Origin: Segetibacter koreensis DSM 18137
GTDB taxonomy: Bacteria > Bacteroidota > Bacteroidia > Chitinophagales > Chitinophagaceae
Direction of reading: 5' to 3'
DNA: 64,000 bases
Assembly (NCBI RefSeq): GCF_000374045.1
Contig: NZ_KB893324.1
Span: forward strand, 1 to 64,000
Shown: one piece after another, positions 1-64,000 of the stretch
Position numbering within the stretch: position 1 is the first letter of the stretch
Layout: every line of letters starts with the position of its first letter
Position numbers and translations under genes: made by a program
The notes under the pieces: generated by a model
Told to the model about the DNA's origin: nothing
The model's input: the letters and a program-made list of their open reading frames with translations, nothing else
Databases searched by the model: none

Positions 1-150
1 AATAAAGTATATATATTTCGATACCTGTCCCGCTTTTAAAATAGATTCATTTTTTCCAACCGTTTTTTCTTTAAGAGCGTTTCTTAGTTGAAATTTGACC
101 TCGTCGGATGCCGGTTGAATGGAGTCAACCAATCTTAGTATTGCTTCCAT
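1..150 (-). CDS. Crp/Fnr-family regulator, N-terminal part (cut by window edge)
   Basis: Reading leftwards from an ATG at 148-150 there is an open frame of 50 codons to the window edge. The peptide has a short helical start, then LKAGQVSKYIYFI, which resembles the first strands of the cyclic-nucleotide-binding (cupin-like) domain of Crp/Fnr regulators. The DNA-binding part lies outside the window. The family is of interest because the sulfur genes further right carry Crp/Fnr-type palindromes. A link between this regulator and those sites is only a guess. Confidence 0.6.
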   Translation of the reverse strand, partial: MEAILRLVDSIQPASDEVKFQLRNALKEKTVGKNESILKAGQVSKYIYFI

Positions 151-221
151 AACTCGTTCATTTTAGGAGTATGCACGCAACTCCATCATCATGTATCAAA
201 ATTAATATACAATATTTTAGA

Positions 222-247
222 AAAAAGGTATCAAATGATACCTTTTT
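222..247. terminator. Symmetric hairpin, probable bidirectional terminator
   Basis: A perfect 12-bp stem (AAAAAGGTATCA and its complement) with a 2-nt loop has A and T runs on its two arms, so it would work as an intrinsic terminator on either strand. It lies between the end of the leftward gene ending at 493 and the start of the leftward regulator at 150. The rest of 151-492 is AT-rich and shows no gene. Confidence 0.65.
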
Positions 248-492
248 ATTATTAGAGAAAAAACGTATTTTATAGGCGTGCTCAAGTAGCAACTACCATA
301 ATTTCAATACTTAATAAGTGGAAGATGCACAAATAAAAACTATATAAAAGGCGTGGAATTTTTATTCTTCTTTTAATAATTGTTCTTTCAAAAGCTTCCC
401 TTTAGATTTCTCGATATAAGTAATATTTAATCAAGTGAAGCAGGTGTCATCTTTCTTTTGCTGGATGCTTTAAGCCACCTTTTGATTAATAT

Positions 493-1518
493 TCAGGAAT
501 TGAGATTATGAAAATGCTCCTTTGTAGATATTTTATAAATAGCTACAATATTCATAATTAAGGAAGAAACTGCAAGTATTGTAAAAAGGCCCAAGGTAAT
601 TACGGGTACCAGAAAATAAAATGTTCCATAATTATAATGTGTTGTATCATTATAGAAAAACAGGAACAGAGAGAGTAATAGTAACAGAACTCCCAAAATT
701 TCCAATAGGCACGCTTTAATAGTTTCTCTTCTTCTGTATTTGTGAAGGTTTAGTATTAATATGATAATTGCAACAAGTGCAAGAACTGAATGAATAGCAC
801 CGTAAGGTAACCCTAACAATAAGTATAAAAGGAAAAATCCTCGCCACGCTTCCCCGTCAATATTTTGAGTGACCGTTTGCCCACCATTTGTTTTTGTAAT
901 TTGCAAAAAAGTATGACCGGTTGCTCCTTGCTTAAAATCAAAAATCGAATTTGGATTGTCATCTACAGGAATATTTACTAGAATTGCAATAGAACAAGTG
1001 GCGCCATAATCGGGAATAGTTGAAAAGCATTTAAGGTATTTGGATATATCAATTGGAGTTAAATTATCAATAAATTCAAAATCAACGAGCTCTTCATCAT
1101 CCTCATTATTATTTTGACTATTTGAACGGGAGCCTTGATCCCCTTCATTATTTTCACTAGCGGCAATTGAGCTATAATTAACAGAACGACTTCCTGAATT
1201 AAATCCAAAAAAACCAGATGAATTTATGTAGGGTGTACCACCATAATACCAATCAACAATTATCTGAGGGTATTCTTCCTTTGCCTGCGGAACTACAAGA
1301 GGCCGAGCTAAAGGATCGGTGTTAAGAGCACCTATATAGCCATTTTTAACTTCAGAAATTAGTTTAATTGCTCCATTTAAATAGCGAATTTCAATTGTTC
1401 CATTATATGAATATTTTGAAATATTATTTGCTTCAAGTTGACGAAGCTGAATTATTAAGCCATTTAATATTTTACCTCCAGTTCCACAACAGAAAATGTT
1501 ATAAAATGTACTGCACAC
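493..1518 (-). CDS. Hypothetical membrane protein, probably a chimera
   Basis: The 341-aa frame begins at a GTG (1516-1518), with a TGA upstream and no ATG between, so the true start is uncertain. Residues about 30-225 form a soluble, Asn/Ser-rich part ending in GATGHTFLQITKTNGGQTVTQ. This resembles a domain seen at the C-termini of many Bacteroidota hypothetical proteins, which normally continues with more soluble sequence. Here it passes abruptly into a hydrophobic region (about 230-330) with about four predicted membrane helices. The start overlaps a RAYT transposase remnant in another frame. The simplest reading is a fusion of two unrelated gene pieces next to a mobile remnant. Function unknown. 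Confidence 0.5.
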   Translation of the reverse strand: MCSTFYNIFCCGTGGKILNGLIIQLRQLEANNISKYSYNGTIEIRYLNGAIKLISEVKNGYIGALNTDPLARPLVVPQAKEEYPQIIVDWYYGGTPYINSSGFFGFNSGSRSVNYSSIAASENNEGDQGSRSNSQNNNEDDEELVDFEFIDNLTPIDISKYLKCFSTIPDYGATCSIAILVNIPVDDNPNSIFDFKQGATGHTFLQITKTNGGQTVTQNIDGEAWRGFFLLYLLLGLPYGAIHSVLALVAIIILILNLHKYRRRETIKACLLEILGVLLLLLSLFLFFYNDTTHYNYGTFYFLVPVITLGLFTILAVSSLIMNIVAIYKISTKEHFHNLNS

Positions 1519-1550
1519 TGGTCTCTTATTTTGTATCCATCGTCTCTCAT
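1464..1550 (-). pseudogene. RAYT (REP-associated tyrosine transposase) N-terminal remnant
   Basis: From the ATG at 1548-1550 a 28-codon frame encodes DGYKIRDQCAVHFITFSVVE and then a stop. This matches the usual start of Bacteroidota IS200-like/RAYT Y1 transposases (YKxRDQ...xFxTFTVVxW). The HUH motif and catalytic tyrosine are missing because the homology ends after about 23 residues, where the chimeric membrane-protein frame takes over. A REP-like palindrome lies just upstream, as expected for RAYT loci. Confidence 0.55.
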
Positions 1551-1608
1551 TTGCGTCCAGATGTTTGTGTCAAAATTCAAAATTTTCTGATAAGCCACAT
1601 TTGCTTTT

Positions 1609-1640
1609 CAAATACCAGACGCAGTCTCGGTTTTCATTTG
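1609..1640. repeat. REP-like palindrome, copy 1
   Basis: On the minus strand this reads CAAATG ... GAGAC ... GTCT ... ATTTG, an imperfect palindrome lying about 60 bp upstream of the RAYT remnant. A diverged second copy with the same flanks (AGGCAAATGAAA on one side, ATTTGAAAA on the other) lies at 49444-49474. RAYT enzymes are known to mobilise REP palindromes. The rest of 1551-1905 holds a weak hairpin (CCCCT/AGGGG, 1798-1816) and no gene I can recognise. Confidence 0.5.
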
Positions 1641-1905
1641 CCTCGGTAGTTGTTCTCCAAAACACTCCGCAGAGCCAGGGGAATATAGCACGTTCAGGTG
1701 GTTTAGTACCTGCGTCTGCATGCCGCTACTGATAGACCTACCATCATCTTTTATTTAGCAATGAAAAGAACTATCTATTTTTTTCATTCGTGATAAACCC
1801 CTACCGAGAGCAGGGGACAGAAACCGCTTTTCAAAAAAGTGTTATTCCAATCTGAAAATTTAGTCATCTTTATTAAAGTACTTTGCAAAAAAATCTTCGA
1901 TCGTT

Positions 1906-4062
1906 GTGAAACAGTGTTACAAGAGACTCTTAGTTAAAATTGCTTCTGCGTTATTCCTTATAGGTATAGTTCACGAATCTTCAATAGGTCAGAAAAAAAA
2001 TGAAGCGTACCAGTATCATATTCATAAAGCCTCGTCTGCAATAAAGATAGATGGAATACCAGACGATGCCGCATGGAAAGGGGTTCAAGTCGCCAAAGAC
2101 TTTTTTTCAGTGCTTCCTATGGACACTAGTTTCGCCAAGGCGCGTAGTGAAGTACGGCTCGCGTACGATGAGCATAATATTTACATGGTGGCTGAATGTT
2201 TTGAGGTGGTTGCAGGACCAAATTACGTTGAGTCTTTAAGAAATGACTGGAGCTTTACCAAAAATGACAACTTTCTCATTCTTATTGATCCTTTTGACGA
2301 CCAAACAAGCGGTTTCGCTTTCGGCACTAACTCTTCCGGGGCTCAATGGGACGGAATGATCTTCGGGGGTACTACAGTTGATTTAAACTGGGATAATAAA
2401 TGGACCTCTGCCGTGAAGAAGCATAGCGACAGATGGACAATTGAACTTTCCATTCCATTTAAAAGTATCAGGTATAAAAAAGACATTACCAGGTGGGGAC
2501 TTAATTTTGTCAGGCTTGATCTAAAGACAACGGAAAAGAGTACATGGGCACCTGTTCCGCGCCAATTCGCTACAGCTTCTCTTGCCTTCTCGGGCATGGT
2601 TGTGTGGGATCAGCCTCCTCCTGCTGTCGGTGCAAACGTTTCATTGATTCCTTACGGACTTGGCGGCGTTATAAAAAACTATGAAAGCAATTTGCCTTCT
2701 AAATACCGTAAAGACATCGGTATGGATGCTAAAGTTGCGCTAACCTCCTCCCTTAACCTGGATCTTACCGTTAACCCTGATTTCTCCCAGGTAGAGGTAG
2801 ACAAGCAAATAACCAACCTCAGCCGTTTTGAATTATTTTTCCCTGAAAAAAGGGAGTTCTTCTTAGAGAACGCTGACCTTTTTGCCAATTTTGGATACGC
2901 TTCTATCCGGCCTTTTTTCTCCAGGAGGATCGGGCTGGGGGTACCTATTCGTTTTGGTGCACGACTAAGTGGAAAGCTCAACAAGGATTGGAGAATAGGC
3001 GCAATGAATATGCAAACCGGTGGCGTGGATAATAGCGGGTTGCCAGCTCAGAACTTTACGGTTGCGTCGGTCCAGAGAAGGGTTTTCGCGCGTTCAAATA
3101 TCGCCTTCATTTTTATCAATAAAGAATCTACAAATTATCATCCCGCATTAGATTCGTTAAAGCCTACTTATTCCCAATACAACCGCAACCTGGGGTTTGA
3201 ATATAACCTTGCCTCCCAAAATAACCTATGGAATGGTAAAATGATGTACCTAAAGTCTTTTACTCCTGGTAAGGCTGGCGGTGACTTTGTGCAGGCGGGG
3301 CACCTGAAATACGCGGGGCGCAAAACGCTACTATATTGGCAGCACGAATACGTGGGGAAAAACTATAATGCTGAAGTTGGCTATGTACCGAGGCAGGGAT
3401 ATCTAAAGGTGAATCCGCAAGTAGGGTACAATTTCTTCCCTGGTGGGGGGCCGGTATTAAGTCATGGTCCGTTGCTGAATTATGTTGCTTATTTCAACAC
3501 TGCGTTACATAAAACCGATGACGAGGCATCGCTCAATTATTTATTTACGTTCAGGACACAGAGCACACTCACTGTATTCGCGACCTACGACTACGTCCAG
3601 TTGCTGCGACCCTTCGATCCTACCAATTTCACCAAGGACACTTTGCCCCGTGGCAGCGAACACCGGTGGAAAGCATGGGGAACCAATTTTGTTTCAAAGC
3701 CTCAGAGTGTTTTTACTTATGGATTTTCCACCCTATATGGAGGCTATTATGAAAAGGGTACTCGCCTCAGCCTTACTTCAGATCTCGGCTACAGGTTTCA
3801 ACCTTACGTAAGTCTTGCACTTAGTACCAGTTACAATAAAATTAATTTACGACAGCCGTGGGGCAACCGCACCTTTTGGCTGATAGGTCCACGCATAGAT
3901 GTTACGATGACCAATAAATTGTTTTTTACCACCTTTGTGCAGTACAACAATCAGCAAAATAATATCAATTTCAATACACGTTTTCAATGGAGATATAAAC
4001 CAGCTTCTGACATATTCTTCGTCTATACTGACAACTATCTGCCAAGTCCGTTTTCTGTCTGA
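1906..4062 (+). CDS. DUF5916 outer-membrane protein with N-terminal CBM9-like domain
   Basis: This 718-aa protein has a signal peptide (about residues 1-28), a CBM9-like carbohydrate-binding beta-sandwich (about 40-235; starts IKIDGIPDDAAWKG, typical of the fold) and then the DUF5916 region. The latter contains the highly characteristic stretch VNPDFSQVEVDKQITNLSR followed by FELFFPEKREFFLEN. The C-terminal two thirds are rich in alternating aromatic strands, suggesting an outer-membrane beta-barrel. The start is a GTG; an upstream TAG in frame leaves no ATG. Two secreted glycosidase-like genes follow, so a role in glycan binding or uptake is plausible, but the biochemical role of DUF5916 is not known. 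Confidence 0.85.
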   Translation: MKQCYKRLLVKIASALFLIGIVHESSIGQKKNEAYQYHIHKASSAIKIDGIPDDAAWKGVQVAKDFFSVLPMDTSFAKARSEVRLAYDEHNIYMVAECFEVVAGPNYVESLRNDWSFTKNDNFLILIDPFDDQTSGFAFGTNSSGAQWDGMIFGGTTVDLNWDNKWTSAVKKHSDRWTIELSIPFKSIRYKKDITRWGLNFVRLDLKTTEKSTWAPVPRQFATASLAFSGMVVWDQPPPAVGANVSLIPYGLGGVIKNYESNLPSKYRKDIGMDAKVALTSSLNLDLTVNPDFSQVEVDKQITNLSRFELFFPEKREFFLENADLFANFGYASIRPFFSRRIGLGVPIRFGARLSGKLNKDWRIGAMNMQTGGVDNSGLPAQNFTVASVQRRVFARSNIAFIFINKESTNYHPALDSLKPTYSQYNRNLGFEYNLASQNNLWNGKMMYLKSFTPGKAGGDFVQAGHLKYAGRKTLLYWQHEYVGKNYNAEVGYVPRQGYLKVNPQVGYNFFPGGGPVLSHGPLLNYVAYFNTALHKTDDEASLNYLFTFRTQSTLTVFATYDYVQLLRPFDPTNFTKDTLPRGSEHRWKAWGTNFVSKPQSVFTYGFSTLYGGYYEKGTRLSLTSDLGYRFQPYVSLALSTSYNKINLRQPWGNRTFWLIGPRIDVTMTNKLFFTTFVQYNNQQNNINFNTRFQWRYKPASDIFFVYTDNYLPSPFSV

Positions 4063-4251
4063 AACCGTTCTCTGGTTTTAAAATGGACGTATTGGTGGAA
4101 TTTGTAGGGTCGTCTAAACTGGAACAGATGGGATTGATAGCATAACCCAAATAATATTCTAACTTCCTCCGTACATTTTCGTAGGTCTTTTATTTTATAG
4201 TTAATAAAAACTTCGCAACGGGGAAATTATCTTTGCCGAATATACCAATGG

Positions 4252-4325
4252 GAATCTCTTCGTTGAGAGGGAAAACGATATGGAGCGTGACATAGCTCCT
4301 TTAGGAAAAGGTGGTTTTACCGCCT
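4252..4325 (+). other. Three consecutive small hairpins after a promoter-like element
   Basis: In the 430-bp gap 4063-4491, a TATCTTTG box (fits TAnnTTTG, the Bacteroidota -7 element) at about 4229-4236 is followed by three hairpins: CTCT/AGAG (4256-4269), GGAGC/GCTCC (4282-4299) and AGGTGGT/ACCGCCT (4309-4325, 7-bp stem with one wobble). The same stretch is also open in one frame with a plausible peptide ending GKGGFTA but without a start codon. It may therefore be a structured leader or RNA, or a decayed gene end. The two readings cannot be separated here. Confidence 0.25.
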
Positions 4326-4429
4326 AATCCTGAAAATGAAATCCGAAAGAATTCAAATCTTGCACAGAGTCCTGGGTGGTAGGAATTCAGTTGTTGATTT
4401 ATTGTATTTGATTAATATTATAAGAAATC

Positions 4430-4459
4430 AGCGCTGACAAAAATAGCTTTGTCAGCGCT
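4430..4459 (+). promoter_or_regulatory. Perfect 12-bp inverted repeat upstream of the glycosidase gene
   Basis: AGCGCTGACAAA and its exact reverse complement are separated by 6 nt. The repeat ends 32 bp before the ATG of the following gene. There is no T-run after it, so it is more likely an operator or 5'-UTR hairpin than a terminator. Confidence 0.45.
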
Positions 4460-4491
4460 AAGTAGGGGTTATTAAGTAAAGAGAAATAACT

Positions 4492-6477
4492 ATGGAAATG
4501 AAATTTTTAATGCTTTCATTTTGCTGCTGGATGGCACTTATCTGTGCAGGTCAGCCGTCAAGATGGAATATTATCGGGAAAGAGGGTATTGAATGGAAGA
4601 TTAACGGTAGTGATACACCCCATGCTGATCATATTGAGATGAGCGGCAAACAGGTGTCAGCTATTATTACTTATGGTGCCGGAAGCCAACAACAACTTGT
4701 TTTAAAAAAGCATCTTGTGTTCCCGATGCTGCGAACTATTCCGAACAATACACATGCAAGCCTTCAATGGAATATAAATCAACAAAAAGATTCCTTTTTA
4801 TATATTAACGATAAGCCAGTAACTGAAAAGGTCGCATCATTTAAGCTGACTGGCATATTGAGTATAACTTCAACTGTTGCAAAAGATATTAAAGTAATAC
4901 ATGCCATATTCCCTTCCACAGAAAAGGCAGCGCTGATGGATGAATGCCGAGTTGTAAATAAAGGGACTGAAACAGTAACCATACGTATCCCATATTTGAA
5001 TCATGTTGACACTACAAGCGCTGAAAAAGGTGGTTATGGAAGCTATCTTTTAACTACAACTACTTATGGTGCAGGAACGTTTGAACTAAAGCCTGGTGAT
5101 AATGTCAATTATGCCGTCGTCTACTCCGGGCGTAAATTATGCGATCAGCCATATTTTTATTCCGCATCATACGAATATCAGAAGCGTGCTGAGTTGGTTA
5201 GCAGCATAGCGCAAAATCTTGTATTGGAAACGCCAGATCCAATAATTAATAAAATGTTTGATTTTGCTAAATTGAGGGTAACAGAAAGTATTTATGATAC
5301 AAAAAACGGGTTAATGCATGGGCCTGGTGGTGGTTCATACTACGCAGCAATTTGGGCCAACGACCAGGCCGAATATGCAAACCCTTTTTTCCCTTTTCTT
5401 GGTAATGCAGAAGGCAACGAATCGGCAATAAATAGTTTCAGGCTTTTTGCAAAATATATGAATAAGGATTACAAGCCGATACCGAGTTCAATTATTGCTG
5501 AAGGAACAGATATATGGAACGGTGCTGGTGATCGGGGTGATCAGGCCATGATTGCTTATGGTGCATCAAGATTTGCATTAGCTTACGCGGATCGATTCGT
5601 AGCAAAACAGTTGTGGCCCTTAATTGAATGGTGCTTTGAATATTTAAGAAGAAGGAAAACAGATGAAGGCGTCATTCAATCAGATGCTGATGAACTTGAA
5701 GGACGTTTTCCTGCTGGAAAAATTAATTTATCAACTAACACTTTGGCTTACGGAGCAATGACAAGTGCTGGGGACTTGGCTATCGCTTTGAAAGATTCAG
5801 TTACTGGAGCAAGCTTGCTGAGGGAAGCTGCAGAATTAAGAAAAAATATTGAAAAGTATTTTGGCAGCACCGTGCAGGGATACAACACTTACAGGTATTA
5901 TGATGGCAATGATAAGCTGCGTTCCTGGATAGGGCTGCCTTTGACCATGGGTATTTTCGAGCGTAAAGAAGGAACATTAAAAGCATTATATTCCCCTTAT
6001 TTATGGACTAAAAGTGGAATGCTCACAGAAGCTGGTTCAAAAACTTATTGGGACCGCGCTTTACTTTATGATTTACGTGGTACTTTTTATGCAGGCGCTA
6101 CCGACAGTGCAACAAAATACCTGCAGGAATATTCTCGTAAAAGATTGCTTGGTGAACATGTTCCTTATGCTATAGAAGCATGGCCCGAAGGTAACCAGCG
6201 CCATCTTGCTGCTGAAAGTGGATTGTATTGCCGTGTTATAACTGAAGGATTGTTTGGGATAAAGATTACCAGTTTTAATAAATTTCAATTCCAGCCTTTT
6301 TTGCCTAAAGGCTGGAAGAAGATGTCGTTGAGACATATACGTGCTCTACAGGATAACTTTGACATTTATATAGAAAAGATAAACAAACAGTATCAGATTA
6401 CCATTCGGCAGGATAAAGGACCGGTGCAGCATTTTGTATGGGAGGGGCTTAAACCAATAACCGTCAAGCTAAAATAG
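4492..6477 (+). CDS. Secreted six-hairpin glycosidase-like protein
   Basis: This 661-aa protein has a signal peptide (about 1-20, ending near CAGQ), an N-terminal beta-sandwich region (about 20-235) and a central alpha/alpha-barrel-like region (about 240-600) with the pattern of six-hairpin glycosidases (ANDQAEYANPFFPFLG, GTDIWNGAGDRGDQAMIAYG, AIEAWPEGNQRHLAAESGLYCRV). A short C-terminal beta region follows. The GH family and substrate cannot be assigned with confidence. It precedes a GH110-type galactosidase gene, so both probably act on the same glycan in the periplasm or at the cell surface. Start: ATG at 4492, shortly downstream of a perfect inverted repeat. Confidence 0.7.
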   Translation: MEMKFLMLSFCCWMALICAGQPSRWNIIGKEGIEWKINGSDTPHADHIEMSGKQVSAIITYGAGSQQQLVLKKHLVFPMLRTIPNNTHASLQWNINQQKDSFLYINDKPVTEKVASFKLTGILSITSTVAKDIKVIHAIFPSTEKAALMDECRVVNKGTETVTIRIPYLNHVDTTSAEKGGYGSYLLTTTTYGAGTFELKPGDNVNYAVVYSGRKLCDQPYFYSASYEYQKRAELVSSIAQNLVLETPDPIINKMFDFAKLRVTESIYDTKNGLMHGPGGGSYYAAIWANDQAEYANPFFPFLGNAEGNESAINSFRLFAKYMNKDYKPIPSSIIAEGTDIWNGAGDRGDQAMIAYGASRFALAYADRFVAKQLWPLIEWCFEYLRRRKTDEGVIQSDADELEGRFPAGKINLSTNTLAYGAMTSAGDLAIALKDSVTGASLLREAAELRKNIEKYFGSTVQGYNTYRYYDGNDKLRSWIGLPLTMGIFERKEGTLKALYSPYLWTKSGMLTEAGSKTYWDRALLYDLRGTFYAGATDSATKYLQEYSRKRLLGEHVPYAIEAWPEGNQRHLAAESGLYCRVITEGLFGIKITSFNKFQFQPFLPKGWKKMSLRHIRALQDNFDIYIEKINKQYQITIRQDKGPVQHFVWEGLKPITVKLK

Positions 6478-6507
6478 TTTTACAAACCTTATACATCGAT
6501 AGATATT

Positions 6508-6624
6508 ATGAAAAGGCTTCTTCTTATTTGTTTATCTTTCGCTTGTTGTAACCTCGTATTTTCCTATAAATTCACAACGATCACCGAACCTCACTCATAT
6601 AAAACCATTTTTGTTGATGAATAG
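6508..6624 (+). pseudogene. Truncated secreted-protein start (38 codons)
   Basis: An ATG opens a frame with a clear signal peptide (MKRLLLICLSFACCNLVFS) followed by a short tail ending YKTIFVDE and a TAG. The tail resembles the first residues of parallel beta-helix surface proteins (often YKTIYVDENATG...), so this is probably the 5' stub of a second polysaccharide-active gene whose body was lost. Its stop codon overlaps the likely start of the next gene (ATGAATAG), so translational coupling is also possible. Confidence 0.4.
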
Positions 6625-8467
6625 AGTTGTAATTAAGTACAAGGTGCTTTTCCTGTTTTTGGCCATGTCGCTTGAAACGATATGCTTCTCTCAAGATACG
6701 GTCCGCATAACCGACTATGGATATGTAGCAGGCTCGAGGGTCAATGTGGTACCTTATGTTTTAAAGGCGCTGAACGATTGCAAAACAAAAAAGGCCGCTG
6801 TTCTTGTCTTTCCCAAGGGACGTTATGATTTCTGGCCACAATATGTAACTGAAAAGTTATACTATGAAAGCAATACTGATGTGATCCCGTTGAGAAGATG
6901 TCCTATACTAATCGAAGGCTTTAATAAGCTTGAAATAAACTGTAATAACGCTGATTTCATTTTTCACGACAGGATGCAACCCTTTACGATTGATAGCAGT
7001 AAAAATATAACGATCCGGAACGTAAATATTGACTGGGATATACCTTTAACAGCACAGGCCGAAATAGCTAATGTTAGTGATGATTATATCGATCTTTCCA
7101 TCAATGCGTATGAATCACCTTACATTATTGAAAAAACTAAACTCTTTTTTGTTGGTGAAGGATGGAAAAGCGAGTGGTGGGGCGCTATGGAGTTTGATAA
7201 GAATACAAAACAGGTTTCACCACAAACAGGGGATGCGGGCTGCATGGGGGATAACTTCAAAAATTATAAAGCCATAGAATTAAAGAAAGGCGTTGTGCGC
7301 CTGCAATATACAGGTAAGCATAAACCGCTTAAAGGCAATTGGCTGGTGTTGCGGCACAGTGCAAGGGATCATGCCGGAACATTTATCATTAACAGCCGTA
7401 ATATTGTTATTGAAAACATGAACATGTATCACTGTGCAGGCCTAGGCATACTATCACAGTATTCCGGAGATCTTCATTTTAAAAAGGTGAATGTCGTTCC
7501 CAATGCTGCAAAAAACAGGATTCTTTCAGGCCATGATGATGGTACGCATTTTTCAAATTGCAGCGGCCAGATAACCATTGATAGCTGTCGTTTTTTATCG
7601 TTGATGGATGATCCAGTAAACGTTCATGGAACATCTGTTCGCATCATTAAAAAGTTAAGTGATACAAAATTGTTATGCCGGTTTATGCATGAGCAAAGCA
7701 TTGGTTTTGTTTGGGCAAGGCAAGGCGAAACAATCGGCTTTATTGAAAATGAAGCGATGAATACGGTTGATACCCGTAAGACCGAATCAATACAATTTAA
7801 TAGCCCGGAAGAATTTGAGATCAGCTTTTCAAAACCAGTACCTACAACTATTACAGAAGGCGATGCATTGGAAAATCTAACTTGCACACCTGATGTATTA
7901 ATTAAAAACAGTTTTTTTGGAAGCAACCGTGCAAGGGGTATTTTAATTTCAACGCCAGGCAAAGTAGTGATAGAAAATAATGTATTTGAATCGAGTGGCT
8001 CGGCCATCTTAATTCCTGGCGATGCCAACGGCTGGTACGAATCAGGCGCTGTAAAAGATGTAACCATCCGTAACAATATTTTTAATGATCCCTGCCTTAC
8101 TTCGCTTTACCAGTTTTGCGATGGCATTATCAGTATATATCCTGAAATACCAAGACCTGACATAAACAAGCCTTTTCACAGGAACATCCATATTGACAAC
8201 AACGTATTTCATCCTTTTGATTATTCTGTATTGTATGCAAAATCAGTCGAAGGTTTGTATTTCAATAACAACAACATCATACGTTCAACACGCTATAAAC
8301 GTTTTCATTACAGAAAATACATGTTTACATTTGAATATTGTAAAAAGGTCGAAGTTTCAAATAATCATTTACAAGGTGATGTACTTGGAAAAAATATCAA
8401 GCTTGTTGCAACATCAAAAACAGAGTTGCATTTAAAAAAGCAGCAGGATATTACTGTGGGTGAGTAG
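6617..8467 (+). CDS. GH110-type alpha-1,3-galactosidase
   Basis: This is a secreted right-handed beta-helix protein of about 616 residues; I prefer the ATG at 6617 over the TTG codons before it. A signal peptide (to about CFSQ) is followed by repeated beta-helix coils with many Asn/Ile ladders (VTIRNNIF, IHIDNNVF, VEVSNNHL). The segments SGHDDGTHFSNC (Asp307/308) and LSLMDDPVNVHGTSVR (Asp331/332) match the conserved aspartate motifs of GH110 exo-alpha-galactosidases, which remove terminal alpha-1,3-linked galactose by inversion. It probably works with the upstream six-hairpin protein on a galactose-containing glycan. Confidence 0.75.
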   Translation: MNRVVIKYKVLFLFLAMSLETICFSQDTVRITDYGYVAGSRVNVVPYVLKALNDCKTKKAAVLVFPKGRYDFWPQYVTEKLYYESNTDVIPLRRCPILIEGFNKLEINCNNADFIFHDRMQPFTIDSSKNITIRNVNIDWDIPLTAQAEIANVSDDYIDLSINAYESPYIIEKTKLFFVGEGWKSEWWGAMEFDKNTKQVSPQTGDAGCMGDNFKNYKAIELKKGVVRLQYTGKHKPLKGNWLVLRHSARDHAGTFIINSRNIVIENMNMYHCAGLGILSQYSGDLHFKKVNVVPNAAKNRILSGHDDGTHFSNCSGQITIDSCRFLSLMDDPVNVHGTSVRIIKKLSDTKLLCRFMHEQSIGFVWARQGETIGFIENEAMNTVDTRKTESIQFNSPEEFEISFSKPVPTTITEGDALENLTCTPDVLIKNSFFGSNRARGILISTPGKVVIENNVFESSGSAILIPGDANGWYESGAVKDVTIRNNIFNDPCLTSLYQFCDGIISIYPEIPRPDINKPFHRNIHIDNNVFHPFDYSVLYAKSVEGLYFNNNNIIRSTRYKRFHYRKYMFTFEYCKKVEVSNNHLQGDVLGKNIKLVATSKTELHLKKQQDITVGE

Positions 8468-8491
8468 GGGATTCAGTTACCGTTTAAGCTG

Positions 8492-8605
8492 TCATCCTTC
8501 AATATCCAGCTCTAATTTCTGTGCGCCTTCGGCTTCCTTTCCTTCCTCCAAAAAATCCTTTGTAGTTTTTGGTTCTGCCATAAGTAAAATTAATAAAAGC
8601 TCCAT
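8492..8605 (-). CDS. Possible small protein, 37 aa
   Basis: A frame from an ATG at 8603-8605 is preceded at good spacing by AGGAG. The peptide has a hydrophobic start (MELLLILLMAEP) followed by an acidic tail (KDFLEEGKEAEGAQKLELDIEG). It lies between the galactosidase gene and the dinB remnant and is transcribed leftwards. I do not recognise it. The ribosome-binding site and unbiased composition make it worth noting, but it could be chance. Confidence 0.3.
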   Translation of the reverse strand: MELLLILLMAEPKTTKDFLEEGKEAEGAQKLELDIEG

Positions 8606-8695
8606 TCTTTTGACTCCTAAGTAAAATGGGGAAAAGTTATGACAGAAGAATTGCTAAAATATTTAGTAATTTTACTTTTTAAAACTACCGCTATT

Positions 8696-9897
8696 AAATC
8701 GTCCATCCGCCATATTGCTCATTTCGACCTGGACAGCTTTTTAGTTTCAGTTGAGTGTTTAAAAAAACAGCAAACTCAAAGGAAAACCTATCGCAGTGGG
8801 TGAACACAGTGATCGGGGGGTAATTGCATCGTGCAATTATGAAGCCAGAAAGTTTGGAGTAAAAAGTGCTATGCCTGTCAGACTGGCTAAAAGACTTTGT
8901 CCAGAGCTTTTTATTGTTCGCGGCGATATGGATAGCTATTCGAAGTATTCAAGGCTCGTTACTGATATTGTTGCAGCCCAAGTCCCGCTTTTCGAAAAGT
9001 CCTCTATTGATGAGTTCTACATAGATATGAGTGGAATGGACAAGTTTTTTGGCTGATCCAAATACACTGTTCAATTAAGAAATACAATTGAAAAAGAAAG
9101 TGTTTTAAGTATCTCTTACGGGCTTTAGTCTAACAAGCTAATAAGTAAAGTGGCGACCAACGAGGTAAAGCCTCATGGACAGATTGAAATACCGTTTGGA
9201 GAAGAAAAAGAATACTTAGCTCCTTTGCCGGTGGATAAAATCCCAATGGCAGGAACCAAAACAAGTGAATTACTAAGACAAATGGGTGTCGAGACCATTC
9301 GAATTCTAAACCAGATACCAATTAAGATGATGACAAACCTGTTAGGCAAAAAAGGCATAGAATTATGGAGAAGGGCAAAAGAAGTGTAGATGAAACACCC
9401 ATCGTCCCTTATCATGAACAAAAAAGCATTGGCACTGAAAACACCTTTGAAAGTGATACCATTGATATCAATTTTCTACACAAGGAATTGGTGCGAATGA
9501 CTGAAAAGATCGCATTTGAGCTCCGTGACACCAACAAACTTACAGGATGCATAACAGTTAAGCTTCGTTATAGTGATTTTCAAACAGAAACAATACAGGC
9601 AACAATACCATATACTGCAGCAGATCATGTGTTGTTAGCCAAAGCAAAAGAACTTTTTACTAAACTGTACAAAAGGCGGCAACTTGTAAGGCTAATAGGT
9701 GTTCGTTTCAGCCATCTTGTTCCCGGCAACTACCAGATACTCTATTTGATGATACAGAGGAAACGGTTAGCCTTTACAAGGCGATAGATAGCATTAAGCA
9801 TCAGTACGGTGAACAGTTTTTAATACGTGCAGCAGGCTTTGACGGAAAGAGAAACGATAAACCCAAAGTAGAAAAATGGTTACGGCAGTTTAAATGA
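8696..9897 (+). pseudogene. dinB: DNA polymerase IV (Y-family), multiply disrupted
   Basis: Homology to Bacteroidota DinB runs the whole length: HIAHFDLDSF (catalytic metal-binding region), GVIASCNYEARKFGVKSAMP, SSIDEFYIDMSG (second acidic motif), then the little-finger region (DETPIVPYHEQKSI ... KLTGCITVKLRYSDF) and a normal C-terminus near 9897. It is broken by a frameshift near 8770, stops near 9053 and 9127, and frameshifts near 9385 and 9735. A functional copy would do translesion synthesis. This one cannot make an intact protein. Domain order and coverage show decay in place rather than a fragment insertion. Confidence 0.85.
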
Positions 9898-9992
9898 GTG
9901 CAGAGGAATATTTAGACATTTTTACGACCGATAGTTTATCATCGCAAGTATATCAAAATCCAGGTGTAGTAGAAAAGCTTGAACCTTATTAA
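9894..9992 (+). other. Short open frame overlapping the dinB end, 32 aa, unrecognised
   Basis: An ATG overlaps the dinB stop (ATGA) and opens 32 codons (MSAEEYLDIFTTDSLSSQVY...). The overlap is typical of coupled genes, so this may be the start of a former dinB partner that was truncated. The following 9993-10565 holds an unrecognised open stretch without a start (about 10078-10283, with LMNRLEGHKSFFPIF), a short repeated motif CGCCCAACCARTGC, and a copy of the GTACAAG repeat. I see no intact gene there. Confidence 0.25.
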
Positions 9993-10327
9993 ATGTGTAT
10001 CTACAATCAAAAAAGCGCCCAACCAATGCATTCCTTCTGTTGCCTGGTTTCCTGCTAAACTTCATCTTTCAGCAAATTTTTTGGCGACTTAATTAAGAAA
10101 GAAACCGCCCAACCAGTGCTAGAGCATATACGAGTAAAGTTGATTCATATTGCCAAAGAGAAAATATTGCAATACAGTAAGCAGTCAGCGAAATTGCTCA
10201 TGAACCGACTTGAAGGACACAAATCATTTTTCCCAATTTTCAAAGCAGTAAGTGGGCTCCATGAAATTGCAGTTGCGAATTGAGGACTTAGGAGGTTTTT
10301 GCACTTAGCTTTTGTGGTACTATAAAG

Positions 10328-10351
10328 CATGGTTGTGTCACTCACTTATAC
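10328..10351 (-). repeat. GTACAAG-type dispersed repeat, copy A
   Basis: Read on the minus strand this is GTATAAGTGAGTGACACAAC plus CATG, two mismatches from the 24-bp unit found twice around the RND adaptor gene (34380-34403 and 35620-35643). It is intergenic like the other copies. Confidence 0.6.
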
Positions 10352-10565
10352 GTTTCTAGAAGAAGGAGTAGCAATTGAAAAAAGTTAATCCTGACTTAAA
10401 AGCTCTTAAATATAAGTCAAAACCAGGACGTTGGACTGCTTGCAGTTTTAAGTATAACACTTTGCTTATATTCTTAAGTTTCTTTTAATTATAAAAAAAT
10501 AGGTTGTGTTTCTATTCAAATTAAACTTTTTTGTTTAGGTTTGAGAAAGTCAACTCTATTCGTTT

Positions 10566-11465
10566 ATGTTAAACTGGGCTAAAAGTTACATACGAAAGAA
10601 GATAATTCATGTTGTAGAACCAATGATAGACGAAAGTACAACTCATGATAAAATTCTTAACAACCCCTTTACTTCCGGTAAACTATTTCCTTATAATATG
10701 GATACTACCGATTACATAGTAGAGTATCAGGGTAGTGAAAAAGTCCCAGGAGGTAACATTCCGGTACCTCCCATCGAATACTGGGAAGGTTACGCAGAAA
10801 CAGAGGAGAATTATATTGAATGTGGTAAAAAAGATATTGGAACAATACTTAATATTCTAAGCAATGCTAACGAATCAGCTGAAACATTGACAAAGGTTTT
10901 GGACTTGGGCTGTGCCGCCGGAAGAATGCTTAGGCACTATCCACAAGTACCAGGGAAGTCGGAACTGTGGGGATGTGATATCAATTCAAAATATATGATC
11001 TGGTGCCAGCAAAATTTTGATCTGCCTTTTTACTTTTTTACTAATTCTACCAGTCCTCACCTACCCTTTGAAGATAATACATTAGACCTTGTTTATTGTG
11101 GATCAGTTTTCACTCATATCACTGATACCGCCGATGCCTGGCTGCTGGAAATAAGGCGCATTATCCGCAAAGGGGGCTATGCATACATTACAATTCACGA
11201 CCAACAAACTGTTGAGCTTATATTTACTAAGTATAAAGACGATCCTTTGTTTTACGATTTCGTAACTGCAGTTGGCGACTTCTACCAAAAAGCTGACGTT
11301 GCAACTCACAATTATGCCTATTTTTCAATATTTGCAGATCCAGCCTCACAAGTATTTTATAACAGGGACTACCTTGTAAATAAATGGTCTAAGTTTTTAG
11401 AAATTGTTTCTATTACACCCGCAGCACATGACCACCAAACAGCCATCCCTCTTCGAAAAAGATAA
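10566..11465 (+). CDS. Class I SAM-dependent methyltransferase
   Basis: In this 299-aa protein residues about 105-205 form a Rossmann methyltransferase domain: motif I VLDLGCAAGRMLRHY, an acidic residue after strand 2 (WGCDIN), then LPFEDNTLDLVYCGSVFTHI and the post-motif LLEIRRIIRKGGYAYITIHD. The N-terminal 100 residues include the segment PPIEYWEGYAETEENYIECG, seen in some glycan- or lipid-related methyltransferases. Substrate unknown. It is one of the few intact genes inside the graveyard region, and no operon partner is visible. Confidence 0.8.
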   Translation: MLNWAKSYIRKKIIHVVEPMIDESTTHDKILNNPFTSGKLFPYNMDTTDYIVEYQGSEKVPGGNIPVPPIEYWEGYAETEENYIECGKKDIGTILNILSNANESAETLTKVLDLGCAAGRMLRHYPQVPGKSELWGCDINSKYMIWCQQNFDLPFYFFTNSTSPHLPFEDNTLDLVYCGSVFTHITDTADAWLLEIRRIIRKGGYAYITIHDQQTVELIFTKYKDDPLFYDFVTAVGDFYQKADVATHNYAYFSIFADPASQVFYNRDYLVNKWSKFLEIVSITPAAHDHQTAIPLRKR

Positions 11466-11529
11466 AATTTAAGATACTTCCAAACATCAACGATGCTTTA
11501 ATTGAAACTATACTACTGGTTACATAAAA

Positions 11530-11549
11530 AAAGCTACCGAAGTAGCTTT
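11530..11549 (-). terminator. Intrinsic terminator with UUCG loop
   Basis: On the minus strand an 8-bp stem (AAAGCTAC/GTAGCTTT) closes a TTCG tetraloop and is followed by a run of T. It lies 24 bp after the end of the leftward short-chain dehydrogenase pseudogene and would terminate that transcript. It could also serve the rightward methyltransferase gene. Confidence 0.8.
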
Positions 11550-11572
11550 CATCCATTAATCTTTTGCTTTCA

Positions 11573-12404
11573 TTATTCAAATGTCATGGAACTCGATAAT
11601 TCCCGGTATGCATTCGCTTGTTCGTGAAGTGTTGAAGAAACTTGTTCTGCTGTGGCGACTGCACCAGCACCTGCAAGGAAACGTAGGGGTAGCTTTTCTT
11701 CAGCCGCAATTGTCACCAATGCTTTTGCCAATCTCGCCGGGTCACCTGATTGCTGACCATTTGCACCTTTCCAGAATATCATTTGCTGTTCTCTCCGCTC
11801 ATTGTAGTCTTCGATTGGATTGTTTGCATATTTTGTAGATTGCTCTGTTAGTAATTCTGTCCGAAAGAAACCAGGGTTTACAATTGTTGTATGAATACCA
11901 AACGGTGCTACTTCAACCTGCAATGCTTGCATCCATCCTTCGATTCCGAATTTAGAAGCAGAATAGGCACTACAGAACTATAGCTGGCAAGACCGGCAGT
12001 TGAAGAAATTGAAATGATATGACCTGAACCTTGCTTTCTCATCAAAGGCACGACGCTTCGTGTCACAATCATTGGACCGTATAAACTTGTCTGTAGCTGT
12101 TGCTCAATCTCTTGTTGCGTTAACTATTCAAAGAAGCCTGCGATAAAGTTGGCGGCATTGTTTACCATACATCAATACGGCCAAACTTTTCAACTGCTGC
12201 ATCAACAGCCGCATTCGCATCAGCCTGCTTCGTAACATCCAGCTTTACAATCAAAAGGTTTTCATTCTCGTTCAATGCTTTTGCAACACTCTCAGTGTTT
12301 CGACCTGTTGCCACCACTTTATGACCTGCTTTCAAAGCTGCCTTTGTAATATCTACACCCATGCCACGTCCGGCACCCGTGATGAACCAAACTTTCTTAT
12401 TCAT
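11573..12404 (-). pseudogene. Short-chain dehydrogenase/reductase, disrupted
   Basis: The start (ATG at 12402-12404) gives KVWFITGAGRGMGVDITKAAL, the NAD(P)-binding TGxxxGxG motif of classical SDRs, and continues to FGRIDVW. Homology then resumes in other frames (catalytic Ser region ISISSTAGLASYSS) and ends with VEVAPFGIHTTIVNPGFFRTELL and a normal C-terminus at 11573. A frameshift near 12170, a stop near 12122 and a frameshift near 11965 separate the pieces. The usual YxxxK block is lost around the third break. An AraC-type regulator gene, also broken, lies immediately upstream. Confidence 0.85.
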
Positions 12405-12481
12405 GATCTTACCTTTAGAATGCAAAGGTCACCTTAGACAATAAGCAGAAATAATGAAAAACAAATGAAAAAGTATAAATT

Positions 12482-13210
12482 TCAAAGATGAACTGCTCTC
12501 TCTGATTTGGCGATATAGCCAGTTTTCTTTTTAAAGAAGTTGTTGAAGTAGGTAGGATATTCAAAACCAAGGGCATAAGCAATGTCAGCAATATTCCAGC
12601 CGTGTGCTGCAAAAGTGCCTTTGCTTCTATTATAATCCGATCGCTAAGGTGGGCGGTCGTAGTCTTGCCGGTGATTTCCTTTACGGCACTATTTAGATAG
12701 TTAACGTGTACGGATAGTTGCTTGGCAAAGTCTTGGGCAGTCTTTAGCTCCAGGGAACGTTGTACGCTTTCTATTGGAAACTGCCTCTCTAAGAGTTCCA
12801 GAAAAACAGAGGTAATCCGTACTGCTGCGTTCTTCTGTTGGGAATAGTTTTCCGAAGGCTGCATTTTCAGTGCCTCATTAATAATGAGATTGATATAGCT
12901 GCGAATTAAATCATCTTTATACGTGTAGCTGCTGTCCTGCTCTGCAATCATCTTTTGAAATATAGCGGTAAGAGCCTCTTTTTGTTCCCCTGAAACCTTA
13001 AAAATGGGTGTACCTCCTATCTTAAATAATGGTGATTGAAGAACACTTTCAGAACGGTCTGAAGGCTGTAAAAACTCCTCGCTAAATAAACAAGTGTAGC
13101 CACTGTGAACAGAGGAAATAACCTCACAGGAATAAGGTGTATGAGGATTGGCAAAAAAGAGAAAAGTTTCGTCTGTTTCAAAGCTCTTATCAGCGTAGTG
13201 AAAATTAAAC
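12482..13210 (-). pseudogene. AraC-family regulator, 5'-truncated and frameshifted
   Basis: Reading leftwards from about 13210 the frame gives an AraC-type sensor domain (FNFHYADKSFETDETFLFF ... PYSCEVISSVHSGYTC) and a helical linker. The HTH domain follows (AKQLSVHVNYLNSAVKEITGKTTTAHLSDRIIIEAKALLQH), then a one-base frameshift near 12610 and the second HTH (NIADIAYALGFEYPTYFNNFFKKKTG). The first residues are absent because the sequence joins an unrelated exonuclease fragment at about 13210. It probably once controlled the adjacent dehydrogenase gene. Confidence 0.85.
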
Positions 13211-13765
13211 TTGCACGTAATTGAATCGTTTCGTAATCAACTCCGGCAGGAATACAAAACCGGGGAAGGCATAGAGCCGGTGCTATTTGCGCAATTTCAT
13301 CCGTTGGAAGAAGCGCTGGCATTGATGGGTGTTGCAGTGTGGCCAATGATTGAGCTGGAAGCGGATGATGCACTGGCATCTGCGGCAAAACTGGCTGCAT
13401 TGAAGCGGGAGGTTGAGAAAGTATGTATCTGGAGCCCGGACAAAGACCTGGCCCAGTGCGTACGGGAAGATCTGGTAGTGCAAATCGACAGCCGGGCGAA
13501 AGCGATCAGAGATGAAGACGCAATCATCAAAAAGTTTGGTGTTACTCCAATACTGATCCCTGATTATCTTGCCCTTGTTGGTGATAGTGCCGATGGTTAT
13601 CCGGGTATCTCCGGTATTGGCAAAACAGGCGCTGCCAGGCTGTTAAACCAATATGGGCCAATTGAAAGTTTCCCGCCAGAGGTGCTCCGACATCAACGGG
13701 AACAAGCATTGCAGCAACCATTGATAAGATTGCTCTTTCTTATGCTGATGAAAGCTACAATCTAA
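13211..13765 (+). pseudogene. 5'-3' exonuclease (Pol I N-domain/PIN-like) fragment
   Basis: The fragment encodes the central part of a stand-alone 5'-3' exonuclease: MIELEADDALASAAK (acidic metal site), CIWSPDKDLAQCV, IPDYLALVGDSADGYPGISGIGKTGAARLL (H3TH/helix-hairpin-helix). The N-terminal acidic residues and the C-terminus are missing, and its apparent TTG start is only the junction with the AraC remnant. The segment is clearly more GC-rich than its surroundings and uses GC-ending codons, so it was probably acquired from another lineage. Confidence 0.75.
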
Positions 13766-13881
13766 CATATATCACATCACTAAAGGAAAACTATGCTCAA
13801 AGAATTTCGAATGAAGCATTTAGTTACGGTTATAGAGTTGGAATAGATTTACCACATATTCATGGAAGCGAAGAAGAGTAA
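13706..13881 (+). pseudogene. Unrecognised C-terminal gene fragment
   Basis: In a different frame from the exonuclease piece an AT-richer segment encodes TIDKIALSYADESYNLTYIT ... RVGIDLPHIHGSEEE and a stop at 13879-13881. It reads like a genuine protein C-terminus without a start, so it is likely the tail of yet another truncated gene. I cannot assign a family. Confidence 0.35.
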
Positions 13882-13896
13882 GAAATTAATTCTTGA

Positions 13897-13945
13897 GGGT
13901 AAGTGGGCGTGTACAAGTTGAAACAAGGCACACTTACCCTTTATT
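13897..13945 (+). terminator. Terminator-like hairpin
   Basis: A perfect 9-bp inverted repeat (GGGTAAGTG/CACTTACCC, 13897-13905 and 13931-13939) is followed by TTTATT. It lies just after the unrecognised gene tail and probably was that gene's terminator. The remainder of 13946-14126 holds only a partial GTACAAG-type repeat at 14042. Confidence 0.55.
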
Positions 13946-14041
13946 AATGTTCCTTATAGCAGTGCCGTTGCATATTTTTGTCACCAGCAACTGAAGCAGA
14001 GCCTTGGAATGCTGCTAAGCCTGCCGAATCAACTACTATCA

Positions 14042-14065
14042 GTACAAGTGAGTAACCCTTCGATT
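14042..14065 (+). repeat. GTACAAG-type dispersed repeat, copy B (diverged)
   Basis: GTACAAGTGAGTAACCC then TTCGAT matches the 24-bp unit found elsewhere at roughly five sixths of positions. It is intergenic, between the exonuclease debris and the transporter fragment. Confidence 0.45.
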
Positions 14066-14126
14066 CCTTAGGGTAAACTCCACGATGTAAAATCAAGGAA
14101 CTAAAGCCGGTCCAACAAAAGAAATT

Positions 14127-14561
14127 CTATACCTTCTTCTCCCCCAGTTTTCTCTTTACCATCAAACTCACACGATAAAGAAGCAACACGCTCAAAAGGG
14201 AAATACACACCATTACATAGCCAACCGTATTGTAGTGTTCGAGCGGACTGAAATCAGTTTTTTGTTGTACGATCATTCCTGCAGCGGCAGCAGCTACGCC
14301 ACCGGCTATTTGTTGTAATGATGAATTGATACTCATGAATGCCCCACGGTCTGCGAGGTCGGGTATGGCTGTTGTTAATGCAACGGCAGGAACCATGCGA
14401 CTTAGTATTCCCATCATCATCAATACATTTACGATCATTACTAACCACAGCGGTGTTACTGACATATCGGTATAAAAAACCACTACGATCATCATCCATG
14501 CGGATGCAATAGCATATAAAGTAAACTTGTCTATACGGTCGGCAATGCGCCCTATAAGCAA
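14127..14561 (-). pseudogene. MFS transporter, C-terminal fragment
   Basis: The frame encodes about 144 residues beginning LIGRIADRIDK, which is the cytoplasmic loop motif between transmembrane helices of major-facilitator proteins (G-x-x-x-D-R). About four membrane helices and a basic tail follow. The N-terminal part is missing: homology stops at about 14565, where a 60-bp tandem repeat begins, so the gene was probably cut by the event that placed the repeat there. Its substrate cannot be told. Confidence 0.7.
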
Positions 14562-14575
14562 GTATCAATATCCTG

Positions 14576-14695
14576 CTGTTCTCCCTAGGTGTTCCCAAAT
14601 AAGTAAAAGTTGTTCAAGGTCTTAGCGCAGCCAGACTGTTCTCCCTAAGTGTTCCGTCGTACGCTTGGGTGTTCAAAGTCTTAGCGAAGCGAGAC
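14576..14695. repeat. Two-copy 60-bp tandem repeat at a gene breakpoint
   Basis: Copies start at 14576 and 14636 (period 60). Both begin CTGTTCTCCCTARGTGTTCC and end with GTTCAARGTCTTAGCGMAGC plus SAGACT, while the middle 12-15 bp differ. The end of each unit contains a small palindrome (AGTCT...AGACT). The repeat abuts the truncated MFS gene. Conserved ends with a variable middle are not what simple replication slippage gives. Confidence 0.7.
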
Positions 14696-14767
14696 TGATA
14701 GGACAAGTTGTTGGTGAGGAAAACCTGATGCTAGAAGTCGTCTTTAACCAAAATATCGACAATGGCG

Positions 14768-14799
14768 TAAAAAGAAGCCCGGCTCTGTGAACCGGGCTC
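14768..14799 (-). terminator. Strong intrinsic terminator
   Basis: On the minus strand a GC-rich 7-bp stem AGCCCGG/CCGGGCT is followed by TCTTTTT. It lies about 25 bp beyond the stop of the 28-codon basic ORF and supports that ORF being transcribed. Confidence 0.8.
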
Positions 14800-14822
14800 T
14801 CTGCGTTTTGACCTTACCGTAC

Positions 14823-14909
14823 TTATTTCTTTCTACCCGGTTTCCTCTGGGCTGAGCTTTTCTTTTTGGTAGGCTTATTCTTTTTAGGATGAGCTGTCTT
14901 TTTTGACAT
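14823..14909 (-). CDS. Small very basic protein, 28 aa
   Basis: The ATG at 14907-14909 opens a frame of which 14 of 28 residues are Lys or Arg (MSKKTAHPKKNKPTKKKSSA...). It is followed directly by a strong terminator in the same direction, giving a compact monocistronic unit. The composition resembles small ribosome- or nucleic-acid-binding proteins (compare the short basic protein Thx), but I see no specific family match. Confidence 0.5.
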   Translation of the reverse strand: MSKKTAHPKKNKPTKKKSSAQRKPGRKK

Positions 14910-15079
14910 ACAATTCATTTTAAGGTTAGTGAAAATTTGTTTATGGCTGCAAAGTATTTCTTCCCGTTCTTCAATGTTATCCTTTCAGAAGCGGCACTTG
15001 TACAGCCAGGCTATAAGTAAACAAAGATATGCCTATAAGGGTTAATACAATAATTGATTAAGGTCAGTCGCCCCGCATA

Positions 15080-16351
15080 TTAAAAACCAGCATATCCGTC
15101 GAAACGGGGGTTAACAAAATTGTTTAGAATGCTGCCAAACCTAAAAGCAAGTCCAAACGAAGTGTAATAATTAAAACTGGAGGCAAGCTGGCGTTTGCGG
15201 GTAAGTACTTCCTGCTCTGTCACACCACCCTTCACAAGGTTGATCTGGTTGTGAAATACACTGCCGCTCGCATGTACAAAAAAAGACAAGCCGCCGCCTA
15301 TTCTTACGTCGGCGTTAGCACTTAGCCCCATCGCATTTAATGCCCAATCCTGAAAATAATTACGGTAGTAGATACCCCCATTAAAAGTTCCCCATTTTTT
15401 GTTTAGGGTAATAGCTGCTGAAAACCGGTGACCATATACAGTCTCTCTTATTTTATAATAAATCGTAGTATCGTAATAATTGTTGTTGCTTATATCTAGT
15501 CCATATCTCAAAACAAAAAACCTGTTGTTCACTTCTTTATAATCGTATACATTATACTCAATAGCAGGGCTAAAAAATATTTTTCTTTTGATATTATCAA
15601 ACGTGCTATTTGACAAATTAGTCTGATACCCGTAGCTCCAATGATCGCTGAATGATCTTACCAAATTATGGTAAAGCCTGTAATCAGTATTTTTTACCTT
15701 GTATTGAGTAGTGGTAGCGCTGTCCTCGTAAGTATAAACAGAATTGCGAAGGTTCGCATTCAAGTAAAATTCTACTTTCAGCTTGTTGGTTGTTCTGTTT
15801 GCCGATATTGCTGAGCTAATCACATTGTTTTTGTACACCCTTTCCGCATTATATTGTCCGCTTGCAGCCACTCTAAATACCCAAAAATTCCATTTGTCCC
15901 GTGGATCGTTTTCATAAGGGGGCCGGGCATTTAAAGAATCTTCTTTCATCACCATTTTCACTTGTGATGCAAAAGGTGTTTTAGCTATTAGTGGAGAAAA
16001 GCCGAACATCAGATACCGTAGTATAGTTTTTCGAACATCTGAAGGTGTGGCATTAGGAAGTGTGTTGAATAGAAGGGTATCTGAATAATTCTCGTACTGG
16101 TTTTGGCCATAAAAATTCATTTGATATTGGGCTCCCCCGCTGCCAGCGGCCTGTGCAGTCAACAGAACATGAACATCAGCAGTAGTCGGGTCTAAAACAA
16201 AATCAACAATATTTATTTCAGATTTAAAATAATTAAAGTCGCATCCTACCCGGCAGTCGATATAGACTTTTAATTTTCCGGCAACTTCATTTTGAGCATT
16301 GGCTACTGATACAATTAAAAAAGACACTACTAAAGCAGTAATTTTCCACAT
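15080..16351 (-). CDS. Outer-membrane beta-barrel protein, function unknown
   Basis: This protein has about 423 residues from the ATG at 16349-16351. The signal peptide ends near ANAQ. A periplasmic N-terminal part with two cysteines (VYIDCRVGCDFNYFKSEI) has a Rossmann-like strand pattern and the segment DPTTADVHVLLTAQ. From about residue 150 onward there are alternating aromatic strands (NFWVFRVAASGQYN, HWSYGYQTNLSNS, WGTFNGGIYYRNYFQ) typical of a barrel, ending in a terminal Phe as expected for outer-membrane insertion. It stands alone and is intact. No enzyme motif is visible. Confidence 0.65.
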   Translation of the reverse strand: MWKITALVVSFLIVSVANAQNEVAGKLKVYIDCRVGCDFNYFKSEINIVDFVLDPTTADVHVLLTAQAAGSGGAQYQMNFYGQNQYENYSDTLLFNTLPNATPSDVRKTILRYLMFGFSPLIAKTPFASQVKMVMKEDSLNARPPYENDPRDKWNFWVFRVAASGQYNAERVYKNNVISSAISANRTTNKLKVEFYLNANLRNSVYTYEDSATTTQYKVKNTDYRLYHNLVRSFSDHWSYGYQTNLSNSTFDNIKRKIFFSPAIEYNVYDYKEVNNRFFVLRYGLDISNNNYYDTTIYYKIRETVYGHRFSAAITLNKKWGTFNGGIYYRNYFQDWALNAMGLSANADVRIGGGLSFFVHASGSVFHNQINLVKGGVTEQEVLTRKRQLASSFNYYTSFGLAFRFGSILNNFVNPRFDGYAGF

Positions 16352-16625
16352 AATCAAGTAAGTGACATTCAGAGGTTAGTTAGAAACGCCAAATGTAAGT
16401 TAATAAACCTATCAAGAAGATGATTAAGGCCGTTTGCCTTTTGCCCTTGATTTCTATGACAAAATCAAATCTATTTTATGCTGTTTTCCATCCTGTTTAT
16501 TTATACTTCCGTTCACCTATATAGGAAAAAAAAGAAAAGAAGGTTTATGCTAAATGCAAGCAAGGTAGGGAAACAAGCCATTCAAATTTTATACCTGCTG
16601 GCATAAGATTAGAATTAATGTTTTT

Positions 16626-18253
16626 ATGCCTCTTGAAGAATACAAAAAGAAAAGAAGATTTGATAAAACACCTGAGCCCACGGGCGGGGAAATTACTGAT
16701 AACAAACTTCATTTTGTTGTCCAAAAGCATGCTGCATCCCATCTGCATTACGACTTCAGGCTTGAGCTGAAAGGTGTTTTGAAAAGTTGGGCAGTTCCTA
16801 AAGGCCCTTCACTAAACCCCGATGAAAAACGTTTAGCAATGATAACCGAAGATCATCCGTACGATTATAAAGATTTTGAAGGGCGGCCATTCCGGTCAAT
16901 AGTGTTCGGCGCTTATGATAATGGAGAATTAAAGTTTGTTGGTCATTCGGGCAGCGGTTTCCAGGACAAAGTAATGAATGAAGTGATGGAAAGGCTGAAA
17001 CTGTTAGAAATAAAAAAGAAACCGTTTGTTGATGAAGTCGATCATGACACACCTCCTCATTGGATTGAACCGAAATTAGTAGGCATTTTTAAGTTTCCGA
17101 CTTGACAGCAAGTGGTAAAATAAGAAAACCCGCTATTTTTTTAGGTTTCAGGGACGATAAGGATCCGAAAGAAGTAGTGCGCGAAGTGCCCATATCTGCT
17201 AAAGATGAAGAGAAGGTGATAAATGAAAAGCCGCAATCGAATTTAGAAAAAGAAAAAACAACATCGCAAACTCTGGCAAAGCGGAAAATTATAGAAACCG
17301 CGGAAGATAGCAATTGGCCGATTATAGAAAATGAAGCAATCACCAGCAAAGAGGTATTTAATATTGAAGGGAAGGACATTACAATCACTAATATTGAAAA
17401 ACAACTTTGGAGCAATGTCACCAAAAGTGACCTCATCATTTACTATCACAATATTGCACCTTATATTCTGCCTTATTTAAAAGACCGGCCACAGTCACTT
17501 CATATAAAAAACATCAATGCAGGCGCTCCGGGACTTTATATAAAAGACATGGAAGGAAGGCAACCTGAATGGGCAGATATATTTACCACCGCAAGGAAGC
17601 ATAGGAAGAAAGGCAAAAGAAGTGAGATTGATTATCTTGTTTGCAATAATGAAGCAACTTTATTATACATGGTAAACCTTGGTTGTATTGATATCAACCC
17701 ATGGACTTCCCGAACCGGCAATTATCAACAACCAGACTTTGTGATCATTGACCTCGACCCATCGGATGAAGACTTTAAAAAAGCAATTGATACGGCAAAT
17801 GCAGCAAAACAATTCTTCGATGCGTACAAGTTAAAAGCCTTCCCTAAAACTTCTGGTAAAACAGGTATTCATTTATATGTTCCATGTGAAGGCTTTTCCT
17901 TTCCTGAAGCGCGAAAAATAGCTGAACATATTTGCGAAGAAGTTCATTTACTGGTGCCACATATAACGACAACAGACGTAACAATTTCTAAGCGTGGCAA
18001 CAAATTGTATATTGATCCAAACCAAAATGACGAAGCAGATACAGTTGCTGCCCCTTATTCAGTTCGTCCGTATCATCACCCTTCGGTTTCTACACCTTTA
18101 CAGTGGAAAGAGATAAATGACAAACTGAATGCATCGGCTTTTGATATAAATACAATTTTTAAAAGGCTTGAGCAAAAGGGAGACCTGTTTGAAAAGGTGT
18201 GTGATAAAAAAATAGCAATTGGCAATTCTAAAATTTTACGTCAATTTTTATAA
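16626..18253 (+). pseudogene. ligD: NHEJ ligase LigD with internal deletion and frameshift
   Basis: The N-terminal 3'-phosphoesterase domain is recognisable ([39 protein letters not shown]). The frame then jumps directly to the C-terminal OB-fold of the ligase domain ([18 protein letters not shown]). The end of the phosphoesterase and the whole nucleotidyltransferase core, including the KxDG lysine, are gone in frame. A one-base shift near 17100 separates this from [19 protein letters not shown] and a complete-looking primase-polymerase domain (DFVIIDLDPSD, SGKTGIHLYVP, GNKLYIDPNQN). Ligation activity must be lost. A free polymerase domain might still be made if translation restarted. No ku gene is in the window. 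Confidence 0.85.
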
Positions 18254-18399
18254 ACATTTGTTTGTCAATTATATTTTAAATGCTTACGTATTTGCCGTAA
18301 ACTCTAAAAGGCAGGTTCGTGAGTACAAAAACGTCGAATTTGTAAAGCACAACAACACCAAGTGCTTTTGTTTCTATCTATCTTTTCTCTAATAAATAG

Positions 18400-18576
18400 C
18401 GAAAAGAAGCAGGGTTAAACCAAACTCAGCTTGCTGAGAAGTGCGATAAAGACAGGCAAAGTATTCAACGCCTGGAAAAAGGAGGCATGAATCCAACAGC
18501 TTATTATCTCTGGGAAGTTGCAAAAGCACTTAATATTCCTACCAAAGAGTTGCTCAATTGCAAGTGCAAAGATTAG
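18400..18576 (+). pseudogene. XRE-type HTH regulator, 5'-truncated
   Basis: After a TAG the frame reads RKEAGLNQTQLAEKCDKDRQ, then SIQRLEKGGMNPTAYYLWEVA and ALNIPTKELL. This is the helix-turn-helix of small Xre/Cro-like regulators, missing only the first dozen or so residues. The stop at 18574-18576 is followed without a gap by the mobilisation-protein fragment, so this may be a recombination join. Confidence 0.65.
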
Positions 18577-19095
18577 CCTGGCAAGGCTGTCTTCACCGCA
18601 TTTGTATTATACCCTTTCGGGAAATGATTTTACTCTGGACATTAATAACTCGCCAGATCCCAAGATAGTATGCATGGGAAATAATCCGCAAAAAACACAG
18701 GTGTATGGAGCAGTTATATCACTATATATTGCAGCGCTTACAAGGTTGATAAACAGGAAAGGACATCTTAAATGCAGTCTTGTTTTCGATGAATTTGCAA
18801 CGATTTATTTTAACGGTATTGATAACCTGATAGCTACAGCAAGATCCAATAAAGTGGCCACCACTATTGCTGTGCAGGATGCAAGCCAATTGATTTTTCA
18901 TTATGGAAAGGAACAGGCAGAAGTAATAATGAATATTACTGGAAACGTTATCTCTGGCAGGTAACCGGAACAACAGCGAAAACCCTTTCAGATAGAATTG
19001 GAAAAACGATGCAGGACAGGGAAAGCTTTTCAATAAATAGTAGTGAAACATCGGTTAGCCAATCCAAACAGCTTGAAGCCGCAATACCTGCATAA
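18577..19095 (+). pseudogene. TraG/MobC-like conjugative coupling protein, C-terminal fragment
   Basis: The segment contains LSSPHLYYTLSGNDFTLDIN, CMGNNPQKTQVYGAVISLYI, the Walker-B-like LVFDEFATIYF and LIATARSNKVATTIAVQD, typical of the TraG/MobC-type ATPases of Bacteroidota conjugative elements. After ITGNVISG a frameshift (about 18960) leads into TGTTAKTLSDRIGKTMQDRE and SFSINSSETSVSQSKQLEAA and then a stop. The Walker A half is absent. It shows that an integrative conjugative element once occupied this region. Confidence 0.75.
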
Positions 19096-19237
19096 TTAAC
19101 AGAAGGCGTCAACATGGAAAATAAAAAGAAAGCAATAACAATGCTTTTAATCAACTTTAGCTTTTTTGTAGAGAAAGCTTGTAGAGTTTTTTGTTTCATA
19201 ATTTTCAATTTTATGTCTGTCTTTCATTCGGATCCTG

Positions 19238-20103
19238 TTACCAATTAATATTCATCACATTTACATTATTTTTTTTGGAGGAGGTCACAGCAATACCCTT
19301 AGACTTACTCACCAACGCCAATCCCTCCAGTTCGTCATCCCTATCAATGTCGATCGACTTCAAAACTTGCTGTTTGCCTGTCTGGATAGATTTGGCTAAA
19401 TCAACATAAGTAAATCGCCATTTTCTGCCCTCGATTTGATTTTGTATCAACACCAATATGCCTTTGTCTGCTACCCAGTGAAGGTTTTGAACCAGGGTGT
19501 ACAGGTAAATGTTTTGTAAACAACCTTTTTGTCGGAAGTCCTCTTTGCATTTTTCAAAACCGTAGGGTCGTACAACCTCACTTCATTTCGTTTATCACCG
19601 TAATCTGCAGTGGCAACAAACCATTTCTTTTTATATTCTACGTATTCTGGTCTTGTACCCTGAATGCATGCGTCATCTTCGATAGTATTTATCAGGTTTC
19701 CCTCAAGCGTCCCCGTTCGTTGCAGTCCTTTCCAGTCAATGCAATAAATCATTGCTGTCCATAGGGTGCCTTCCTTATTTAACCTAATACTGTTGCCGAT
19801 AAATACAGGATTATTAGCATGGTAAGCGATGCCTGTCGGATGATTTATGACATCAGTATCATCCACCGTCAATTTCATTTCTCTGTTTTGGTAAATCAGA
19901 CTGTCACCTTCTGTCTTATATTCTCTTATCACGCCTACTTCCCTGTCACCGTACAAAAAAACTTTTCCATTTTGATAAGAAACTCCCTGGCAAGCACCTA
20001 ACGAGTCAAGGGTGAATGAATGGTTAATTCTCATGGAGACCTCTGAAGTAAATGAAGTCGACAAAACAAATAGTCCAATAAAAAAAGCAGTAAATATTTT
20101 CAT
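19238..20103 (-). pseudogene. Secreted protein of unknown function, one frameshift
   Basis: A signal peptide (MKIFTAFFIGLFVLSTSFTS) starts a frame of 210 residues with beta-propeller-like repeats (GACQGVSYQNGKVFLYGDRE, PTGIAYHANNPVFIGNSIRL). It ends at CTPWFKTFTG, while the next frame continues HWVADKGILVLIQNQIEGRK to 19238. A single base change near 19475 joins the two, so this is either a recent frameshift or a sequencing error. It lies 26 bp downstream of the DUF218 gene in the same direction, so they probably form an operon. Confidence 0.65.
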
Positions 20104-20129
20104 AACTGTCAGATTAAAAACAAAATTCT

Positions 20130-21281
20130 TTAGGGGTCAAGCGGCTCGAAGGGATTAATTTGGAGCGCTTCGATTAAAGGATAGAATTCAACTTCTGTCT
20201 CGGATAATCGCTCTCCATTTTTATAAGGGACTTCGTTTAGTTCTTTCTTACACCTGTCAATCAAAGTGGTGGTTATATAGGTGCTTTGACCCTTTGTTGT
20301 CCAAGTAATACCCGCTTTATTGAAAGGAATACCATAGCGAAAGATTAAACGGACTGTGTTGCGCATGTTGGTTGTTGTATGCCTCGCATGAGGTTCGACA
20401 ATGATCGCATTTGCAGGAATATGAAGTTTATCCATCAAATACTTTTTCATCTCAATCGCTTCACAAAATTTTGTTTTGTAGGGATGCACCTTTCCTCCGG
20501 AAGTAACAATAAAGGGAGCCATACCTTTTGCATATTGCATAGCAGCTAACCGGCAACGAAGCATTCCTTCTGCACTTAATGGCACATCTCTTTCTTCCGG
20601 CCCTGCGCCTGGAACAAGAATTACGGAGTACTTATAATTATTCCAATTAACAGACTTTATTTTTTCAAAGGATGCTTTATTTTCACCTTTTAGCATTGGC
20701 TCGAAGTCTGCTGCCTGTTCTCTTTCATTCATCTCAACAAACAGCAAAGCAGCAGTAAGAGACGGATGAAAAAACAAGTTATTTTGCTCGCTTTCTGCAG
20801 CGACTACAGCAGCTGAATTGTAAAGCAAATTCAAATAGCCCGGCAAATAAATGGTGCTGTCTAGCGGGTCTTTTCTTCTGAAGCTTATTGAATCTATGTT
20901 GGGGTAATTAGCCTTATTTCCTTCTGCATAAACACCAAGTGTATAATTGATACCATTGGCATCCTGTTCCCAGGCTTTTACCAAAAATTCTTTAGCGTCT
21001 AAATGTTGATACAAAATATAATTTCCCGACGGCACTAAATCATTTTGAACCAGCTTATCTAATGCATTTCCTGGCTTAAATAAAACTCTAAGGCGATTTC
21101 TTACTTCATTTATTTCACTAAGTGTAAACAGCATTTTAGAAGTATAACACAGAGCAGTTTTATCGGAGCTTTTCAGAGATTCTTTTAAATCATCAGTTTT
21201 ATTCTTTGCGATGTTGCGGAGAATAGAGTCGGTAGCAAGTAATTTTTTTACATCAGGCACTTCCTCAAATAAAGTCAGCAA
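20130..21281 (-). CDS. YdcF/SanA-like DUF218 protein, N-terminus doubtful
   Basis: Residues about 215-355 carry the DUF218 fold: YSVILVPGAGPEERDVPLSA, RCRLAAMQYAKGMAPFIVTSGG, then IVEPHARHTTTNMRNT. Members of this family (YdcF, SanA, ElyC) act at the cell envelope. The N-terminal half is helical (LLTLFEEVPDVKKLLATDSI). The frame begins at a TTG and has only Asp-Tyr-Tyr before a TAG, with no signal peptide, although relatives start with one and a short N-terminal extension. The 5' end has probably been lost or shifted. Confidence 0.65.
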   Translation of the reverse strand: MLTLFEEVPDVKKLLATDSILRNIAKNKTDDLKESLKSSDKTALCYTSKMLFTLSEINEVRNRLRVLFKPGNALDKLVQNDLVPSGNYILYQHLDAKEFLVKAWEQDANGINYTLGVYAEGNKANYPNIDSISFRRKDPLDSTIYLPGYLNLLYNSAAVVAAESEQNNLFFHPSLTAALLFVEMNEREQAADFEPMLKGENKASFEKIKSVNWNNYKYSVILVPGAGPEERDVPLSAEGMLRCRLAAMQYAKGMAPFIVTSGGKVHPYKTKFCEAIEMKKYLMDKLHIPANAIIVEPHARHTTTNMRNTVRLIFRYGIPFNKAGITWTTKGQSTYITTTLIDRCKKELNEVPYKNGERLSETEVEFYPLIEALQINPFEPLDP

Positions 21282-22080
21282 ATAATAGTCCTATATTAAT
21301 CACTTTCGCGCAGTCATTGTTACTACTTGCTTTTAAATTAAACAAACTTATGAGCTCAGTTTACTTCTCCTGGTGAGCTATGCTTCTATTATGGTAGGTA
21401 CTATTTGCGCACCTCCCAAATGTGCTTTTCGTTACAGATCTTTACGTACAGGTTTTGGAATTAATTGCCCTAAGCGAGCCTGTTTCATAGCTTATAAAAT
21501 TGTTGACTTAAATCTTTGTCGAAATCTGGGCATCTTACTTCAACATAGCGCCAGAAAACTTTCTTCTTTTTTTTCCAGTAATCAATTCGCCCTTATTCCA
21601 GTTGTTTTTGTTCAGTAGTAGGACAACTTATCCATTGAATGAGCAGTTCGAAAATTTCTCCCATGTGAATGGTAGGTGATTTCATTATTGAGCAGAATTT
21701 GACTTAGAAAGTATATTAAATTATACAGCACCATCATTAGCACGTCATACAGGAATAAGATGATGAAAGTGTCTGCAGCCAGCACAAATTTTTTAGGTTC
21801 CGATTAAAAAAACAAACAATCATGACGACTGCTGTCATAGCAATTAACGCAAATATTGAAAGAAGATGTAAATATTCAATTCTTCTCGACAGCGGCCAAT
21901 CACGATAAAACAAAACATGAATTTGTACCCTGCGTATTCGATGGCATTCAAATTCCTTCAAGCTGCAAACTCATGATGATTGAAAATAAAAAAGTTGATA
22001 TTAATGAAATGAAGGATAAAAGCTGGTTAATCATTAATAAAAATTTTATAGGATGGAGTAAAAAAGATTGATGTAGCTGT
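21282..22080. other. 800-bp stretch with no clear gene
   Basis: Several short open frames occur. The best is a 71-codon rightward frame with a TTG start at 21856 (ending SWLIINKNFIGWSKKD at 22071). None has a convincing start, ribosome site or family resemblance. The composition suggests decayed coding sequence. Confidence 0.3.
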
Positions 22081-22094
22081 GTGACATATATCAC
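22081..22094. promoter_or_regulatory. Crp/Fnr-type operator, site 1
   Basis: GTGACATATATCAC is a palindrome with arms GTGA/TCAC, 40 bp before the TauE/SafE start codon. It belongs to a set of four (also 23123, 27824 and 36957), all 41-50 bp upstream of sulfur genes. Consensus GTGACAAATGTCAC. Confidence 0.65.
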
Positions 22095-22134
22095 CATATT
22101 CCTTCTGCAATCGCTTCAAATTTGCAGTATAATT

Positions 22135-22959
22135 ATGGAAATCATGGGATATATAGCAGCGTTATTTATAGGCATTTCACTTGGATTAATCGGTGGCGGC
22201 GGTTCTATTTTAACCGTACCTGTACTGGTTTATTTGTTTGGAATTAACCCGATCCTTTCCACATCATACTCATTGTTTGTAGTAGGCTCTACCAGCCTCG
22301 TAGGTGCTTTCAGCAATTACCTGAAAGGACTGGTTCGCATAAAAACAGCCTTGCTGTTTGGCATATCGTCTATCACTACAGTATTTATTACACGAAAGTT
22401 TCTAATCCCCTTTATTCCTAATCACATTGCTACTATTGGCGGTTTCAATATTACCGAGCCAATTGTTACCATGGTCCTCTTTGCCATATTAATGGTTGCG
22501 GCCTCTTTATCGATGATTAAGAGCAGCAAACAAAAGGCAGCCGCCGCAGCAAAAAACGACAATGAAAACGCAATTGGTGCCCCCGAAAAAATCAATCTCC
22601 CCAAACTACTGATGTACGGCGTTGCTATTGGTATTGCAACAGGTCTTTTAGGTGCAGGCGGAGGATTTTTGTTGATACCAACACTGGTGTTACTTGTAAA
22701 ACTTCCCATGAAAGAAGCCGTAGGAACTTCCCTGTTCATCATTGCTTTAAATTCTTTAATAGGCTTTACAGGTGATCTGGGACACTTTACCATGAACTGG
22801 TTTTTCCTTATTAAGATAACCACCATCGCTATTGCAGGCACCTTTGTAGGTGGACTAATTGCGAAGAAAATATCAGGAAATAAATTAAAAAAAGGCTTCG
22901 GTTGGTTTGTATTAATTATGGGCATATACATTCTTACTAAAGAAATATTTTTTAGCTAA
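22135..22959 (+). CDS. TauE/SafE-family sulfite/sulfur-anion exporter
   Basis: Taking the ATG at 22135 (a GTG 54 bp earlier is in frame but falls within the operator) gives 274 residues with about eight membrane helices in two inverted halves. Each half carries the family's glycine motif: LGLIGGGGSILTVPVLVYLF and TGLLGAGGGFLLIPTLVLLV. Family members move sulfite, thiosulfate, taurine-derived or other organosulfonate anions out of or across the inner membrane. With the operator upstream and the persulfide dioxygenase gene downstream, exporting sulfite formed from persulfide is the likely role. Confidence 0.85.
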   Translation: MEIMGYIAALFIGISLGLIGGGGSILTVPVLVYLFGINPILSTSYSLFVVGSTSLVGAFSNYLKGLVRIKTALLFGISSITTVFITRKFLIPFIPNHIATIGGFNITEPIVTMVLFAILMVAASLSMIKSSKQKAAAAAKNDNENAIGAPEKINLPKLLMYGVAIGIATGLLGAGGGFLLIPTLVLLVKLPMKEAVGTSLFIIALNSLIGFTGDLGHFTMNWFFLIKITTIAIAGTFVGGLIAKKISGNKLKKGFGWFVLIMGIYILTKEIFFS

Positions 22960-23122
22960 GAAGATAAAACGACACGTTTTAAAATGGAAGCTGAAGATGC
23001 CAAAAGGTTTACGGGTGAAGTGATTGCGACGCGAGGATGATACTATGAAAAACGAATGCTGGAATCATAAAAAAACACAAAATATTAATGAATACTAAAA
23101 CTATAAACAGCATGCGGGTAAC

Positions 23123-23136
23123 GTGACAAATGTCAC
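23123..23136. promoter_or_regulatory. Crp/Fnr-type operator, site 2 (consensus-like)
   Basis: GTGACAAATGTCAC has arms GTGACA/TGTCAC and is the most symmetric of the four sites. It ends 49 bp before the start codon of the persulfide dioxygenase-rhodanese gene. Confidence 0.75.
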
Positions 23137-23185
23137 CAAGTAAGCAAGTTATCTAACCGAAATTTACACTACAAAATTAAATAAA

Positions 23186-24607
23186 ATGAAAATTGAACAG
23201 ATATATACAGGTTGTTTGGCGCAAGGCGCTTACTACATTGAAAGCGATGGTGAAGCAGTGGTGATTGACCCGCTTCGTGAAGTGTATCCTTACATTGACA
23301 AGGCAGAGAAAGACAATGCAAAAATTAAGTATGTGCTCGAAACACACTTTCATGCCGACTTCGTTTCTGGTCATATTGACCTTTCTAAAAAGACCGGCGC
23401 ACCTATTGTTTATGGTCCTAATGCAGTCACTTCGTTCGAAGCGATTGTGGCAAAAGACGGCCAGGAATTTAAAGTGGGCAAAGTAACTTTTAAGGTACTG
23501 CATACCCCAGGCCATACGATGGAAAGTACCAGTTATTTGTTGAAAGATGAAACAGGAAAAGAGGTGGCATTGTTTAGTGGCGACACCTTGTTCATTGGCG
23601 ACGTTGGTCGTCCTGACCTTGCACAGAAAGCAGGGGTTATGACAAAGGAAGACCTTGCAGGCACGTTGTATGAGAGCTTAAGAAACAAGATAATGCCATT
23701 GTCTGATGACATCATTGTGTACCCTGCTCACGGAGCCGGTAGTGCATGTGGTAAGAACATGAGTAAGGAAACAACAGATACATTAGGCCACCAGAAGCAA
23801 ACCAATTATGCGTTAAGAGCCAGCATGACCAAAGAGGAATTCATTAAAGAAGTAACAACGGGTTTAGCGCAGCCACCTGCTTACTTTCCGTTGAATGTGA
23901 TGATGAATAAAGAAGGATATGAAAGCATTGATGAAGTGCTGGAACGTGGCAATCACGCCCTTTCACCCGAAGCCTTTGAAGCCGCAGCAAACGAAACCGA
24001 TGCGTTAATGCTTGACACAAGAGCACCGGAAGTATTTGCCAAAGGCTTTGTTCCTAACTCAATAAACATTGGTATCGATGGCAGCTTTGCTCCATGGGTA
24101 GGCGCTCTGATACCGGATATAAAACAAAAGCTTTTAATCATAGCCGATGAAGACAGGGAGGAAGAAGTAATTACAAGGTTAGCCCGGGTTGGATATGATT
24201 ATACCATCGGTTATTTAAAAGGTGGTTTTGAAGCATGGAAAAGTAGCGGTAAAGAAATAGATATCATAAAGTCAGTTAGTGCAAAAGACATTGGCGAGGC
24301 AATAAATAAGGGCGAGGCAAACATTATTGACGTAAGAAAAGAAAGCGAGTACCAAAGCGAACACGTGGATGGCGCAACCAATCTTCCGCTTGATAACCTC
24401 AACGATAGTATGACAGCCTTGGATAAGAACAAAACCTATTACGTGCATTGTGCCAGCGGTTATCGTTCAATGATTTACAACTCTGTTTTAAAAGCAAGAG
24501 GCTTCGATAACCTGGCCGACATCAATGGAGGATTTAAAGCCATTAAAGAAAACGGGCAGATTAAAACAACCGATTTTGTTTGTCCGACAACACTCAATAA
24601 AAAGTAA
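23186..24607 (+). CDS. Persulfide dioxygenase-rhodanese fusion (ETHE1/CstB-like)
   Basis: The 473-aa protein has a metallo-beta-lactamase domain (1-230) with the persulfide-dioxygenase metal motif THFHADFVSGH (His54, His56, Asp58), HTPGHT and SGDTLFIGDVGRPDL. Two rhodanese domains follow. The first (about 265-365) has no catalytic cysteine in its loop (IADEDREEE), while the second has Cys422 in CASGYRS. This matches the layout of CstB-type enzymes, which oxidise persulfide to sulfite and use the active rhodanese to move sulfane sulfur. It is cytoplasmic, with no signal peptide. The operator 23123-23136 lies upstream and rhodanese genes follow. Confidence 0.88.
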   Translation: MKIEQIYTGCLAQGAYYIESDGEAVVIDPLREVYPYIDKAEKDNAKIKYVLETHFHADFVSGHIDLSKKTGAPIVYGPNAVTSFEAIVAKDGQEFKVGKVTFKVLHTPGHTMESTSYLLKDETGKEVALFSGDTLFIGDVGRPDLAQKAGVMTKEDLAGTLYESLRNKIMPLSDDIIVYPAHGAGSACGKNMSKETTDTLGHQKQTNYALRASMTKEEFIKEVTTGLAQPPAYFPLNVMMNKEGYESIDEVLERGNHALSPEAFEAAANETDALMLDTRAPEVFAKGFVPNSINIGIDGSFAPWVGALIPDIKQKLLIIADEDREEEVITRLARVGYDYTIGYLKGGFEAWKSSGKEIDIIKSVSAKDIGEAINKGEANIIDVRKESEYQSEHVDGATNLPLDNLNDSMTALDKNKTYYVHCASGYRSMIYNSVLKARGFDNLADINGGFKAIKENGQIKTTDFVCPTTLNKK

Positions 24608-24632
24608 AAAAACCGGAAAGGCCTGGCAATAG

Positions 24633-24959
24633 ATGCGGATGATTCGATGGATGGTAAATATTGCCGGAGCCGCTTCCAAAAAATATAAAAAAATGAAAGA
24701 TTTAATCAATAAAGGAACAGTGGTAGATGTAAGGTCACCACAGGAGTTTGCAGGTGAACATTTTCCAAATGCAATCAATGTTCCATTGGAACAGGTACAA
24801 CAAAAAGTAAATGAATTTAAAGAAATGCCAAAGCCAATTATAGCGTATTGCAGAAGTGGTAACAGAAGCGGCATGGCTGTTTCTATGCTCAAGCAAGCCG
24901 GAATAACCGATGCTGTAAATGCCGGCGGATTAGATGACCTCTTACTAAAAGCCAAATAA
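24633..24959 (+). CDS. Small single-domain rhodanese
   Basis: In this 108-aa protein the domain TVVDVRSPQEFAGEHFPNAI, NVPLEQVQ and the active loop CRSGNRSGM carry the catalytic cysteine and substrate-binding arginines of sulfurtransferases that transfer sulfane sulfur. From the ATG at 24633 there is a short hydrophobic/basic leader; an alternative start at 24693 (MKDLINKG) would give a plain 88-aa rhodanese. It lies 25 bp after the dioxygenase gene, with the next rhodanese gene 6 bp on, so they are clearly one operon. Confidence 0.85.
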   Translation: MRMIRWMVNIAGAASKKYKKMKDLINKGTVVDVRSPQEFAGEHFPNAINVPLEQVQQKVNEFKEMPKPIIAYCRSGNRSGMAVSMLKQAGITDAVNAGGLDDLLLKAK

Positions 24960-24965
24960 AAAAAG

Positions 24966-25274
24966 ATGTTTACATTTTTAAAAAACCTCTTTAAGCCGTC
25001 AGCCGATTTTGCTAAACTGGTGAAAGAAGGTGCGGTGATAGTTGATGTACGCACCACAGGCGAATTCCAGGCTGGTCATATTGAAGGCTCTAAAAATATA
25101 CCGCTCGACACAGTTAAAAACGAAGTCGAAAAATTGAAGAAATTAAACAAGCCATTCGTTACCGTATGCCGTAGTGGCAATCGTAGCGCAATGGCAAAGT
25201 CCATCCTCTCATCAGCAGGAATAGTAGCTTATAACGGTGGTGCGTGGACTAATTTAAAAAGACAACTGACATAG
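24966..25274 (+). CDS. Small single-domain rhodanese, second copy
   Basis: This 102-aa protein has the same fold and active loop (VCRSGNRSAM) as the preceding gene but a different N-terminus (MFTFLKNLFKPSADFAKLVK), typical of Bacteroidota rhodaneses. VIVDVRTTGEFQAGHIEGSK binds substrate. Two divergent paralogues side by side suggest different sulfur donors or acceptors. The gene sits in the operon with 6-bp and 1-bp gaps on its two sides. Confidence 0.87.
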   Translation: MFTFLKNLFKPSADFAKLVKEGAVIVDVRTTGEFQAGHIEGSKNIPLDTVKNEVEKLKKLNKPFVTVCRSGNRSAMAKSILSSAGIVAYNGGAWTNLKRQLT

Positions 25275-25275
25275 T

Positions 25276-25518
25276 ATGAAAGCGATATTACAGGGATGGA
25301 ACTTTAAGCGAATACTACGATTGGTATTAGCCATCGGTATTTTAGTACAAGGCATTGTAGCAAGAGATACGGTTACGATCGTTTTAGGGGTCGTATTCGG
25401 TGGAATGGCAATGGCAAACATAGGCTGTTGCGGTACCGGTGGATGCGCAGTTAATCCACGTAACAGTAACAATAAAACACAAGACATCGAATATGAAGAA
25501 GTGGTTTCTAACAAATAA
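25276..25518 (+). CDS. DUF2892/YgaP-like small membrane protein
   Basis: This 80-aa protein contains RILRLVLAIGILVQGIVARD and TVTIVLGVVFGGMAMANIGC, two membrane helices like the DUF2892 module that in E. coli YgaP is fused to a rhodanese. After them comes CCGTGGC, a cysteine cluster at the membrane face that could carry sulfur or bind metal. The start is 1 bp after the rhodanese stop, and the end overlaps the next gene by 26 bp, so translation is probably coupled. Confidence 0.75.
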   Translation: MKAILQGWNFKRILRLVLAIGILVQGIVARDTVTIVLGVVFGGMAMANIGCCGTGGCAVNPRNSNNKTQDIEYEEVVSNK

Positions 25519-25708
25519 GCGCTACTTTATAGGAGCGACCATAGGAGCTCTTGGCGGCTTTCTTTATTGGAAATATGTGGGCTGTTTAACCGGCACTTGT
25601 GCGATTACATCTAACCCGTTCAGAAGTACAATTTACTTTGCTGTGTTGGGCGCATTAATTATTGGTTCATTTAAAAAAGAAAATAAATATGGAAACTCAA
25701 ACAACTAA
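25493..25708 (+). CDS. DUF6132-like small membrane protein
   Basis: I take the ATG at 25493, giving 71 residues: [40 protein letters not shown], then a second helix and a basic tail. The GC-x-TGTCAIT motif with two cysteines is characteristic of this small family, found next to thioredoxins and rhodaneses in Bacteroidota. It overlaps both neighbours (26 bp upstream, 20 bp downstream). The cysteines suggest redox or sulfur handling in the inner membrane; the function is not established. Confidence 0.75.
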
Positions 25709-26006
25709 TAAAAGTTTTGCGGAAGCGATTAATAGCGACAAGCCTGTACTGGTTGATTTTTTTGCCGAATGGTGCGGACCGTGTAAAATGATGGCGCCCA
25801 TACTGCAGGATTTGAAAAAGCAAATGGGCGACGACGTTACCATCCTAAAGATTGATGTTGACAAGAACCCACAAGCTGCGGCAGCATACCAGGTACAGGG
25901 CGTGCCTACACTTATCGTTTTTAAAAGTGGTCAAGTAAAATGGAGGCAGTCCGGGGTGGTTGGCGCAAAACAATTGCAGTCGGTTTTAACTAACCTGGTT
26001 GACTAA
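25689..26006 (+). CDS. trxA: Thioredoxin
   Basis: This protein has 105 residues from the ATG at 25689, with active site WCGPC, the following KMMAPIL, the cis-proline loop [13 protein letters not shown] and normal family length. It is cytoplasmic. As the last gene of the rhodanese operon it probably reduces persulfides on the rhodaneses or the products of the fusion enzyme, besides general disulfide reduction. A genome would normally carry another trxA, so this is likely the sulfur-specific copy. Confidence 0.9.
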
Positions 26007-26365
26007 ATGCTATATCTAAAAATTAGTAAAACAAACCGTATGTAGATTAAATTTTACACAATGCCAAGGTGCAAACCTCGATTAAGGAATTAAAGTTTTA
26101 GAAGCATAACATAAGCCTTAAAAGATCGACTGGGCAATACTAAGTGCAGGACTATTGTATATCTTCTTTTGATATAAAGCAACTCTAAAGCCAGTCTTTA
26201 ACTTTTGTTCTCCTTCCGTAAGAAAAAGATGTAACTGTATTATTAATGCAGCTGTACTAAGTCTTTGCCTTGCCCATCTTCTTCACAATCAACTATGTTG
26301 TTTTCAGACCGGTTGCGTTGCAACTGGCTTAATTAAACTCTACCTTTTTATTTAAATATTTCCCT
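26007..26365. other. 360-bp gap between thioredoxin and porin genes
   Basis: No gene is visible. Near 26309-26327 there is a small hairpin (CCGGTTGC/GCAACTGG with one mismatch) about 40 bp before the porin start. No copy of the Crp/Fnr-type palindrome is seen here. Confidence 0.5.
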
Positions 26366-27772
26366 ATGAGAAGAAAAATAGTCTTGGTATTCCTGGGACT
26401 TCTTCTAACCATGTTCCATGCAGTAGCGCAGAGACAAAAGCTTTTGACAGAAGTTAAAGATGACCCTTTAGATACTGCATCCTTGATAAGTGCATTCAAG
26501 AAGGCACAGGTGCACGGACACTTCCGCAATTTTGCGGCATTTACCAACAATGCACCCCCCTTCTCAGACTTTTACGCCAACGCAATAGGTGGTAAAATTG
26601 AAATAAAGACGGCTCCTTTTAAAAATTTTCAGTTAGGTGTTAGCGGTTCCTTTGTTTTTAATGTTATTTCATCTGAGTTATCCAAACCAGATAAAACAAC
26701 CAAACAACTCAGCCGGTATGAGCTGTCTTTATTTGACGTTGACGACGTTTCAAATAAAAATAACATAAAGAGGCTGGATGAGTTATACCTGAAGTATAAT
26801 ATAGGGCGATCTCATATAACTGTAGGAAAACAGAATATAAATACTCCCTTTATTAATAGCCAGGATAGCCGAATATTAGCGACAGAAGTTCAGGGAATTT
26901 GGGCAGAGTTAAACGGGGTAAAAAATGTAAAAATAAATGCTGGTTTTTTTAATGGTCTGTCGCCCCGGAGTACCACCAGGTGGTATTCCATAAGCAGGTC
27001 AATCGGCGTATATTCTTCAGGGGTAAATACGCAAGGCCAAAAAGCGCAATATGCGGGCAATTTGCAAAGTGCCGGCATTGCTTTGGCCGGCATTTCTTAC
27101 AATCCAAATCGAGCAATGAAACTGCAGGTATGGGATCAATATGTAGAGAATATCTTTAACACTGCCCTGGTACAATTAGATTATGTGCACCCTGGTGATT
27201 CCAAATTAAAAATATTTTCAGCGGTACAGGTTATAAAACAAACGGCTTTAAAAGACGGAGGCAATGAGGATGCCGTAAAAACATATTTTAATCAGGGAAG
27301 TAAATCGCTTTCGTTCGGTGCCAAGATAGGAATTAGAAATACAAAGTTTGAATCTACGATCAATTACAATCGTATAACAAAAGACGGGCGGTTTCAAATG
27401 CCAAGGGAATGGGGAATAGAACCATTATTTACTCAATTACCAAGAGAAAGAAACGAAGGCTTAGGAGATGTTCATGCAGTCGTAGCAAAAGGCAGTTATA
27501 ATTTTTTGAGCAATCGACTAATTACCACACTCGGCTTTGGTCATTACATTCTACCTGATGTAAATAATTATGCATTAAATAAGTACGGGATGCCTTCATA
27601 CAACCAGGTGTATGCGGACGTGAGGTATAAGCCTCAAGGTATGTTAAAAGGATTAGACCTACAGTTGTTATATGTTTATAAAGGCAGTAAGGGTGCAGCA
27701 CTTAACAAATCTTTCATCATTAATAAGGTAAACATGTCATCGTTCAGCCTAATATTAAATTATGGGTTTTAA
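26366..27772 (+). CDS. OprD-like outer-membrane porin
   Basis: This 468-aa protein has a signal peptide ending AVAQ and the region AQVHGHFRNFAAFTNNAPPF that opens many OprD-family channels. There is a long array of amphipathic beta-strands and a C-terminal SLILNYGF ending in Phe. Such porins let small solutes through the outer membrane. Lying between the thioredoxin operon and the YeeE/YedE pair, it could admit thiosulfate or another sulfur anion. That specificity is inferred only from position. Confidence 0.75.
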   Translation: MRRKIVLVFLGLLLTMFHAVAQRQKLLTEVKDDPLDTASLISAFKKAQVHGHFRNFAAFTNNAPPFSDFYANAIGGKIEIKTAPFKNFQLGVSGSFVFNVISSELSKPDKTTKQLSRYELSLFDVDDVSNKNNIKRLDELYLKYNIGRSHITVGKQNINTPFINSQDSRILATEVQGIWAELNGVKNVKINAGFFNGLSPRSTTRWYSISRSIGVYSSGVNTQGQKAQYAGNLQSAGIALAGISYNPNRAMKLQVWDQYVENIFNTALVQLDYVHPGDSKLKIFSAVQVIKQTALKDGGNEDAVKTYFNQGSKSLSFGAKIGIRNTKFESTINYNRITKDGRFQMPREWGIEPLFTQLPRERNEGLGDVHAVVAKGSYNFLSNRLITTLGFGHYILPDVNNYALNKYGMPSYNQVYADVRYKPQGMLKGLDLQLLYVYKGSKGAALNKSFIINKVNMSSFSLILNYGF

Positions 27773-27823
27773 ATCACTATTTAGGTATAATTAACAAAAA
27801 GAAGTAGCAGAAAAATGATTTAG

Positions 27824-27837
27824 GTAACATTTGTCAC
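27824..27837. promoter_or_regulatory. Crp/Fnr-type operator, site 3
   Basis: GTAACATTTGTCAC differs from the consensus palindrome by one base in the left arm. It ends 48 bp before the YeeE/YedE start. The DNA after it contains AAATTTGC, a possible Bacteroidota promoter element. Confidence 0.65.
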
Positions 27838-27885
27838 ACTTGGACATTTACAATAAATAGAAATTTGCATTAAATTAAAACAACT

Positions 27886-28449
27886 ATGTTAGAATTATTA
27901 AAACAGCCCTGGTCGTGGTATGTAGCCGGTGGTATAATAGGCTTGATAGTACCCGCTTTACTGATAATAGGTAACAAACACTTTGGTATTTCTGCCAACC
28001 TGCGACATGCGTGCGCCGCCTGTTTCCCGGCTGATATTAAATTCTTTAAATACGAATGGAAAAAAGAAATATGGAATTTCTTCTTTGTAGCTGGCATACT
28101 AATAGGTGCTTTAATAGCAGTCACGCTGCTGAACAATCCTGCTCCTATTCATGTAAATCCAAAGCTGGTGGCAGAACTTTCTCGTTACGGAATTAATGAT
28201 TACAGCAACATGGTTCCAAAGCAACTATTTTCTTTTGCATCGCTGTTTACGTTAAGAGGTTTTACCATGTTAGTCGGTGGTGGCTTTTTAGTTGGCTTCG
28301 GCTCACGATATGCCGGCGGTTGCACCAGCGGGCATTCAATAATGGGATTGAGCGATTTACAAGTACCCTCATTAATAGCGACTATCAGCTTTATGGTAGG
28401 AGGTTTTATTATGGCTAACCTGTTGTTGCCATTCATCCTAAGCTTATAA
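27886..28449 (+). CDS. YeeE/YedE-family thiosulfate/sulfur transporter half
   Basis: This 187-aa protein has about four to five membrane helices and the family's signature ACAACFP, then GGGFLVGFGSRYAGGCTSGH, whose Cys-bearing loop is the conserved thiosulfate-binding element in YeeE proteins. At about half the usual YeeE size it probably pairs with the next gene (16-bp gap), which carries the matching second half. Operator site 3 is upstream. Confidence 0.85.
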   Translation: MLELLKQPWSWYVAGGIIGLIVPALLIIGNKHFGISANLRHACAACFPADIKFFKYEWKKEIWNFFFVAGILIGALIAVTLLNNPAPIHVNPKLVAELSRYGINDYSNMVPKQLFSFASLFTLRGFTMLVGGGFLVGFGSRYAGGCTSGHSIMGLSDLQVPSLIATISFMVGGFIMANLLLPFILSL

Positions 28450-28464
28450 ACTACAATAAAAAAA

Positions 28465-29013
28465 ATGGAAAAAATAATAAATAAGAAATCCCCCGATTAT
28501 ACTACAACTGTCGTAAAGACAGCAGCGGGTGTTGCGAATACAGATTTTGAAGTGCGTTCTTTGGACACGATGTGTGTGAATGAATCTCAAAAGCAACACC
28601 CCTGGTGGTATAATTTAAAATACGCTGCAGTAGGCGTTATATTTGGTATTGTATTCGTAAAGGCTGAAGTGATTTCATGGTTTAGAATACAGGAAATGTT
28701 CCGGTTACAGAGTTTTCACATGTTTGGTGTAATAGGTACTGCCGTCATAGTTGGAATGATTTCAGTTGCATTAATTAAAAAGTTTAAGGTCAAAACGATT
28801 TATAGTGAACCTATCGTTTTTCAACCTAAAAAGTTCAACAAAGGGCAGATTATAGGCGGTATAATCTTTGGCTTGGGATGGGCTTTAACAGGCGCTTGCC
28901 CGGGACCATTGTTCGCTCAAATAGGTACAGGTGCGTTTGTAGTTGCCGTTATTATCCTAAGCGCTATTGCAGGCAGGACGTATGGCTACTTCCGGGAAAA
29001 GCTGCCGCACTAA
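28465..29013 (+). CDS. YeeE/YedE-family (DUF6691-like) second half
   Basis: In this 182-aa protein a hydrophilic N-terminus (about 45 residues) precedes four membrane helices. The motif FGLGWALTGACPGPLFAQIG with its conserved cysteine is the second YeeE/YedE signature. Together with the upstream gene it would form one two-subunit sulfur-anion channel in the inner membrane. In many bacteria such pairs lie beside persulfide dioxygenases and rhodaneses, as here. Confidence 0.85.
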   Translation: MEKIINKKSPDYTTTVVKTAAGVANTDFEVRSLDTMCVNESQKQHPWWYNLKYAAVGVIFGIVFVKAEVISWFRIQEMFRLQSFHMFGVIGTAVIVGMISVALIKKFKVKTIYSEPIVFQPKKFNKGQIIGGIIFGLGWALTGACPGPLFAQIGTGAFVVAVIILSAIAGRTYGYFREKLPH

Positions 29014-29104
29014 TTTCTCATTTAACTTGAGAAGTAAATTTTCTTAACCACAAATTGTATAATAGGGTTGCTGTCTTTAGATTGCAACCCTTACTTTTGC
29101 CACA

Positions 29105-29443
29105 ATGAACACAAGCACAAACAAGATTTATTCAACCGGAAAAGCCAAGCTGTCGCTTGCTTTGCTGTTTGCGCTTGCTGTTATTTTGCTGGTTGTTTCG
29201 TGTCCGTTAAAACGATTGCTGCAGAACAATGATATAGTTAGTACTGCAACAACAACGAGGACTAATCAAACGAATATTAGCAGTAGTTCTTCAACTCAGC
29301 GAGCCTCTGTTGAAAATTGTTGTGCTTTAAAGAAAAGGACTGTTTTCGCAGAAACAAACCTTGTTCAAAAGGTAAAACTTTCATCTCCCTTGTACGTTTC
29401 AAACCTTTTTACTGAAAGAGGCTTTGACATACATTTTCATTAA
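29105..29443 (+). CDS. Hypothetical small membrane-anchored protein
   Basis: This 112-aa protein has one membrane helix (about 17-33, LSLALLFALAVILLVVS), then a Ser/Thr-rich linker and CC plus basic residues (ENCCALKKR). It has no family I recognise. The ATG at 29105 is preceded by a TTTTGCC-like promoter end. It lies upstream of the RND efflux genes, with a 320-bp gap holding a repeat, so it may be an accessory envelope protein of the sulfur or efflux unit. Confidence 0.45.
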   Translation: MNTSTNKIYSTGKAKLSLALLFALAVILLVVSCPLKRLLQNNDIVSTATTTRTNQTNISSSSSTQRASVENCCALKKRTVFAETNLVQKVKLSSPLYVSNLFTERGFDIHFH

Positions 29444-29620
29444 GCAGAATTAAAGATGAGCCTGCTTATGTAGTTTCATTTAACACTTCTTCACTTCCTA
29501 TCTACCTGCAACATCTACGGTTGCTTATTTGATTTTTCTTTCTTTTTTAAGATTCTTATCTCAATGCCTTAAGCATGGCTTATAAGGATATTGGGTGTTT
29601 TTGGTTGTTGCTGAATATAG

Positions 29621-29667
29621 TTGCTACTGTACAAGAGTGCGACGCAAGTAAAGCTTCATAGTAGCAA
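29621..29667. repeat. GTACAAG-type repeat inside a palindrome, copy C
   Basis: TTGCTACT (29621) and its complement AGTAGCAA (29660) enclose GTACAAGAGTGCGACGCAAG. It is a more distant relative of the 24-bp unit seen elsewhere. It occupies the middle of the 29444-29762 gap, which otherwise shows no gene. Confidence 0.5.
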
Positions 29668-29762
29668 TATTGCCGGGCTCAAAAAAACAATCACCACACT
29701 TTTTATCTCTTACATTCTTTCGTGCTTTCCGGGCTTTCACCTAATCAACTACGGAAAGAAAA

Positions 29763-31148
29763 ATGATACATAAATTATTTATGCTGGCAATAGCATTATG
29801 CCTTTTGCAAAACCAAATACTTGCTCAAAAGAAAGTCTACTCGTTACGGGAAGTGTTGCAAAAAACCGTTGAGCAATACCCTTCGCTGTCATCAAAAAAA
29901 TATGATATTGAACAGCAGCAATTACGAAAAGAACTTGTAAAAAAGGAGCAGTTACCCGATGTGAATTTCCAGGCGCAACAAAGCTATGGTTCATACCAGG
30001 GGGTTTCAGGAGCGTTTTTCCCACTCGCCGGGATATACAATACAAGTGGCAACAACAAGGGCGTGAACGGGCAATCTTCTTCTGTTTCAAACGCATACAC
30101 TTCTGCTGTTTTGCAATGGGACTTTTTGCAGTTCGGAAGAATAAAATCGAAACTGCAGGTTGCAGACGCTGCCATCAAGGTAAGCACCTCGGCTTTGTCG
30201 CAGGAGGAATTGCGATTGCAATCCATTGCTGCGGAACAATACTTCAACGTGTTGCAAAGCACTGCCTTTTTATTGACTGCAAAAGCCGATGTACAGCGTT
30301 TAAAAGAACTGTTTGAATTATCAAAAGCACAGGCGGATGCAGGCTTGCGACCAGGCGCGGATACATTGTTAATCAAATCAAATTACTATCAAATTAGAGG
30401 TCAGGTGAATCAACAACAGGCTTTGTTTGAAACAGCTATGTTGCAGTTGTCGTCGCTGCTTGGAGAAGATACTTCCAGTTTTTCAATAGATACGTCGGTG
30501 TATAATGCCAACAACATTGCTTTTGAATTGCCACTGGATGATAGCCTTGGCAATCATCCTTACCTGCAGTATTTAAAAGCAAATATTCAGTATGCAAATG
30601 CATCGTTGGCGGCAGTTAAACGACTGCCTTATCCGTCGGTTGGTTTGTTAGCGGGCGCCGGGTTAAGAGGTTCGGGTATCAATAATGTAGGGGAAGCAAA
30701 CAACGGCTTTGCGGAACCGTGGAAAAACAATACAGCCGGTTACCTGGTAGGTGTTGGCGTTACATGGAAACTGTCTTGGTTATATCAAAACAAGACCAGG
30801 CAACGGATTGCAGAAAAAGAAATCCAGGCTGCGAACGCAAACTATGAAGATGCAAACCTGCAAGTAAAAACATCTTATGCTGCTGCAATAAGCAGGTGGA
30901 AACAACAAAGAGAAAGGGTAATGGATGCGCACACAGCATTGAACGCATCAAAACAAGCTTGCGAATTATATGTAACAAGATATGAAAGCGGGTTAATCAA
31001 CCTCATAGAATTATTGCAGTTGCAAAAGACTCTACAGGATGCTGAAAATAATTACGTAACTGCCACTGCTGCTTATTGGAATGAGTTAATCAACCAAAGC
31101 GAAAGCACAGGTAGCCTGTCGATGCTGCTATCTCAAATCAATCCTTAA
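29763..31148 (+). CDS. TolC-family outer-membrane efflux protein
   Basis: This 461-aa protein has a signal peptide ending ILAQ and two repeats of the long alpha-helical tunnel plus beta-barrel segments. Examples are SKKYDIEQQQLRKELVKKEQ and, in the second half, IQYANASLAAVKRLPYPSVG then YESGLINLIELLQLQKTLQD, the standard end-of-repeat motif. It would form the outer duct of the tripartite pump whose inner-membrane permease gene starts 17 bp downstream. Confidence 0.9.
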   Translation: MIHKLFMLAIALCLLQNQILAQKKVYSLREVLQKTVEQYPSLSSKKYDIEQQQLRKELVKKEQLPDVNFQAQQSYGSYQGVSGAFFPLAGIYNTSGNNKGVNGQSSSVSNAYTSAVLQWDFLQFGRIKSKLQVADAAIKVSTSALSQEELRLQSIAAEQYFNVLQSTAFLLTAKADVQRLKELFELSKAQADAGLRPGADTLLIKSNYYQIRGQVNQQQALFETAMLQLSSLLGEDTSSFSIDTSVYNANNIAFELPLDDSLGNHPYLQYLKANIQYANASLAAVKRLPYPSVGLLAGAGLRGSGINNVGEANNGFAEPWKNNTAGYLVGVGVTWKLSWLYQNKTRQRIAEKEIQAANANYEDANLQVKTSYAAAISRWKQQRERVMDAHTALNASKQACELYVTRYESGLINLIELLQLQKTLQDAENNYVTATAAYWNELINQSESTGSLSMLLSQINP

Positions 31149-31165
31149 TTCTAAAACTAACCTGA

Positions 31166-34100
31166 ATGAATATTATTCGTTTCGCACTTAGAAAACCAAT
31201 TGCCATAATGGTGGTAGTGATGGCCGTTGGTTACTTTTCTTTTTTAACGGTTAAAAAAATCAATGTAGATATATTCCCTGAAATTGAAAGTCCTGCCATT
31301 TACATTGCCATGCCTTATGGTGGATTAACGCCCTCATACATGGATGGTTTTATGGCGAATGAATTTCAAAAAGTATTGATTTTCGTAAGCGGCGTAAAGG
31401 ACATTGAATTTAAAAGTATCCAGGGCTTTACGCTTATTAAACTTAGCTTTTATGCAGGAACAGACATGGCGCAATCTGCGGGAGAAGTGTCAACGCAAGT
31501 ATCCCGTGCAATGGGATTTTTACCGCCGGGTTCTGTACCGCCACAGGTAGTACGTTTTGACGGAAGTTCGTTACCCATTGGTCAACTGGTTTTTGAAAGT
31601 AACAAACGTTCCATCAGTGAAATTCAAAACCTGGTAATGACGAGGATACGTCCCATGTTTGTCACCATTCTGGGCATTACTGCTCCTGCGCCTTTTGGCG
31701 GAAATATCCGTTCCATTGTTATAAAGGTCAATCCTGACTTAATGCAGTCGTTTGGTTTGTCGGAGGAAGAAGTAATGACGGCGGTTGCAAAAAATAACCT
31801 GCCATCGCCCGCAGGTAATATTCGCATGGGAGATAAAAATTACATGAGCCCTGTAAACTCTTTGGCAAAAGGACCTGAAGAATTTTTAAACCTACCGGTT
31901 AGAGTGAATGATGGCTCTACTGTTTTTATAAAAGATATTGCTACCGTGGAAGACGGCGCAGATGTGACAACCGGTTATGCCGTTGTAAATGGGAAGCGAT
32001 CAGTGTATTTACCAGTTATTAAAAAAGCGGATGCATCTACGTTAAAAGTAGTTGACAATTTAAAGGAAGCGCTTCCCATGCTGAAGGAAACACTGCCTGA
32101 TGATGTGAAAGTTGATTATGTTTTTGACCAGTCCATTTATATCGAAAGGTCTATCAAAAACCTGGTACACGAAGGGATATTAGGGGCGATATTAACCGGT
32201 TTAATGGTGTTGCTTTTCTTAGGTGATAAACGAGGTGCTTTGATTGTGGTGCTCACCATTCCTATCTCCATTTTATCGGCAGTGCTGTTGCTCTATGCGT
32301 TTGGTCAAACCATTAACATGATGACTTTAAGCGGGCTTGCTTTGGCGATTGGAATACTGGTAGATGAGGCAACCGTTACCATTGAAAACATTCACCAGCA
32401 CTTTGAAAAAGGGAAGCAAAAGTCACGAGCCATCTTAGATGCGTTGCTTGAAATTTCCATTCCTAAATTATTGATATTACTATGTATTCTTTCGGTGTTA
32501 ATTCCTTCATTTATTATGACGGGAATACCCAAGGATATGTTCCTGCCATTGTCATTGGCGGTAGGTTTTTCAATGATCGCTTCGTTCATTTTTTCGCAAA
32601 CGTTTGTCCCCGTTGTTGCAAACTGGCTGATGAAATTGAAAAAGCATACACCTCATTTCAACAGTAAGGGTCAACATAAACTTACCCGTTTTGAAAAATT
32701 TAAAAAGCGCTATTTAATTATTACACGCAAATTGCAACAACGACCTGCAGTGGTGCTGTCGGTTTATGCAGCAGTTGTTATCGTAATGGTTGCGATTGGC
32801 TTTTCTTTGATCGGTACCGATATTTTGCCGTCGAGCGGGTCAGGGGATTTACAGGTTAGAATTGATGCGCCACAAGGAACAAGGATTGAGAAAACAGAAC
32901 AATACCTGCATGGTGTTACAGATGTTATTAGAAAAGAAACCAGCGAAAAAGGGATAACCATTTCGTCGGCTTATGTAGGTACGCAGCCTTCGGGAACAGC
33001 CATCAATCCTATCTTTCTTTTTACGAGTGGTTCACACGAAGCAGTGTTGCAGATTTCGCTTAACAAAGAGGAGCTTACCACTTCTATAGAAGACCTGAAA
33101 GAGAATATCCGTAAAAAAGTAAAGCAGCAATTTCCTGAATTGCAAATATCATTCGAGCCCATTGAACTGGTTGAAAAAATCATGAGCCAGGGAACCAATA
33201 CTCCTGTTCAGATAAGAGTAGCTGCAGGGCAGTTGCCACAAGCAGAAAACTATGCTAAAAAGATTGAAGCCGGTTTACAGAAAACTGATTTTTTGCGTGA
33301 TATACGAATAGAGGAACCACTGCACTATCCTACCGTTCAAATTGATGTTGACCGTGAACGGGCATCACCGTTTGGATTGAACATGCAGGATGTAACACAG
33401 GTAATTACAATGGCAACCTCGTCAACAAGGTTTGTAAATAAAACGTTATGGCGCGATCCAAAATCTGGTCTAGTGTTCCAGGTACAAGTGCAGGTGCCTG
33501 AAGCAAGTATGCAGGCGTTGGATGATTTAAAAATGCTGCCCTTAAAAGCGGGACAGGCAAGACCCATTTTAGACGATGTAGCAAAGCTTACACTAGGCGA
33601 AGAACCGGGACAGGTGAACAGGCAGGGTGCAAACCGTTATGTTACCATTGCTGCCAACATTCACAAAAAAGATTTAGGTGCCGCATCTAAAGCAGTATCG
33701 AAGGCGATTGCAGAAGCCGGCGAAAAACCTAAAGGAATAATCGTTTCTATACAAGGTCAATTGCAATTGTTAGCAGATACATTGAATGGTTTACAAACAG
33801 GCTTGGTAATAGCCATAGTGGTTATCTTTTTAATGCTGGCTGCTTACTATCAATCGTTCGCATTATCGGCTATGATATTAGCGGTTGTTCCGGCTGTGAT
33901 AGCAGGTAGTTTAATGATGTTGCTCGCTTTTGGCAGCACCTTAAATCTTCAATCATATATGGGAATGATCATGTCGGTCGGAGTATCAGTATCGAATGCT
34001 TTTTTAATGGTGGATTATGCTGAAAAGAGCCGGTTCACCAACAGGATTGATGTAAAAGTATCCGCCATTCTCTCGGCTTCTTCAAGGCTTCGACCTATTG

Positions 34101-34369
34101 TGATGACCACCCTCGCCATGATAGCGGGAATGATACCAATGGCAGCAGGAATGGGCGAAGGAGGCGGGCAGGTAGCTCCATTAGGACAGGCAGTAATTGG
34201 GGGATTAATCATGTCAACACTTACCTCTCTTTTGGTGTTGCCGCATCTGTTTACTGTTGTTCGTAAGAAGGCAACGTTGCAAGGTGTTTCGCTTGATCCC
34301 GATGATCCATCGAGCCGTTATCATACAGAAGAATTGGTAGTTAGAGAACGGTTAGTCCATGTTGAATAA
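31166..34369 (+). CDS. RND-type efflux permease
   Basis: This 1067-aa protein has the standard RND architecture: N-terminal helix (RFALRKPIAIMVVVMAVGYF), a large periplasmic porter domain, helices 2-6 (GILVDEATVTIENIHQHFEK in helix 4), a second porter domain and helices 8-12 (GMIMSVGVSVSNAFLMVDYA). It is a proton-driven exporter in the inner membrane. The sequence is closer to multidrug/HAE-type than to metal (CusA) pumps, but the substrate is not certain. It is in an operon with TolC upstream and the adaptor downstream. Confidence 0.9.
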   Translation: MNIIRFALRKPIAIMVVVMAVGYFSFLTVKKINVDIFPEIESPAIYIAMPYGGLTPSYMDGFMANEFQKVLIFVSGVKDIEFKSIQGFTLIKLSFYAGTDMAQSAGEVSTQVSRAMGFLPPGSVPPQVVRFDGSSLPIGQLVFESNKRSISEIQNLVMTRIRPMFVTILGITAPAPFGGNIRSIVIKVNPDLMQSFGLSEEEVMTAVAKNNLPSPAGNIRMGDKNYMSPVNSLAKGPEEFLNLPVRVNDGSTVFIKDIATVEDGADVTTGYAVVNGKRSVYLPVIKKADASTLKVVDNLKEALPMLKETLPDDVKVDYVFDQSIYIERSIKNLVHEGILGAILTGLMVLLFLGDKRGALIVVLTIPISILSAVLLLYAFGQTINMMTLSGLALAIGILVDEATVTIENIHQHFEKGKQKSRAILDALLEISIPKLLILLCILSVLIPSFIMTGIPKDMFLPLSLAVGFSMIASFIFSQTFVPVVANWLMKLKKHTPHFNSKGQHKLTRFEKFKKRYLIITRKLQQRPAVVLSVYAAVVIVMVAIGFSLIGTDILPSSGSGDLQVRIDAPQGTRIEKTEQYLHGVTDVIRKETSEKGITISSAYVGTQPSGTAINPIFLFTSGSHEAVLQISLNKEELTTSIEDLKENIRKKVKQQFPELQISFEPIELVEKIMSQGTNTPVQIRVAAGQLPQAENYAKKIEAGLQKTDFLRDIRIEEPLHYPTVQIDVDRERASPFGLNMQDVTQVITMATSSTRFVNKTLWRDPKSGLVFQVQVQVPEASMQALDDLKMLPLKAGQARPILDDVAKLTLGEEPGQVNRQGANRYVTIAANIHKKDLGAASKAVSKAIAEAGEKPKGIIVSIQGQLQLLADTLNGLQTGLVIAIVVIFLMLAAYYQSFALSAMILAVVPAVIAGSLMMLLAFGSTLNLQSYMGMIMSVGVSVSNAFLMVDYAEKSRFTNRIDVKVSAILSASSRLRPIVMTTLAMIAGMIPMAAGMGEGGGQVAPLGQAVIGGLIMSTLTSLLVLPHLFTVVRKKATLQGVSLDPDDPSSRYHTEELVVRERLVHVE

Positions 34370-34379
34370 TGAATCAATA

Positions 34380-34403
34380 GTACAAGTGAGTGACACAACG
34401 ATG
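34380..34403 (+). repeat. GTACAAG-type dispersed repeat, copy D
   Basis: This 24-bp unit starts GTACAAGTGAGTGACACAAC. An exact inverted copy lies at 35620-35643, so the two bracket the adaptor gene 34481-35578. This copy starts 10 bp after the permease stop. Confidence 0.85.
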
Positions 34404-34480
34404 TCGAATAATGAAATATAGCTGGTCCAATAAAAAAAGAAAAAATAATAGTATCTCCATTAAATAAAAACATAAAAACA

Positions 34481-35578
34481 ATGCGTTCGTTTATATATTC
34501 TGCAATAGTTGTAAGCCTTGTTGTACTGCAAAGTTGCGGCGGCAAACAAGAGAAACCTGCACATGAAACTGAAGAAAAGCAAACAGCCACACCGACATTT
34601 AAGGTAGCAACAGTGGTATCTGACAAGCCTGCATTTACCGTTGTATTGCCTGGGGAACTGAAGCCCTACGAGGAGGTAAGCATCTATCCGAAGATAAAGG
34701 GTTTTATAAAAAAGATTTATGTTGACCGGGGAAGTTATGTACACAAAGGACAAGTACTTGCACAATTGGAGGCGCCTGAAATTGGCGAACAATACTCGGC
34801 AAGACAGTCAGCATCAGGCACAGCTTATCAAAAATATTTGTTCAGCAAACAATCGTATAACCGGTTAAAAGAAGCATCAAAGAAAAATGGTGCAGTGGCT
34901 ACGATAGAATTGGAAAGAGCTTATGCGCAATTGTTAGGCGACAGCGCCACCTATAAAAGCAGCAGGTCAGAAGCATCAGCATCAGGACAAATGAATAAAT
35001 ACTTAAGAATAACCGCACCATTCAGCGGCGTAATTACAGGCAGGTTTATATCGGAAGGCGCATTGGTTGGAGACAATGCAAGTCATGAGCCGTTGTTTCA
35101 ATTGGCGCAGCAAAACAGGTTGCGGCTTACCGTTGCCGTGCCCGAAAAACAGGCGCAGGCGTTATTGCCAAAAACAAAAGCAACTTTTTCAGTAGTTGAT
35201 TACCCAGGTAAAAAGTTTAATGCAACCTTATCGAGAAACAGCGGCGCTTTGGATGTAGCTTCACGTTCTGTTATTGCTGAATTCGATATAGATAACGCAG
35301 GAACCGAATTAAGAGCAGGCCAATATGCTAAAGTAAATATTCAATTGATGCGGTTGCAGCCTACCTTATGGGTGCCCACAACAAGTATAGTACAGGCGCA
35401 ATCCGGGGTATTTCTTATTAAAGTAGAAAACAATATTACCAGGCGCATTCCGGTACAAACCGGCGTAGTTAAAGATACACTGACCGAAGTATTTGGTGAC
35501 TTGCAGGCACAGGATAAAATACTTCAAAAAGGAAGCGAAGAGATCAAGGAAGGAATTCAAATTAAACCTGCAGAATAA
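34481..35578 (+). CDS. RND periplasmic adaptor (membrane-fusion lipoprotein)
   Basis: This 365-aa protein has a lipoprotein signal with lipobox LQSCGG (Cys near 20). The lipoyl/barrel-sandwich half is VSIYPKIKGFIKKIYVDRGS then YVHKGQVLAQLEAPE. It has a helical hairpin, the second lipoyl half ITAPFSGVITGRFISEGALV and a beta-barrel region (LRAGQYAKVNIQL). It links the permease to the TolC duct. It is separated from the permease gene by 111 bp containing repeat copy D, and is followed by the exact inverted copy. Confidence 0.88.
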   Translation: MRSFIYSAIVVSLVVLQSCGGKQEKPAHETEEKQTATPTFKVATVVSDKPAFTVVLPGELKPYEEVSIYPKIKGFIKKIYVDRGSYVHKGQVLAQLEAPEIGEQYSARQSASGTAYQKYLFSKQSYNRLKEASKKNGAVATIELERAYAQLLGDSATYKSSRSEASASGQMNKYLRITAPFSGVITGRFISEGALVGDNASHEPLFQLAQQNRLRLTVAVPEKQAQALLPKTKATFSVVDYPGKKFNATLSRNSGALDVASRSVIAEFDIDNAGTELRAGQYAKVNIQLMRLQPTLWVPTTSIVQAQSGVFLIKVENNITRRIPVQTGVVKDTLTEVFGDLQAQDKILQKGSEEIKEGIQIKPAE

Positions 35579-35619
35579 GTGAAGTTCTTTTTGGTAGCTA
35601 ACATTGTATCATTGCGCAA

Positions 35620-35643
35620 CATCGTTGTGTCACTCACTTGTAC
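35620..35643 (-). repeat. GTACAAG-type dispersed repeat, copy E (inverted)
   Basis: This is an exact reverse complement of the 24-bp unit at 34380-34403. It lies in the gap between the adaptor gene and the TlpA-like gene. Confidence 0.85.
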
Positions 35644-35695
35644 AGTTATCGCTATAATCAGCATTCACCATAGAACGTGTAAAAATTTAAATAAT

Positions 35696-36280
35696 ATGCT
35701 TTTACAGAAAATAAAAACATGGCTTCGAAAAAACTGGCTTACGTTTTTGATGATGTTATTGCTGGTAGTCTTGATTGTTAGTCCATCGGCTAAGTCGTGG
35801 GTTATGCAGCAACTGCTGTCAACCGGAGTGTTTAATGCCGACATAAAGAAGGAAGGCATGGCCAATGCATCTTCCAATACTACATTCAGTTTTACAAATG
35901 CTCAAGGCGTCGAAGCTTCTACAGCTTCTTTAAAAGGCAAGGTTGTGTTCGTCAACTTTTGGGCATCGTGGTGCCCTCCATGTCGTGCAGAAATGCCGTC
36001 ATTAAACGAGTTGTACAAGAAGTTAAAAGATGATAACCGCTTCTTTTTCCTGTTCATGAACGAAGATGACGATAAGATGAAAGCCAAACAATACCTCGAT
36101 AAAAACCGCTTTAATATTCCTTTATTTAGCCGTTCAGGATATGTTCCCACTGAAATTTTTAGCGGCACGCTACCCACCACCATTGTACTTAATAAAGAAG
36201 GAAAAATAGTATTACAACACACCGGAATGGCAGGTTATAATACCGATGAATTTATAAGACAGTTGAAAGAACTGTTATAG
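35696..36280 (+). CDS. TlpA/ResA-like membrane-anchored thioredoxin
   Basis: From the ATG at 35696 (preferred because earlier in-frame starts lie in or before repeat copy E) there are 194 residues. An N-terminal anchor helix (WLTFLMMLLLVVLIVSPSAK) precedes a periplasmic thioredoxin fold with VNFWASWCPPCRAEMPSL and the cis-proline loop GTLPTTIVLNKEG. Such proteins reduce disulfides in the periplasm, for example during cytochrome c maturation. It lies 54 bp upstream of a second TlpA-like gene. Confidence 0.85.
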   Translation: MLLQKIKTWLRKNWLTFLMMLLLVVLIVSPSAKSWVMQQLLSTGVFNADIKKEGMANASSNTTFSFTNAQGVEASTASLKGKVVFVNFWASWCPPCRAEMPSLNELYKKLKDDNRFFFLFMNEDDDKMKAKQYLDKNRFNIPLFSRSGYVPTEIFSGTLPTTIVLNKEGKIVLQHTGMAGYNTDEFIRQLKELL

Positions 36281-36334
36281 ACAAAACAAAAGATTTGATT
36301 AATAAAACAAACAGAAAACATCAAAACAAATAAT

Positions 36335-36898
36335 ATGAAAATTAAATTAATGGCAATCGTTGGATTAACAATGGCAACATTTGCAGCATGTTCTAACACT
36401 GCAAAAGAAAAAGATACCTCAAAACAAAATTCAGAACAAGCAACAGCAGCAGAAGTTGCACAAACAGCTATTAACCAAGCAGAGACAAAGGCTGTAACTC
36501 CAACGTTGCCAACATTTAAAGTAATGGCAATGGATGGCAGCACTGTGAACCTGGCTGACCTAAAAGGCAAAAAAGTGTTTGTAAATCTTTGGGCGACCTG
36601 GTGTCCGCCTTGCAGGGCAGAGATCCCATCTATCGAAGCGCTAAGCAGCAAACTGGATAAACAAAAAGTTGCTTTTGTTATGTTGTCGTTGGACGAAAAT
36701 ATTAACCTTCCAAAGCAATTTGCCCTAAAAAATAAACTTCAATTGCCAGTATTTTATCCTGCTGAAGGCCTTCCTGGTATTTTTAAAACAGATGGCATTC
36801 CGGCCACATTCATCTTTAATGAAAAAGGTGAATTGATTAAAGCGAACATCGGTGCAGAGGATTATAATACAAATGAGTATGTTCAATTGCTGAAGTAG
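36335..36898 (+). CDS. TlpA-like thioredoxin lipoprotein
   Basis: This 187-aa protein has a signal ending TFAACS (lipobox, Cys near 19), an Asn/Gln/Thr-rich linker, then a thioredoxin domain with VNLWATWCPPCRAEIPSIEA and DGIPATFIFNEKG. It is a paralogue of the preceding protein but lipid-anchored, so the two probably act in one periplasmic redox relay. The SQR gene with its own operator follows. Confidence 0.87.
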   Translation: MKIKLMAIVGLTMATFAACSNTAKEKDTSKQNSEQATAAEVAQTAINQAETKAVTPTLPTFKVMAMDGSTVNLADLKGKKVFVNLWATWCPPCRAEIPSIEALSSKLDKQKVAFVMLSLDENINLPKQFALKNKLQLPVFYPAEGLPGIFKTDGIPATFIFNEKGELIKANIGAEDYNTNEYVQLLK

Positions 36899-36956
36899 TA
36901 ATAAATATGGTCTTTACAGAAAAATCTAAATTTTTTTATTATAAAAGATCGGATGT

Positions 36957-36970
36957 GTGATTAATGTCAC
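36957..36970. promoter_or_regulatory. Crp/Fnr-type operator, site 4
   Basis: GTGATTAATGTCAC has arms GTGA/TCAC and ends 46 bp before the SQR start. It is followed by TAGTTTTG, a match to the Bacteroidota TAnnTTTG promoter element, at about 36993-37000. The site would therefore lie close to or over the -33 region. Confidence 0.7.
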
Positions 36971-37016
36971 CTTTTTTAGTCTTGGAATAAAATAGTTTTG
37001 ACTAAAATTAAATACG

Positions 37017-38213
37017 ATGTCACATACTTATCAAATTGTAATTGTGGGAGGAGGCAATGCAGGTATTTCAGTAGCAGCTAAATTGCTGTTGAAAAATAAG
37101 AAACTTGATATTGCTGTGATTGATCCTGCCGATAAACATTATTATCAACCAGCGTGGACGCTAGTCGGTGGAGGTGTTTTTGATATAAAGAAAACAGAAC
37201 GAACTGAAGCAGAAGTGATGCCTAAAGGTGTTACCTGGATAAAACAAAAGGTAGTGAGCTTTCGTCCGGAACAAAATAATATTGTTCTCGACAGTAATGA
37301 AACAGTAAACTACCAGTACCTCGTAGTCGCACCCGGCATACAACTGAATTGGAAAGAAATAAAAGGGCTGGAAGACACTTTAGGCAAAAACAATGTTTGC
37401 TCTAATTATAGCTTTAAGTATGCGCCGTATACTTTTGAGTGTATAAAGAACTTCAAAGGTGGTAATGCGCTATTTACAAACCCGAATACACCTGTTAAAT
37501 GTGGTGGTGCTCCTCATAAGATCATGTATTTAGCTGCGGATTATTTTAGAAAACATGGGGTGTTAGATAAAGCAAATATTCAATATTGGTCAGGCGGCAC
37601 CCGGCTTTTTGCTGTGGAGGATTACGAAAAGACTCTATTAAATGTAGTAAGGCGGGGAAACATAAAACTCAATTTCTTTTACCGACTCGATGAGATTGAC
37701 GGACCAAACAAAAGAGCAAAATTTGTAGGTTTTGGAGAAAAGAATAAAGACCAGGAACAATGGGTAGACTTTGATATGATACACGTAACGCCACCGCAAA
37801 GTGCTCCCGATTTCATCAAAAGCAGTCCCCTTGCCAACGCTGTCGGATGGGTTGACGTAAATAAAGACACCTTGCAACACAATCGTTATAATAATATTTT
37901 TTCGCTCGGTGATGCATCCTCATTACCAACTTCAAAGACCGGAGCGGCCATAAGAAAACAAGCCCCGGTTCTAGTACATAATTTACTTGCCTTAATGGAT
38001 AATAAACCATTAAGGGCTAAATATTCAGGTTATACATCCTGCCCTTTGGTTACAGGTTATGGCAAATTGGTTTTGGCCGAGTTTGACTACAATAACAAGC
38101 GAATGGAAACCTTCCCGATCGACCAGAGTAAAGAGCGATGGAGTATGTACCAGCTTAAAACAAAAGTGTTGCCTTGGTTATACTGGAACAAAATATTGAA
38201 AGGAACTGCATAA
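37017..38213 (+). CDS. sqr: Sulfide:quinone oxidoreductase, type II-like
   Basis: In this 398-aa protein the FAD-binding Rossmann motif IVIVGGGNAGISVAAKLL opens it. YYQPAWTLVGGG and YLVVAPGIQL are typical of the family. Cys128 (NNVCSNYS), Cys162 (VKCGGAPHK) and Cys342 (SCPLVTGYGK) are candidates for the redox-active cysteines. NNIFSLGDASSLPTSKTGAA is the second FAD-contact motif. The enzyme oxidises sulfide to persulfide or sulfane sulfur on the membrane and passes electrons to quinone. Operator site 4 is upstream. A copy of its last 60 bp lies at 40091-40154. Confidence 0.88.
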   Translation: MSHTYQIVIVGGGNAGISVAAKLLLKNKKLDIAVIDPADKHYYQPAWTLVGGGVFDIKKTERTEAEVMPKGVTWIKQKVVSFRPEQNNIVLDSNETVNYQYLVVAPGIQLNWKEIKGLEDTLGKNNVCSNYSFKYAPYTFECIKNFKGGNALFTNPNTPVKCGGAPHKIMYLAADYFRKHGVLDKANIQYWSGGTRLFAVEDYEKTLLNVVRRGNIKLNFFYRLDEIDGPNKRAKFVGFGEKNKDQEQWVDFDMIHVTPPQSAPDFIKSSPLANAVGWVDVNKDTLQHNRYNNIFSLGDASSLPTSKTGAAIRKQAPVLVHNLLALMDNKPLRAKYSGYTSCPLVTGYGKLVLAEFDYNNKRMETFPIDQSKERWSMYQLKTKVLPWLYWNKILKGTA

Positions 38214-38227
38214 TTAAAAAATCCGCG
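38162..38227 (+). repeat. SQR 3'-tail, repeat copy 1
   Basis: The last 50 bp of the SQR gene plus a few bases after its stop. They recur at 40091-40154 with a 38-bp identical core (38184-38221 against 40112-40149). About 1.9 kb, including the cytochrome c peroxidase gene, lies between the copies. Confidence 0.9.
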
Positions 38228-38570
38228 TTCAGTTAAACCAAGTTTTTTTATCCGCATCTGAATGGATATGTAACATCACATATTTTATTTGTCTGAATTT
38301 AATTCCAGCCTTACATTATTTGCTGAGTTACGTTATGAAAGCTAGCGATTTCATTTGAATTCCTGGGGGTTTGAGTAGACTACTGTTGTCAATACTATCA
38401 GTAGCTTATGACCTATTGATAAAGAAAAAGTTTGTGAAGCTCTATCTATTACAAAACGTATTCATGGTTCTGCCGGCGTTATAGGAAATAATTACTTGTT
38501 CTCAAACTATACCTAAACTGATAAACGTTACGTTTGATCTATTCTCTAATCGCAGTTCAATGTCATTTAC

Positions 38571-38788
38571 TTAAGCCTGGAGGGCTTAAATATGAATAGC
38601 CGACTGTGAAACAGGTGGAATAGTGCGTCTCATGAATTCAACCCTGAATGGGTTAAATTTGTTTGTAGACTGCCTGGCATTGCTTTGTCCAACCCTTTTA
38701 GCGTTGTTTGCAATCAGACGGTTATTTACCGCAGGTTTCACCAGGCGGCTATTCAAATTCTACCCTTTCCGGGTAACGAACGCTTAAG
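38571..38788. repeat. Long imperfect inverted repeat with nested hairpins
   Basis: The left arm GAATAGCCGACTGTGAAACA (from 38594) matches the complement of the right arm (38729-38754, GCAGGTTTCACCAGGCGGCT). Inside and outside the arms are short palindromes such as TTAAGCC/GGCTTAA and AACCC/GGGTT. The pattern resembles the multi-palindrome intergenic elements common in Bacteroidota genomes. It fills much of the 38214-38930 gap, where no gene is visible. Confidence 0.65.
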
Positions 38789-38930
38789 TCAATAACATAA
38801 AATTGCAATTCATAATCACATACCTTAATATCGCCTTGCCAGGTCAAATGTGCTGGTTTTTCTTTTATATAAATAAATGAGAGGGCGAGAGTTCGCTGGT
38901 AAATAGATCAAAAATGAAAATGACAGCAAC

Positions 38931-39998
38931 TTATTTTTTTACCAGTTCCGGGGGAAATGTTTTTGCATCGGGATTTACATCTCCTGTTATTGAATTTAGA
39001 AATGCAACAATTTGTTTTACTTGTATGGCAGATAGAGTTTTGTTTAACTGAGCCTTTCCCATAATTATTACTGCGGAATCGAGATTTGCAATACTTCCAT
39101 CGTGAAAATATGGAAACGTTCCTTGCGCATTTCGCAATCCTGGTACTTTAAAGACATCTTTATCGCCTTTGTTTTTAGTTACAGCTTTCCTGCCTTCATC
39201 GTTAGTTGTACTGCGGGTCAGTGTACGGTAATCTGTTACTATACCAAACTTCTGCATAGTTCCTCCTCCGATACCTACTCCATTATGACAACTAACGCAG
39301 CCTGATGCAATAAATACTTTAAGACCTTGTTTTTCCTCTTGTGTAATCGCATTCCTGTCACCCTGCATAAATTTGTCGAATTTTGATGGGGTTAGCAAAG
39401 TGCGTTCAAAAGCTGCAATGGCTTTTTGTAAATTATCATAAGTAAGCGGCTTGGGATCCTCTGGAAAAGCAGCTTTAAACATATCAGGATACGGCTTGGT
39501 TGTACTTAATCTATCAATTAAAAATCCTTTATGAGGAATAGCCATTTCGTCAGAATTGAGAATTGGCATTCCTGCTTGTTCTTCTACATCTTTTGCACGT
39601 CCATCCCAAAATTGCATATTGTGTAGCGCAGCATTAAAAACAGTTGGTGAATTACGATTACCTTGTTTTCCTGCATCTCCTGTGGAAGTTGCTTTATTAT
39701 CTACTCCAAAATTCGCAAGGTTATGGCAGGAATTACAACTGTTGTTTCCGGTTTTCGAAAGGCGGTTGTCATAATAAAGTAACTTGCCAAGTTTCACTTT
39801 TGACTCAGTGACTTTATTATTGCTATTATCTGCGACGGGTGGTAATGGTTTAAAAAAATTGTGGGCTGAATTTAATAAAGAGTCATCTGCCTTTGTGTTG
39901 CTTCCGGCAGTTTCCATCGTTTTTTTGTTGCCGGATTCTTTGCAAGAGAAGATAGAAACTATGATACAAAATCCAATAATTGTCATTTGCTTTTTCAT
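38931..39998 (-). CDS. Di-heme cytochrome c peroxidase lipoprotein
   Basis: This 355-aa protein has lipobox IFSCKE and two CxxCH haem sites, NSCNSCHNLANFG and SGCVSCHNGVGIG. Between and after them are RNSPTVFNAALHNMQFWDGR, GFLIDRLSTTKPYPDMF and FKVPGLRNAQGTFPYFHDGS, the standard MauG/CcpA peroxidase pattern. It reduces hydrogen peroxide in the periplasm with electrons from cytochrome c. It is transcribed opposite to SQR and lies between two copies of the SQR tail, suggesting it was inserted here. Confidence 0.9.
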   Translation of the reverse strand: MKKQMTIIGFCIIVSIFSCKESGNKKTMETAGSNTKADDSLLNSAHNFFKPLPPVADNSNNKVTESKVKLGKLLYYDNRLSKTGNNSCNSCHNLANFGVDNKATSTGDAGKQGNRNSPTVFNAALHNMQFWDGRAKDVEEQAGMPILNSDEMAIPHKGFLIDRLSTTKPYPDMFKAAFPEDPKPLTYDNLQKAIAAFERTLLTPSKFDKFMQGDRNAITQEEKQGLKVFIASGCVSCHNGVGIGGGTMQKFGIVTDYRTLTRSTTNDEGRKAVTKNKGDKDVFKVPGLRNAQGTFPYFHDGSIANLDSAVIIMGKAQLNKTLSAIQVKQIVAFLNSITGDVNPDAKTFPPELVKK

Positions 39999-40090
39999 AC
40001 CTATAGGTTTTTACATTATAAATGTAAAATGCGGGGATACGAAAAACACTGACAAAATTTATCCCTTCGAATGATTTTGGTTAGTAAGAC

Positions 40091-40154
40091 TAAAGTATTG
40101 CCCTATTATATTGGAACAAAATATTGAAAGGAACTGCATAATTAAAAAAATTGC
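40091..40154 (+). repeat. SQR 3'-tail, repeat copy 2 (non-coding)
   Basis: A partial copy of the SQR gene end including its stop codon, preceded by unrelated DNA so that it has no reading frame of its own. The 38-bp core is identical to copy 1. Confidence 0.9.
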
Positions 40155-40225
40155 GAATAAACAAATAGTAATAGTATTTTGAAGTGTGTATCTTATTTTA
40201 AATCACTAAAATTAAAATTATTTTT

Positions 40226-40612
40226 ATGAGCTATAATATCAGTAAAAAAATGGACGGTACTTTTGATGAAGTCATCAAAAAAGTAACAGAAGAATTGAAA
40301 AAAGAAGGCTTTGAAATCATCAGTGAAATTGACTTAAAGGATAAGTTCAAAGAAAAGCTGAATGTCGATTTCAGGAACTATAAAATTTTGGGTGCATGCA
40401 ATCCTGCTCTTGCTTATAAAGCCATTGAGCAGGAAGATAAAATAGGAACCATGTTGCCATGCAACATCCTCGTGCAGGAACATGAAACGGGCGGGGTTGA
40501 AGTATCTGCCATTAATCCCTTAGAATCGATGGGTGCAGTAAATAATGCAAACCTGCAATCAATAGCGGCAGAAGTGAGTGGAAAATTGAAAATGGTAATC
40601 GAGCGTCTTTAA
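40226..40612 (+). CDS. DUF302 domain protein
   Basis: This 128-aa protein contains the region SYNISKKMDGTFDEVIKKVT, EIDLKDKFKEKLNVDFRNYK, ILGACNPALAYKAIEQE and GTMLPCNILVQE, which is the complete DUF302 fold; its single conserved Cys follows ALxxLP. DUF302 proteins are common beside sulfur-oxidation and redox genes, but their reaction is unknown. If the SQR-tail duplication is real, this gene originally followed SQR directly. Confidence 0.85.
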   Translation: MSYNISKKMDGTFDEVIKKVTEELKKEGFEIISEIDLKDKFKEKLNVDFRNYKILGACNPALAYKAIEQEDKIGTMLPCNILVQEHETGGVEVSAINPLESMGAVNNANLQSIAAEVSGKLKMVIERL

Positions 40613-40619
40613 TAAACAT

Positions 40620-40673
40620 GCAAAAGAACTATTGAGGATGAACAAACGTGACTTTATCCCCTGGTTCTTTTGC
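40620..40673. terminator. Bidirectional terminator candidate
   Basis: A 10-bp perfect inverted repeat GCAAAAGAAC/GTTCTTTTGC with a 34-nt loop lies between the convergent DUF302 and DUF2061 genes. Confidence 0.5.
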
Positions 40674-40690
40674 TTATAACTGATTGTTCA

Positions 40691-40939
40691 TTACTTCTTT
40701 CTATATATCATTTTTCCCCATTTTATTTTATCCCAAGTCCGCTCGTGTAAAAAATAGCCAATCGTTGTATAAATATTACTAACTATCATAAAACCAAGTG
40801 CAACTTTAGTTTTATGTGTTAACAGGAATATGGTCGTAAAGTCAAGAAGTAAAATGAAAAGCCGGTAGGTTACTGTCTTTACAATCGTTCTGGAAAGTTT
40901 TTCTTCTGAATAATGTATTTGCGGAGAAAGCTTTTCCAT
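40691..40939 (-). CDS. DUF2061 small membrane protein
   Basis: In this 82-aa protein SRTIVKTVTYRLFILLLDFT opens the family, two membrane helices follow, and the C-terminal IGYFLHERTWDKIKWGK is its signature. DUF2061 proteins often accompany adenylylsulfate (APS) kinase or sulfate-assimilation genes, and here the gene sits at the edge of the sulfur block. Function not established. Confidence 0.82.
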   Translation of the reverse strand: MEKLSPQIHYSEEKLSRTIVKTVTYRLFILLLDFTTIFLLTHKTKVALGFMIVSNIYTTIGYFLHERTWDKIKWGKMIYRKK

Positions 40940-41006
40940 CTTTTATCGGCTTTAAAATACGTCCCCCATTGCTGATAGAAAGGTGCACATAATCACCTGC
41001 AAACTA

Positions 41007-41435
41007 TTACCGCGTAGGAATAACTAAAATTGGCTTTGGAGAATGACGTATTACTTTTTCAGCTACGCTGCCCACCAATAAATGAGAAGCTCCGGTACGA
41101 CCGTGCGTACCTAATACAATCAGGTCCGCATCCCATTCATCAGCTACTTTAAGAATAACCTCGTAAGGCTTCCCTTCTTCCACAAATGTCCAGATATTTT
41201 CACCGTCACAGATCTCCTTTATAAGCTTCTTTTGGCGTTCTTTGAAGTCATTTTTTGTAAGCGCAATCATTTCCTGAGGCGTTACTCCTCCATCAGTAAA
41301 AACCAGAGTATTATCCACAACACTTAATAAAGCCATGGAGGCTTTAAGTGACTGGCCTAATTGAAAACCATCCGACATTACTTTTTCAGAAGTAGGGCCT
41401 TCATCGATGGCTATTAAGATTTTCTTTATTTCCAT
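41007..41435 (-). CDS. Universal stress protein (UspA family)
   Basis: The 142-aa single Usp domain has IKKILIAIDEGPTSEKVMSD at the start, VADEWDADLIVLGTHGRTGA in the nucleotide-binding region, and the ending GSVAEKVIRHSPKPILVIPT. The G-2x-G-9x-G(S/T) pattern is present (GTHGRTGASHLLVGSV), so ATP binding is likely. Cytoplasmic; such proteins are often induced by low oxygen or growth arrest. Confidence 0.9.
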   Translation of the reverse strand: MEIKKILIAIDEGPTSEKVMSDGFQLGQSLKASMALLSVVDNTLVFTDGGVTPQEMIALTKNDFKERQKKLIKEICDGENIWTFVEEGKPYEVILKVADEWDADLIVLGTHGRTGASHLLVGSVAEKVIRHSPKPILVIPTR

Positions 41436-41576
41436 CTATTTAAGCTTTTATTAAAATGAAGTTATCATCTGTACCAGGAAAATGTTATGATATAAATTAG
41501 CAAGTGCACTGAGAGATATCAACCTTGCATGATCATGAATACAGAAGAGGGGGAAGTTTCCCCAATCCATTTCCAT

Positions 41577-42041
41577 TTATATTTTTTGAGCTATTAATCT
41601 CAGTACATGCGCTTTTCCTTGATGGAAGGCTCCTTCATTTAATTCAACTTCTTTCTGTCCGCACGATAAAATGTGTAAATATTGAAAGTCATTACAAATA
41701 GAGGGAGCATCATATAATAAAGCCTCTTCTTTTGGTCCGCCGGATGTCTTGTCTTTTTGTTCTTTAGCGAAAGCTTCAAAAATTAAATAGCCGGCAGGTG
41801 AAAGCGACCGGGCAATTTCAGCATGAAAATTTTTTCTCAGGTTGGGCTCAAGATGAACATAAATGAGGGCGACCGCATCATACTGTTTTGCGGCTTTAAA
41901 CGCTTCAATATTCATTACCATGTAATCGATATGTACCTTTTCCTGTTTTGCCCTCAGCAAAGCCTTTTGTTGTGCAACCGGGCTAAAATCAAATGCGTCG
42001 ACTTTCCAACCTTTTTTAGCGGCATAAACGATGTTCTTCAT
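41577..42041 (-). pseudogene. SAM methyltransferase, N-terminally truncated
   Basis: The frame encodes GWKVDAFDFSPVAQQKALLR, IDYMVMNIEAFKAAKQYDAV and LIFEAFAKEQ, which is the second half of a small methyltransferase of the tellurite/thiopurine-resistance type. The SAM-binding motif I (normally E/DxGxGxGRNA) should precede NIVYAAKKGW but is missing. At 42040-42060 the sequence changes directly into the end of an integrase gene. Its apparent ATG is therefore a breakpoint, and the protein would not bind SAM. Confidence 0.75.
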
Positions 42042-43334
42042 TTAATCCTCCCCACGCTTTAACCATAACCACTTTTTTACGCTGCTCGGTGATTTTTACA
42101 TATCGCTTGAAGCTTTTATAATCAGAATGTCCCGATATTGACATTACCTCTTCTGCTGACATCCCCTTTTCTAACGATAATGTACAAAACGTTTTTCTGG
42201 CAGTATGTACACCAATTAATTGATATTTTGGATAAGTAATCGCTTCGCGCTTTGTTCCTCTGAAACGAACTATTTCCGTTGGTTCACCGATGCCGGCTAA
42301 CTTACATACGTCTTTTACAGCATAGTTCATATTTTGATTGGATATAACGGGTAAAGGCCTAAGCATCCCTGCATATCTTGACAATATTGCTTTAGAATAA
42401 TGATTTAATGGTATTGTAAGCAAATCTTTTGTTTTCTTAACAGTAATCTTTATTTCATCCTTTTTTATATGTTCTCGTTTCAATAGATTTAAATCTGAAT
42501 ATCTAAGCCCGGTAACACAGGCAAAACAAAAAACATCTCTAATTTGTGCAAGTCTTTTATTATTAGAAAGGTCAAGATTATATAGACATTCAAATTCTTC
42601 GTTAGTAGGTGCAATTACTTCTAAAGTTTCACGCCTTATTTTAAAGTCTTTATGCTTTTCAGAAACTACATGCCCTGCTTTCCGAGCATAATTAAGATAC
42701 GTTTTTAGGGTACTAAGTGGTTTTGCAGTAGTTGTATTATTCAGTTTTTCAACATCAATAAGAAAACTCTGAAAGGACTGGAGAAAAAATAATCGATATC
42801 GCCGAAATCTATTTTTTTACCGGTTAAGCTACGATAATTTTCTAAATGTTTTTTTACAGATTTTTAAACAGAAAGACTCCCCCTTTCGCGGGAACTTTTA
42901 TTTTCCTCAATAAAGTTGTCCATAAAATCAAAAAGCAAGTTTGACACTACTTCTTTTTTGGTGGCAACCTTAGTTTGTTCTTTTAGCTTATCAACTACCA
43001 TTTGTGATGAGTATGGTATTTTATCCAGCTCAAAACGTTTTTCAATTTCAGCTATTTTTAAAGAAAATGCTTTCATCGTCGCTTCAATAACTTCAACTTA
43101 TTTATAGGTCGGAAAAGAATCATAGTGCACTTCGGGCCGCAGCTTCTTTGCCTGCTTTTTATCGAAATAAATTGTTTTTTGCGCATCAGAGTCCCATGAC
43201 TGTGGATATAACCGAATATTTGTTCGATAATATCTTCTCTGGCTGGATACTTGGTAAATTAAATCAATTGGAGAAGTGCCATTCTTTAATGGCTTATCAG
43301 CGCAAAGCACATAATGTATCGTTCTCATTAGCAC
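42016..43334 (-). pseudogene. Tyrosine recombinase/integrase of a mobile element, broken
   Basis: The N-terminal Arm-like domain (SPIDLIYQVSSQRRYYRTNI, from 43334) is followed by a frameshift near 43098. The SAM-like core (MKAFSLKIAEIEKRFELDKI) meets a stop near 42866 and further shifts near 42790. The catalytic domain has TGLRYSDL (Arg), HTARKTF (His, Arg), SGHSDYKSFKRYV (His, Tyr nucleophile), so all catalytic residues survive in pieces. The normal C-terminus is replaced by 12 residues read from the methyltransferase remnant. Two GGTAGCAAA direct repeats (43373, 43385) upstream may be integrase arm sites. Confidence 0.85.
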
Positions 43335-43502
43335 TATTGTTTAACATTAAAGTTACAAGTTTTCAGAAAAAGGGTAGCAAAAAAGGTAGCAAATTTATCT
43401 TTAGTCAGGATAGGGCTTGTAGATATAGTTTTTATATAAAGGTTTGTATTTTAAGGAATTAGAATATTTATAAGTAACTCTAACTAAACGAAACTAACAA
43501 AC

Positions 43503-43557
43503 GTTCAAGTCCGCTCGGGACCTCTGAAATAAGGATTACAGAAATGTGATCCTTATT
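43503..43557 (+). other. tRNA 3'-end scar with its terminator (attachment-site half)
   Basis: GTTCAAGTCCGCTCGGGACC resembles a T-loop plus acceptor end of a tRNA, but no D-arm or anticodon arm precedes it. It is followed by a 9-bp hairpin AATAAGGAT/ATCCTTATT (43528-43557) and T-rich DNA, as after a tRNA gene. It lies 170 bp upstream of the integrase start. This is what one half of an att site in a tRNA gene would look like. The gap 43335-44032 shows no other gene. Confidence 0.5.
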
Positions 43558-44032
43558 TATTTTTACTCAGCCTTACTTTTACTCCTTGATTTTCAAAAAC
43601 TATCTTTCCGAGGCTATAACAGACAATTTAAAAGGAGAACTACCTTGCAATAGACGACCTGAAAAAAGAGATTAAGGATGAATGATTTCGCCGGGAAAGC
43701 CAGGTCGAATCTCATACAAAGAAAATATCCTAAGATTCCAACATGCGGATTTAAATAAGAACGATCAGTCTATGAGCAGGATCCGAGGACTAATTTTTGT
43801 GACGAACCTAACCACCAAGAGCTATGCAACCGGGAACAAGCTTTTTTTCAAAAAGCCATACAAGATGATTGGATTTAACGAAATCGAACCAGGAGGCAGT
43901 AAACCCGCATTTTTATCCCTCATGAATAAGCGATCGCTTCAATTGATCTTTTCTTTGAATTATTTTGCTAAACGTGAGCCAGCTATAAGTTTTGAACCTA
44001 TTTTTATAAAAACGTTCGTTAAAAGATCGACA

Positions 44033-47000
44033 ATGATAAATAACATTGCTGCAAAGAAAAACCTCCTCAATTTCCTCGTTCTTATCGTGGTGGCGGTTTC
44101 CGCAACCTTGCCTTCGTGCAAACAAGAAGAAGCGCCTGATAAAAAGCTAAAACAGATGGATACAGTCCGGACTGCACAGTTGGCTACATCCATTGAGTCC
44201 CTTGTCAAACCTGAACTTGCCGACAGCCTTACTTTGCGCTTATGGGGTATAGATTCACTTGTTGTTTCTCCAATCGCTATTGATATAGATGACCTAGGAA
44301 GACTTTATTATACTACTACAAACCGGCAAAAGAATTCTGAGTTTGATATCCGCGCTCATCCTGATTGGGAGATACCTTCTATACAACTGCAGACAGTAGA
44401 AGACAAACGGGCATTTTTGCATAAGGAACTATCGCCCGAAAACAGTAAAAAAAATACCTGGCTGAAAGATCTTAACGGAGATAGTTCGCACGACTGGCGG
44501 GATATGACGGTGGAAAAAGAAAATGTCTATCGTTTAGAAGACATCAATGGCGATGGCGTAGCTGACCAGTCGCAGTTAGTAGTAGATGACTTTCACGATG
44601 AGGTAACGGATGTTGCCGGTGGCGTTCTTGCACATGACGATAACCTGTTTGTAGCGGTAGGTCCAGACTTATGGCGAATGAAAGATAAAAATGGTGATGG
44701 TATAGAAGACGAGAAAACCTCACTTTCTCATGGGTATGGTGTGCACATTGGATTTTCCGGTCACGGAATGTCCGGCGTTGAAATGGGACCTGATGGTAGG
44801 ATCTATTGGCAAATCGGCGACATTGGATTTAATGGTACAGATAAGAACGGCAAAAAATGGGAATATCCCAACAGCGGCGTTGTTGCGCGGTCAAATCCGG
44901 ACGGAAGTGATTTTGAAATATTTGCTTCGGGGCTTCGAAACGTACATGAGTTTGCTTTTGACGAATATGGCAACCTGATCAGCGAAGACAACGATGGCGA
45001 CCACCCTGGCGAAAAGGAAAGGCTCGTATATGTTGTAAACGGATCAGATGCAGGTTGGCGTAGCAATTGGCAATACGGCAAATACAGGGACCCGGACAAT
45101 AACAAATACAAAGTATGGATGGATGAAAAAATGTGGATGCCGAGGTTTGAAGGACAGGCGGCTTATATCACGCCCTGCATCGCCAATTATGTTAGCGGTC
45201 CGGCGGGGTTCGTATATAATCCTGGTACTGCGTTAAGCCCTAAATATAAAAATACTTTTTTTGTTGCTGAGTTTGTCGGCAACCCGGCTCAATCAGGTGT
45301 ATATGGTTTTAAATTAAATCCTAAGGGAGCCACTTTTGAGTTGGGCGAAAACAAAAAAGTTCTTGGCGGCATTTTACCTACGGGAATGGATTTTGCTCCG
45401 GATGGAACACTATATGTAGCTGACTGGATTGACGGGTGGGGTACAAAAAGTTATGGACGTATCTGGAAAATGGACGATAAGAGGGGAGCAGCACTGCCCC
45501 AACGCACGCAAACGAAAGCTTTACTAGCTGCTGACTTTAGTAAGCGTAAGGAAGATGACCTTGGTTCATTATTGATGAATGAGGATATGCGCGTTCGGCT
45601 TAAAGCACAATTTGAATTGGTAAAACGTGGTACGGACGGAGCAACCACATTTCAGAAAGCCTTAGCACAAACAAACAACCAATTGGCAAGAGTTCATGCC
45701 ATCTGGGGCATCAGCCAGTTAGCAAGGCAGGAAGAAAAGTATGCAGATTTGTTATTACCCCTTTTTAGGGATAACGATCCGGAAATAAGGGCACAGGCTG
45801 CTAAATGGCTGGGCGATATTCGCTATAAGAAAGCCGCCAGCAATTTAATTCCTTTATTAAAAGATACATCTAGCCGTGCCCGCTTTTTTGCTGCAGAAGC
45901 TTTGGGTAGAATAGCGTTTGAACCTGCCATCAATCCCATTATTGAAATGCTAAAAGAAAATAATGATGTTGATACTTATTTGCGGCATGCAGGAAGTTTA
46001 GCGCTTGCGCGAATAGGAAAAGCTGATCCCATCATTGCCCTAGCAAACAACCCATACCGGGAGGTGCGCATTGCAGCTGTCGTAGCCCTCAGAAGGATGA
46101 GCCATCCCGGTGTTTCCACGTTCCTGAATGATAAGGACGAATACATTGTTACCGAAGCTGCTCGTGCTATCAACGATGATCTTTCCATTAAAGATGCCAT
46201 TCCGGCATTAGGAAATTTACTTAAAAATACCAGGTTTACGAACGAGGCGCTCATCAGACGCGCCATCAATGCTAACTTAAGGGTAGGAAGTGAGGAAGCA
46301 ATGCAAAACCTGGTTAGCTATGCATCGGCATCCGGCAACCCGGCAAAGATGCGTGCGGAAGCGGTAGATGCTTTAAGCACCTGGTCAAAGCCTTCTGTTG
46401 TAGATAGAGTAGACGGGAGATACAGGGGCGTTATCCAAAGAGATGCTGCACCTTTAAAAAACAAAGCCGGTAATGTGCTTGCTCGGTTGTTAAACGATAA
46501 GGATTCAAGTGTACGGGTAAGTGCTGTTAAATCAATTAACAGGCTTCATATAAGCGAAGCTTCTCCCGCTTTACTTGCACTTTTGAAAAATGACCCAAAG
46601 GCTACTGTTCGGGTAGAAGCGCTTAAAGCTTTAGCGTCTATGCAGGATGAACATATAAGTGAAGCCATAAAGCGAGCACTCACCGATAAGGACAAAGCTG
46701 TTCGGATTGCGGGTGTAGACCTTATAGAAAAATTGAACATACCAAAAGACCTGATGGTTTCTTTATTGTCGAATGTGATAAATACAAAAACACCGGAAGA
46801 AAAACAAGCAGCGCTGCTAACACTTGGTAGGTTACCGGTTGAAAATTCCGGAAAAGTTTTTCAAAACTTACTGCAACAAATGGATAATGGAAAACTTTCT
46901 TCGGATGTCTATTTGGAATTGGCCGATGCAATTGATAGTACACGCTCGCCTGAATTGATTAGCCGTTTTAAACAGATCAGTTCTAAACTTTCTAAAGATG

Positions 47001-47458
47001 ATTTAACTGCCGCGTATGCAGGAAGTTTATTTGGCGGTGATCCTGAACGTGGAAAAAGAATTTTCTTTGGCCACGAGTCTGCGCAATGTATGAGGTGTCA
47101 TTCTTATGACGACATGGGGGGTAATGCAGGCCCACGTTTAAACGGTGTTGCATCAAGAATAACGCGAGCTCAAATACTCGAAGCGTTAATCAATCCAAGT
47201 GCCCGGCTTGCACCTGGCTTTGGCGTTGTAACGCTCAAACTTAAAGACGGAAAAACAACGTCTGGCGTGCTTCAAACGGAGACCAAAGACAGCCTTATAC
47301 TTAAAGCAGGTGACCGGCAAAATATAGCTGTAGCGAAAGGTCAGGTTGAGAAAAGGACCAATGCTGCCTCCAGCATGCCCGAGATGAGATATATACTTAC
47401 CAAAAAAGAAATCAGAGACGTGGTAAGTTTTTTATCTACGTTGAAGGAGAATAAGTGA
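44033..47458 (+). CDS. PVC-type haem-binding lipoprotein with NHL/beta-propeller, HEAT repeats and cytochrome c domain
   Basis: The ATG at 44033 gives 1141 residues with a lipoprotein signal (LIVVAVSATLPSCKQEE, Cys29); the frame is open further upstream but without a signal peptide. A propeller-like dehydrogenase region (about 75-490) includes KDKNGDGIEDEKTSLSHGYG and ASGLRNVHEFAFDEYGNLIS. HEAT-like repeats follow (about 520-960). The C-terminal cytochrome c domain has C-M-R-CH (CxxCH, Cys at about 1018) and a later SSMPEM methionine. The architecture is known from Planctomycetes and Bacteroidota. Substrate unknown; it is exported and probably passes electrons from an oxidised substrate to the haem. 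Confidence 0.8.
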   Translation: MINNIAAKKNLLNFLVLIVVAVSATLPSCKQEEAPDKKLKQMDTVRTAQLATSIESLVKPELADSLTLRLWGIDSLVVSPIAIDIDDLGRLYYTTTNRQKNSEFDIRAHPDWEIPSIQLQTVEDKRAFLHKELSPENSKKNTWLKDLNGDSSHDWRDMTVEKENVYRLEDINGDGVADQSQLVVDDFHDEVTDVAGGVLAHDDNLFVAVGPDLWRMKDKNGDGIEDEKTSLSHGYGVHIGFSGHGMSGVEMGPDGRIYWQIGDIGFNGTDKNGKKWEYPNSGVVARSNPDGSDFEIFASGLRNVHEFAFDEYGNLISEDNDGDHPGEKERLVYVVNGSDAGWRSNWQYGKYRDPDNNKYKVWMDEKMWMPRFEGQAAYITPCIANYVSGPAGFVYNPGTALSPKYKNTFFVAEFVGNPAQSGVYGFKLNPKGATFELGENKKVLGGILPTGMDFAPDGTLYVADWIDGWGTKSYGRIWKMDDKRGAALPQRTQTKALLAADFSKRKEDDLGSLLMNEDMRVRLKAQFELVKRGTDGATTFQKALAQTNNQLARVHAIWGISQLARQEEKYADLLLPLFRDNDPEIRAQAAKWLGDIRYKKAASNLIPLLKDTSSRARFFAAEALGRIAFEPAINPIIEMLKENNDVDTYLRHAGSLALARIGKADPIIALANNPYREVRIAAVVALRRMSHPGVSTFLNDKDEYIVTEAARAINDDLSIKDAIPALGNLLKNTRFTNEALIRRAINANLRVGSEEAMQNLVSYASASGNPAKMRAEAVDALSTWSKPSVVDRVDGRYRGVIQRDAAPLKNKAGNVLARLLNDKDSSVRVSAVKSINRLHISEASPALLALLKNDPKATVRVEALKALASMQDEHISEAIKRALTDKDKAVRIAGVDLIEKLNIPKDLMVSLLSNVINTKTPEEKQAALLTLGRLPVENSGKVFQNLLQQMDNGKLSSDVYLELADAIDSTRSPELISRFKQISSKLSKDDLTAAYAGSLFGGDPERGKRIFFGHESAQCMRCHSYDDMGGNAGPRLNGVASRITRAQILEALINPSARLAPGFGVVTLKLKDGKTTSGVLQTETKDSLILKAGDRQNIAVAKGQVEKRTNAASSMPEMRYILTKKEIRDVVSFLSTLKENK

Positions 47459-47811
47459 CCGGCAGAATGAGCAATTGATCTTGTTAGTCTTCGGTCTAAA
47501 TATTGGGAAGTTTAAGGGTGATTGTTTTCCTAAAGACATTATTCTTTAAGCTGTACCTTCTGAATTATGATGTAGCTTCAGCTATTGAAGTGAGAAGAAT
47601 CATTATCAACCTGGGAATTAACAGTTGACCATGCTACAATAAAAGACGGCTGTGTAAGTTTACTGGATTAATTGAAGTCAAATTTAAGAAAAGGAAGAAA
47701 TCTGTCGGTTGAGGCGGATACTAAAAAGTCTTGACAATTAAACGGTTGTCACTCTGTTGCTATAAGCAGTTACAATTAGTTCAGACTGCAAAAAAGAGAA
47801 CCGAGAAAAGC

Positions 47812-47838
47812 ACCTGATGGAAGTTTTCATCAGGTTTC
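47812..47838 (+). terminator. Hairpin, possible terminator
   Basis: ACCTGATG/CATCAGGT with an 8-nt loop is followed by TTC. In the preceding 47459-47811 there are short broken reading frames (for example around VRRIIINLGINS) that could be remains of a regulator gene, but no intact gene. Confidence 0.4.
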
Positions 47839-47893
47839 AACTTACTTGAGATAATTTTTAGTATGCCATTTGTCAACCCGATTTTAATGTTTT

Positions 47894-48202
47894 GCCCTTA
47901 TTGAAAAACATTTTAAAAACAGGTTCGCCGACCAGCGTTGGCTGATTTGCGACAGCCAAAGGAAGTATGGCATTTACTACGATCTTACTAAGGTTGAAAC
48001 AATACAGTTGTCATTTGACGAGCAAACCAATAATGGAAAAAACAGCGCCGTTATTGCCGATAAAAAAGAAAAGCTCTATCAAAAGTTGCGGCGACAATAC
48101 TTTACAAGTGTTAACATTGCCGCCGGGAAAAATATAAAACTCCACGTACAGCACATGCCCAAAAGGTATTGGAAGTTCTTACCTGAAAAGCGACCGCGAT
48201 AA
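47894..48202 (+). pseudogene. DUF4130 protein (radical-SAM repair partner), C-terminal fragment
   Basis: The frame without a start codon encodes ALIEKHFKNRFADQRWLICD, SQRKYGIYYDLTKVETIQLS, then FTSVNIAAGKNIKLHVQHMP and KRYWKFLPEKRPR. This is the end of the DUF4130 family, proteins usually encoded beside a radical-SAM putative DNA-modification enzyme. The N-terminal 60 percent is missing, and a TAA precedes the frame. Confidence 0.7.
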
Positions 48203-48424
48203 ATGTCATCTTATCGCTAAACGTCCCACAAAGTATCGAAGGCATTATGCTGGCAGGCATTGTATCAGGCAGCGTTATCACGAAATGTTTATGAATGCGT
48301 TGAACCGGTAAAAGGTGTTTTTTTCTTTTTTGGTTATCAGAAATTGTTTTTATGGCAACGATGTCTAATTGCATCTCTTCTGTCTGCTACATAAAAAACA
48401 CATCATTTATTACTCATCGTTCCC

Positions 48425-48463
48425 TCATACTCCACCTGCTCCAACCAATTTTTTGCCGACTGT
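48425..48463 (-). repeat. Non-coding copy of the polA 3' tail
   Basis: The minus-strand sequence (CAGTCGGCAAAAAATTGGTT then GGAGCAGGTGGAGTATGA) matches the last codons of polA at about 49663-49703 (VTVGKNWLEQTEYE) at roughly four of five bases, with one indel. Similarity continues weakly a few bases past the stop. The arr gene lies between the two copies. Confidence 0.7.
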
Positions 48464-48472
48464 TAAGTCAAA

Positions 48473-49216
48473 TCAATTAATGATCTCTCCTTTGTTATTG
48501 GCCAACTTTTCGCGCCATTGTTGAAGTTGCTCTTGTGTTTGTCTTACCCAGTCGGCGACTTCGCCAACGATTTTCAATGGTGCTTTGCTGCGGTAGGAAC
48601 GAGTTGGATTGCCCGGAAATTTTTTGTTGGTAACGTTTGGGTCATTTTCAAAACTTCCCATGGGCTTAACGATATAAACACGTTCACGTCCATCACCTTT
48701 AGCTAATGCTGCGGCAAGCCCCGCCCCATTCATCAGGGCTGTGAAATAAATGTGATTCATTATAATTTTTGAATTGTAGTTAGACTTGGACCCTGCCGTG
48801 AGCAAAGTGCCCACCTGCAAATCTGCTCTCGTTCCGTGATAAAAGGGACCATTGTCAGCTGGATTATCAGTGAATGAATTTGCTAACTCGTGATTCTTTT
48901 TTGCGTTGGCAAGGTCGTTTAAGTCCTCATAACATTTCGCAATGTTTAAATAAAGGGAAGGAAAAGCCGCCTTAACAGTGACATCATTTATTTTTAATGC
49001 AAACTGCATAGATGTTTCGAGCCATTTTAATTGGCCGTAAACATTCATTTGATGTCGAGCCACAAAATAAGCAGCAGTAAACTTTTCAAAGTCATTTGTC
49101 GCTTCGTTCCAGGCTTGAAGAAATAGTCTGCTCGCTTCATCGGGTTTGCCTTTTTCTTCCATGCCCATGCCTTGAACACACAGTTTTATTACGTGGTTGT
49201 TTGGATCGAATTCCAT
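48473..49216 (-). CDS. arr: Rifamycin ADP-ribosyltransferase with N-terminal TPR-like domain
   Basis: Of 247 residues, about 1-105 are helical with TPR-like spacing (GMEEKGKPDEASRLFLQAWN, LYLNIAKCYEDLNDLANAKK). Residues 112-247 are the complete Arr enzyme: FYHGTRADLQVGTLLTAG (His), MNHIYFTALMNGAGLAAAL (Tyr), GSFENDPNVTNKKFPGNPTR (Asp) and SYRSKAPLKIVGEV. The enzyme inactivates rifampin by transferring ADP-ribose from NAD. Classical Arr is about 140 aa, so the N-terminal domain is an addition. The gene lies between polA and a non-coding copy of its tail. Confidence 0.88.
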   Translation of the reverse strand: MEFDPNNHVIKLCVQGMGMEEKGKPDEASRLFLQAWNEATNDFEKFTAAYFVARHQMNVYGQLKWLETSMQFALKINDVTVKAAFPSLYLNIAKCYEDLNDLANAKKNHELANSFTDNPADNGPFYHGTRADLQVGTLLTAGSKSNYNSKIIMNHIYFTALMNGAGLAAALAKGDGRERVYIVKPMGSFENDPNVTNKKFPGNPTRSYRSKAPLKIVGEVADWVRQTQEQLQQWREKLANNKGEIIN

Positions 49217-49443
49217 TTACTGTTTATTTTAAAATCAATTTAGTTGCTTGTCCTTAGACTGTTAGAATGCTCCCAATGAAAGACAACTAACAGGGATCAC
49301 TGCCATAGCAGCATTCCGGTTACGTCAGCCGACCACTGAAACCGAATAACTAAAGTACAAAACATATTTTAGTGATCAACTATGCCGATAAAACCTAAAT
49401 TGTAGCCGCCCATCCGTTGTATTCCACAAGACGCCTACGGAGG

Positions 49444-49474
49444 CAAATGAAATGCAGATTTTGTCTCGCATTTG
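49444..49474. repeat. REP-like palindrome, copy 2
   Basis: CAAATG...CATTTG with GA/TC pairing inside, flanked by AGGC and AAAA like the copy at 1609-1640. It lies in the 49217-49653 gap upstream of arr, where no gene is visible. Confidence 0.5.
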
Positions 49475-49525
49475 AAAAACCAATCCTGCTTTTTTGAAAT
49501 TTATTCGATGCCAACAACTGCTACA

Positions 49526-49551
49526 GTACAAGCGCGGGACCTCGCGCGATG
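49526..49551 (+). repeat. GTACAAG-type dispersed repeat, copy F (GC-rich variant)
   Basis: GTACAAGCGCGGGACCTCGC followed by GCGATG keeps the ends of the 24-bp unit but has a self-complementary core (GCGCG/CGCGC). It is intergenic. Confidence 0.45.
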
Positions 49552-49653
49552 CTGAATTAAGACTCTCCTGTTAGTTACATAAAAACAAAGCAAACCACGG
49601 CAACGGACTATGGGGGAAAGTGAATAACATCACTTATAATTCATATTTATAAT

Positions 49654-52263
49654 TCACAATTCATACTCCGTCTGCTCCAACCAGTTTTTACCAACCGTTA
49701 CGTTCACTTTTAGTGGTACCAATAAGTCTGACTTCATTTCCATGATTTTGATAACCTCTCGAGCAAGCAGATGGAGTTCATCATCGGCAGCATCAAACAC
49801 CAATTCATCATGCACCTGCAGAATTAAACGCGATTGTAAGTTGTGATCGACTATGTACCGGTGAATAGACACCATAGCTTCTTTTATAATGTCGGCAGCG
49901 AGGCCTTGTATAGGCGCATTCACCGCCACACGTTCGGCGATCTTACGAGTCGTGCCATTTTTCGAATCGATGCCTTCGATATACCTGATGCGTCCATACT
50001 TCGTTTTGGTAAAGCCTCTTTCACGGCTTTCATTGATGGATCTCTCAAGGTATTTCTTTACAGAGGAAAACTCTTCGAAATAAGCGTCGATGATTTGCTT
50101 TGCTTCCTTTTGGGAGATACGTATTTGTGTGGCAAGTCCCCAGGGTATAATGCCATAAGCGATACCAAAGTTTACGCCCTTTGCCTTGGCCCGCATATCT
50201 TTTGTAACTGCGCTTTCGTCAACATGAAAAACGCGGCTGGCTGTGGTTGTGTGAATATCTTTTCCGCTTCTAAAGGTCTCCACCATCACTCTATCTTCGC
50301 TTAAGGCGGCAAGCAGGCGAAGTTCGATCTGGTTATAATCTACACTCAAAATACTGTAACCAGCAGCCGAAGGAACGATGGCTCTGCGAACTTCCCGGCC
50401 AGCATCACTGCGTATGGGAAGATTTTGAAGATTTGGTTCTGTACAGTTTAATCTGCCCGTACCTGAAATAAGCTGTGAAAAGGTTGGATGAATTTTATTG
50501 GTGCGGGCATCAACATATTTTGGCAACGAATAAACATACGTGGTAATGATCTTATTGAGTTTCCTGTAATTGTGCAAATAGGCTACAAAAGGATACTTTG
50601 GAGCAAGGTCTGCAACGTGCGGTTCAGCAGTGGACACCTGTCCTGTTTTTGTCTTTTTAAGTTCTGAAGAATCACAAATCGTTTGAAGAATCTCCGCTGT
50701 CTTCGATGGAGAATTAATGTTAAACTTCATTCCTGCCATTTCATACAATGTATTCTCCAGGTCTTTCAATTGTACCGAAAGTACTTTGTCAATCTCGATC
50801 AATGCATTTAAGTCAATCCTTATTCCATATAGTTCCATATCAGCTAAGACCGACTGTAGAGGCAGTTCAATTTCGAAGAGTAATTTGGAGAGCTCTATCT
50901 CATTGATCCTCCTTATTATCTTTTCATGTGCTTCAATTAATGAAGGCAAATAAGCTAAATCAGTATGTGGTGCGGCAACAGTAAATGCGGGTAACTGGTA
51001 CTTGTCTTTAATAAACGATCACTCTATCTTCAAGTCAGGTTCGAGCAGGTAAGCAGCAAGTGTCAGGTCGATCCAATGCGTTTTTAAGTGGATACCTAAG
51101 CGGCTGATAACTTTCAATAAGGGCTTTAGCTGCCAGCCAACTTTTGTAAAATGGGGCTGGTCTAGAAATTGGATAAGCTCCTTCCATGTTGCATCATCGG
51201 CGACAACCAATTCATGAATTGTTTTATTGCTGGCTTGCATTACAAACAAACGAACAGCATGCTGTTCTAAAAACCCGACTGCCATGTCTTTTGATGCGGC
51301 CACTTTTTTAAATGCCTCCAAACTTACTGGCTCAACAGCTACGTCCGATGTTTCAGATGCAGCATTTACATTCTCTACAGCATTAATAAAATTCAGCTTC
51401 GCCAACCGCTCCCTGATCTTTACGAATTGTAATTCTTCCAACAACGGCAGCAACTTGCCTTCGTCTGGCTTTTTTACTTTGATGTCCTCCCAATCAACGG
51501 CAACATCCACATCATCGGTTAAAATTGCAAGCTGCTTATTTTCTAACAACTGGTCTTTGTAGGCTGATATCGACTCTTTAATCTTCGGTTGCTTTATAGA
51601 TTCTAGTTGCCCGATCAGTTCTTCAACAGATTGATATTGTGACAAAAGCTGTGCAGCAGTTTTGTCGCCAATCCCCTTTACGCCAATAATATTATCTACG
51701 CTGTCACCTCTCAGGGCAAGGTAATCGGCAATCTGGTGGGGTGCTACGCCATATTTATTTTTCACGCCCTCAACGTCGAGGGTCTCCATTGTCGCTCCCT
51801 TATAAGCAGGACGGAAAAGAAAAATGTTGTCGTTTACCAGTTGTGCAAAATCCTTATCCGGACTTACAATAAAAACCGTGTAACCCAAGGCTGCGTCCTT
51901 TTTTGCAAGTGAAGCAATTATATCGTCCGCTTCAAGTCCTTCTTCTTTTAATACGGGTATTTGCAGGGCATCTAAAAGCTGCATTGCGTAAGGAAATGCA
52001 TTATAGATCTCTGACGGCATCTTTTCACGGTTTGCTTTATAAGTGGAAGATACCTCTACCCTACCTTTCGGTTTTGAATCAAGCGCCGCACCAACAGCAT
52101 CAGGTTTTTCCTCGGTTAATACCTGGAAAATATAATTGTAGAACACTAGCGTTGTTCGTGTGTCAATACCCGTGGTCGTGCCAAACGTTTTACCCATAGT
52201 CGCAAAATGCGCCCGGTATAATAAGGGCATCACGTCGAAAAGGAAGAGGCGTTTATCTTGCAT
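49654..52263 (-). pseudogene. polA: DNA polymerase I, split by one in-frame TGA
   Basis: The ATG at 52261-52263 opens a 5'-3' exonuclease domain (FLFDVMPLLYRAHFA, KEEGLEADDIIASLA, SPDKDFAQL, ALRGDSVDNIIGVKGIGDKT) and then a degenerate 3'-5' exonuclease domain. A TGA follows LEPDLKIE at about 51019. The same frame continues SFIKDKYQLPAFTVAAPHTD into the polymerase domain: motif A VDYNQIELRLLAAL, motif B RAKAKGVNFGIAYG, motif C QVHDELVFD, to 49654. There is no frameshift. The domains are otherwise well kept, so the mutation is recent, tolerated, or bypassed (two polypeptides, TTG start near 50949). An additional polA may exist elsewhere. Confidence 0.85.
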
Positions 52264-52544
52264 AGGGACAATATCTTGTTTGTAATTTATTTTTTGTAAC
52301 CAGCATCTGGAAATCTATTGGTCATCAGGAGGAGTGTCCTTCACCACAGTAGTACAAAAGCTACATTCAAATACCAACCGGAAACGGGCTCTTATCGTAT
52401 TCCGGGGTCTTTTTTTGTTTCTTTTTTGGACAAGCAAAAAAGAAAAGATGATCAACAACGGCAATAGCTTTATTATTCATTTAAAAGCATAAAGAGCAAA
52501 AAGCAGATTGCTTCGTTCCTCGCAATTTCCGGACTGATGAGAAG

Positions 52545-53459
52545 TCAGACTTCATTCAACATCCTGTGCATTTCCATATACTTTATCACTGCCATTTCTT
52601 TTGCTTTAGCTTCAAACATAATATCAATATCCTGCTCATACGTTTTTACCTCATCGTATACATAATCTGCATGAGACGTTGGCGACGAAGATGGATCCTC
52701 ATACTTTTTCTTAGAACTTGAGAAATGCACTACCGGTGTTATACCAGCCGGCCAGGTACCAATTGCTGCAAACAATGCTCCCTGTTCAGTTAGTCCACCT
52801 GTACAAAACTCATGATGAAAATAATCAAAAACAACAGGAATACCTGTTTGTTCATACAGCCACAGAAGATCACTAATGGCAAACATATTTGCCTTATCAT
52901 CGTTTTCGACAGTAAGCCTTTGTTTTGTAGTTGCGGGTAAGCGGACATAACTTTCAGCAAACCTTGCCCGGGCAGAAACCTTATCGCCAAACGCTCCGCC
53001 AACATGTATATTTATTTTAGCAAAGGGTGAAACAGGAAGGTTAAGCAGATCCATGATCTCAGCATGTTGCCGCAGCTCTTTAATTGTTTTGGTTAAAACA
53101 GTTGGCGTATTGGTTGCTAAAACATTAAATGGGCCTGGGTGAAAGGTGAGCCTGAGGCAAGCTTCCGCTGCTTTTTCCCCGCAACGGGTAAGAATAATTT
53201 TGATGGCTTCATAGTCCGGCAGGTCACTGATTTCATACTCGCTCATCCAGGGAATCATATCCGAGCTCATCCTGTAAAAGAGGATGTTATTCTGTATATT
53301 CCAATCAATAAACTTTTCAAGATCAATGAAGTTAGCTAGCGCAAGTTCTGATGCATAAGCTATCCCTTTCGCTGTGAATGTTGCCTTCATCATCGAACGG
53401 TTTACCACAATTTTCTGGGCGCCAAGTGTCAGGTTAATTGCTGCATATCCATATCGCAT
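52545..53459 (-). CDS. uvsE: UV damage endonuclease UvsE
   Basis: This 304-aa TIM-barrel protein of the UVDE family begins MRYGYAAINLTL. It contains FYRMSSDMIPWMSEYEISDL, LTFHPGPFNVLA, INIHVGGAFGDKVSA, the metal-ligand stretch LTVENDDKA, VVFDYFHHEF, and VVHFSSSKKK. It nicks DNA 5' to UV photoproducts. It lies downstream of a 690-bp AT-rich gap and near polA, which could fill the gaps it creates. Confidence 0.92.
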   Translation of the reverse strand: MRYGYAAINLTLGAQKIVVNRSMMKATFTAKGIAYASELALANFIDLEKFIDWNIQNNILFYRMSSDMIPWMSEYEISDLPDYEAIKIILTRCGEKAAEACLRLTFHPGPFNVLATNTPTVLTKTIKELRQHAEIMDLLNLPVSPFAKINIHVGGAFGDKVSARARFAESYVRLPATTKQRLTVENDDKANMFAISDLLWLYEQTGIPVVFDYFHHEFCTGGLTEQGALFAAIGTWPAGITPVVHFSSSKKKYEDPSSSPTSHADYVYDEVKTYEQDIDIMFEAKAKEMAVIKYMEMHRMLNEV

Positions 53460-54150
53460 ATAGTACCCCGTTAAAAATCATACCTTAATGAAACGCGTTA
53501 GACGAGGGCTATTTTAAGTTGTCTTAGTGTTTAAGGTTCTCTACATACAAGCGCGAACAGCTAAAAATTGCCTTCTTTTGATCAAATTCATTTTTTTAGT
53601 TTTTTTAAACCCTTTAATATATAAACATCAAATCACTAGTAAATTCATCTGAAACGGTAAATCAAACTGTCCGCGAAAGTTTTTGTAATATTGAATTTTA
53701 CTGTTCCGGCAAATGAAACAGATAAATAAAGAAACTTTCAAGTAGTAATAAAAGTTTTTTACTACGTTTTTTAATATTGAAATTAATAGTGTAAAATACA
53801 GAATTATTAAAACGGTACCTTTTAGGTTAAGAATAATATCGGCTTTGTTGTTGTACTCTAAAAAAGAAACGCAGCTGATATGGATCAACCTTTTTACAGT
53901 CTGAATAATTTATTTATTATGCATCTTTTTTAATCTTTTTACAAAGATGCCCTTCTTAAAAATTTACGTTTAAATTGTTTTTGTCATGCTAACAGAAGTC
54001 GAACAGCTGCTAGTTCAGGCGTTTCCGTTGTGAGCGGTGTGCTACACTTGTTCCTTATTTCGTAACTATAACCGGAAACCTTTCTGGCCCAGTTGTCTTG
54101 GGCTTTCGGCATAACGGCTTATTAAGTTTACACCTGTGGCAAATTCTTAT
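53460..54150. other. 690-bp AT-rich gap
   Basis: No gene seen. The stretch 53580-53950 is extremely AT-rich and without usable frames. Near 54086-54102 there is a short GCCCA/TGGGC hairpin. It separates uvsE from the cupin gene, both leftward. Confidence 0.5.
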
Positions 54151-54546
54151 TTACGGCTTATACTCTTCATCTGTAACCTTTTCCATCCATTCTACCATTT
54201 TACCATTTAGATTTTCCTGTATGGCTATATGTGTCATGCCATTTGTTGCTGTAGCACCATGCCAGTGCTTTTCATTTGGTTCAAACCAAACAATATCGCC
54301 TGGGTGAATTTCTTCGATTGCTCCACCCTCACGTTGCGTCCACCCGCAACCTGATGTCACAATTAATGTTTGTCCAAGCGGATGTGTATGCCATGCGGTT
54401 CTTGCCCCCGGTTCAAATGTAACGCTTGCTGCAGCACCTCGTCTTGCATCATTTGCTTCGAATAACATATCTACACGTACTGCTCCGGTGAACCAATCCT
54501 CCGGTCCTTTAGCTGAAGGCTTTGAGCCCATTCTTGTTATTTGCAT
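54151..54546 (-). CDS. Cupin-domain protein
   Basis: In this 131-aa protein the cupin motif 1, [20 protein letters not shown], has the metal-ligand histidines, and motif 2, [20 protein letters not shown], has the last one. It resembles the cupins of the R-mandelonitrile-lyase/carboxymuconolactone-associated type. The reaction is unknown. It follows the SDR and alcohol dehydrogenase genes in the same direction, so it may act on the same carbonyl compounds. Confidence 0.85.
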
Positions 54547-54649
54547 TGTTTATTGCTTTGTCCTCATCTTTTAATGGAAAAGATGGACTTGATGAAATAT
54601 AATTAGTAATTTTTTTGAAAGTTTAGAATTCGGGGTTGGTGGATGTAGC

Positions 54650-55426
54650 TTAATGAATATTATTAAAGCTAACTCCCGTAATCTGTTGACATAGTGCAAG
54701 AAATTTATCCTGTACCACAGCATCTGAAGCTGCTGTCAAGTACCGGTCTTGTTTTTTATGGTGGAAATAACAAGCACTTACTTTGGCTTCAGCATCATTG
54801 CTTACAGCCAGCCATACCTGTGTTTGAAAACCTTTTTCAAGATTGTCGGGAGCACCGGCACCGCCCATCTTTGTTGGTACCCAGCCAGGATCAATTGCAT
54901 TGGAATACACATCCGTCCACTTACGTGCTACAGCCATAGCCAGGATCACGTCATGAAGTTTCGTGTCAGAATAACTTACATGATGATTTCCATCATTTGC
55001 ACTAACCGGTAAATTGTTAAGGTTTGAATTACCTCCCCGATGCATTCCGGAACTCATGTAAATAAGACGTTTCGGCTTTACTATAAGACAGGTTAAGATA
55101 TAGGGCGCAAGACTGTTTACAGCAAATACTAATGGCAAACCGTCTTTACTCACACTATTTTTGGGTACGATATAAACCCCTGCGTTATGAATAACCGCAT
55201 CAAACTTTCCTGACGCATTGGCTTTTGAAGCCAATGCTTTTGTCTCCTCAATACTGGAAAGATCAGCCGTCAATACATCTTCAGCGCCAGGTACTTTATC
55301 TAATGCCTGCTTTGCCCTCTCTGCATTGCGCGCATGAAGCACAACCTGGTGCCCCAACTTAACTAATTCCCTTGCTGCCAACTGACCAAGTCCATCTGCC
55401 GATCCAGTGATAAATATTCTTGCCAT
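54650..55426 (-). CDS. Short-chain dehydrogenase/reductase
   Basis: This 258-aa protein has the NAD(P) motif FITGSADGLGQLAARELV, VIHNAGVY, the catalytic region MSSGMHRGG ... YSDTKLHD (Tyr-x-x-x-Lys), and NAIDPGWVPTKMGG. The start is 7 bp after the upstream dehydrogenase stop, so they form one operon. Substrate unknown. Confidence 0.87.
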   Translation of the reverse strand: MARIFITGSADGLGQLAARELVKLGHQVVLHARNAERAKQALDKVPGAEDVLTADLSSIEETKALASKANASGKFDAVIHNAGVYIVPKNSVSKDGLPLVFAVNSLAPYILTCLIVKPKRLIYMSSGMHRGGNSNLNNLPVSANDGNHHVSYSDTKLHDVILAMAVARKWTDVYSNAIDPGWVPTKMGGAGAPDNLEKGFQTQVWLAVSNDAEAKVSACYFHHKKQDRYLTAASDAVVQDKFLALCQQITGVSFNNIH

Positions 55427-55433
55427 ATATTGT

Positions 55434-56534
55434 CTAAGCCTGTTTTTTTAGAGATGCCATATCAATTACAAAGCGATATTTCACGTCACCTTTCAGCAAA
55501 CGTTCGTATGCTCCATTAATCTGTTGAATGTTGATCATCTCTATGTCTGACACGATATTATGCTTGCCGCAGAAATCAAGCATTTCCTGCGTTTCAGCAA
55601 TGCCTCCAATCATTGAACCTGCGAAACTTCTACGGTAAGGAATGAGACTGAATGCTGCAACAGGAAGCGGATGCTCAGGTGCACCTACCAGTGCCAGTGA
55701 ACCATCTACTCTTAGTAGGCTTAGGTAAGCATTGATGTCATGTTGTGCAGAAACAGCATCGAGAACAAAGTGAAGCTTGCCTGCATAACGGCTCATTTGG
55801 TCTTCATCTTTTGAGAGCACCACATCATCAGCACCCAAACGCCTTGCATCTTCAAATTTTGAACTTGATGTAGTAAATACAATTACTTCTGCGCCCATAG
55901 CTTTAGCAAGTTTTACACCCATGTGTCCTAAACCACCGATACCAACAATACCTACTTTTTTGCCGGGACCAACATTCCAATGCTTAAGCGGTGAATAAGT
56001 TGTGATGCCTGCGCACAACAGCGGTGCAGTAGCTGCCAAATCAAGATTTTCAGGTACGCGTAAAACAAAGCTTTCATCCACAACTATGCTTTCTGAATAA
56101 CCGCCATAAGTTTGTGTGCCCAAGTGTTTATCAGGCGAATTATACGTTCCGGTGTTTCCTTCTTCGCAATATTGCTCGAGGCCTTCTTTGCAATAATCGC
56201 ATTCGCGGCAGCTATCAACCATGCAACCTACTGCCGCCAAATCACCTGCTTTAAATTTTGAAACATAATTGCCAACACTTATAACTCGTCCAACGATTTC
56301 GTGACCCGGTACGCAAGGATAGATTGTACCATGCCACTCGTTTCGTACTGTGTGCAGGTCTGAGTGACAAACACCGCAGTACAATATTTCAATTTCTACG
56401 TCGTGAGACTTAGGTGTTCTTCTTTGAATATGTAACTGTTCCAATAGTGCGTCGGCTGCTTCTGTGCCAAATGCGTTTACTTTTTTTGTTTTAAGGGTAA
56501 TTACTCCTTCTGCGGTTGTTCTTACTGCTTCCAT
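55434..56534 (-). CDS. Zinc-dependent NAD(P) alcohol dehydrogenase
   Basis: This 366-aa protein carries the catalytic zinc ligands in CGVCHSDLHTVRNEW and GHEIVGRV, and the structural zinc cysteines in CRECDYCKEGLEQYCEE. The nucleotide motif is VGIVGIGGLGHMGVKLAKAM. It belongs to the YahK/cinnamyl-alcohol-dehydrogenase-like branch that reduces broad-range aldehydes with NADPH. It is the first gene of a three-gene leftward unit with the SDR and cupin. Confidence 0.9.
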   Translation of the reverse strand: MEAVRTTAEGVITLKTKKVNAFGTEAADALLEQLHIQRRTPKSHDVEIEILYCGVCHSDLHTVRNEWHGTIYPCVPGHEIVGRVISVGNYVSKFKAGDLAAVGCMVDSCRECDYCKEGLEQYCEEGNTGTYNSPDKHLGTQTYGGYSESIVVDESFVLRVPENLDLAATAPLLCAGITTYSPLKHWNVGPGKKVGIVGIGGLGHMGVKLAKAMGAEVIVFTTSSSKFEDARRLGADDVVLSKDEDQMSRYAGKLHFVLDAVSAQHDINAYLSLLRVDGSLALVGAPEHPLPVAAFSLIPYRRSFAGSMIGGIAETQEMLDFCGKHNIVSDIEMINIQQINGAYERLLKGDVKYRFVIDMASLKKQA

Positions 56535-56865
56535 ATAAAAGGTTTTTGTTGTTTGATGTAAAAAGACAATTTCAAATCATTAATGCTTGCACTGTAAATC
56601 TCTCCAATAACCGTACTGCCTTTTATTTTAACTGCTTTTTTTATTTACTTAATTCTACAAAGATTTCATTTTTACCTGCTGTTATAGTTTGACAGTTTGC
56701 TGTAGTGTTACATTCTTGTGATATAGCTGTGTTTCCACAACCAAACACCTAGCGCGAGCCTGTCTTAACATCACTCAGACGACTGCCATTATTGTCAATT
56801 GATTTACATTTATTCCAATTCTAACGTGATTGTTACATTTTGTGAACCCAAAGCGGCAGCTAATC

Positions 56866-56985
56866 CTAAAGGGTCGCCGATGTGATAAATACAACCTCCC
56901 ATACTTTGGGGTATTCAGGGTCATCCAAGTCGATAAGTTCTCCTGATTTTAGTCTATCAAATATGTCTTTAGCAGATTGACTCAT
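56866..56985 (-). pseudogene. Maltose O-acetyltransferase-like N-terminal fragment
   Basis: The ATG at 56983-56985 gives SAKDIFDRLKSGELIDLDDP then EYPKVWEVVF, the N-terminal Mac domain of sugar O-acetyltransferases (normally MxEKxxFDRLLAGExI..DPEYPK). After about 34 residues the homology stops and the frame ends, with the left-handed beta-helix missing. The fragment is flanked by 13-bp direct repeats CGTGATTGTTACA (56825-56837 and 56999-57011). The rest of 56535-57407 shows no gene. Confidence 0.55.
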
Positions 56986-57407
56986 ACATCTATTTTTGCG
57001 TGATTGTTACAAGGCATAGATTCTTCTCATACTTGCCCAACTAACCTCATTCTCTAAAAAGTCGTGGATACAATGGCTCTTTCTTCCAATAACAGACCAG
57101 ACAACACTGAGCTGCTGATATGCCGGTAAAGAAACTGGAAAGAGACCGCATTACATCAGAAACCATACTGTGCAGACTTCAAATATGGTGTGGTGGTTCA
57201 GAGGCTAAAGGTGAGAAGCAGCAAAATAAGCAATGTTACAAATGCAAGGGTTTAACACATGAATTTCTGCAAAACCAACGTTAAAAAGGCCAAGCAAATT
57301 GTTGATTTAAAGGTTGGACTAGGAATCCAGTACCTCAGTTTGTCGTACCGGTATTTTAAAAACTTATGAATTGTTTAATGCCGTAAGGCTAACGATAAAT
57401 ACTAAAA

Positions 57408-57430
57408 ATGGCTCTTTTTTAAAGAGCCAT
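57408..57430. terminator. Intrinsic terminator of the leu operon
   Basis: A 10-bp stem ATGGCTCTTT/AAAGAGCCAT with a 3-nt loop lies 95 bp after the leuB stop in the direction of transcription. The arms include T/A runs, so it can work both ways. Confidence 0.75.
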
Positions 57431-57524
57431 CACACATTGTAACTTTGCCTGGTTCAAGTCGTTTATCTTTAACTTGTTAGTCTTTGTTATTTTACAAATG
57501 CAACTTATTAAATCATTACAAAAT

Positions 57525-58595
57525 CTAAATAAACTTCAATACTTGCTCACCCATGGCATCCGTACCAAGTATTTTATTTGTAGCAGTCTGAGCATCCGCA
57601 ATATCGCGTGTGCGGTACCCTTCTTTTAAAACCTTGTCAACTGCATTGATTACAGCCTCAGATTCTTCCTTCATATTAAAAGAAATATCTAACAATAATG
57701 CAGCAGAAAGAATAGAAGCAAGAGGATTTGCAACACCTTTACCAGTTATATCATGTGCAGAACCATGAATAGGTTCATATACTCCTGTACCATCACCTAT
57801 GGACGCAGAAGCAAGCATACCCATAGAACCTGCAATTTGTGATGCTTCATCGGTAAGTATATCTCCAAACAGGTTAGCTGTAACAACAACATCAAAACGA
57901 CGTGGATCTTTTATTAATAACATGGCTGTTGCATCAACAAATTGATGTTCTACTTCCACATCAGGATATTCTAAAGCAATCTTTTGAACCACTTCTCTCC
58001 AAAGCCTGCTGGTTTCAATAACGTTTGCTTTATCTACTGAGCAAAGCTTCTTTCGTCGGGTTCTTGCTGCTTCAAAAGCTTTACGGGCTATTCGCTCAAC
58101 CTCAAACCGGCTGTATTCTGCTACATCATAGGCTGTATCGCCATTGTTCTTACGACCTTTTTCACCAAAATAAATGTCACCTGTCAGTTCGCGAAAAAAA
58201 AGAATATCAGCCCCTTTTAAAATTTCAGGCTTTATGCTTGAAGCGTCTAGCAATTCGTCAAATAATTTAATAGGACGAAGGTTTGCGTATAGTCCAAGTT
58301 CTTTACGCATTTTTAATAACCCTTGTTCCGGACGCACCTTAGCACTGGGATCATTGTCGTATTTAGGATGACCTACTGCACCAAACAAGACAGCGTCTGA
58401 AGTTTTCATTTTTTCCAGTGTCTCGTCAGGCAAGGGATTACCAGTAGCTTCAATCGCCACATGACCAATCAATGCCTCATCATAAGTAAATTCATGTCCA
58501 AACTTTGCAGCTATTTTGTCTAATACTTTTTTTCCTACAGCCGTTACTTCCTGTCCTATTCCATCACCCGGAACCACCAGTATGTGTTTTTTCAT
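57525..58595 (-). CDS. leuB: 3-isopropylmalate dehydrogenase
   Basis: This protein has 356 residues from the ATG at 58593-58595 (a GTG 12 bp upstream is also in frame). KHILVVPGDGIGQEV opens the isocitrate/isopropylmalate dehydrogenase fold. Substrate-binding arginines lie in LLKMRKELGLYANLRP, and VDATAMLLIKDPRRFDVVVT plus GDILTDEASQIAGSMG bind metal and NAD. EPIHGSAHDITGKGVANP completes the site. It oxidises 3-isopropylmalate to the leucine precursor and is the last gene of the leuCD operon. Confidence 0.95.
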   Translation of the reverse strand: MKKHILVVPGDGIGQEVTAVGKKVLDKIAAKFGHEFTYDEALIGHVAIEATGNPLPDETLEKMKTSDAVLFGAVGHPKYDNDPSAKVRPEQGLLKMRKELGLYANLRPIKLFDELLDASSIKPEILKGADILFFRELTGDIYFGEKGRKNNGDTAYDVAEYSRFEVERIARKAFEAARTRRKKLCSVDKANVIETSRLWREVVQKIALEYPDVEVEHQFVDATAMLLIKDPRRFDVVVTANLFGDILTDEASQIAGSMGMLASASIGDGTGVYEPIHGSAHDITGKGVANPLASILSAALLLDISFNMKEESEAVINAVDKVLKEGYRTRDIADAQTATNKILGTDAMGEQVLKFI

Positions 58596-58815
58596 TTTAA
58601 AAGGCACAAAGGCATTGAAGCAACACGGCTTCTGGCCTATTGTTTAGTTTTAGTTAGTTAATTTATTTTTCTTATTAATGATAATAGCATTTTATCTAAT
58701 CGATTTGTTTAAAAAACAAATTGATCTGTATGGTCTAACGTATTTATTCCGCAGTCTTCTGCAACACTACTTACACGCCATATTGCACTTTAAACAGTTG
58801 ATCATGGGCTTTCTC

Positions 58816-60393
58816 TTAAATTAAATTCAACATTTTTTGAGTAGCTTTTATTGCCGCAACAGTTTGATCGCTGTCAAGCCCCCTAGTTTTAAATTCTTTA
58901 TGATTAAGACACCAGGTAATGATAGTTTCGCAAAGCGCATCAGATTTTCCCCCTGGCGGAATGCGTACAGTGTAATCCGTCAATTGGGGAAGCTCTAACT
59001 TTTTCTTTTGATAGACCAGCTTTAAAGCATTCATAAAGGCATCATATTGTCCATCACCTTGAGCGTGTTCTTCAAAGCTTTCGCCTTCAATAGTTATTTT
59101 TAAAGTAACAGAGGGGCGCAGATTTTTTGAGTGAGTTAAAACATAATTTTCTACACTCACCTTCTCTTTTATTGTTTTACTATCTAATATATCAGAAATA
59201 ATGTACGGAAGATCCGCCTGCGTAACTACTTCTTTTAAATCACCTAATTCAATTATACGCTGTGTAACCTTCTTGAGGTCTTCATCAGAAAGTTGAATAC
59301 CAAGCTGATTCAAATTGTTTTCGATATTCGCCTTACCACTTGTTTTGCCCAAAGCATATTTACGCTCACGACCAAAACGTTCAGGCATTAAATCGTTGAA
59401 GTAAAGTTTATTCTTTTTGTCACCATCAGCATGTATGCCGGCAGTTTGGGTAAAAACATTTTCCCCTACCACAGGTTTATTATCAGGTATTCTGAAACCA
59501 GAAAAAGTTTCAACAAGTTTACTTACAGAATAAAGTGCTTTTTCATCTACAGAGGTATTTACACTTTTCACATAATCATTTAAGACTGCTACAGCACTTG
59601 CAAGCGGCGCATTGCCTGCACGTTCACCCATACCATTTACGGTAAGATGAAGTCCATGAACGCCGGCTTTTACAGCTTCTAGTACGTTTGCAGTACCTAG
59701 ATCATAATCATTGTGTGCGTGAAAATCGAAATGAAGATCCGGATACCGATGCACCAGCTCATCTATAAAAGCATAAACCTCAGATGGAATAAGTACACCT
59801 AAAGTATCAGGAAGCAATACACGTTTAATAGGTTGAGTTTGTAGGAAATCAATGAATTGTAACACATACTCTTTCGAATTGCGCATGCCATTGCTCCAAT
59901 CTTCAAGGTAAACATTGCATTCAAGACCTTTTGATTTTGCAAGAGCAATTACGTCAGCTATGTCTGCAAAATGTTGTTTGGGCGTTTTCTTCAGTTGATG
60001 CGTTAAGTGGTTTAATGACCCTTTTGTAAGGAGGTTCATTACTTTAGCACCTGCCTTCAGCATCCAGTTTACTGATGTATCTCCATCCACAAAAGTCAGA
60101 ACTTCTACCTGGTCAATATAACCTGTGGCATTTGCCCATTCAGTAATTTTTTTAACCGCTTCAAACTCCCCTTCGGACACTCTCGCAGAAGCAATTTCAA
60201 TTCTGTCAACCTTTAATTCAGTTAAAAGAAGTTGAGCAATAGTTAGCTTTTCTGAAGAAGAAAAACTGACTCCACTCGTTTGTTCACCATCGCGAAGAGT
60301 AGTGTCCATTATCTCAATATGTCTCTGGGGGAGCATTGTCGATGTTGCTGAAGACTTAACTGGCTTACCTTTAGGCTCTATTGCTACTTGCAT
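58816..60393 (-). CDS. 2-isopropylmalate synthase-like/citramalate synthase-like protein
   Basis: From the ATG at 60391-60393 the protein has about 525 residues. The TIM-barrel has IEIMDTTLRDGEQTSGVSFS (metal Asp), HAHNDYDLGTANVLEAVKAG (HxH pair) and LTVNGMGERAGNAPLASAVA. The C-terminal part is the LeuA allosteric regulatory domain (SVTLKITIEGESFEEHAQGD, GKSDALCETI). It condenses acetyl-CoA with a 2-oxo acid: 2-oxoisovalerate if LeuA, pyruvate if CimA. The operon context favours leucine. A divergent second type is common in Bacteroidota, so the substrate is left open. Confidence 0.85.
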   Translation of the reverse strand: MQVAIEPKGKPVKSSATSTMLPQRHIEIMDTTLRDGEQTSGVSFSSSEKLTIAQLLLTELKVDRIEIASARVSEGEFEAVKKITEWANATGYIDQVEVLTFVDGDTSVNWMLKAGAKVMNLLTKGSLNHLTHQLKKTPKQHFADIADVIALAKSKGLECNVYLEDWSNGMRNSKEYVLQFIDFLQTQPIKRVLLPDTLGVLIPSEVYAFIDELVHRYPDLHFDFHAHNDYDLGTANVLEAVKAGVHGLHLTVNGMGERAGNAPLASAVAVLNDYVKSVNTSVDEKALYSVSKLVETFSGFRIPDNKPVVGENVFTQTAGIHADGDKKNKLYFNDLMPERFGRERKYALGKTSGKANIENNLNQLGIQLSDEDLKKVTQRIIELGDLKEVVTQADLPYIISDILDSKTIKEKVSVENYVLTHSKNLRPSVTLKITIEGESFEEHAQGDGQYDAFMNALKLVYQKKKLELPQLTDYTVRIPPGGKSDALCETIITWCLNHKEFKTRGLDSDQTVAAIKATQKMLNLI

Positions 60394-60446
60394 AATTGAA
60401 TCGAATTTCAAATAAAAAACTTGCAGTTATTTTTTGGCCGAATGTT

Positions 60447-61043
60447 TTAATAAACACTACTTTCCGCAAATGTGTTTATTTCACTTTTCATGGCCTGCAA
60501 ATAATCTATATCGTCGAATCCATTCAGCAGGTTATGTTTTTTATAACCATTGATATCAAACTTTTCTTTCTCTTTGGTAGCCAGAATGGTAATTGTTTGC
60601 TCCGGTAAGTTTACTTCCAGTTGAGTTTTTGGGTCTGCTTCAATAGCGGTAAAAATTTTATCTAAAAACTCAGGACTAACCTGGACAGGAAGAATACCAA
60701 CGTTAATGGCGTTGCCTTTAAAAATATCAGCAAAGAAACTGGAAACGACACAACGGAAACCGTAATCGTAAATAGCCCATGCAGCGTGCTCGCGACTGCT
60801 TCCACTGCCAAAGTTTTTACCTCCGACTAATATTTTACCCGAATAAATGGGGTTGTTTAAAACGAAATCTTCTTTAGGAGAATTATCATTATTATATCGC
60901 CAGTCTCTAAAAAGGTTTTCTCCGAAACCTTCGCGTTTGGTCGCTTTCAAAAAGCGGGCTGGTATAATTTGATCAGTATCTACGTTTTCGATCGGTAAAG
61001 GAACAGCAGAGCTTGTAAGAACAGTAAATTTATCGTAAGCCAT
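60447..61043 (-). CDS. leuD: 3-isopropylmalate dehydratase small subunit
   Basis: In this 198-aa protein [20 protein letters not shown] and [20 protein letters not shown] are the two LeuD signatures (swivel domain, substrate serine/arginine). The C-terminus has [20 protein letters not shown]. It works with LeuC to isomerise 2- to 3-isopropylmalate. It lies 62 bp after leuC and 53 bp before the synthase gene. Confidence 0.95.
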
Positions 61044-61105
61044 GATAGTGAATAGTCAATTGTAAATTAAATAATATTTTAAGGCGGTAAAGAAGGAGGC
61101 CGCTG

Positions 61106-62524
61106 TTACACAGCAGCCTCTTCTAATAATTCTCTCGGATCTGTTACAACGCCTGTAACAGCAGCAGCAGCAGCAACTAATGGACTAGCTAACAAAGTCC
61201 GGGCTCCGGGGCCTTGACGACCTTCAAAATTTCTGTTGCTCGTACTTACCGCATATTTACCAGCAGGAATTTTATCATCGTTCATTGCTAGACATGCAGA
61301 GCATCCCGGCTGACGCAGTTGGAAACCCGCTTCAGTCAAAATATCCAAAATACCTTCGTCTTTAATTTGTTGTTCAACTACGTGTGAGCCTGGAACTATC
61401 CACGCGGTTACATTCTCTGCCTTTTTGCGACCTTTTATTACAGATGCAAAAGCTCTAAAATCCTCAATACGGCCGTTGGTACAGCTACCTATAAATACAT
61501 AATCAATTTTTTTGCCTTTCATTTCCTCACCTTCGTGAAAGCCCATATAGTTAAGAGACTTTTCGTAAGTACTCTTACCACCGCCAACTTCTTCAGCTAA
61601 AGGAATATGATTGCTTATGCCAATGCCCATACCGGGGTTGGTACCATAAGTAATCATTGGCTCAATATCAGCAGCATCAAAATTATATTCTTTATCAAAT
61701 GTTGCTCCTTCTTCAGTTTTTAAGGTCTTCCAATAAGCCAGCGCTTTATCCCATGCTTCACCTTTTGGAGCTTTTTCGCGACCGTTTATATAATTAAAAG
61801 TAGTTTGGTCAGGAGCAATCATACCCCCACGGGCACCCATTTCAATGCTCATGTTACAAACCGTCATACGACCTTCCATGCTCATGTTTTCAAAAACATC
61901 CCCTGCATATTCTACAAAATAGCCTGTAGCACCGGCGGTAGTTAGTTTAGAAATGATATATAGAATAACATCTTTTGGAGTAACGCCTTTGCTAAGATTG
62001 CCATTAACATTAATGCGCATTTTCTTAGGTTTAGGCTGCATAATACACTGAGACGAAAGTACCATCTCAACTTCAGACGTGCCAATACCAAAAGCAATCG
62101 CTCCAAAAGCTCCGTGAGTTGAAGTGTGAGAGTCTCCGCAAACGATAGTCATGCCAGGAAGCGTAATACCATTTTCCGGACCAACTACATGTACAATACC
62201 ATTTTTAGGATTACCAAGACCCCAATGAGAAATACCATACTTCGATGAATTTGTCTCCAATGCTTTTAGCTGATTTGCTGAAAGCGGATCTTGCACCGGA
62301 AGGTGTTGATTTACAGTAGGTGTGTTATGATCGGCAGTAGCATAAGTACGGTCAGGAAACATAACATTAACGCCCCTGTTTTCAAGACCAAGAAAAGCTA
62401 CAGGGCTGGTAACTTCGTGTATAAAATGCCTGTCAATAAAAAATACATCCGGGCCGTCTTCGATTTTTCGAATCACGTGTGCATCCCACACTTTATCAAA
62501 CAATGTGGTAGGAGTGTTGCTCAT
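61106..62524 (-). CDS. leuC: 3-isopropylmalate dehydratase large subunit
   Basis: This 472-aa aconitase-type protein has the 4Fe-4S cysteines in [20 protein letters not shown] and [20 protein letters not shown], and [20 protein letters not shown] in the active site. It is the first gene of the leftward leu operon. The start at 62524 is 115 bp from a small palindrome (62639-62655) that could be an operator. Confidence 0.95.
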
Positions 62525-62638
62525 TTTTAAATAGTTTAAGATGTTTCTTTGCTGCTTTTAAAATATTGCGAAGTTTCAGAAAAACTTATTAAATAAAACG
62601 TCAATTTTATAAAAAATTATACTGCAAATCAATTTTTA

Positions 62639-62655
62639 ATGGCAATTGTTGCCAT
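62639..62655. promoter_or_regulatory. Operator-like palindrome upstream of leuC
   Basis: ATGGCAA/TTGCCAT with a 3-nt spacer is a perfect 7-bp inverted repeat. Between it and leuC, on the minus strand, is TTTGCAGTATAAT, a possible promoter. A 27-codon stretch on the other strand (about 62721-62804, VDCEYENLKDNASDDVFNAV) may be a gene remnant. Nothing else was seen in 62525-62880. Confidence 0.35.
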
Positions 62656-62880
62656 ATGTGTAGCAAAAATAGCACAATACAGCTACTTTAATCTAAACTC
62701 GTTTTTTACAATAGAAAATTAAGGTTGATTGCGAATATGAAAATTTGAAGGACAATGCTTCAGATGATGTTTTTAATGCAGTGGAAGATGTGGCCTATAG
62801 CTGAATAAAAAATCTCCAACCTTTTTGCTTGCGGTTTGTTGTCTTACTTTTATCCTTTAAATATTTTCAACAAACATTTT

Positions 62881-63897
62881 ATGAAATACAAAATTTTAGG
62901 GAATACAGGACTTAAAGTTTCTGAGCTATGCCTTGGCACAATGACTTTTGGCGGCAAAGGTTATTGGACAGCGATAGGACAGTTGCCACAGGAACCAGTA
63001 GACGAATTAGTTAAACGTTCGGTAGATGCAGGAATAAATTTCATCGATACGGCGAATGTGTACTCAGAAGGGTTATCTGAGGAAATGACGGGAAAAGCTA
63101 TTCGAAATCTTGGCCTTAAAAGAGACGATCTTGTTATTGCCACAAAAGTAAGAGGAAAGATGAGTGAAGGACCTAATGGGTTCTGGTCTTACCCGTAAAC
63201 ACATAATGCAGAAGAAAGCCTTCGTCGTCTTAATGTTGATTATATAGATTTATACCAAATACATGGTTACGACCCGCTTACTCCCCTTGAAGAAACGCTT
63301 CGTGCACTCGATGAGCTGGTAACAAGTGGCAAGGTCAGATATATCGGCTGCAGTAATCTTGCAGCCTGGCAACTTATGAAAGCACTCTCCTACTCTACGT
63401 ACAAAGACATATCAAAGTTTGTTTCGTTGCAGGCTTATTATACCATTGCCGGTCGGGACCTGGAAAGAGAGCTGATACCATTGTTAAACGACCAAAAAGT
63501 AGGTTTAATGGTGTGGAGTCCTTTAGCGGGCGGGTTACTTAGTGGAAAATATGGACGAAACATGCAAGGTCCTGAAGATAGCCGCCGTATTAATTTTGAT
63601 TTTCCTCCTGTAGACAAAGAAAAAGCTTTTGACATTATTGATGTTATGCAACCAATAGCGCAACAAAAAGGTATCTCTGTTGCTCAACTGGCATTAGCTT
63701 GGTTACTGCATCAGCCTGCTGTGACGAGCGTAATTATAGGTGCAAAAAAAACAGAACAACTTGAAGACAATCTAAAAGCTATAGATGTAAAGCTTACCAC
63801 TGAAGAACTGGAAAAACTAAATGATGTAAGCAAGCTGCAACCCGAGTATCCCGGATGGATGTTGGATCGGCAGGGACAAGACAGGAAACAGGAATAA
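62881..63897 (+). pseudogene. Aldo/keto reductase with paired frameshifts and a stop
   Basis: The ATG at 62881 opens the family sequence [40 protein letters not shown] (catalytic Asp, Tyr). At about 63176-63215 the expected segment reads in another frame (SGLTRKHIM), so the main frame shows FWSYP and a TAA at 63196-63198. It then resumes in the original frame (AEESLRRLNVDYIDLYQIHG to GWMLDRQGQDRKQE). Two compensating indels about 35 bp apart explain this. It may be a real mutation or a local sequence error. Confidence 0.8.
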
Positions 63898-64000
63898 ATG
63901 ATTTAATTTATAAATTTGTTTGCAATAGGGTTTCAAAGTCGGCCTATGTTATAATTGATAGTGAAACCTTATTGCTACAATATGTACCGGTCCCCTGTCT

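Follow-up and report, generated by a model that had tools for sequence, protein, structure and literature searches.

Sensing of persulfide in bacteria has been described for members of the CsoR and ArsR families, for sigma-54 regulators and for several redox regulators (in the available parts of PMC7315123 and PMC11211675). CstR and YrkD of the CsoR family, SqrR and BigR of the ArsR family, and FisR control genes of sulfide and persulfide oxidation like those considered here, as do OxyR, PerR and MarR, sulfane-sulfur regulators with folds other than that of Crp. FisR is a sigma-54 activator; CstR, SqrR and BigR are termed repressors and each uses two cysteines, according to the accessible portions of PMC9918477, PMC12423496 and PMC7315123. 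The folds of these four and of YrkD differ from the Crp/Fnr fold of the candidate regulator described below. In E. coli CRP the operator is TGTGA-N6-TCACA, and R180 contacts G2, E181 contacts C4 and R185 contacts G4 (PMC11253593, in the part available). The system that we describe shares with CRP its fold, an R-E-x3-R helix, this kind of operator and a site centre at -41.5. It differs from CRP in that two residues of the cAMP pocket are lost and a C-x5-C motif lies in the pocket, and in that a Bacteroidota promoter and a sulfur regulon are involved. No paper linking fnr or crp to persulfide dioxygenase was found in a search that probably missed the slash spelling 'Crp/Fnr' and left subscription journals mostly outside; nor did a literature search that was not thorough, over partly accessible sources, find a persulfide regulator described for the class to which this genome belongs. 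Apparently, we are dealing with an undescribed persulfide branch of the Crp/Fnr superfamily.

The window, a stretch of 64,000 nucleotides from Segetibacter koreensis DSM 18137, contains four 14-nucleotide palindromes on the + strand which the earlier note had assigned to a sulfur regulon: GTGACATATATCAC (22081..22094), GTGACAAATGTCAC (23123..23136), GTAACATTTGTCAC (27824..27837) and GTGATTAATGTCAC (36957..36970). All four are where they were said to be, and the distance of 41-50 bp to the start codon also holds, the end of the site lying 43, 49, 48 and 46 nt before the likely ATG. They precede, in this order, a gene for a TauE/SafE family transporter (22138..22959; PF01925, E 3e-38), a fusion of an MBL-fold, persulfide dioxygenase-like domain with two rhodanese domains (23186..24607; PF00753 and two stretches of PF00581), a YeeE/YedE (Sulf_transp) gene (27886..28449; PF04143) and a gene for a type III-like sulfide:quinone oxidoreductase, SQR (37017..38213; NF049943, E 3e-72, with 243.7 bits, which is under the cut-off of 525 for this profile). 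All genes named here are on the + strand. Two single rhodanese genes (24633-24959 and 24966-25274) and a small DUF2892-like gene (25276-25518), all three open reading frames named by reading of the sequence, are co-directional with the fusion and probably belong to the same operon (24633..25518). The YeeE/YedE gene is followed by its DUF6691/Sulf_transp partner (28465..29013; PF20398 and PF04143). Further downstream, 29763..36898 is occupied by genes for a TolC-like protein, an RND pump, an RND adaptor and two TlpA-like thioredoxins. Profile searches support the adaptor (TIGR01730) and the second TlpA gene (PF08534); the names TolC, RND and first TlpA come from reading of the sequence.

Could the palindromes be due to chance, or be a by-product of AT-rich promoters? 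With up to one mismatch, GTGACNNNNGTCAC occurs in the window at these four sites only, once exactly and three times with one mismatch. In favour of chance, there is no enrichment at two mismatches in the window (9 places versus 11.5 expected from shuffles), and none at one mismatch in the whole genome. Against it, a matrix of the site together with the promoter box discussed below, built from 208 sites of other genomes only, puts exactly these four first in the window, with scores of 29.9 (at 22081), 26.1 (23123), 25.9 (27824) and 28.4 bits (36957), while the next, unrelated place has 10.4 bits; sixty first-order Markov copies of the window yielded a single place of 20 bits or more in total. 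Conservation of the spacing and the covariation of helix and operator, both described below, also argue against chance, and the comparative data already rule out such an origin, which we regard as extremely improbable. The same matrix found no place above its 6-bit floor in 28191-36956, in agreement with the observation that no palindrome precedes the RND or TlpA genes. Since none of the genes in 29763..36898 has an operator of its own, they are either transcribed by read-through from the site at 27824 or lie outside the regulon.

An element overlooked in the earlier note is found exactly 22 nt 3' of each palindrome, on the same strand: the -7-like boxes CAAATTTG (22117..22124), GAAATTTA (23159..23166) and GAAATTTG (27860..27867) and the -7 box TAGTTTTG (36993..37000). 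The spacing also occurs in relatives. The comparison covers 307 oriented intergenic sites, spread over 154 of 204 sequences (11 from the genome itself). Of these sites, 183 have a full nAnnTTTG at 22 nt, 14 have it at 23 nt and 3 at 21 nt, with 0-2 sites for each other spacing from 10 to 35 nt; in about one third a full nAnnTTTG is missing at all spacings tested. In F. johnsoniae the -7 box extends from -12 to -5 (available part of PMC6847099), and together with the gap of 22 nt this places the operator centre at -41.5. Judged from the -7 box only, the palindromes thus sit at the position of a class II activator. For class II activators the site is centred at -41.5. With this fixed geometry, class II activation on the divergent promoter of Bacteroidota may be described by a rule at the level of sequence.

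The same boxes bear on the alternative that the bound protein is a repressor and blocks the promoter until sulfur releases it, for which CstR, SqrR and BigR set a precedent. Under that reading we would expect looser positions than an exact spacing in 183 sites and a spacing within one base in 17 more. In addition, the first T of TAnnTTTG is absent from three of the four window boxes, which is often so in activator-dependent promoters. We consider repression improbable and infer that the regulator activates.

The earlier note had named random placement of the motif across the genome as a ground for giving up the regulon, and for the bare 14-mer this warning was in place. It is unselective, with 270 places at up to one mismatch versus 369 for a backward control, and of its 17 perfect copies 8 precede sulfur genes, 7 lie inside other open reading frames and 2 are elsewhere in intergenic DNA. 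The site combined with the box at 22 nt is a different matter, preceding sulfur genes, in the whole genome, at all five exact places and at nine of the eleven distinct places with up to one mismatch. The regulon would comprise nine sites, five of them outside the window, all with the 22-nt spacing and all before genes of sulfide, persulfide or thiosulfate type. Loss of the motif upstream of orthologous operons had been named as another ground for rejection; instead, site and box are kept there across the class. Among loci with a Glu-type helix (see below), and with a matrix partly trained on the same loci but with the own genome kept out, a site precedes the TauE orthologue in 84 of 93 cases, the dioxygenase-rhodanese gene in 68 of 107 and SQR in 7 of 12, compared to 28 of 1196 genes without an assigned type. 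It is strongly supported by these comparisons that the four palindromes are predicted operators of one sulfide/persulfide regulon.

That a Crp/Fnr-family protein reads the sites had been suggested without a candidate gene, and a specific one can now be proposed. It encodes a protein of 210 amino acids on contig C57 (108252-108884; G000:C57, L051:10252-10884), a different contig from the window, and its neighbour there is another copy of the TauE-dioxygenase operon. An N-terminal cNMP-binding fold (PF00027, 44.6 bits, cut-off 27.5) and a C-terminal Crp-type helix-turn-helix (PF13545 and PF00325, both over cut-off) are recognized in it. Its AlphaFold model has a mean pLDDT of 88.9, with a low value of 66 for residues 81-90; Foldseek matches of the model to CRP at E ~1e-15 confirm the fold only. 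In the R-E-x3-R recognition helix and the TGTGA half-site, the protein and the predicted operators agree with CRP in the strict sense. The matrix scan found no operator in front of the C57 gene, so autoregulation of this gene is rejected; in relatives, 17 sites face regulator genes.

Might another Crp/Fnr protein, e. g. the truncated one at 1-150 of the window, read the sites instead? The genome offers other choices, with eight PF00027 matches, seven of them over the cut-off. Yet R-E-x3-R is absent from the other seven in the frames read, where two of them carry TYETVFR and ATESLIR and one, C28, was covered only in pieces that do not include its helix-turn-helix. The truncated protein, which the earlier note had rightly left untied to the sites, is an N-terminal fragment of another type, and its start recurs at C28 in a copy that continues without the GQAC segment of the C57 protein; it is rejected as the regulator. 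The sites are, moreover, nearly absent from genomes lacking a C57-type protein. The twenty genomes of the family without the regulator at E 1e-20 are the named ones among 37; 15 of the 20 reach a completeness of 90% or more with no more than 5% contamination, and in the 20 genomes there are 3 sites versus 2 in the control. Where the regulator is present, 18 of 20 genomes also have a close dioxygenase-rhodanese orthologue (at least 69% identity), as against 1 of 20 where it is missing. Finally, the type of site tracks the helix of the C57-type protein. Another reader is hence very improbable, and linkage, near-absence of sites without the protein, and helix specificity make it most likely that the C57 protein and the predicted operators belong together. 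Control of the CstR type, from which this system had been said to differ, is rejected, as the genome has no match to the CsoR/CstR family PF02583; the same search was positive in 6 of 14 control genomes.

The covariation of helix and operator follows a simple pattern. Glu-type helices (SREV) pair with GTGA sites and their Val variants (SRVV) with GTAA sites, the two exceptions being Glu-helix loci with a GTAA/TTAC site (L222 and L265). This is what the Glu181 contact of E. coli CRP predicts. Ebright and colleagues are said to have found that substitutions of Glu181 in CAP alter the preference at the G4:C4 base pair; in the present case the variation is natural, extends over a clade of regulators and has its counterpart in the operators. 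When the count is restricted to oriented sites whose nAnnTT box lies at 22 nt, and six loci with two helices or no readable one are dropped, the 164 Glu-helix loci give 142 GTGA/TCAC sites, 63 mixed and 1 GTAA/TTAC, and the 30 Val-helix loci give 13 GTAA/TTAC, 1 mixed and no GTGA/TCAC; 42 of the Glu loci and 19 of the Val loci have no site of this description. Of 60 loci with a readable helix 58 showed this pairing, as did 59 of 60 such loci in a hold-out set. Locus counts are not all independent since L247-L326 partly repeat other genomes (e. g. L249/G080, L261/G083, L325/G281).

Whole genomes give the same picture. In 25 Glu and 25 Val genomes, each classified by the helix of the fetched regulator alone, exact sites with the box number 49 versus 12 for GTGA and 5 versus 34 for GTAA (backward controls 1, 0, 7 and 5). 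The 12 GTGA sites of Val genomes stand against a control of 0, and a second regulator may read some of them. About four changes of the helix residue are placed on the tree (six without the helix columns, three if forced). Independent pairs on well-supported branches number three, of which two or three go in the expected direction and none is opposed; they are too few for a sign test. A natural Glu/Val switch matched by operators makes co-evolution of regulator and operator traceable at a textbook protein-DNA contact.

What signal might the protein respond to? In CRP the residues of the cAMP pocket are E72, R82 and S83. By eye, E72 and R82 are not kept in the C57 protein and the serine is, so this is no CRP pocket in the strict sense. 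Instead, Cys77 and Cys83 form a C-x5-C motif (GQACxLSxxC) within the cyclic-nucleotide pocket, in what we take to be the place of the GELG segment of CRP. A text pattern applied to the 188 relatives of at least 40% identity finds Cys77 in all of them and Cys83 in 183; the first cysteine alone is retained in some Val-clade proteins (L186). A pair of cysteines replacing the usual signal pocket points to a thiol sensor and suggests direct sensing of reactive sulfur. That the C57-type protein senses sulfane sulfur through this pair is, in our judgement, somewhat probable.

The same regulator and sites could also respond to oxygen, or to redox state in general through a disulfide or a metal or Fe-S centre on the cysteines, the sulfur genes being only the output; this overlaps with the explanation that we prefer and differs from it in the signal alone. 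A disulfide between the two cysteines is possible, oxygen sensors exist among Crp/Fnr relatives, and persulfide dioxygenase uses oxygen as a substrate. FNR, which shares the superfamily and the class II geometry, senses O2 via a [4Fe-4S] cluster bound by four cysteines, and its site is TTGAT-N4-ATCAA. Here, in contrast, only two cysteines are conserved, and the half-sites are TGTGA. All nine sites of the genome face sulfide, persulfide or thiosulfate genes, and similar genes adjoin the regulator in 9 of 13 proteobacterial relatives. Oxygen or general redox state as the signal is rather unlikely.

With sulfane sulfur as the preferred signal, the following scheme can be suggested. A dimer of the C57 protein, with which the palindromic form of the sites agrees, would bind the nine operators in trans, each TGTGA half-site being read by the S-R-E-V-I-S-R helix in the manner of R180, E181 and R185 of E. 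coli CRP. Centred at -41.5, the bound protein would act as a class II activator and bring RNA polymerase to the -7 box that follows after 22 nt. The likeliest reaction partner of Cys77 and Cys83 would be sulfane sulfur, as persulfide or polysulfide, and this reaction may switch DNA binding or activation on. Taken jointly, the regulon, the regulator and the promoter position as proposed seem to us very probable from the sequences compared. If correct, bacteria would have one more way of sensing persulfide, by an activator with the Crp fold, and this would account for how sulfide detoxification is controlled in much of the class to which the genome belongs.

Related proteins are known outside Bacteroidota as well. 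The closest solved relative by sequence is PDB 3DV8, a putative Crp/Fnr protein (EUBREC_1222) of Eubacterium rectale (E 3e-34 by profile, 3e-16 in a second search, ~25% identity). It shares the C-x5-C, in the form CLLSASC, and its helix reads REVITR, but it comes from another phylum. Otherwise, only plasmid records were covered, 16 of the 60 with a match having been opened. The 13 proteobacterial plasmid relatives among them keep the C-x5-C, and the genes adjoining the regulator are of the same kind in the nine already mentioned. A broader proposal, which we hold to be about evenly balanced, is that Crp proteins with C-x5-C are activators activated by sulfane sulfur across phyla (at least Bacteroidota and Pseudomonadota, perhaps Bacillota), whose pocket is now a two-cysteine persulfide sensor, whose regulons moved between GTGA and GTAA by a Glu/Val toggle at the equivalent of CRP Glu181, and whose half-site spacing differs between phyla. 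The palindrome is one base shorter in 12 of the 13 proteobacterial plasmid relatives, the half-sites being separated by N4 in Bacteroidota and by N3 in the records opened from Alphaproteobacteria and Thiothrix.

The sulfur regulon is real and conserved, and its regulator, a member of the Crp/Fnr superfamily, is well linked to it. The four palindromes that the earlier note placed in the window do lie at 22081, 23123, 27824 and 36957, and no other place in the window comes within one mismatch of GTGACNNNNGTCAC. After each of them, at exactly 22 nt, stands a box (CAAATTTG, GAAATTTA, GAAATTTG or TAGTTTTG) resembling the Bacteroidota -7 consensus TAnnTTTG. CRP and FNR, as class II activators, sit at -41.5. 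In F. johnsoniae the -7 box covers -12 to -5, and 4-5 nt separate it from the start (PMC6847099). By this numbering, the 22-nt spacing puts the palindrome centres at -41.5. Transcription would then start at about 22129, 23171, 27872 and 37005, giving leaders of 9-15 nt, and by this geometry the regulator is likely an activator.

The genome of S. koreensis comprises 6.10 Mb in 73 contigs, the window being the beginning of contig C11. The earlier note held that occurrence at random genome positions would speak against a regulon. For the bare 14-mer that is what is seen: with up to one mismatch it occurs at 270 places against 369 for the backward control, which is background. Perfect copies number 17, with eight before sulfur genes, seven inside other ORFs and two elsewhere between genes (several of the eight were scored as inside an ORF solely because the ORF caller begins at the site's own GTG). 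With the box required at 22 nt, however, all five exact places precede sulfur genes, as do nine of the 11 distinct places found with up to one mismatch; at two mismatches the count (53 against 41 in the control) is mostly noise. The nine are the four window sites and those before the second TauE copy (C57:108894), the second dioxygenase-rhodanese copy (C57:109783), the second YeeE copy (C13:252851), a SoxA/TsdA-type cytochrome followed by a SoxB-like gene (C13:255925) and a third dioxygenase-rhodanese (C13:267025). The remaining two places are C1:2089 and, within an ORF, C4:33015.

Several minor features accompany these sites. Two operators stand before the third dioxygenase-rhodanese gene, a perfect one and, some 100 bp further upstream, the imperfect GTGACTAAAGTTAC (positions 6925 and 7026 of the C13 stretch L053). 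A weaker site of 17.5 bits (L052:6526, minus strand; C13:246525) lies a short way upstream of a 581-aa gene that is not among the obvious sulfur genes. Similar palindromes, GTGATTGATATCAC, TTGATCAATGTCAC and GTGATCAATGTCAC, occur at C1:2089-2132 (L054), C1:526554 (L068:6555) and C44:613 (L062), in mutually similar intergenic stretches, each some 100 bp long, two of the three followed by genes starting MKNIQ. They seem to be copies of a repeated promoter unit distinct from the sulfur regulon.

What might read the operators? Searches of the genome with PF13545 and PF00027 led to a 210-aa Crp/Fnr protein (C57:108252-108884), whose gene ends 9 nt upstream of the operator of the second TauE copy. 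Its recognition helix, SSREVISR, resembles R180-E181-x3-R185 of CRP. The R-E-x3-R pattern is absent from the parts read of the other seven PF00027 matches; two of them have TYETVFR and ATESLIR, a third lacks an HTH in its reading frame, and the match on C28 was read in pieces only. An AlphaFold model (mean pLDDT 88.9) predicts a CRP fold, matching CAP, T. thermophilus CAP and 3DV8. The protein thus modelled shares a superfamily with CRP and FNR but is neither one in the strict sense. Since the window holds no regulator of this type, its sites would be controlled in trans. On the minus strand of window positions 1-150 the contig end truncates the gene of a different Crp/Fnr-like protein, leaving its N-terminal part. 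This N-terminal sequence recurs on C28 (L393), where it continues without the GQAC segment, so the two contigs may overlap or carry copies.

Of 147 family genomes sampled, 110 have a relative of the C57 regulator (E 1e-20), as do 176 of 295 genomes of the class (E 1e-15). We opened 200 loci of such relatives in sets of 120 and 80, the latter including Niastella, Chitinophaga, Flavobacterium, Pedobacter, Dyadobacter, Pontibacter and others. Together with four S. koreensis stretches, which contribute 11 palindromes, they hold 307 intergenic GTRAY-N4-RTYAC palindromes facing a gene, in 154 of the 204 sequences, the box not being required. Within 45 bases downstream only five positions exceed 60% for one base, namely +24 (A, 82%), +27 to +29 (T, 84-90%) and +30 (G, 71%). 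The full nAnnTTTG lies at 22 nt in 183 sites, 23 in 14 and 21 in three; every other spacing from 10 to 35 has 0-2 sites. A matrix from 208 of these oriented sites, S. koreensis excluded, ranks exactly the four window sites highest in the window. The earlier note had staked the regulon on conservation upstream of orthologues, and across the class the 307 sites do face TauE (94), dioxygenase-rhodanese (62), YeeE (18) and SQR (14), as well as single rhodaneses (26), the regulator (17) and, in a few cases, further members of the reference set, with 59 lacking an assignment.

Absence of the regulator tells a similar story. Twenty family genomes without it hold three exact site-plus-box places against two in the control. 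A close dioxygenase-rhodanese orthologue (at least 69% identity) occurs in one of these 20 and in 18 of 20 genomes with the regulator; 17 of those lacking it carry nothing closer than a version of 51-59% identity. G098, which is among these 20 and belongs to the same genus as S. koreensis, lacks both regulator and close orthologue, so the sulfur module is gained or lost over short distances.

Regulator and operator also vary together. The first 60 loci show two helix types, SREV(I/V)SR and SRVV(I/V)SR, differing at the equivalent of CRP Glu181, a residue that contacts the cytosine in base pair 4 of TGTGA (PMC11253593). GTGAY palindromes occur in 23 of 39 Glu loci and one of 19 Val loci, GTAAY in four and 12; the sole Val locus with a GTGA site, L177, additionally holds a Glu-type regulator. 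Work on CAP residue 181 had led us to expect beforehand that Val proteins use GTAA, and, judged by their sites, they do. In a hold-out set of 60 loci (helix readable in 59: 48 Glu, 11 Val), boxed GTGA sites were found in 26/48 Glu and 0/11 Val loci, boxed GTAA sites in 1/48 and 5/11. Over 194 of the 200 loci (six dropped), Glu loci have 142 GTGA/TCAC, 63 mixed and one GTAA/TTAC site, Val loci none, one and 13. Whole genomes, 25 of each type, gave 49 GTGA sites with Glu and 12 with Val (controls 1 and 0), and five and 34 GTAA sites (controls 7 and 5). On the tree the helix residue changed about four times (six without the helix columns, three forced), and loci that switched to Glu within an otherwise Val clade (L179, L224, L240, L241) carry GTGA sites. 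The independent pairs number three, too few for a stand-alone test, and the pattern has exceptions: two Glu loci, L222 and L265, carry GTAA sites, and the Val genomes contain the 12 GTGA sites counted above. The suggestion that a Crp/Fnr-family protein reads the palindromes has thereby gained a well-linked candidate and a covariation of helix and operator. In one Glu-type genome, G028, the single GTAA-type site and a second but distant homologue of the regulator lie some 1.2 kb apart (C7:190555, C7:191834).

Relatives of the regulator also occur outside Bacteroidota. A tblastn search of plasmids gave 60 records, of which we opened 16: two from Bacteroidota, one from Paenibacillus and 13 from Pseudomonadota (Paracoccus, Ruegeria, Thioclava, Pseudosulfitobacter, Azospirillum, Thiothrix), several of the 13 being close relatives and hence not independent. 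All 13 have an AREV(I/V)SR helix and C-x5-C (GESCVLTTAC and similar; DSCILTASC in L396). Nine precede an MBL-fold gene, six of these also YeeE or DUF6691 genes (L395, L398, L403, L405, L406, L408); in the remaining four, namely Thiothrix, two Azospirillum and a Thioclava truncated at the end of its record, a DUF2892 gene is all that is seen. Here the palindrome has a spacer of 3 bp, in contrast to 4 bp in Bacteroidota: GTRAY-N3-RTYAC is found no more than 330 nt downstream of the regulator gene in 12 of 13 loci (L395-L399, L402-L409) and elsewhere in the same loci three times in 138 kb, while gaps of 0-2 and 4-8 after the gene give one match in all (4 bases, L408).

Among relatives of at least 40% identity, a text pattern finds Cys77 in 188 of 188 and Cys83 in 183. 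The Paenibacillus protein lacks the second cysteine; 3DV8, from Eubacterium rectale, contains a comparable CLLSASC. The two cysteines lie in the segment that forms the phosphate-binding cassette of CRP, and CRP's E72 and R82 have not been retained. With genes for sulfide, persulfide and thiosulfate as targets, the most economical signal would be sulfane sulfur reacting at Cys77 and Cys83. The main rival is that the protein responds to redox state or oxygen instead.

Two groups of neighbouring genes may be mentioned. Downstream of the second sulfur operon on C57 lies a ComA-type phosphosulfolactate synthase gene (L051:14068-14910; PF02679, E 2e-84), an odd companion for sulfide detoxification, followed by a ClC-type channel gene identified by reading. 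In the window, the TolC/RND/adaptor/TlpA genes (29763-36898), between YeeE and SQR, have no operator, in agreement with the earlier note for RND and TlpA. Similar pump genes adjoin the regulator cluster in the opened loci L176 and L151, hinting at a sulfur-linked efflux system.
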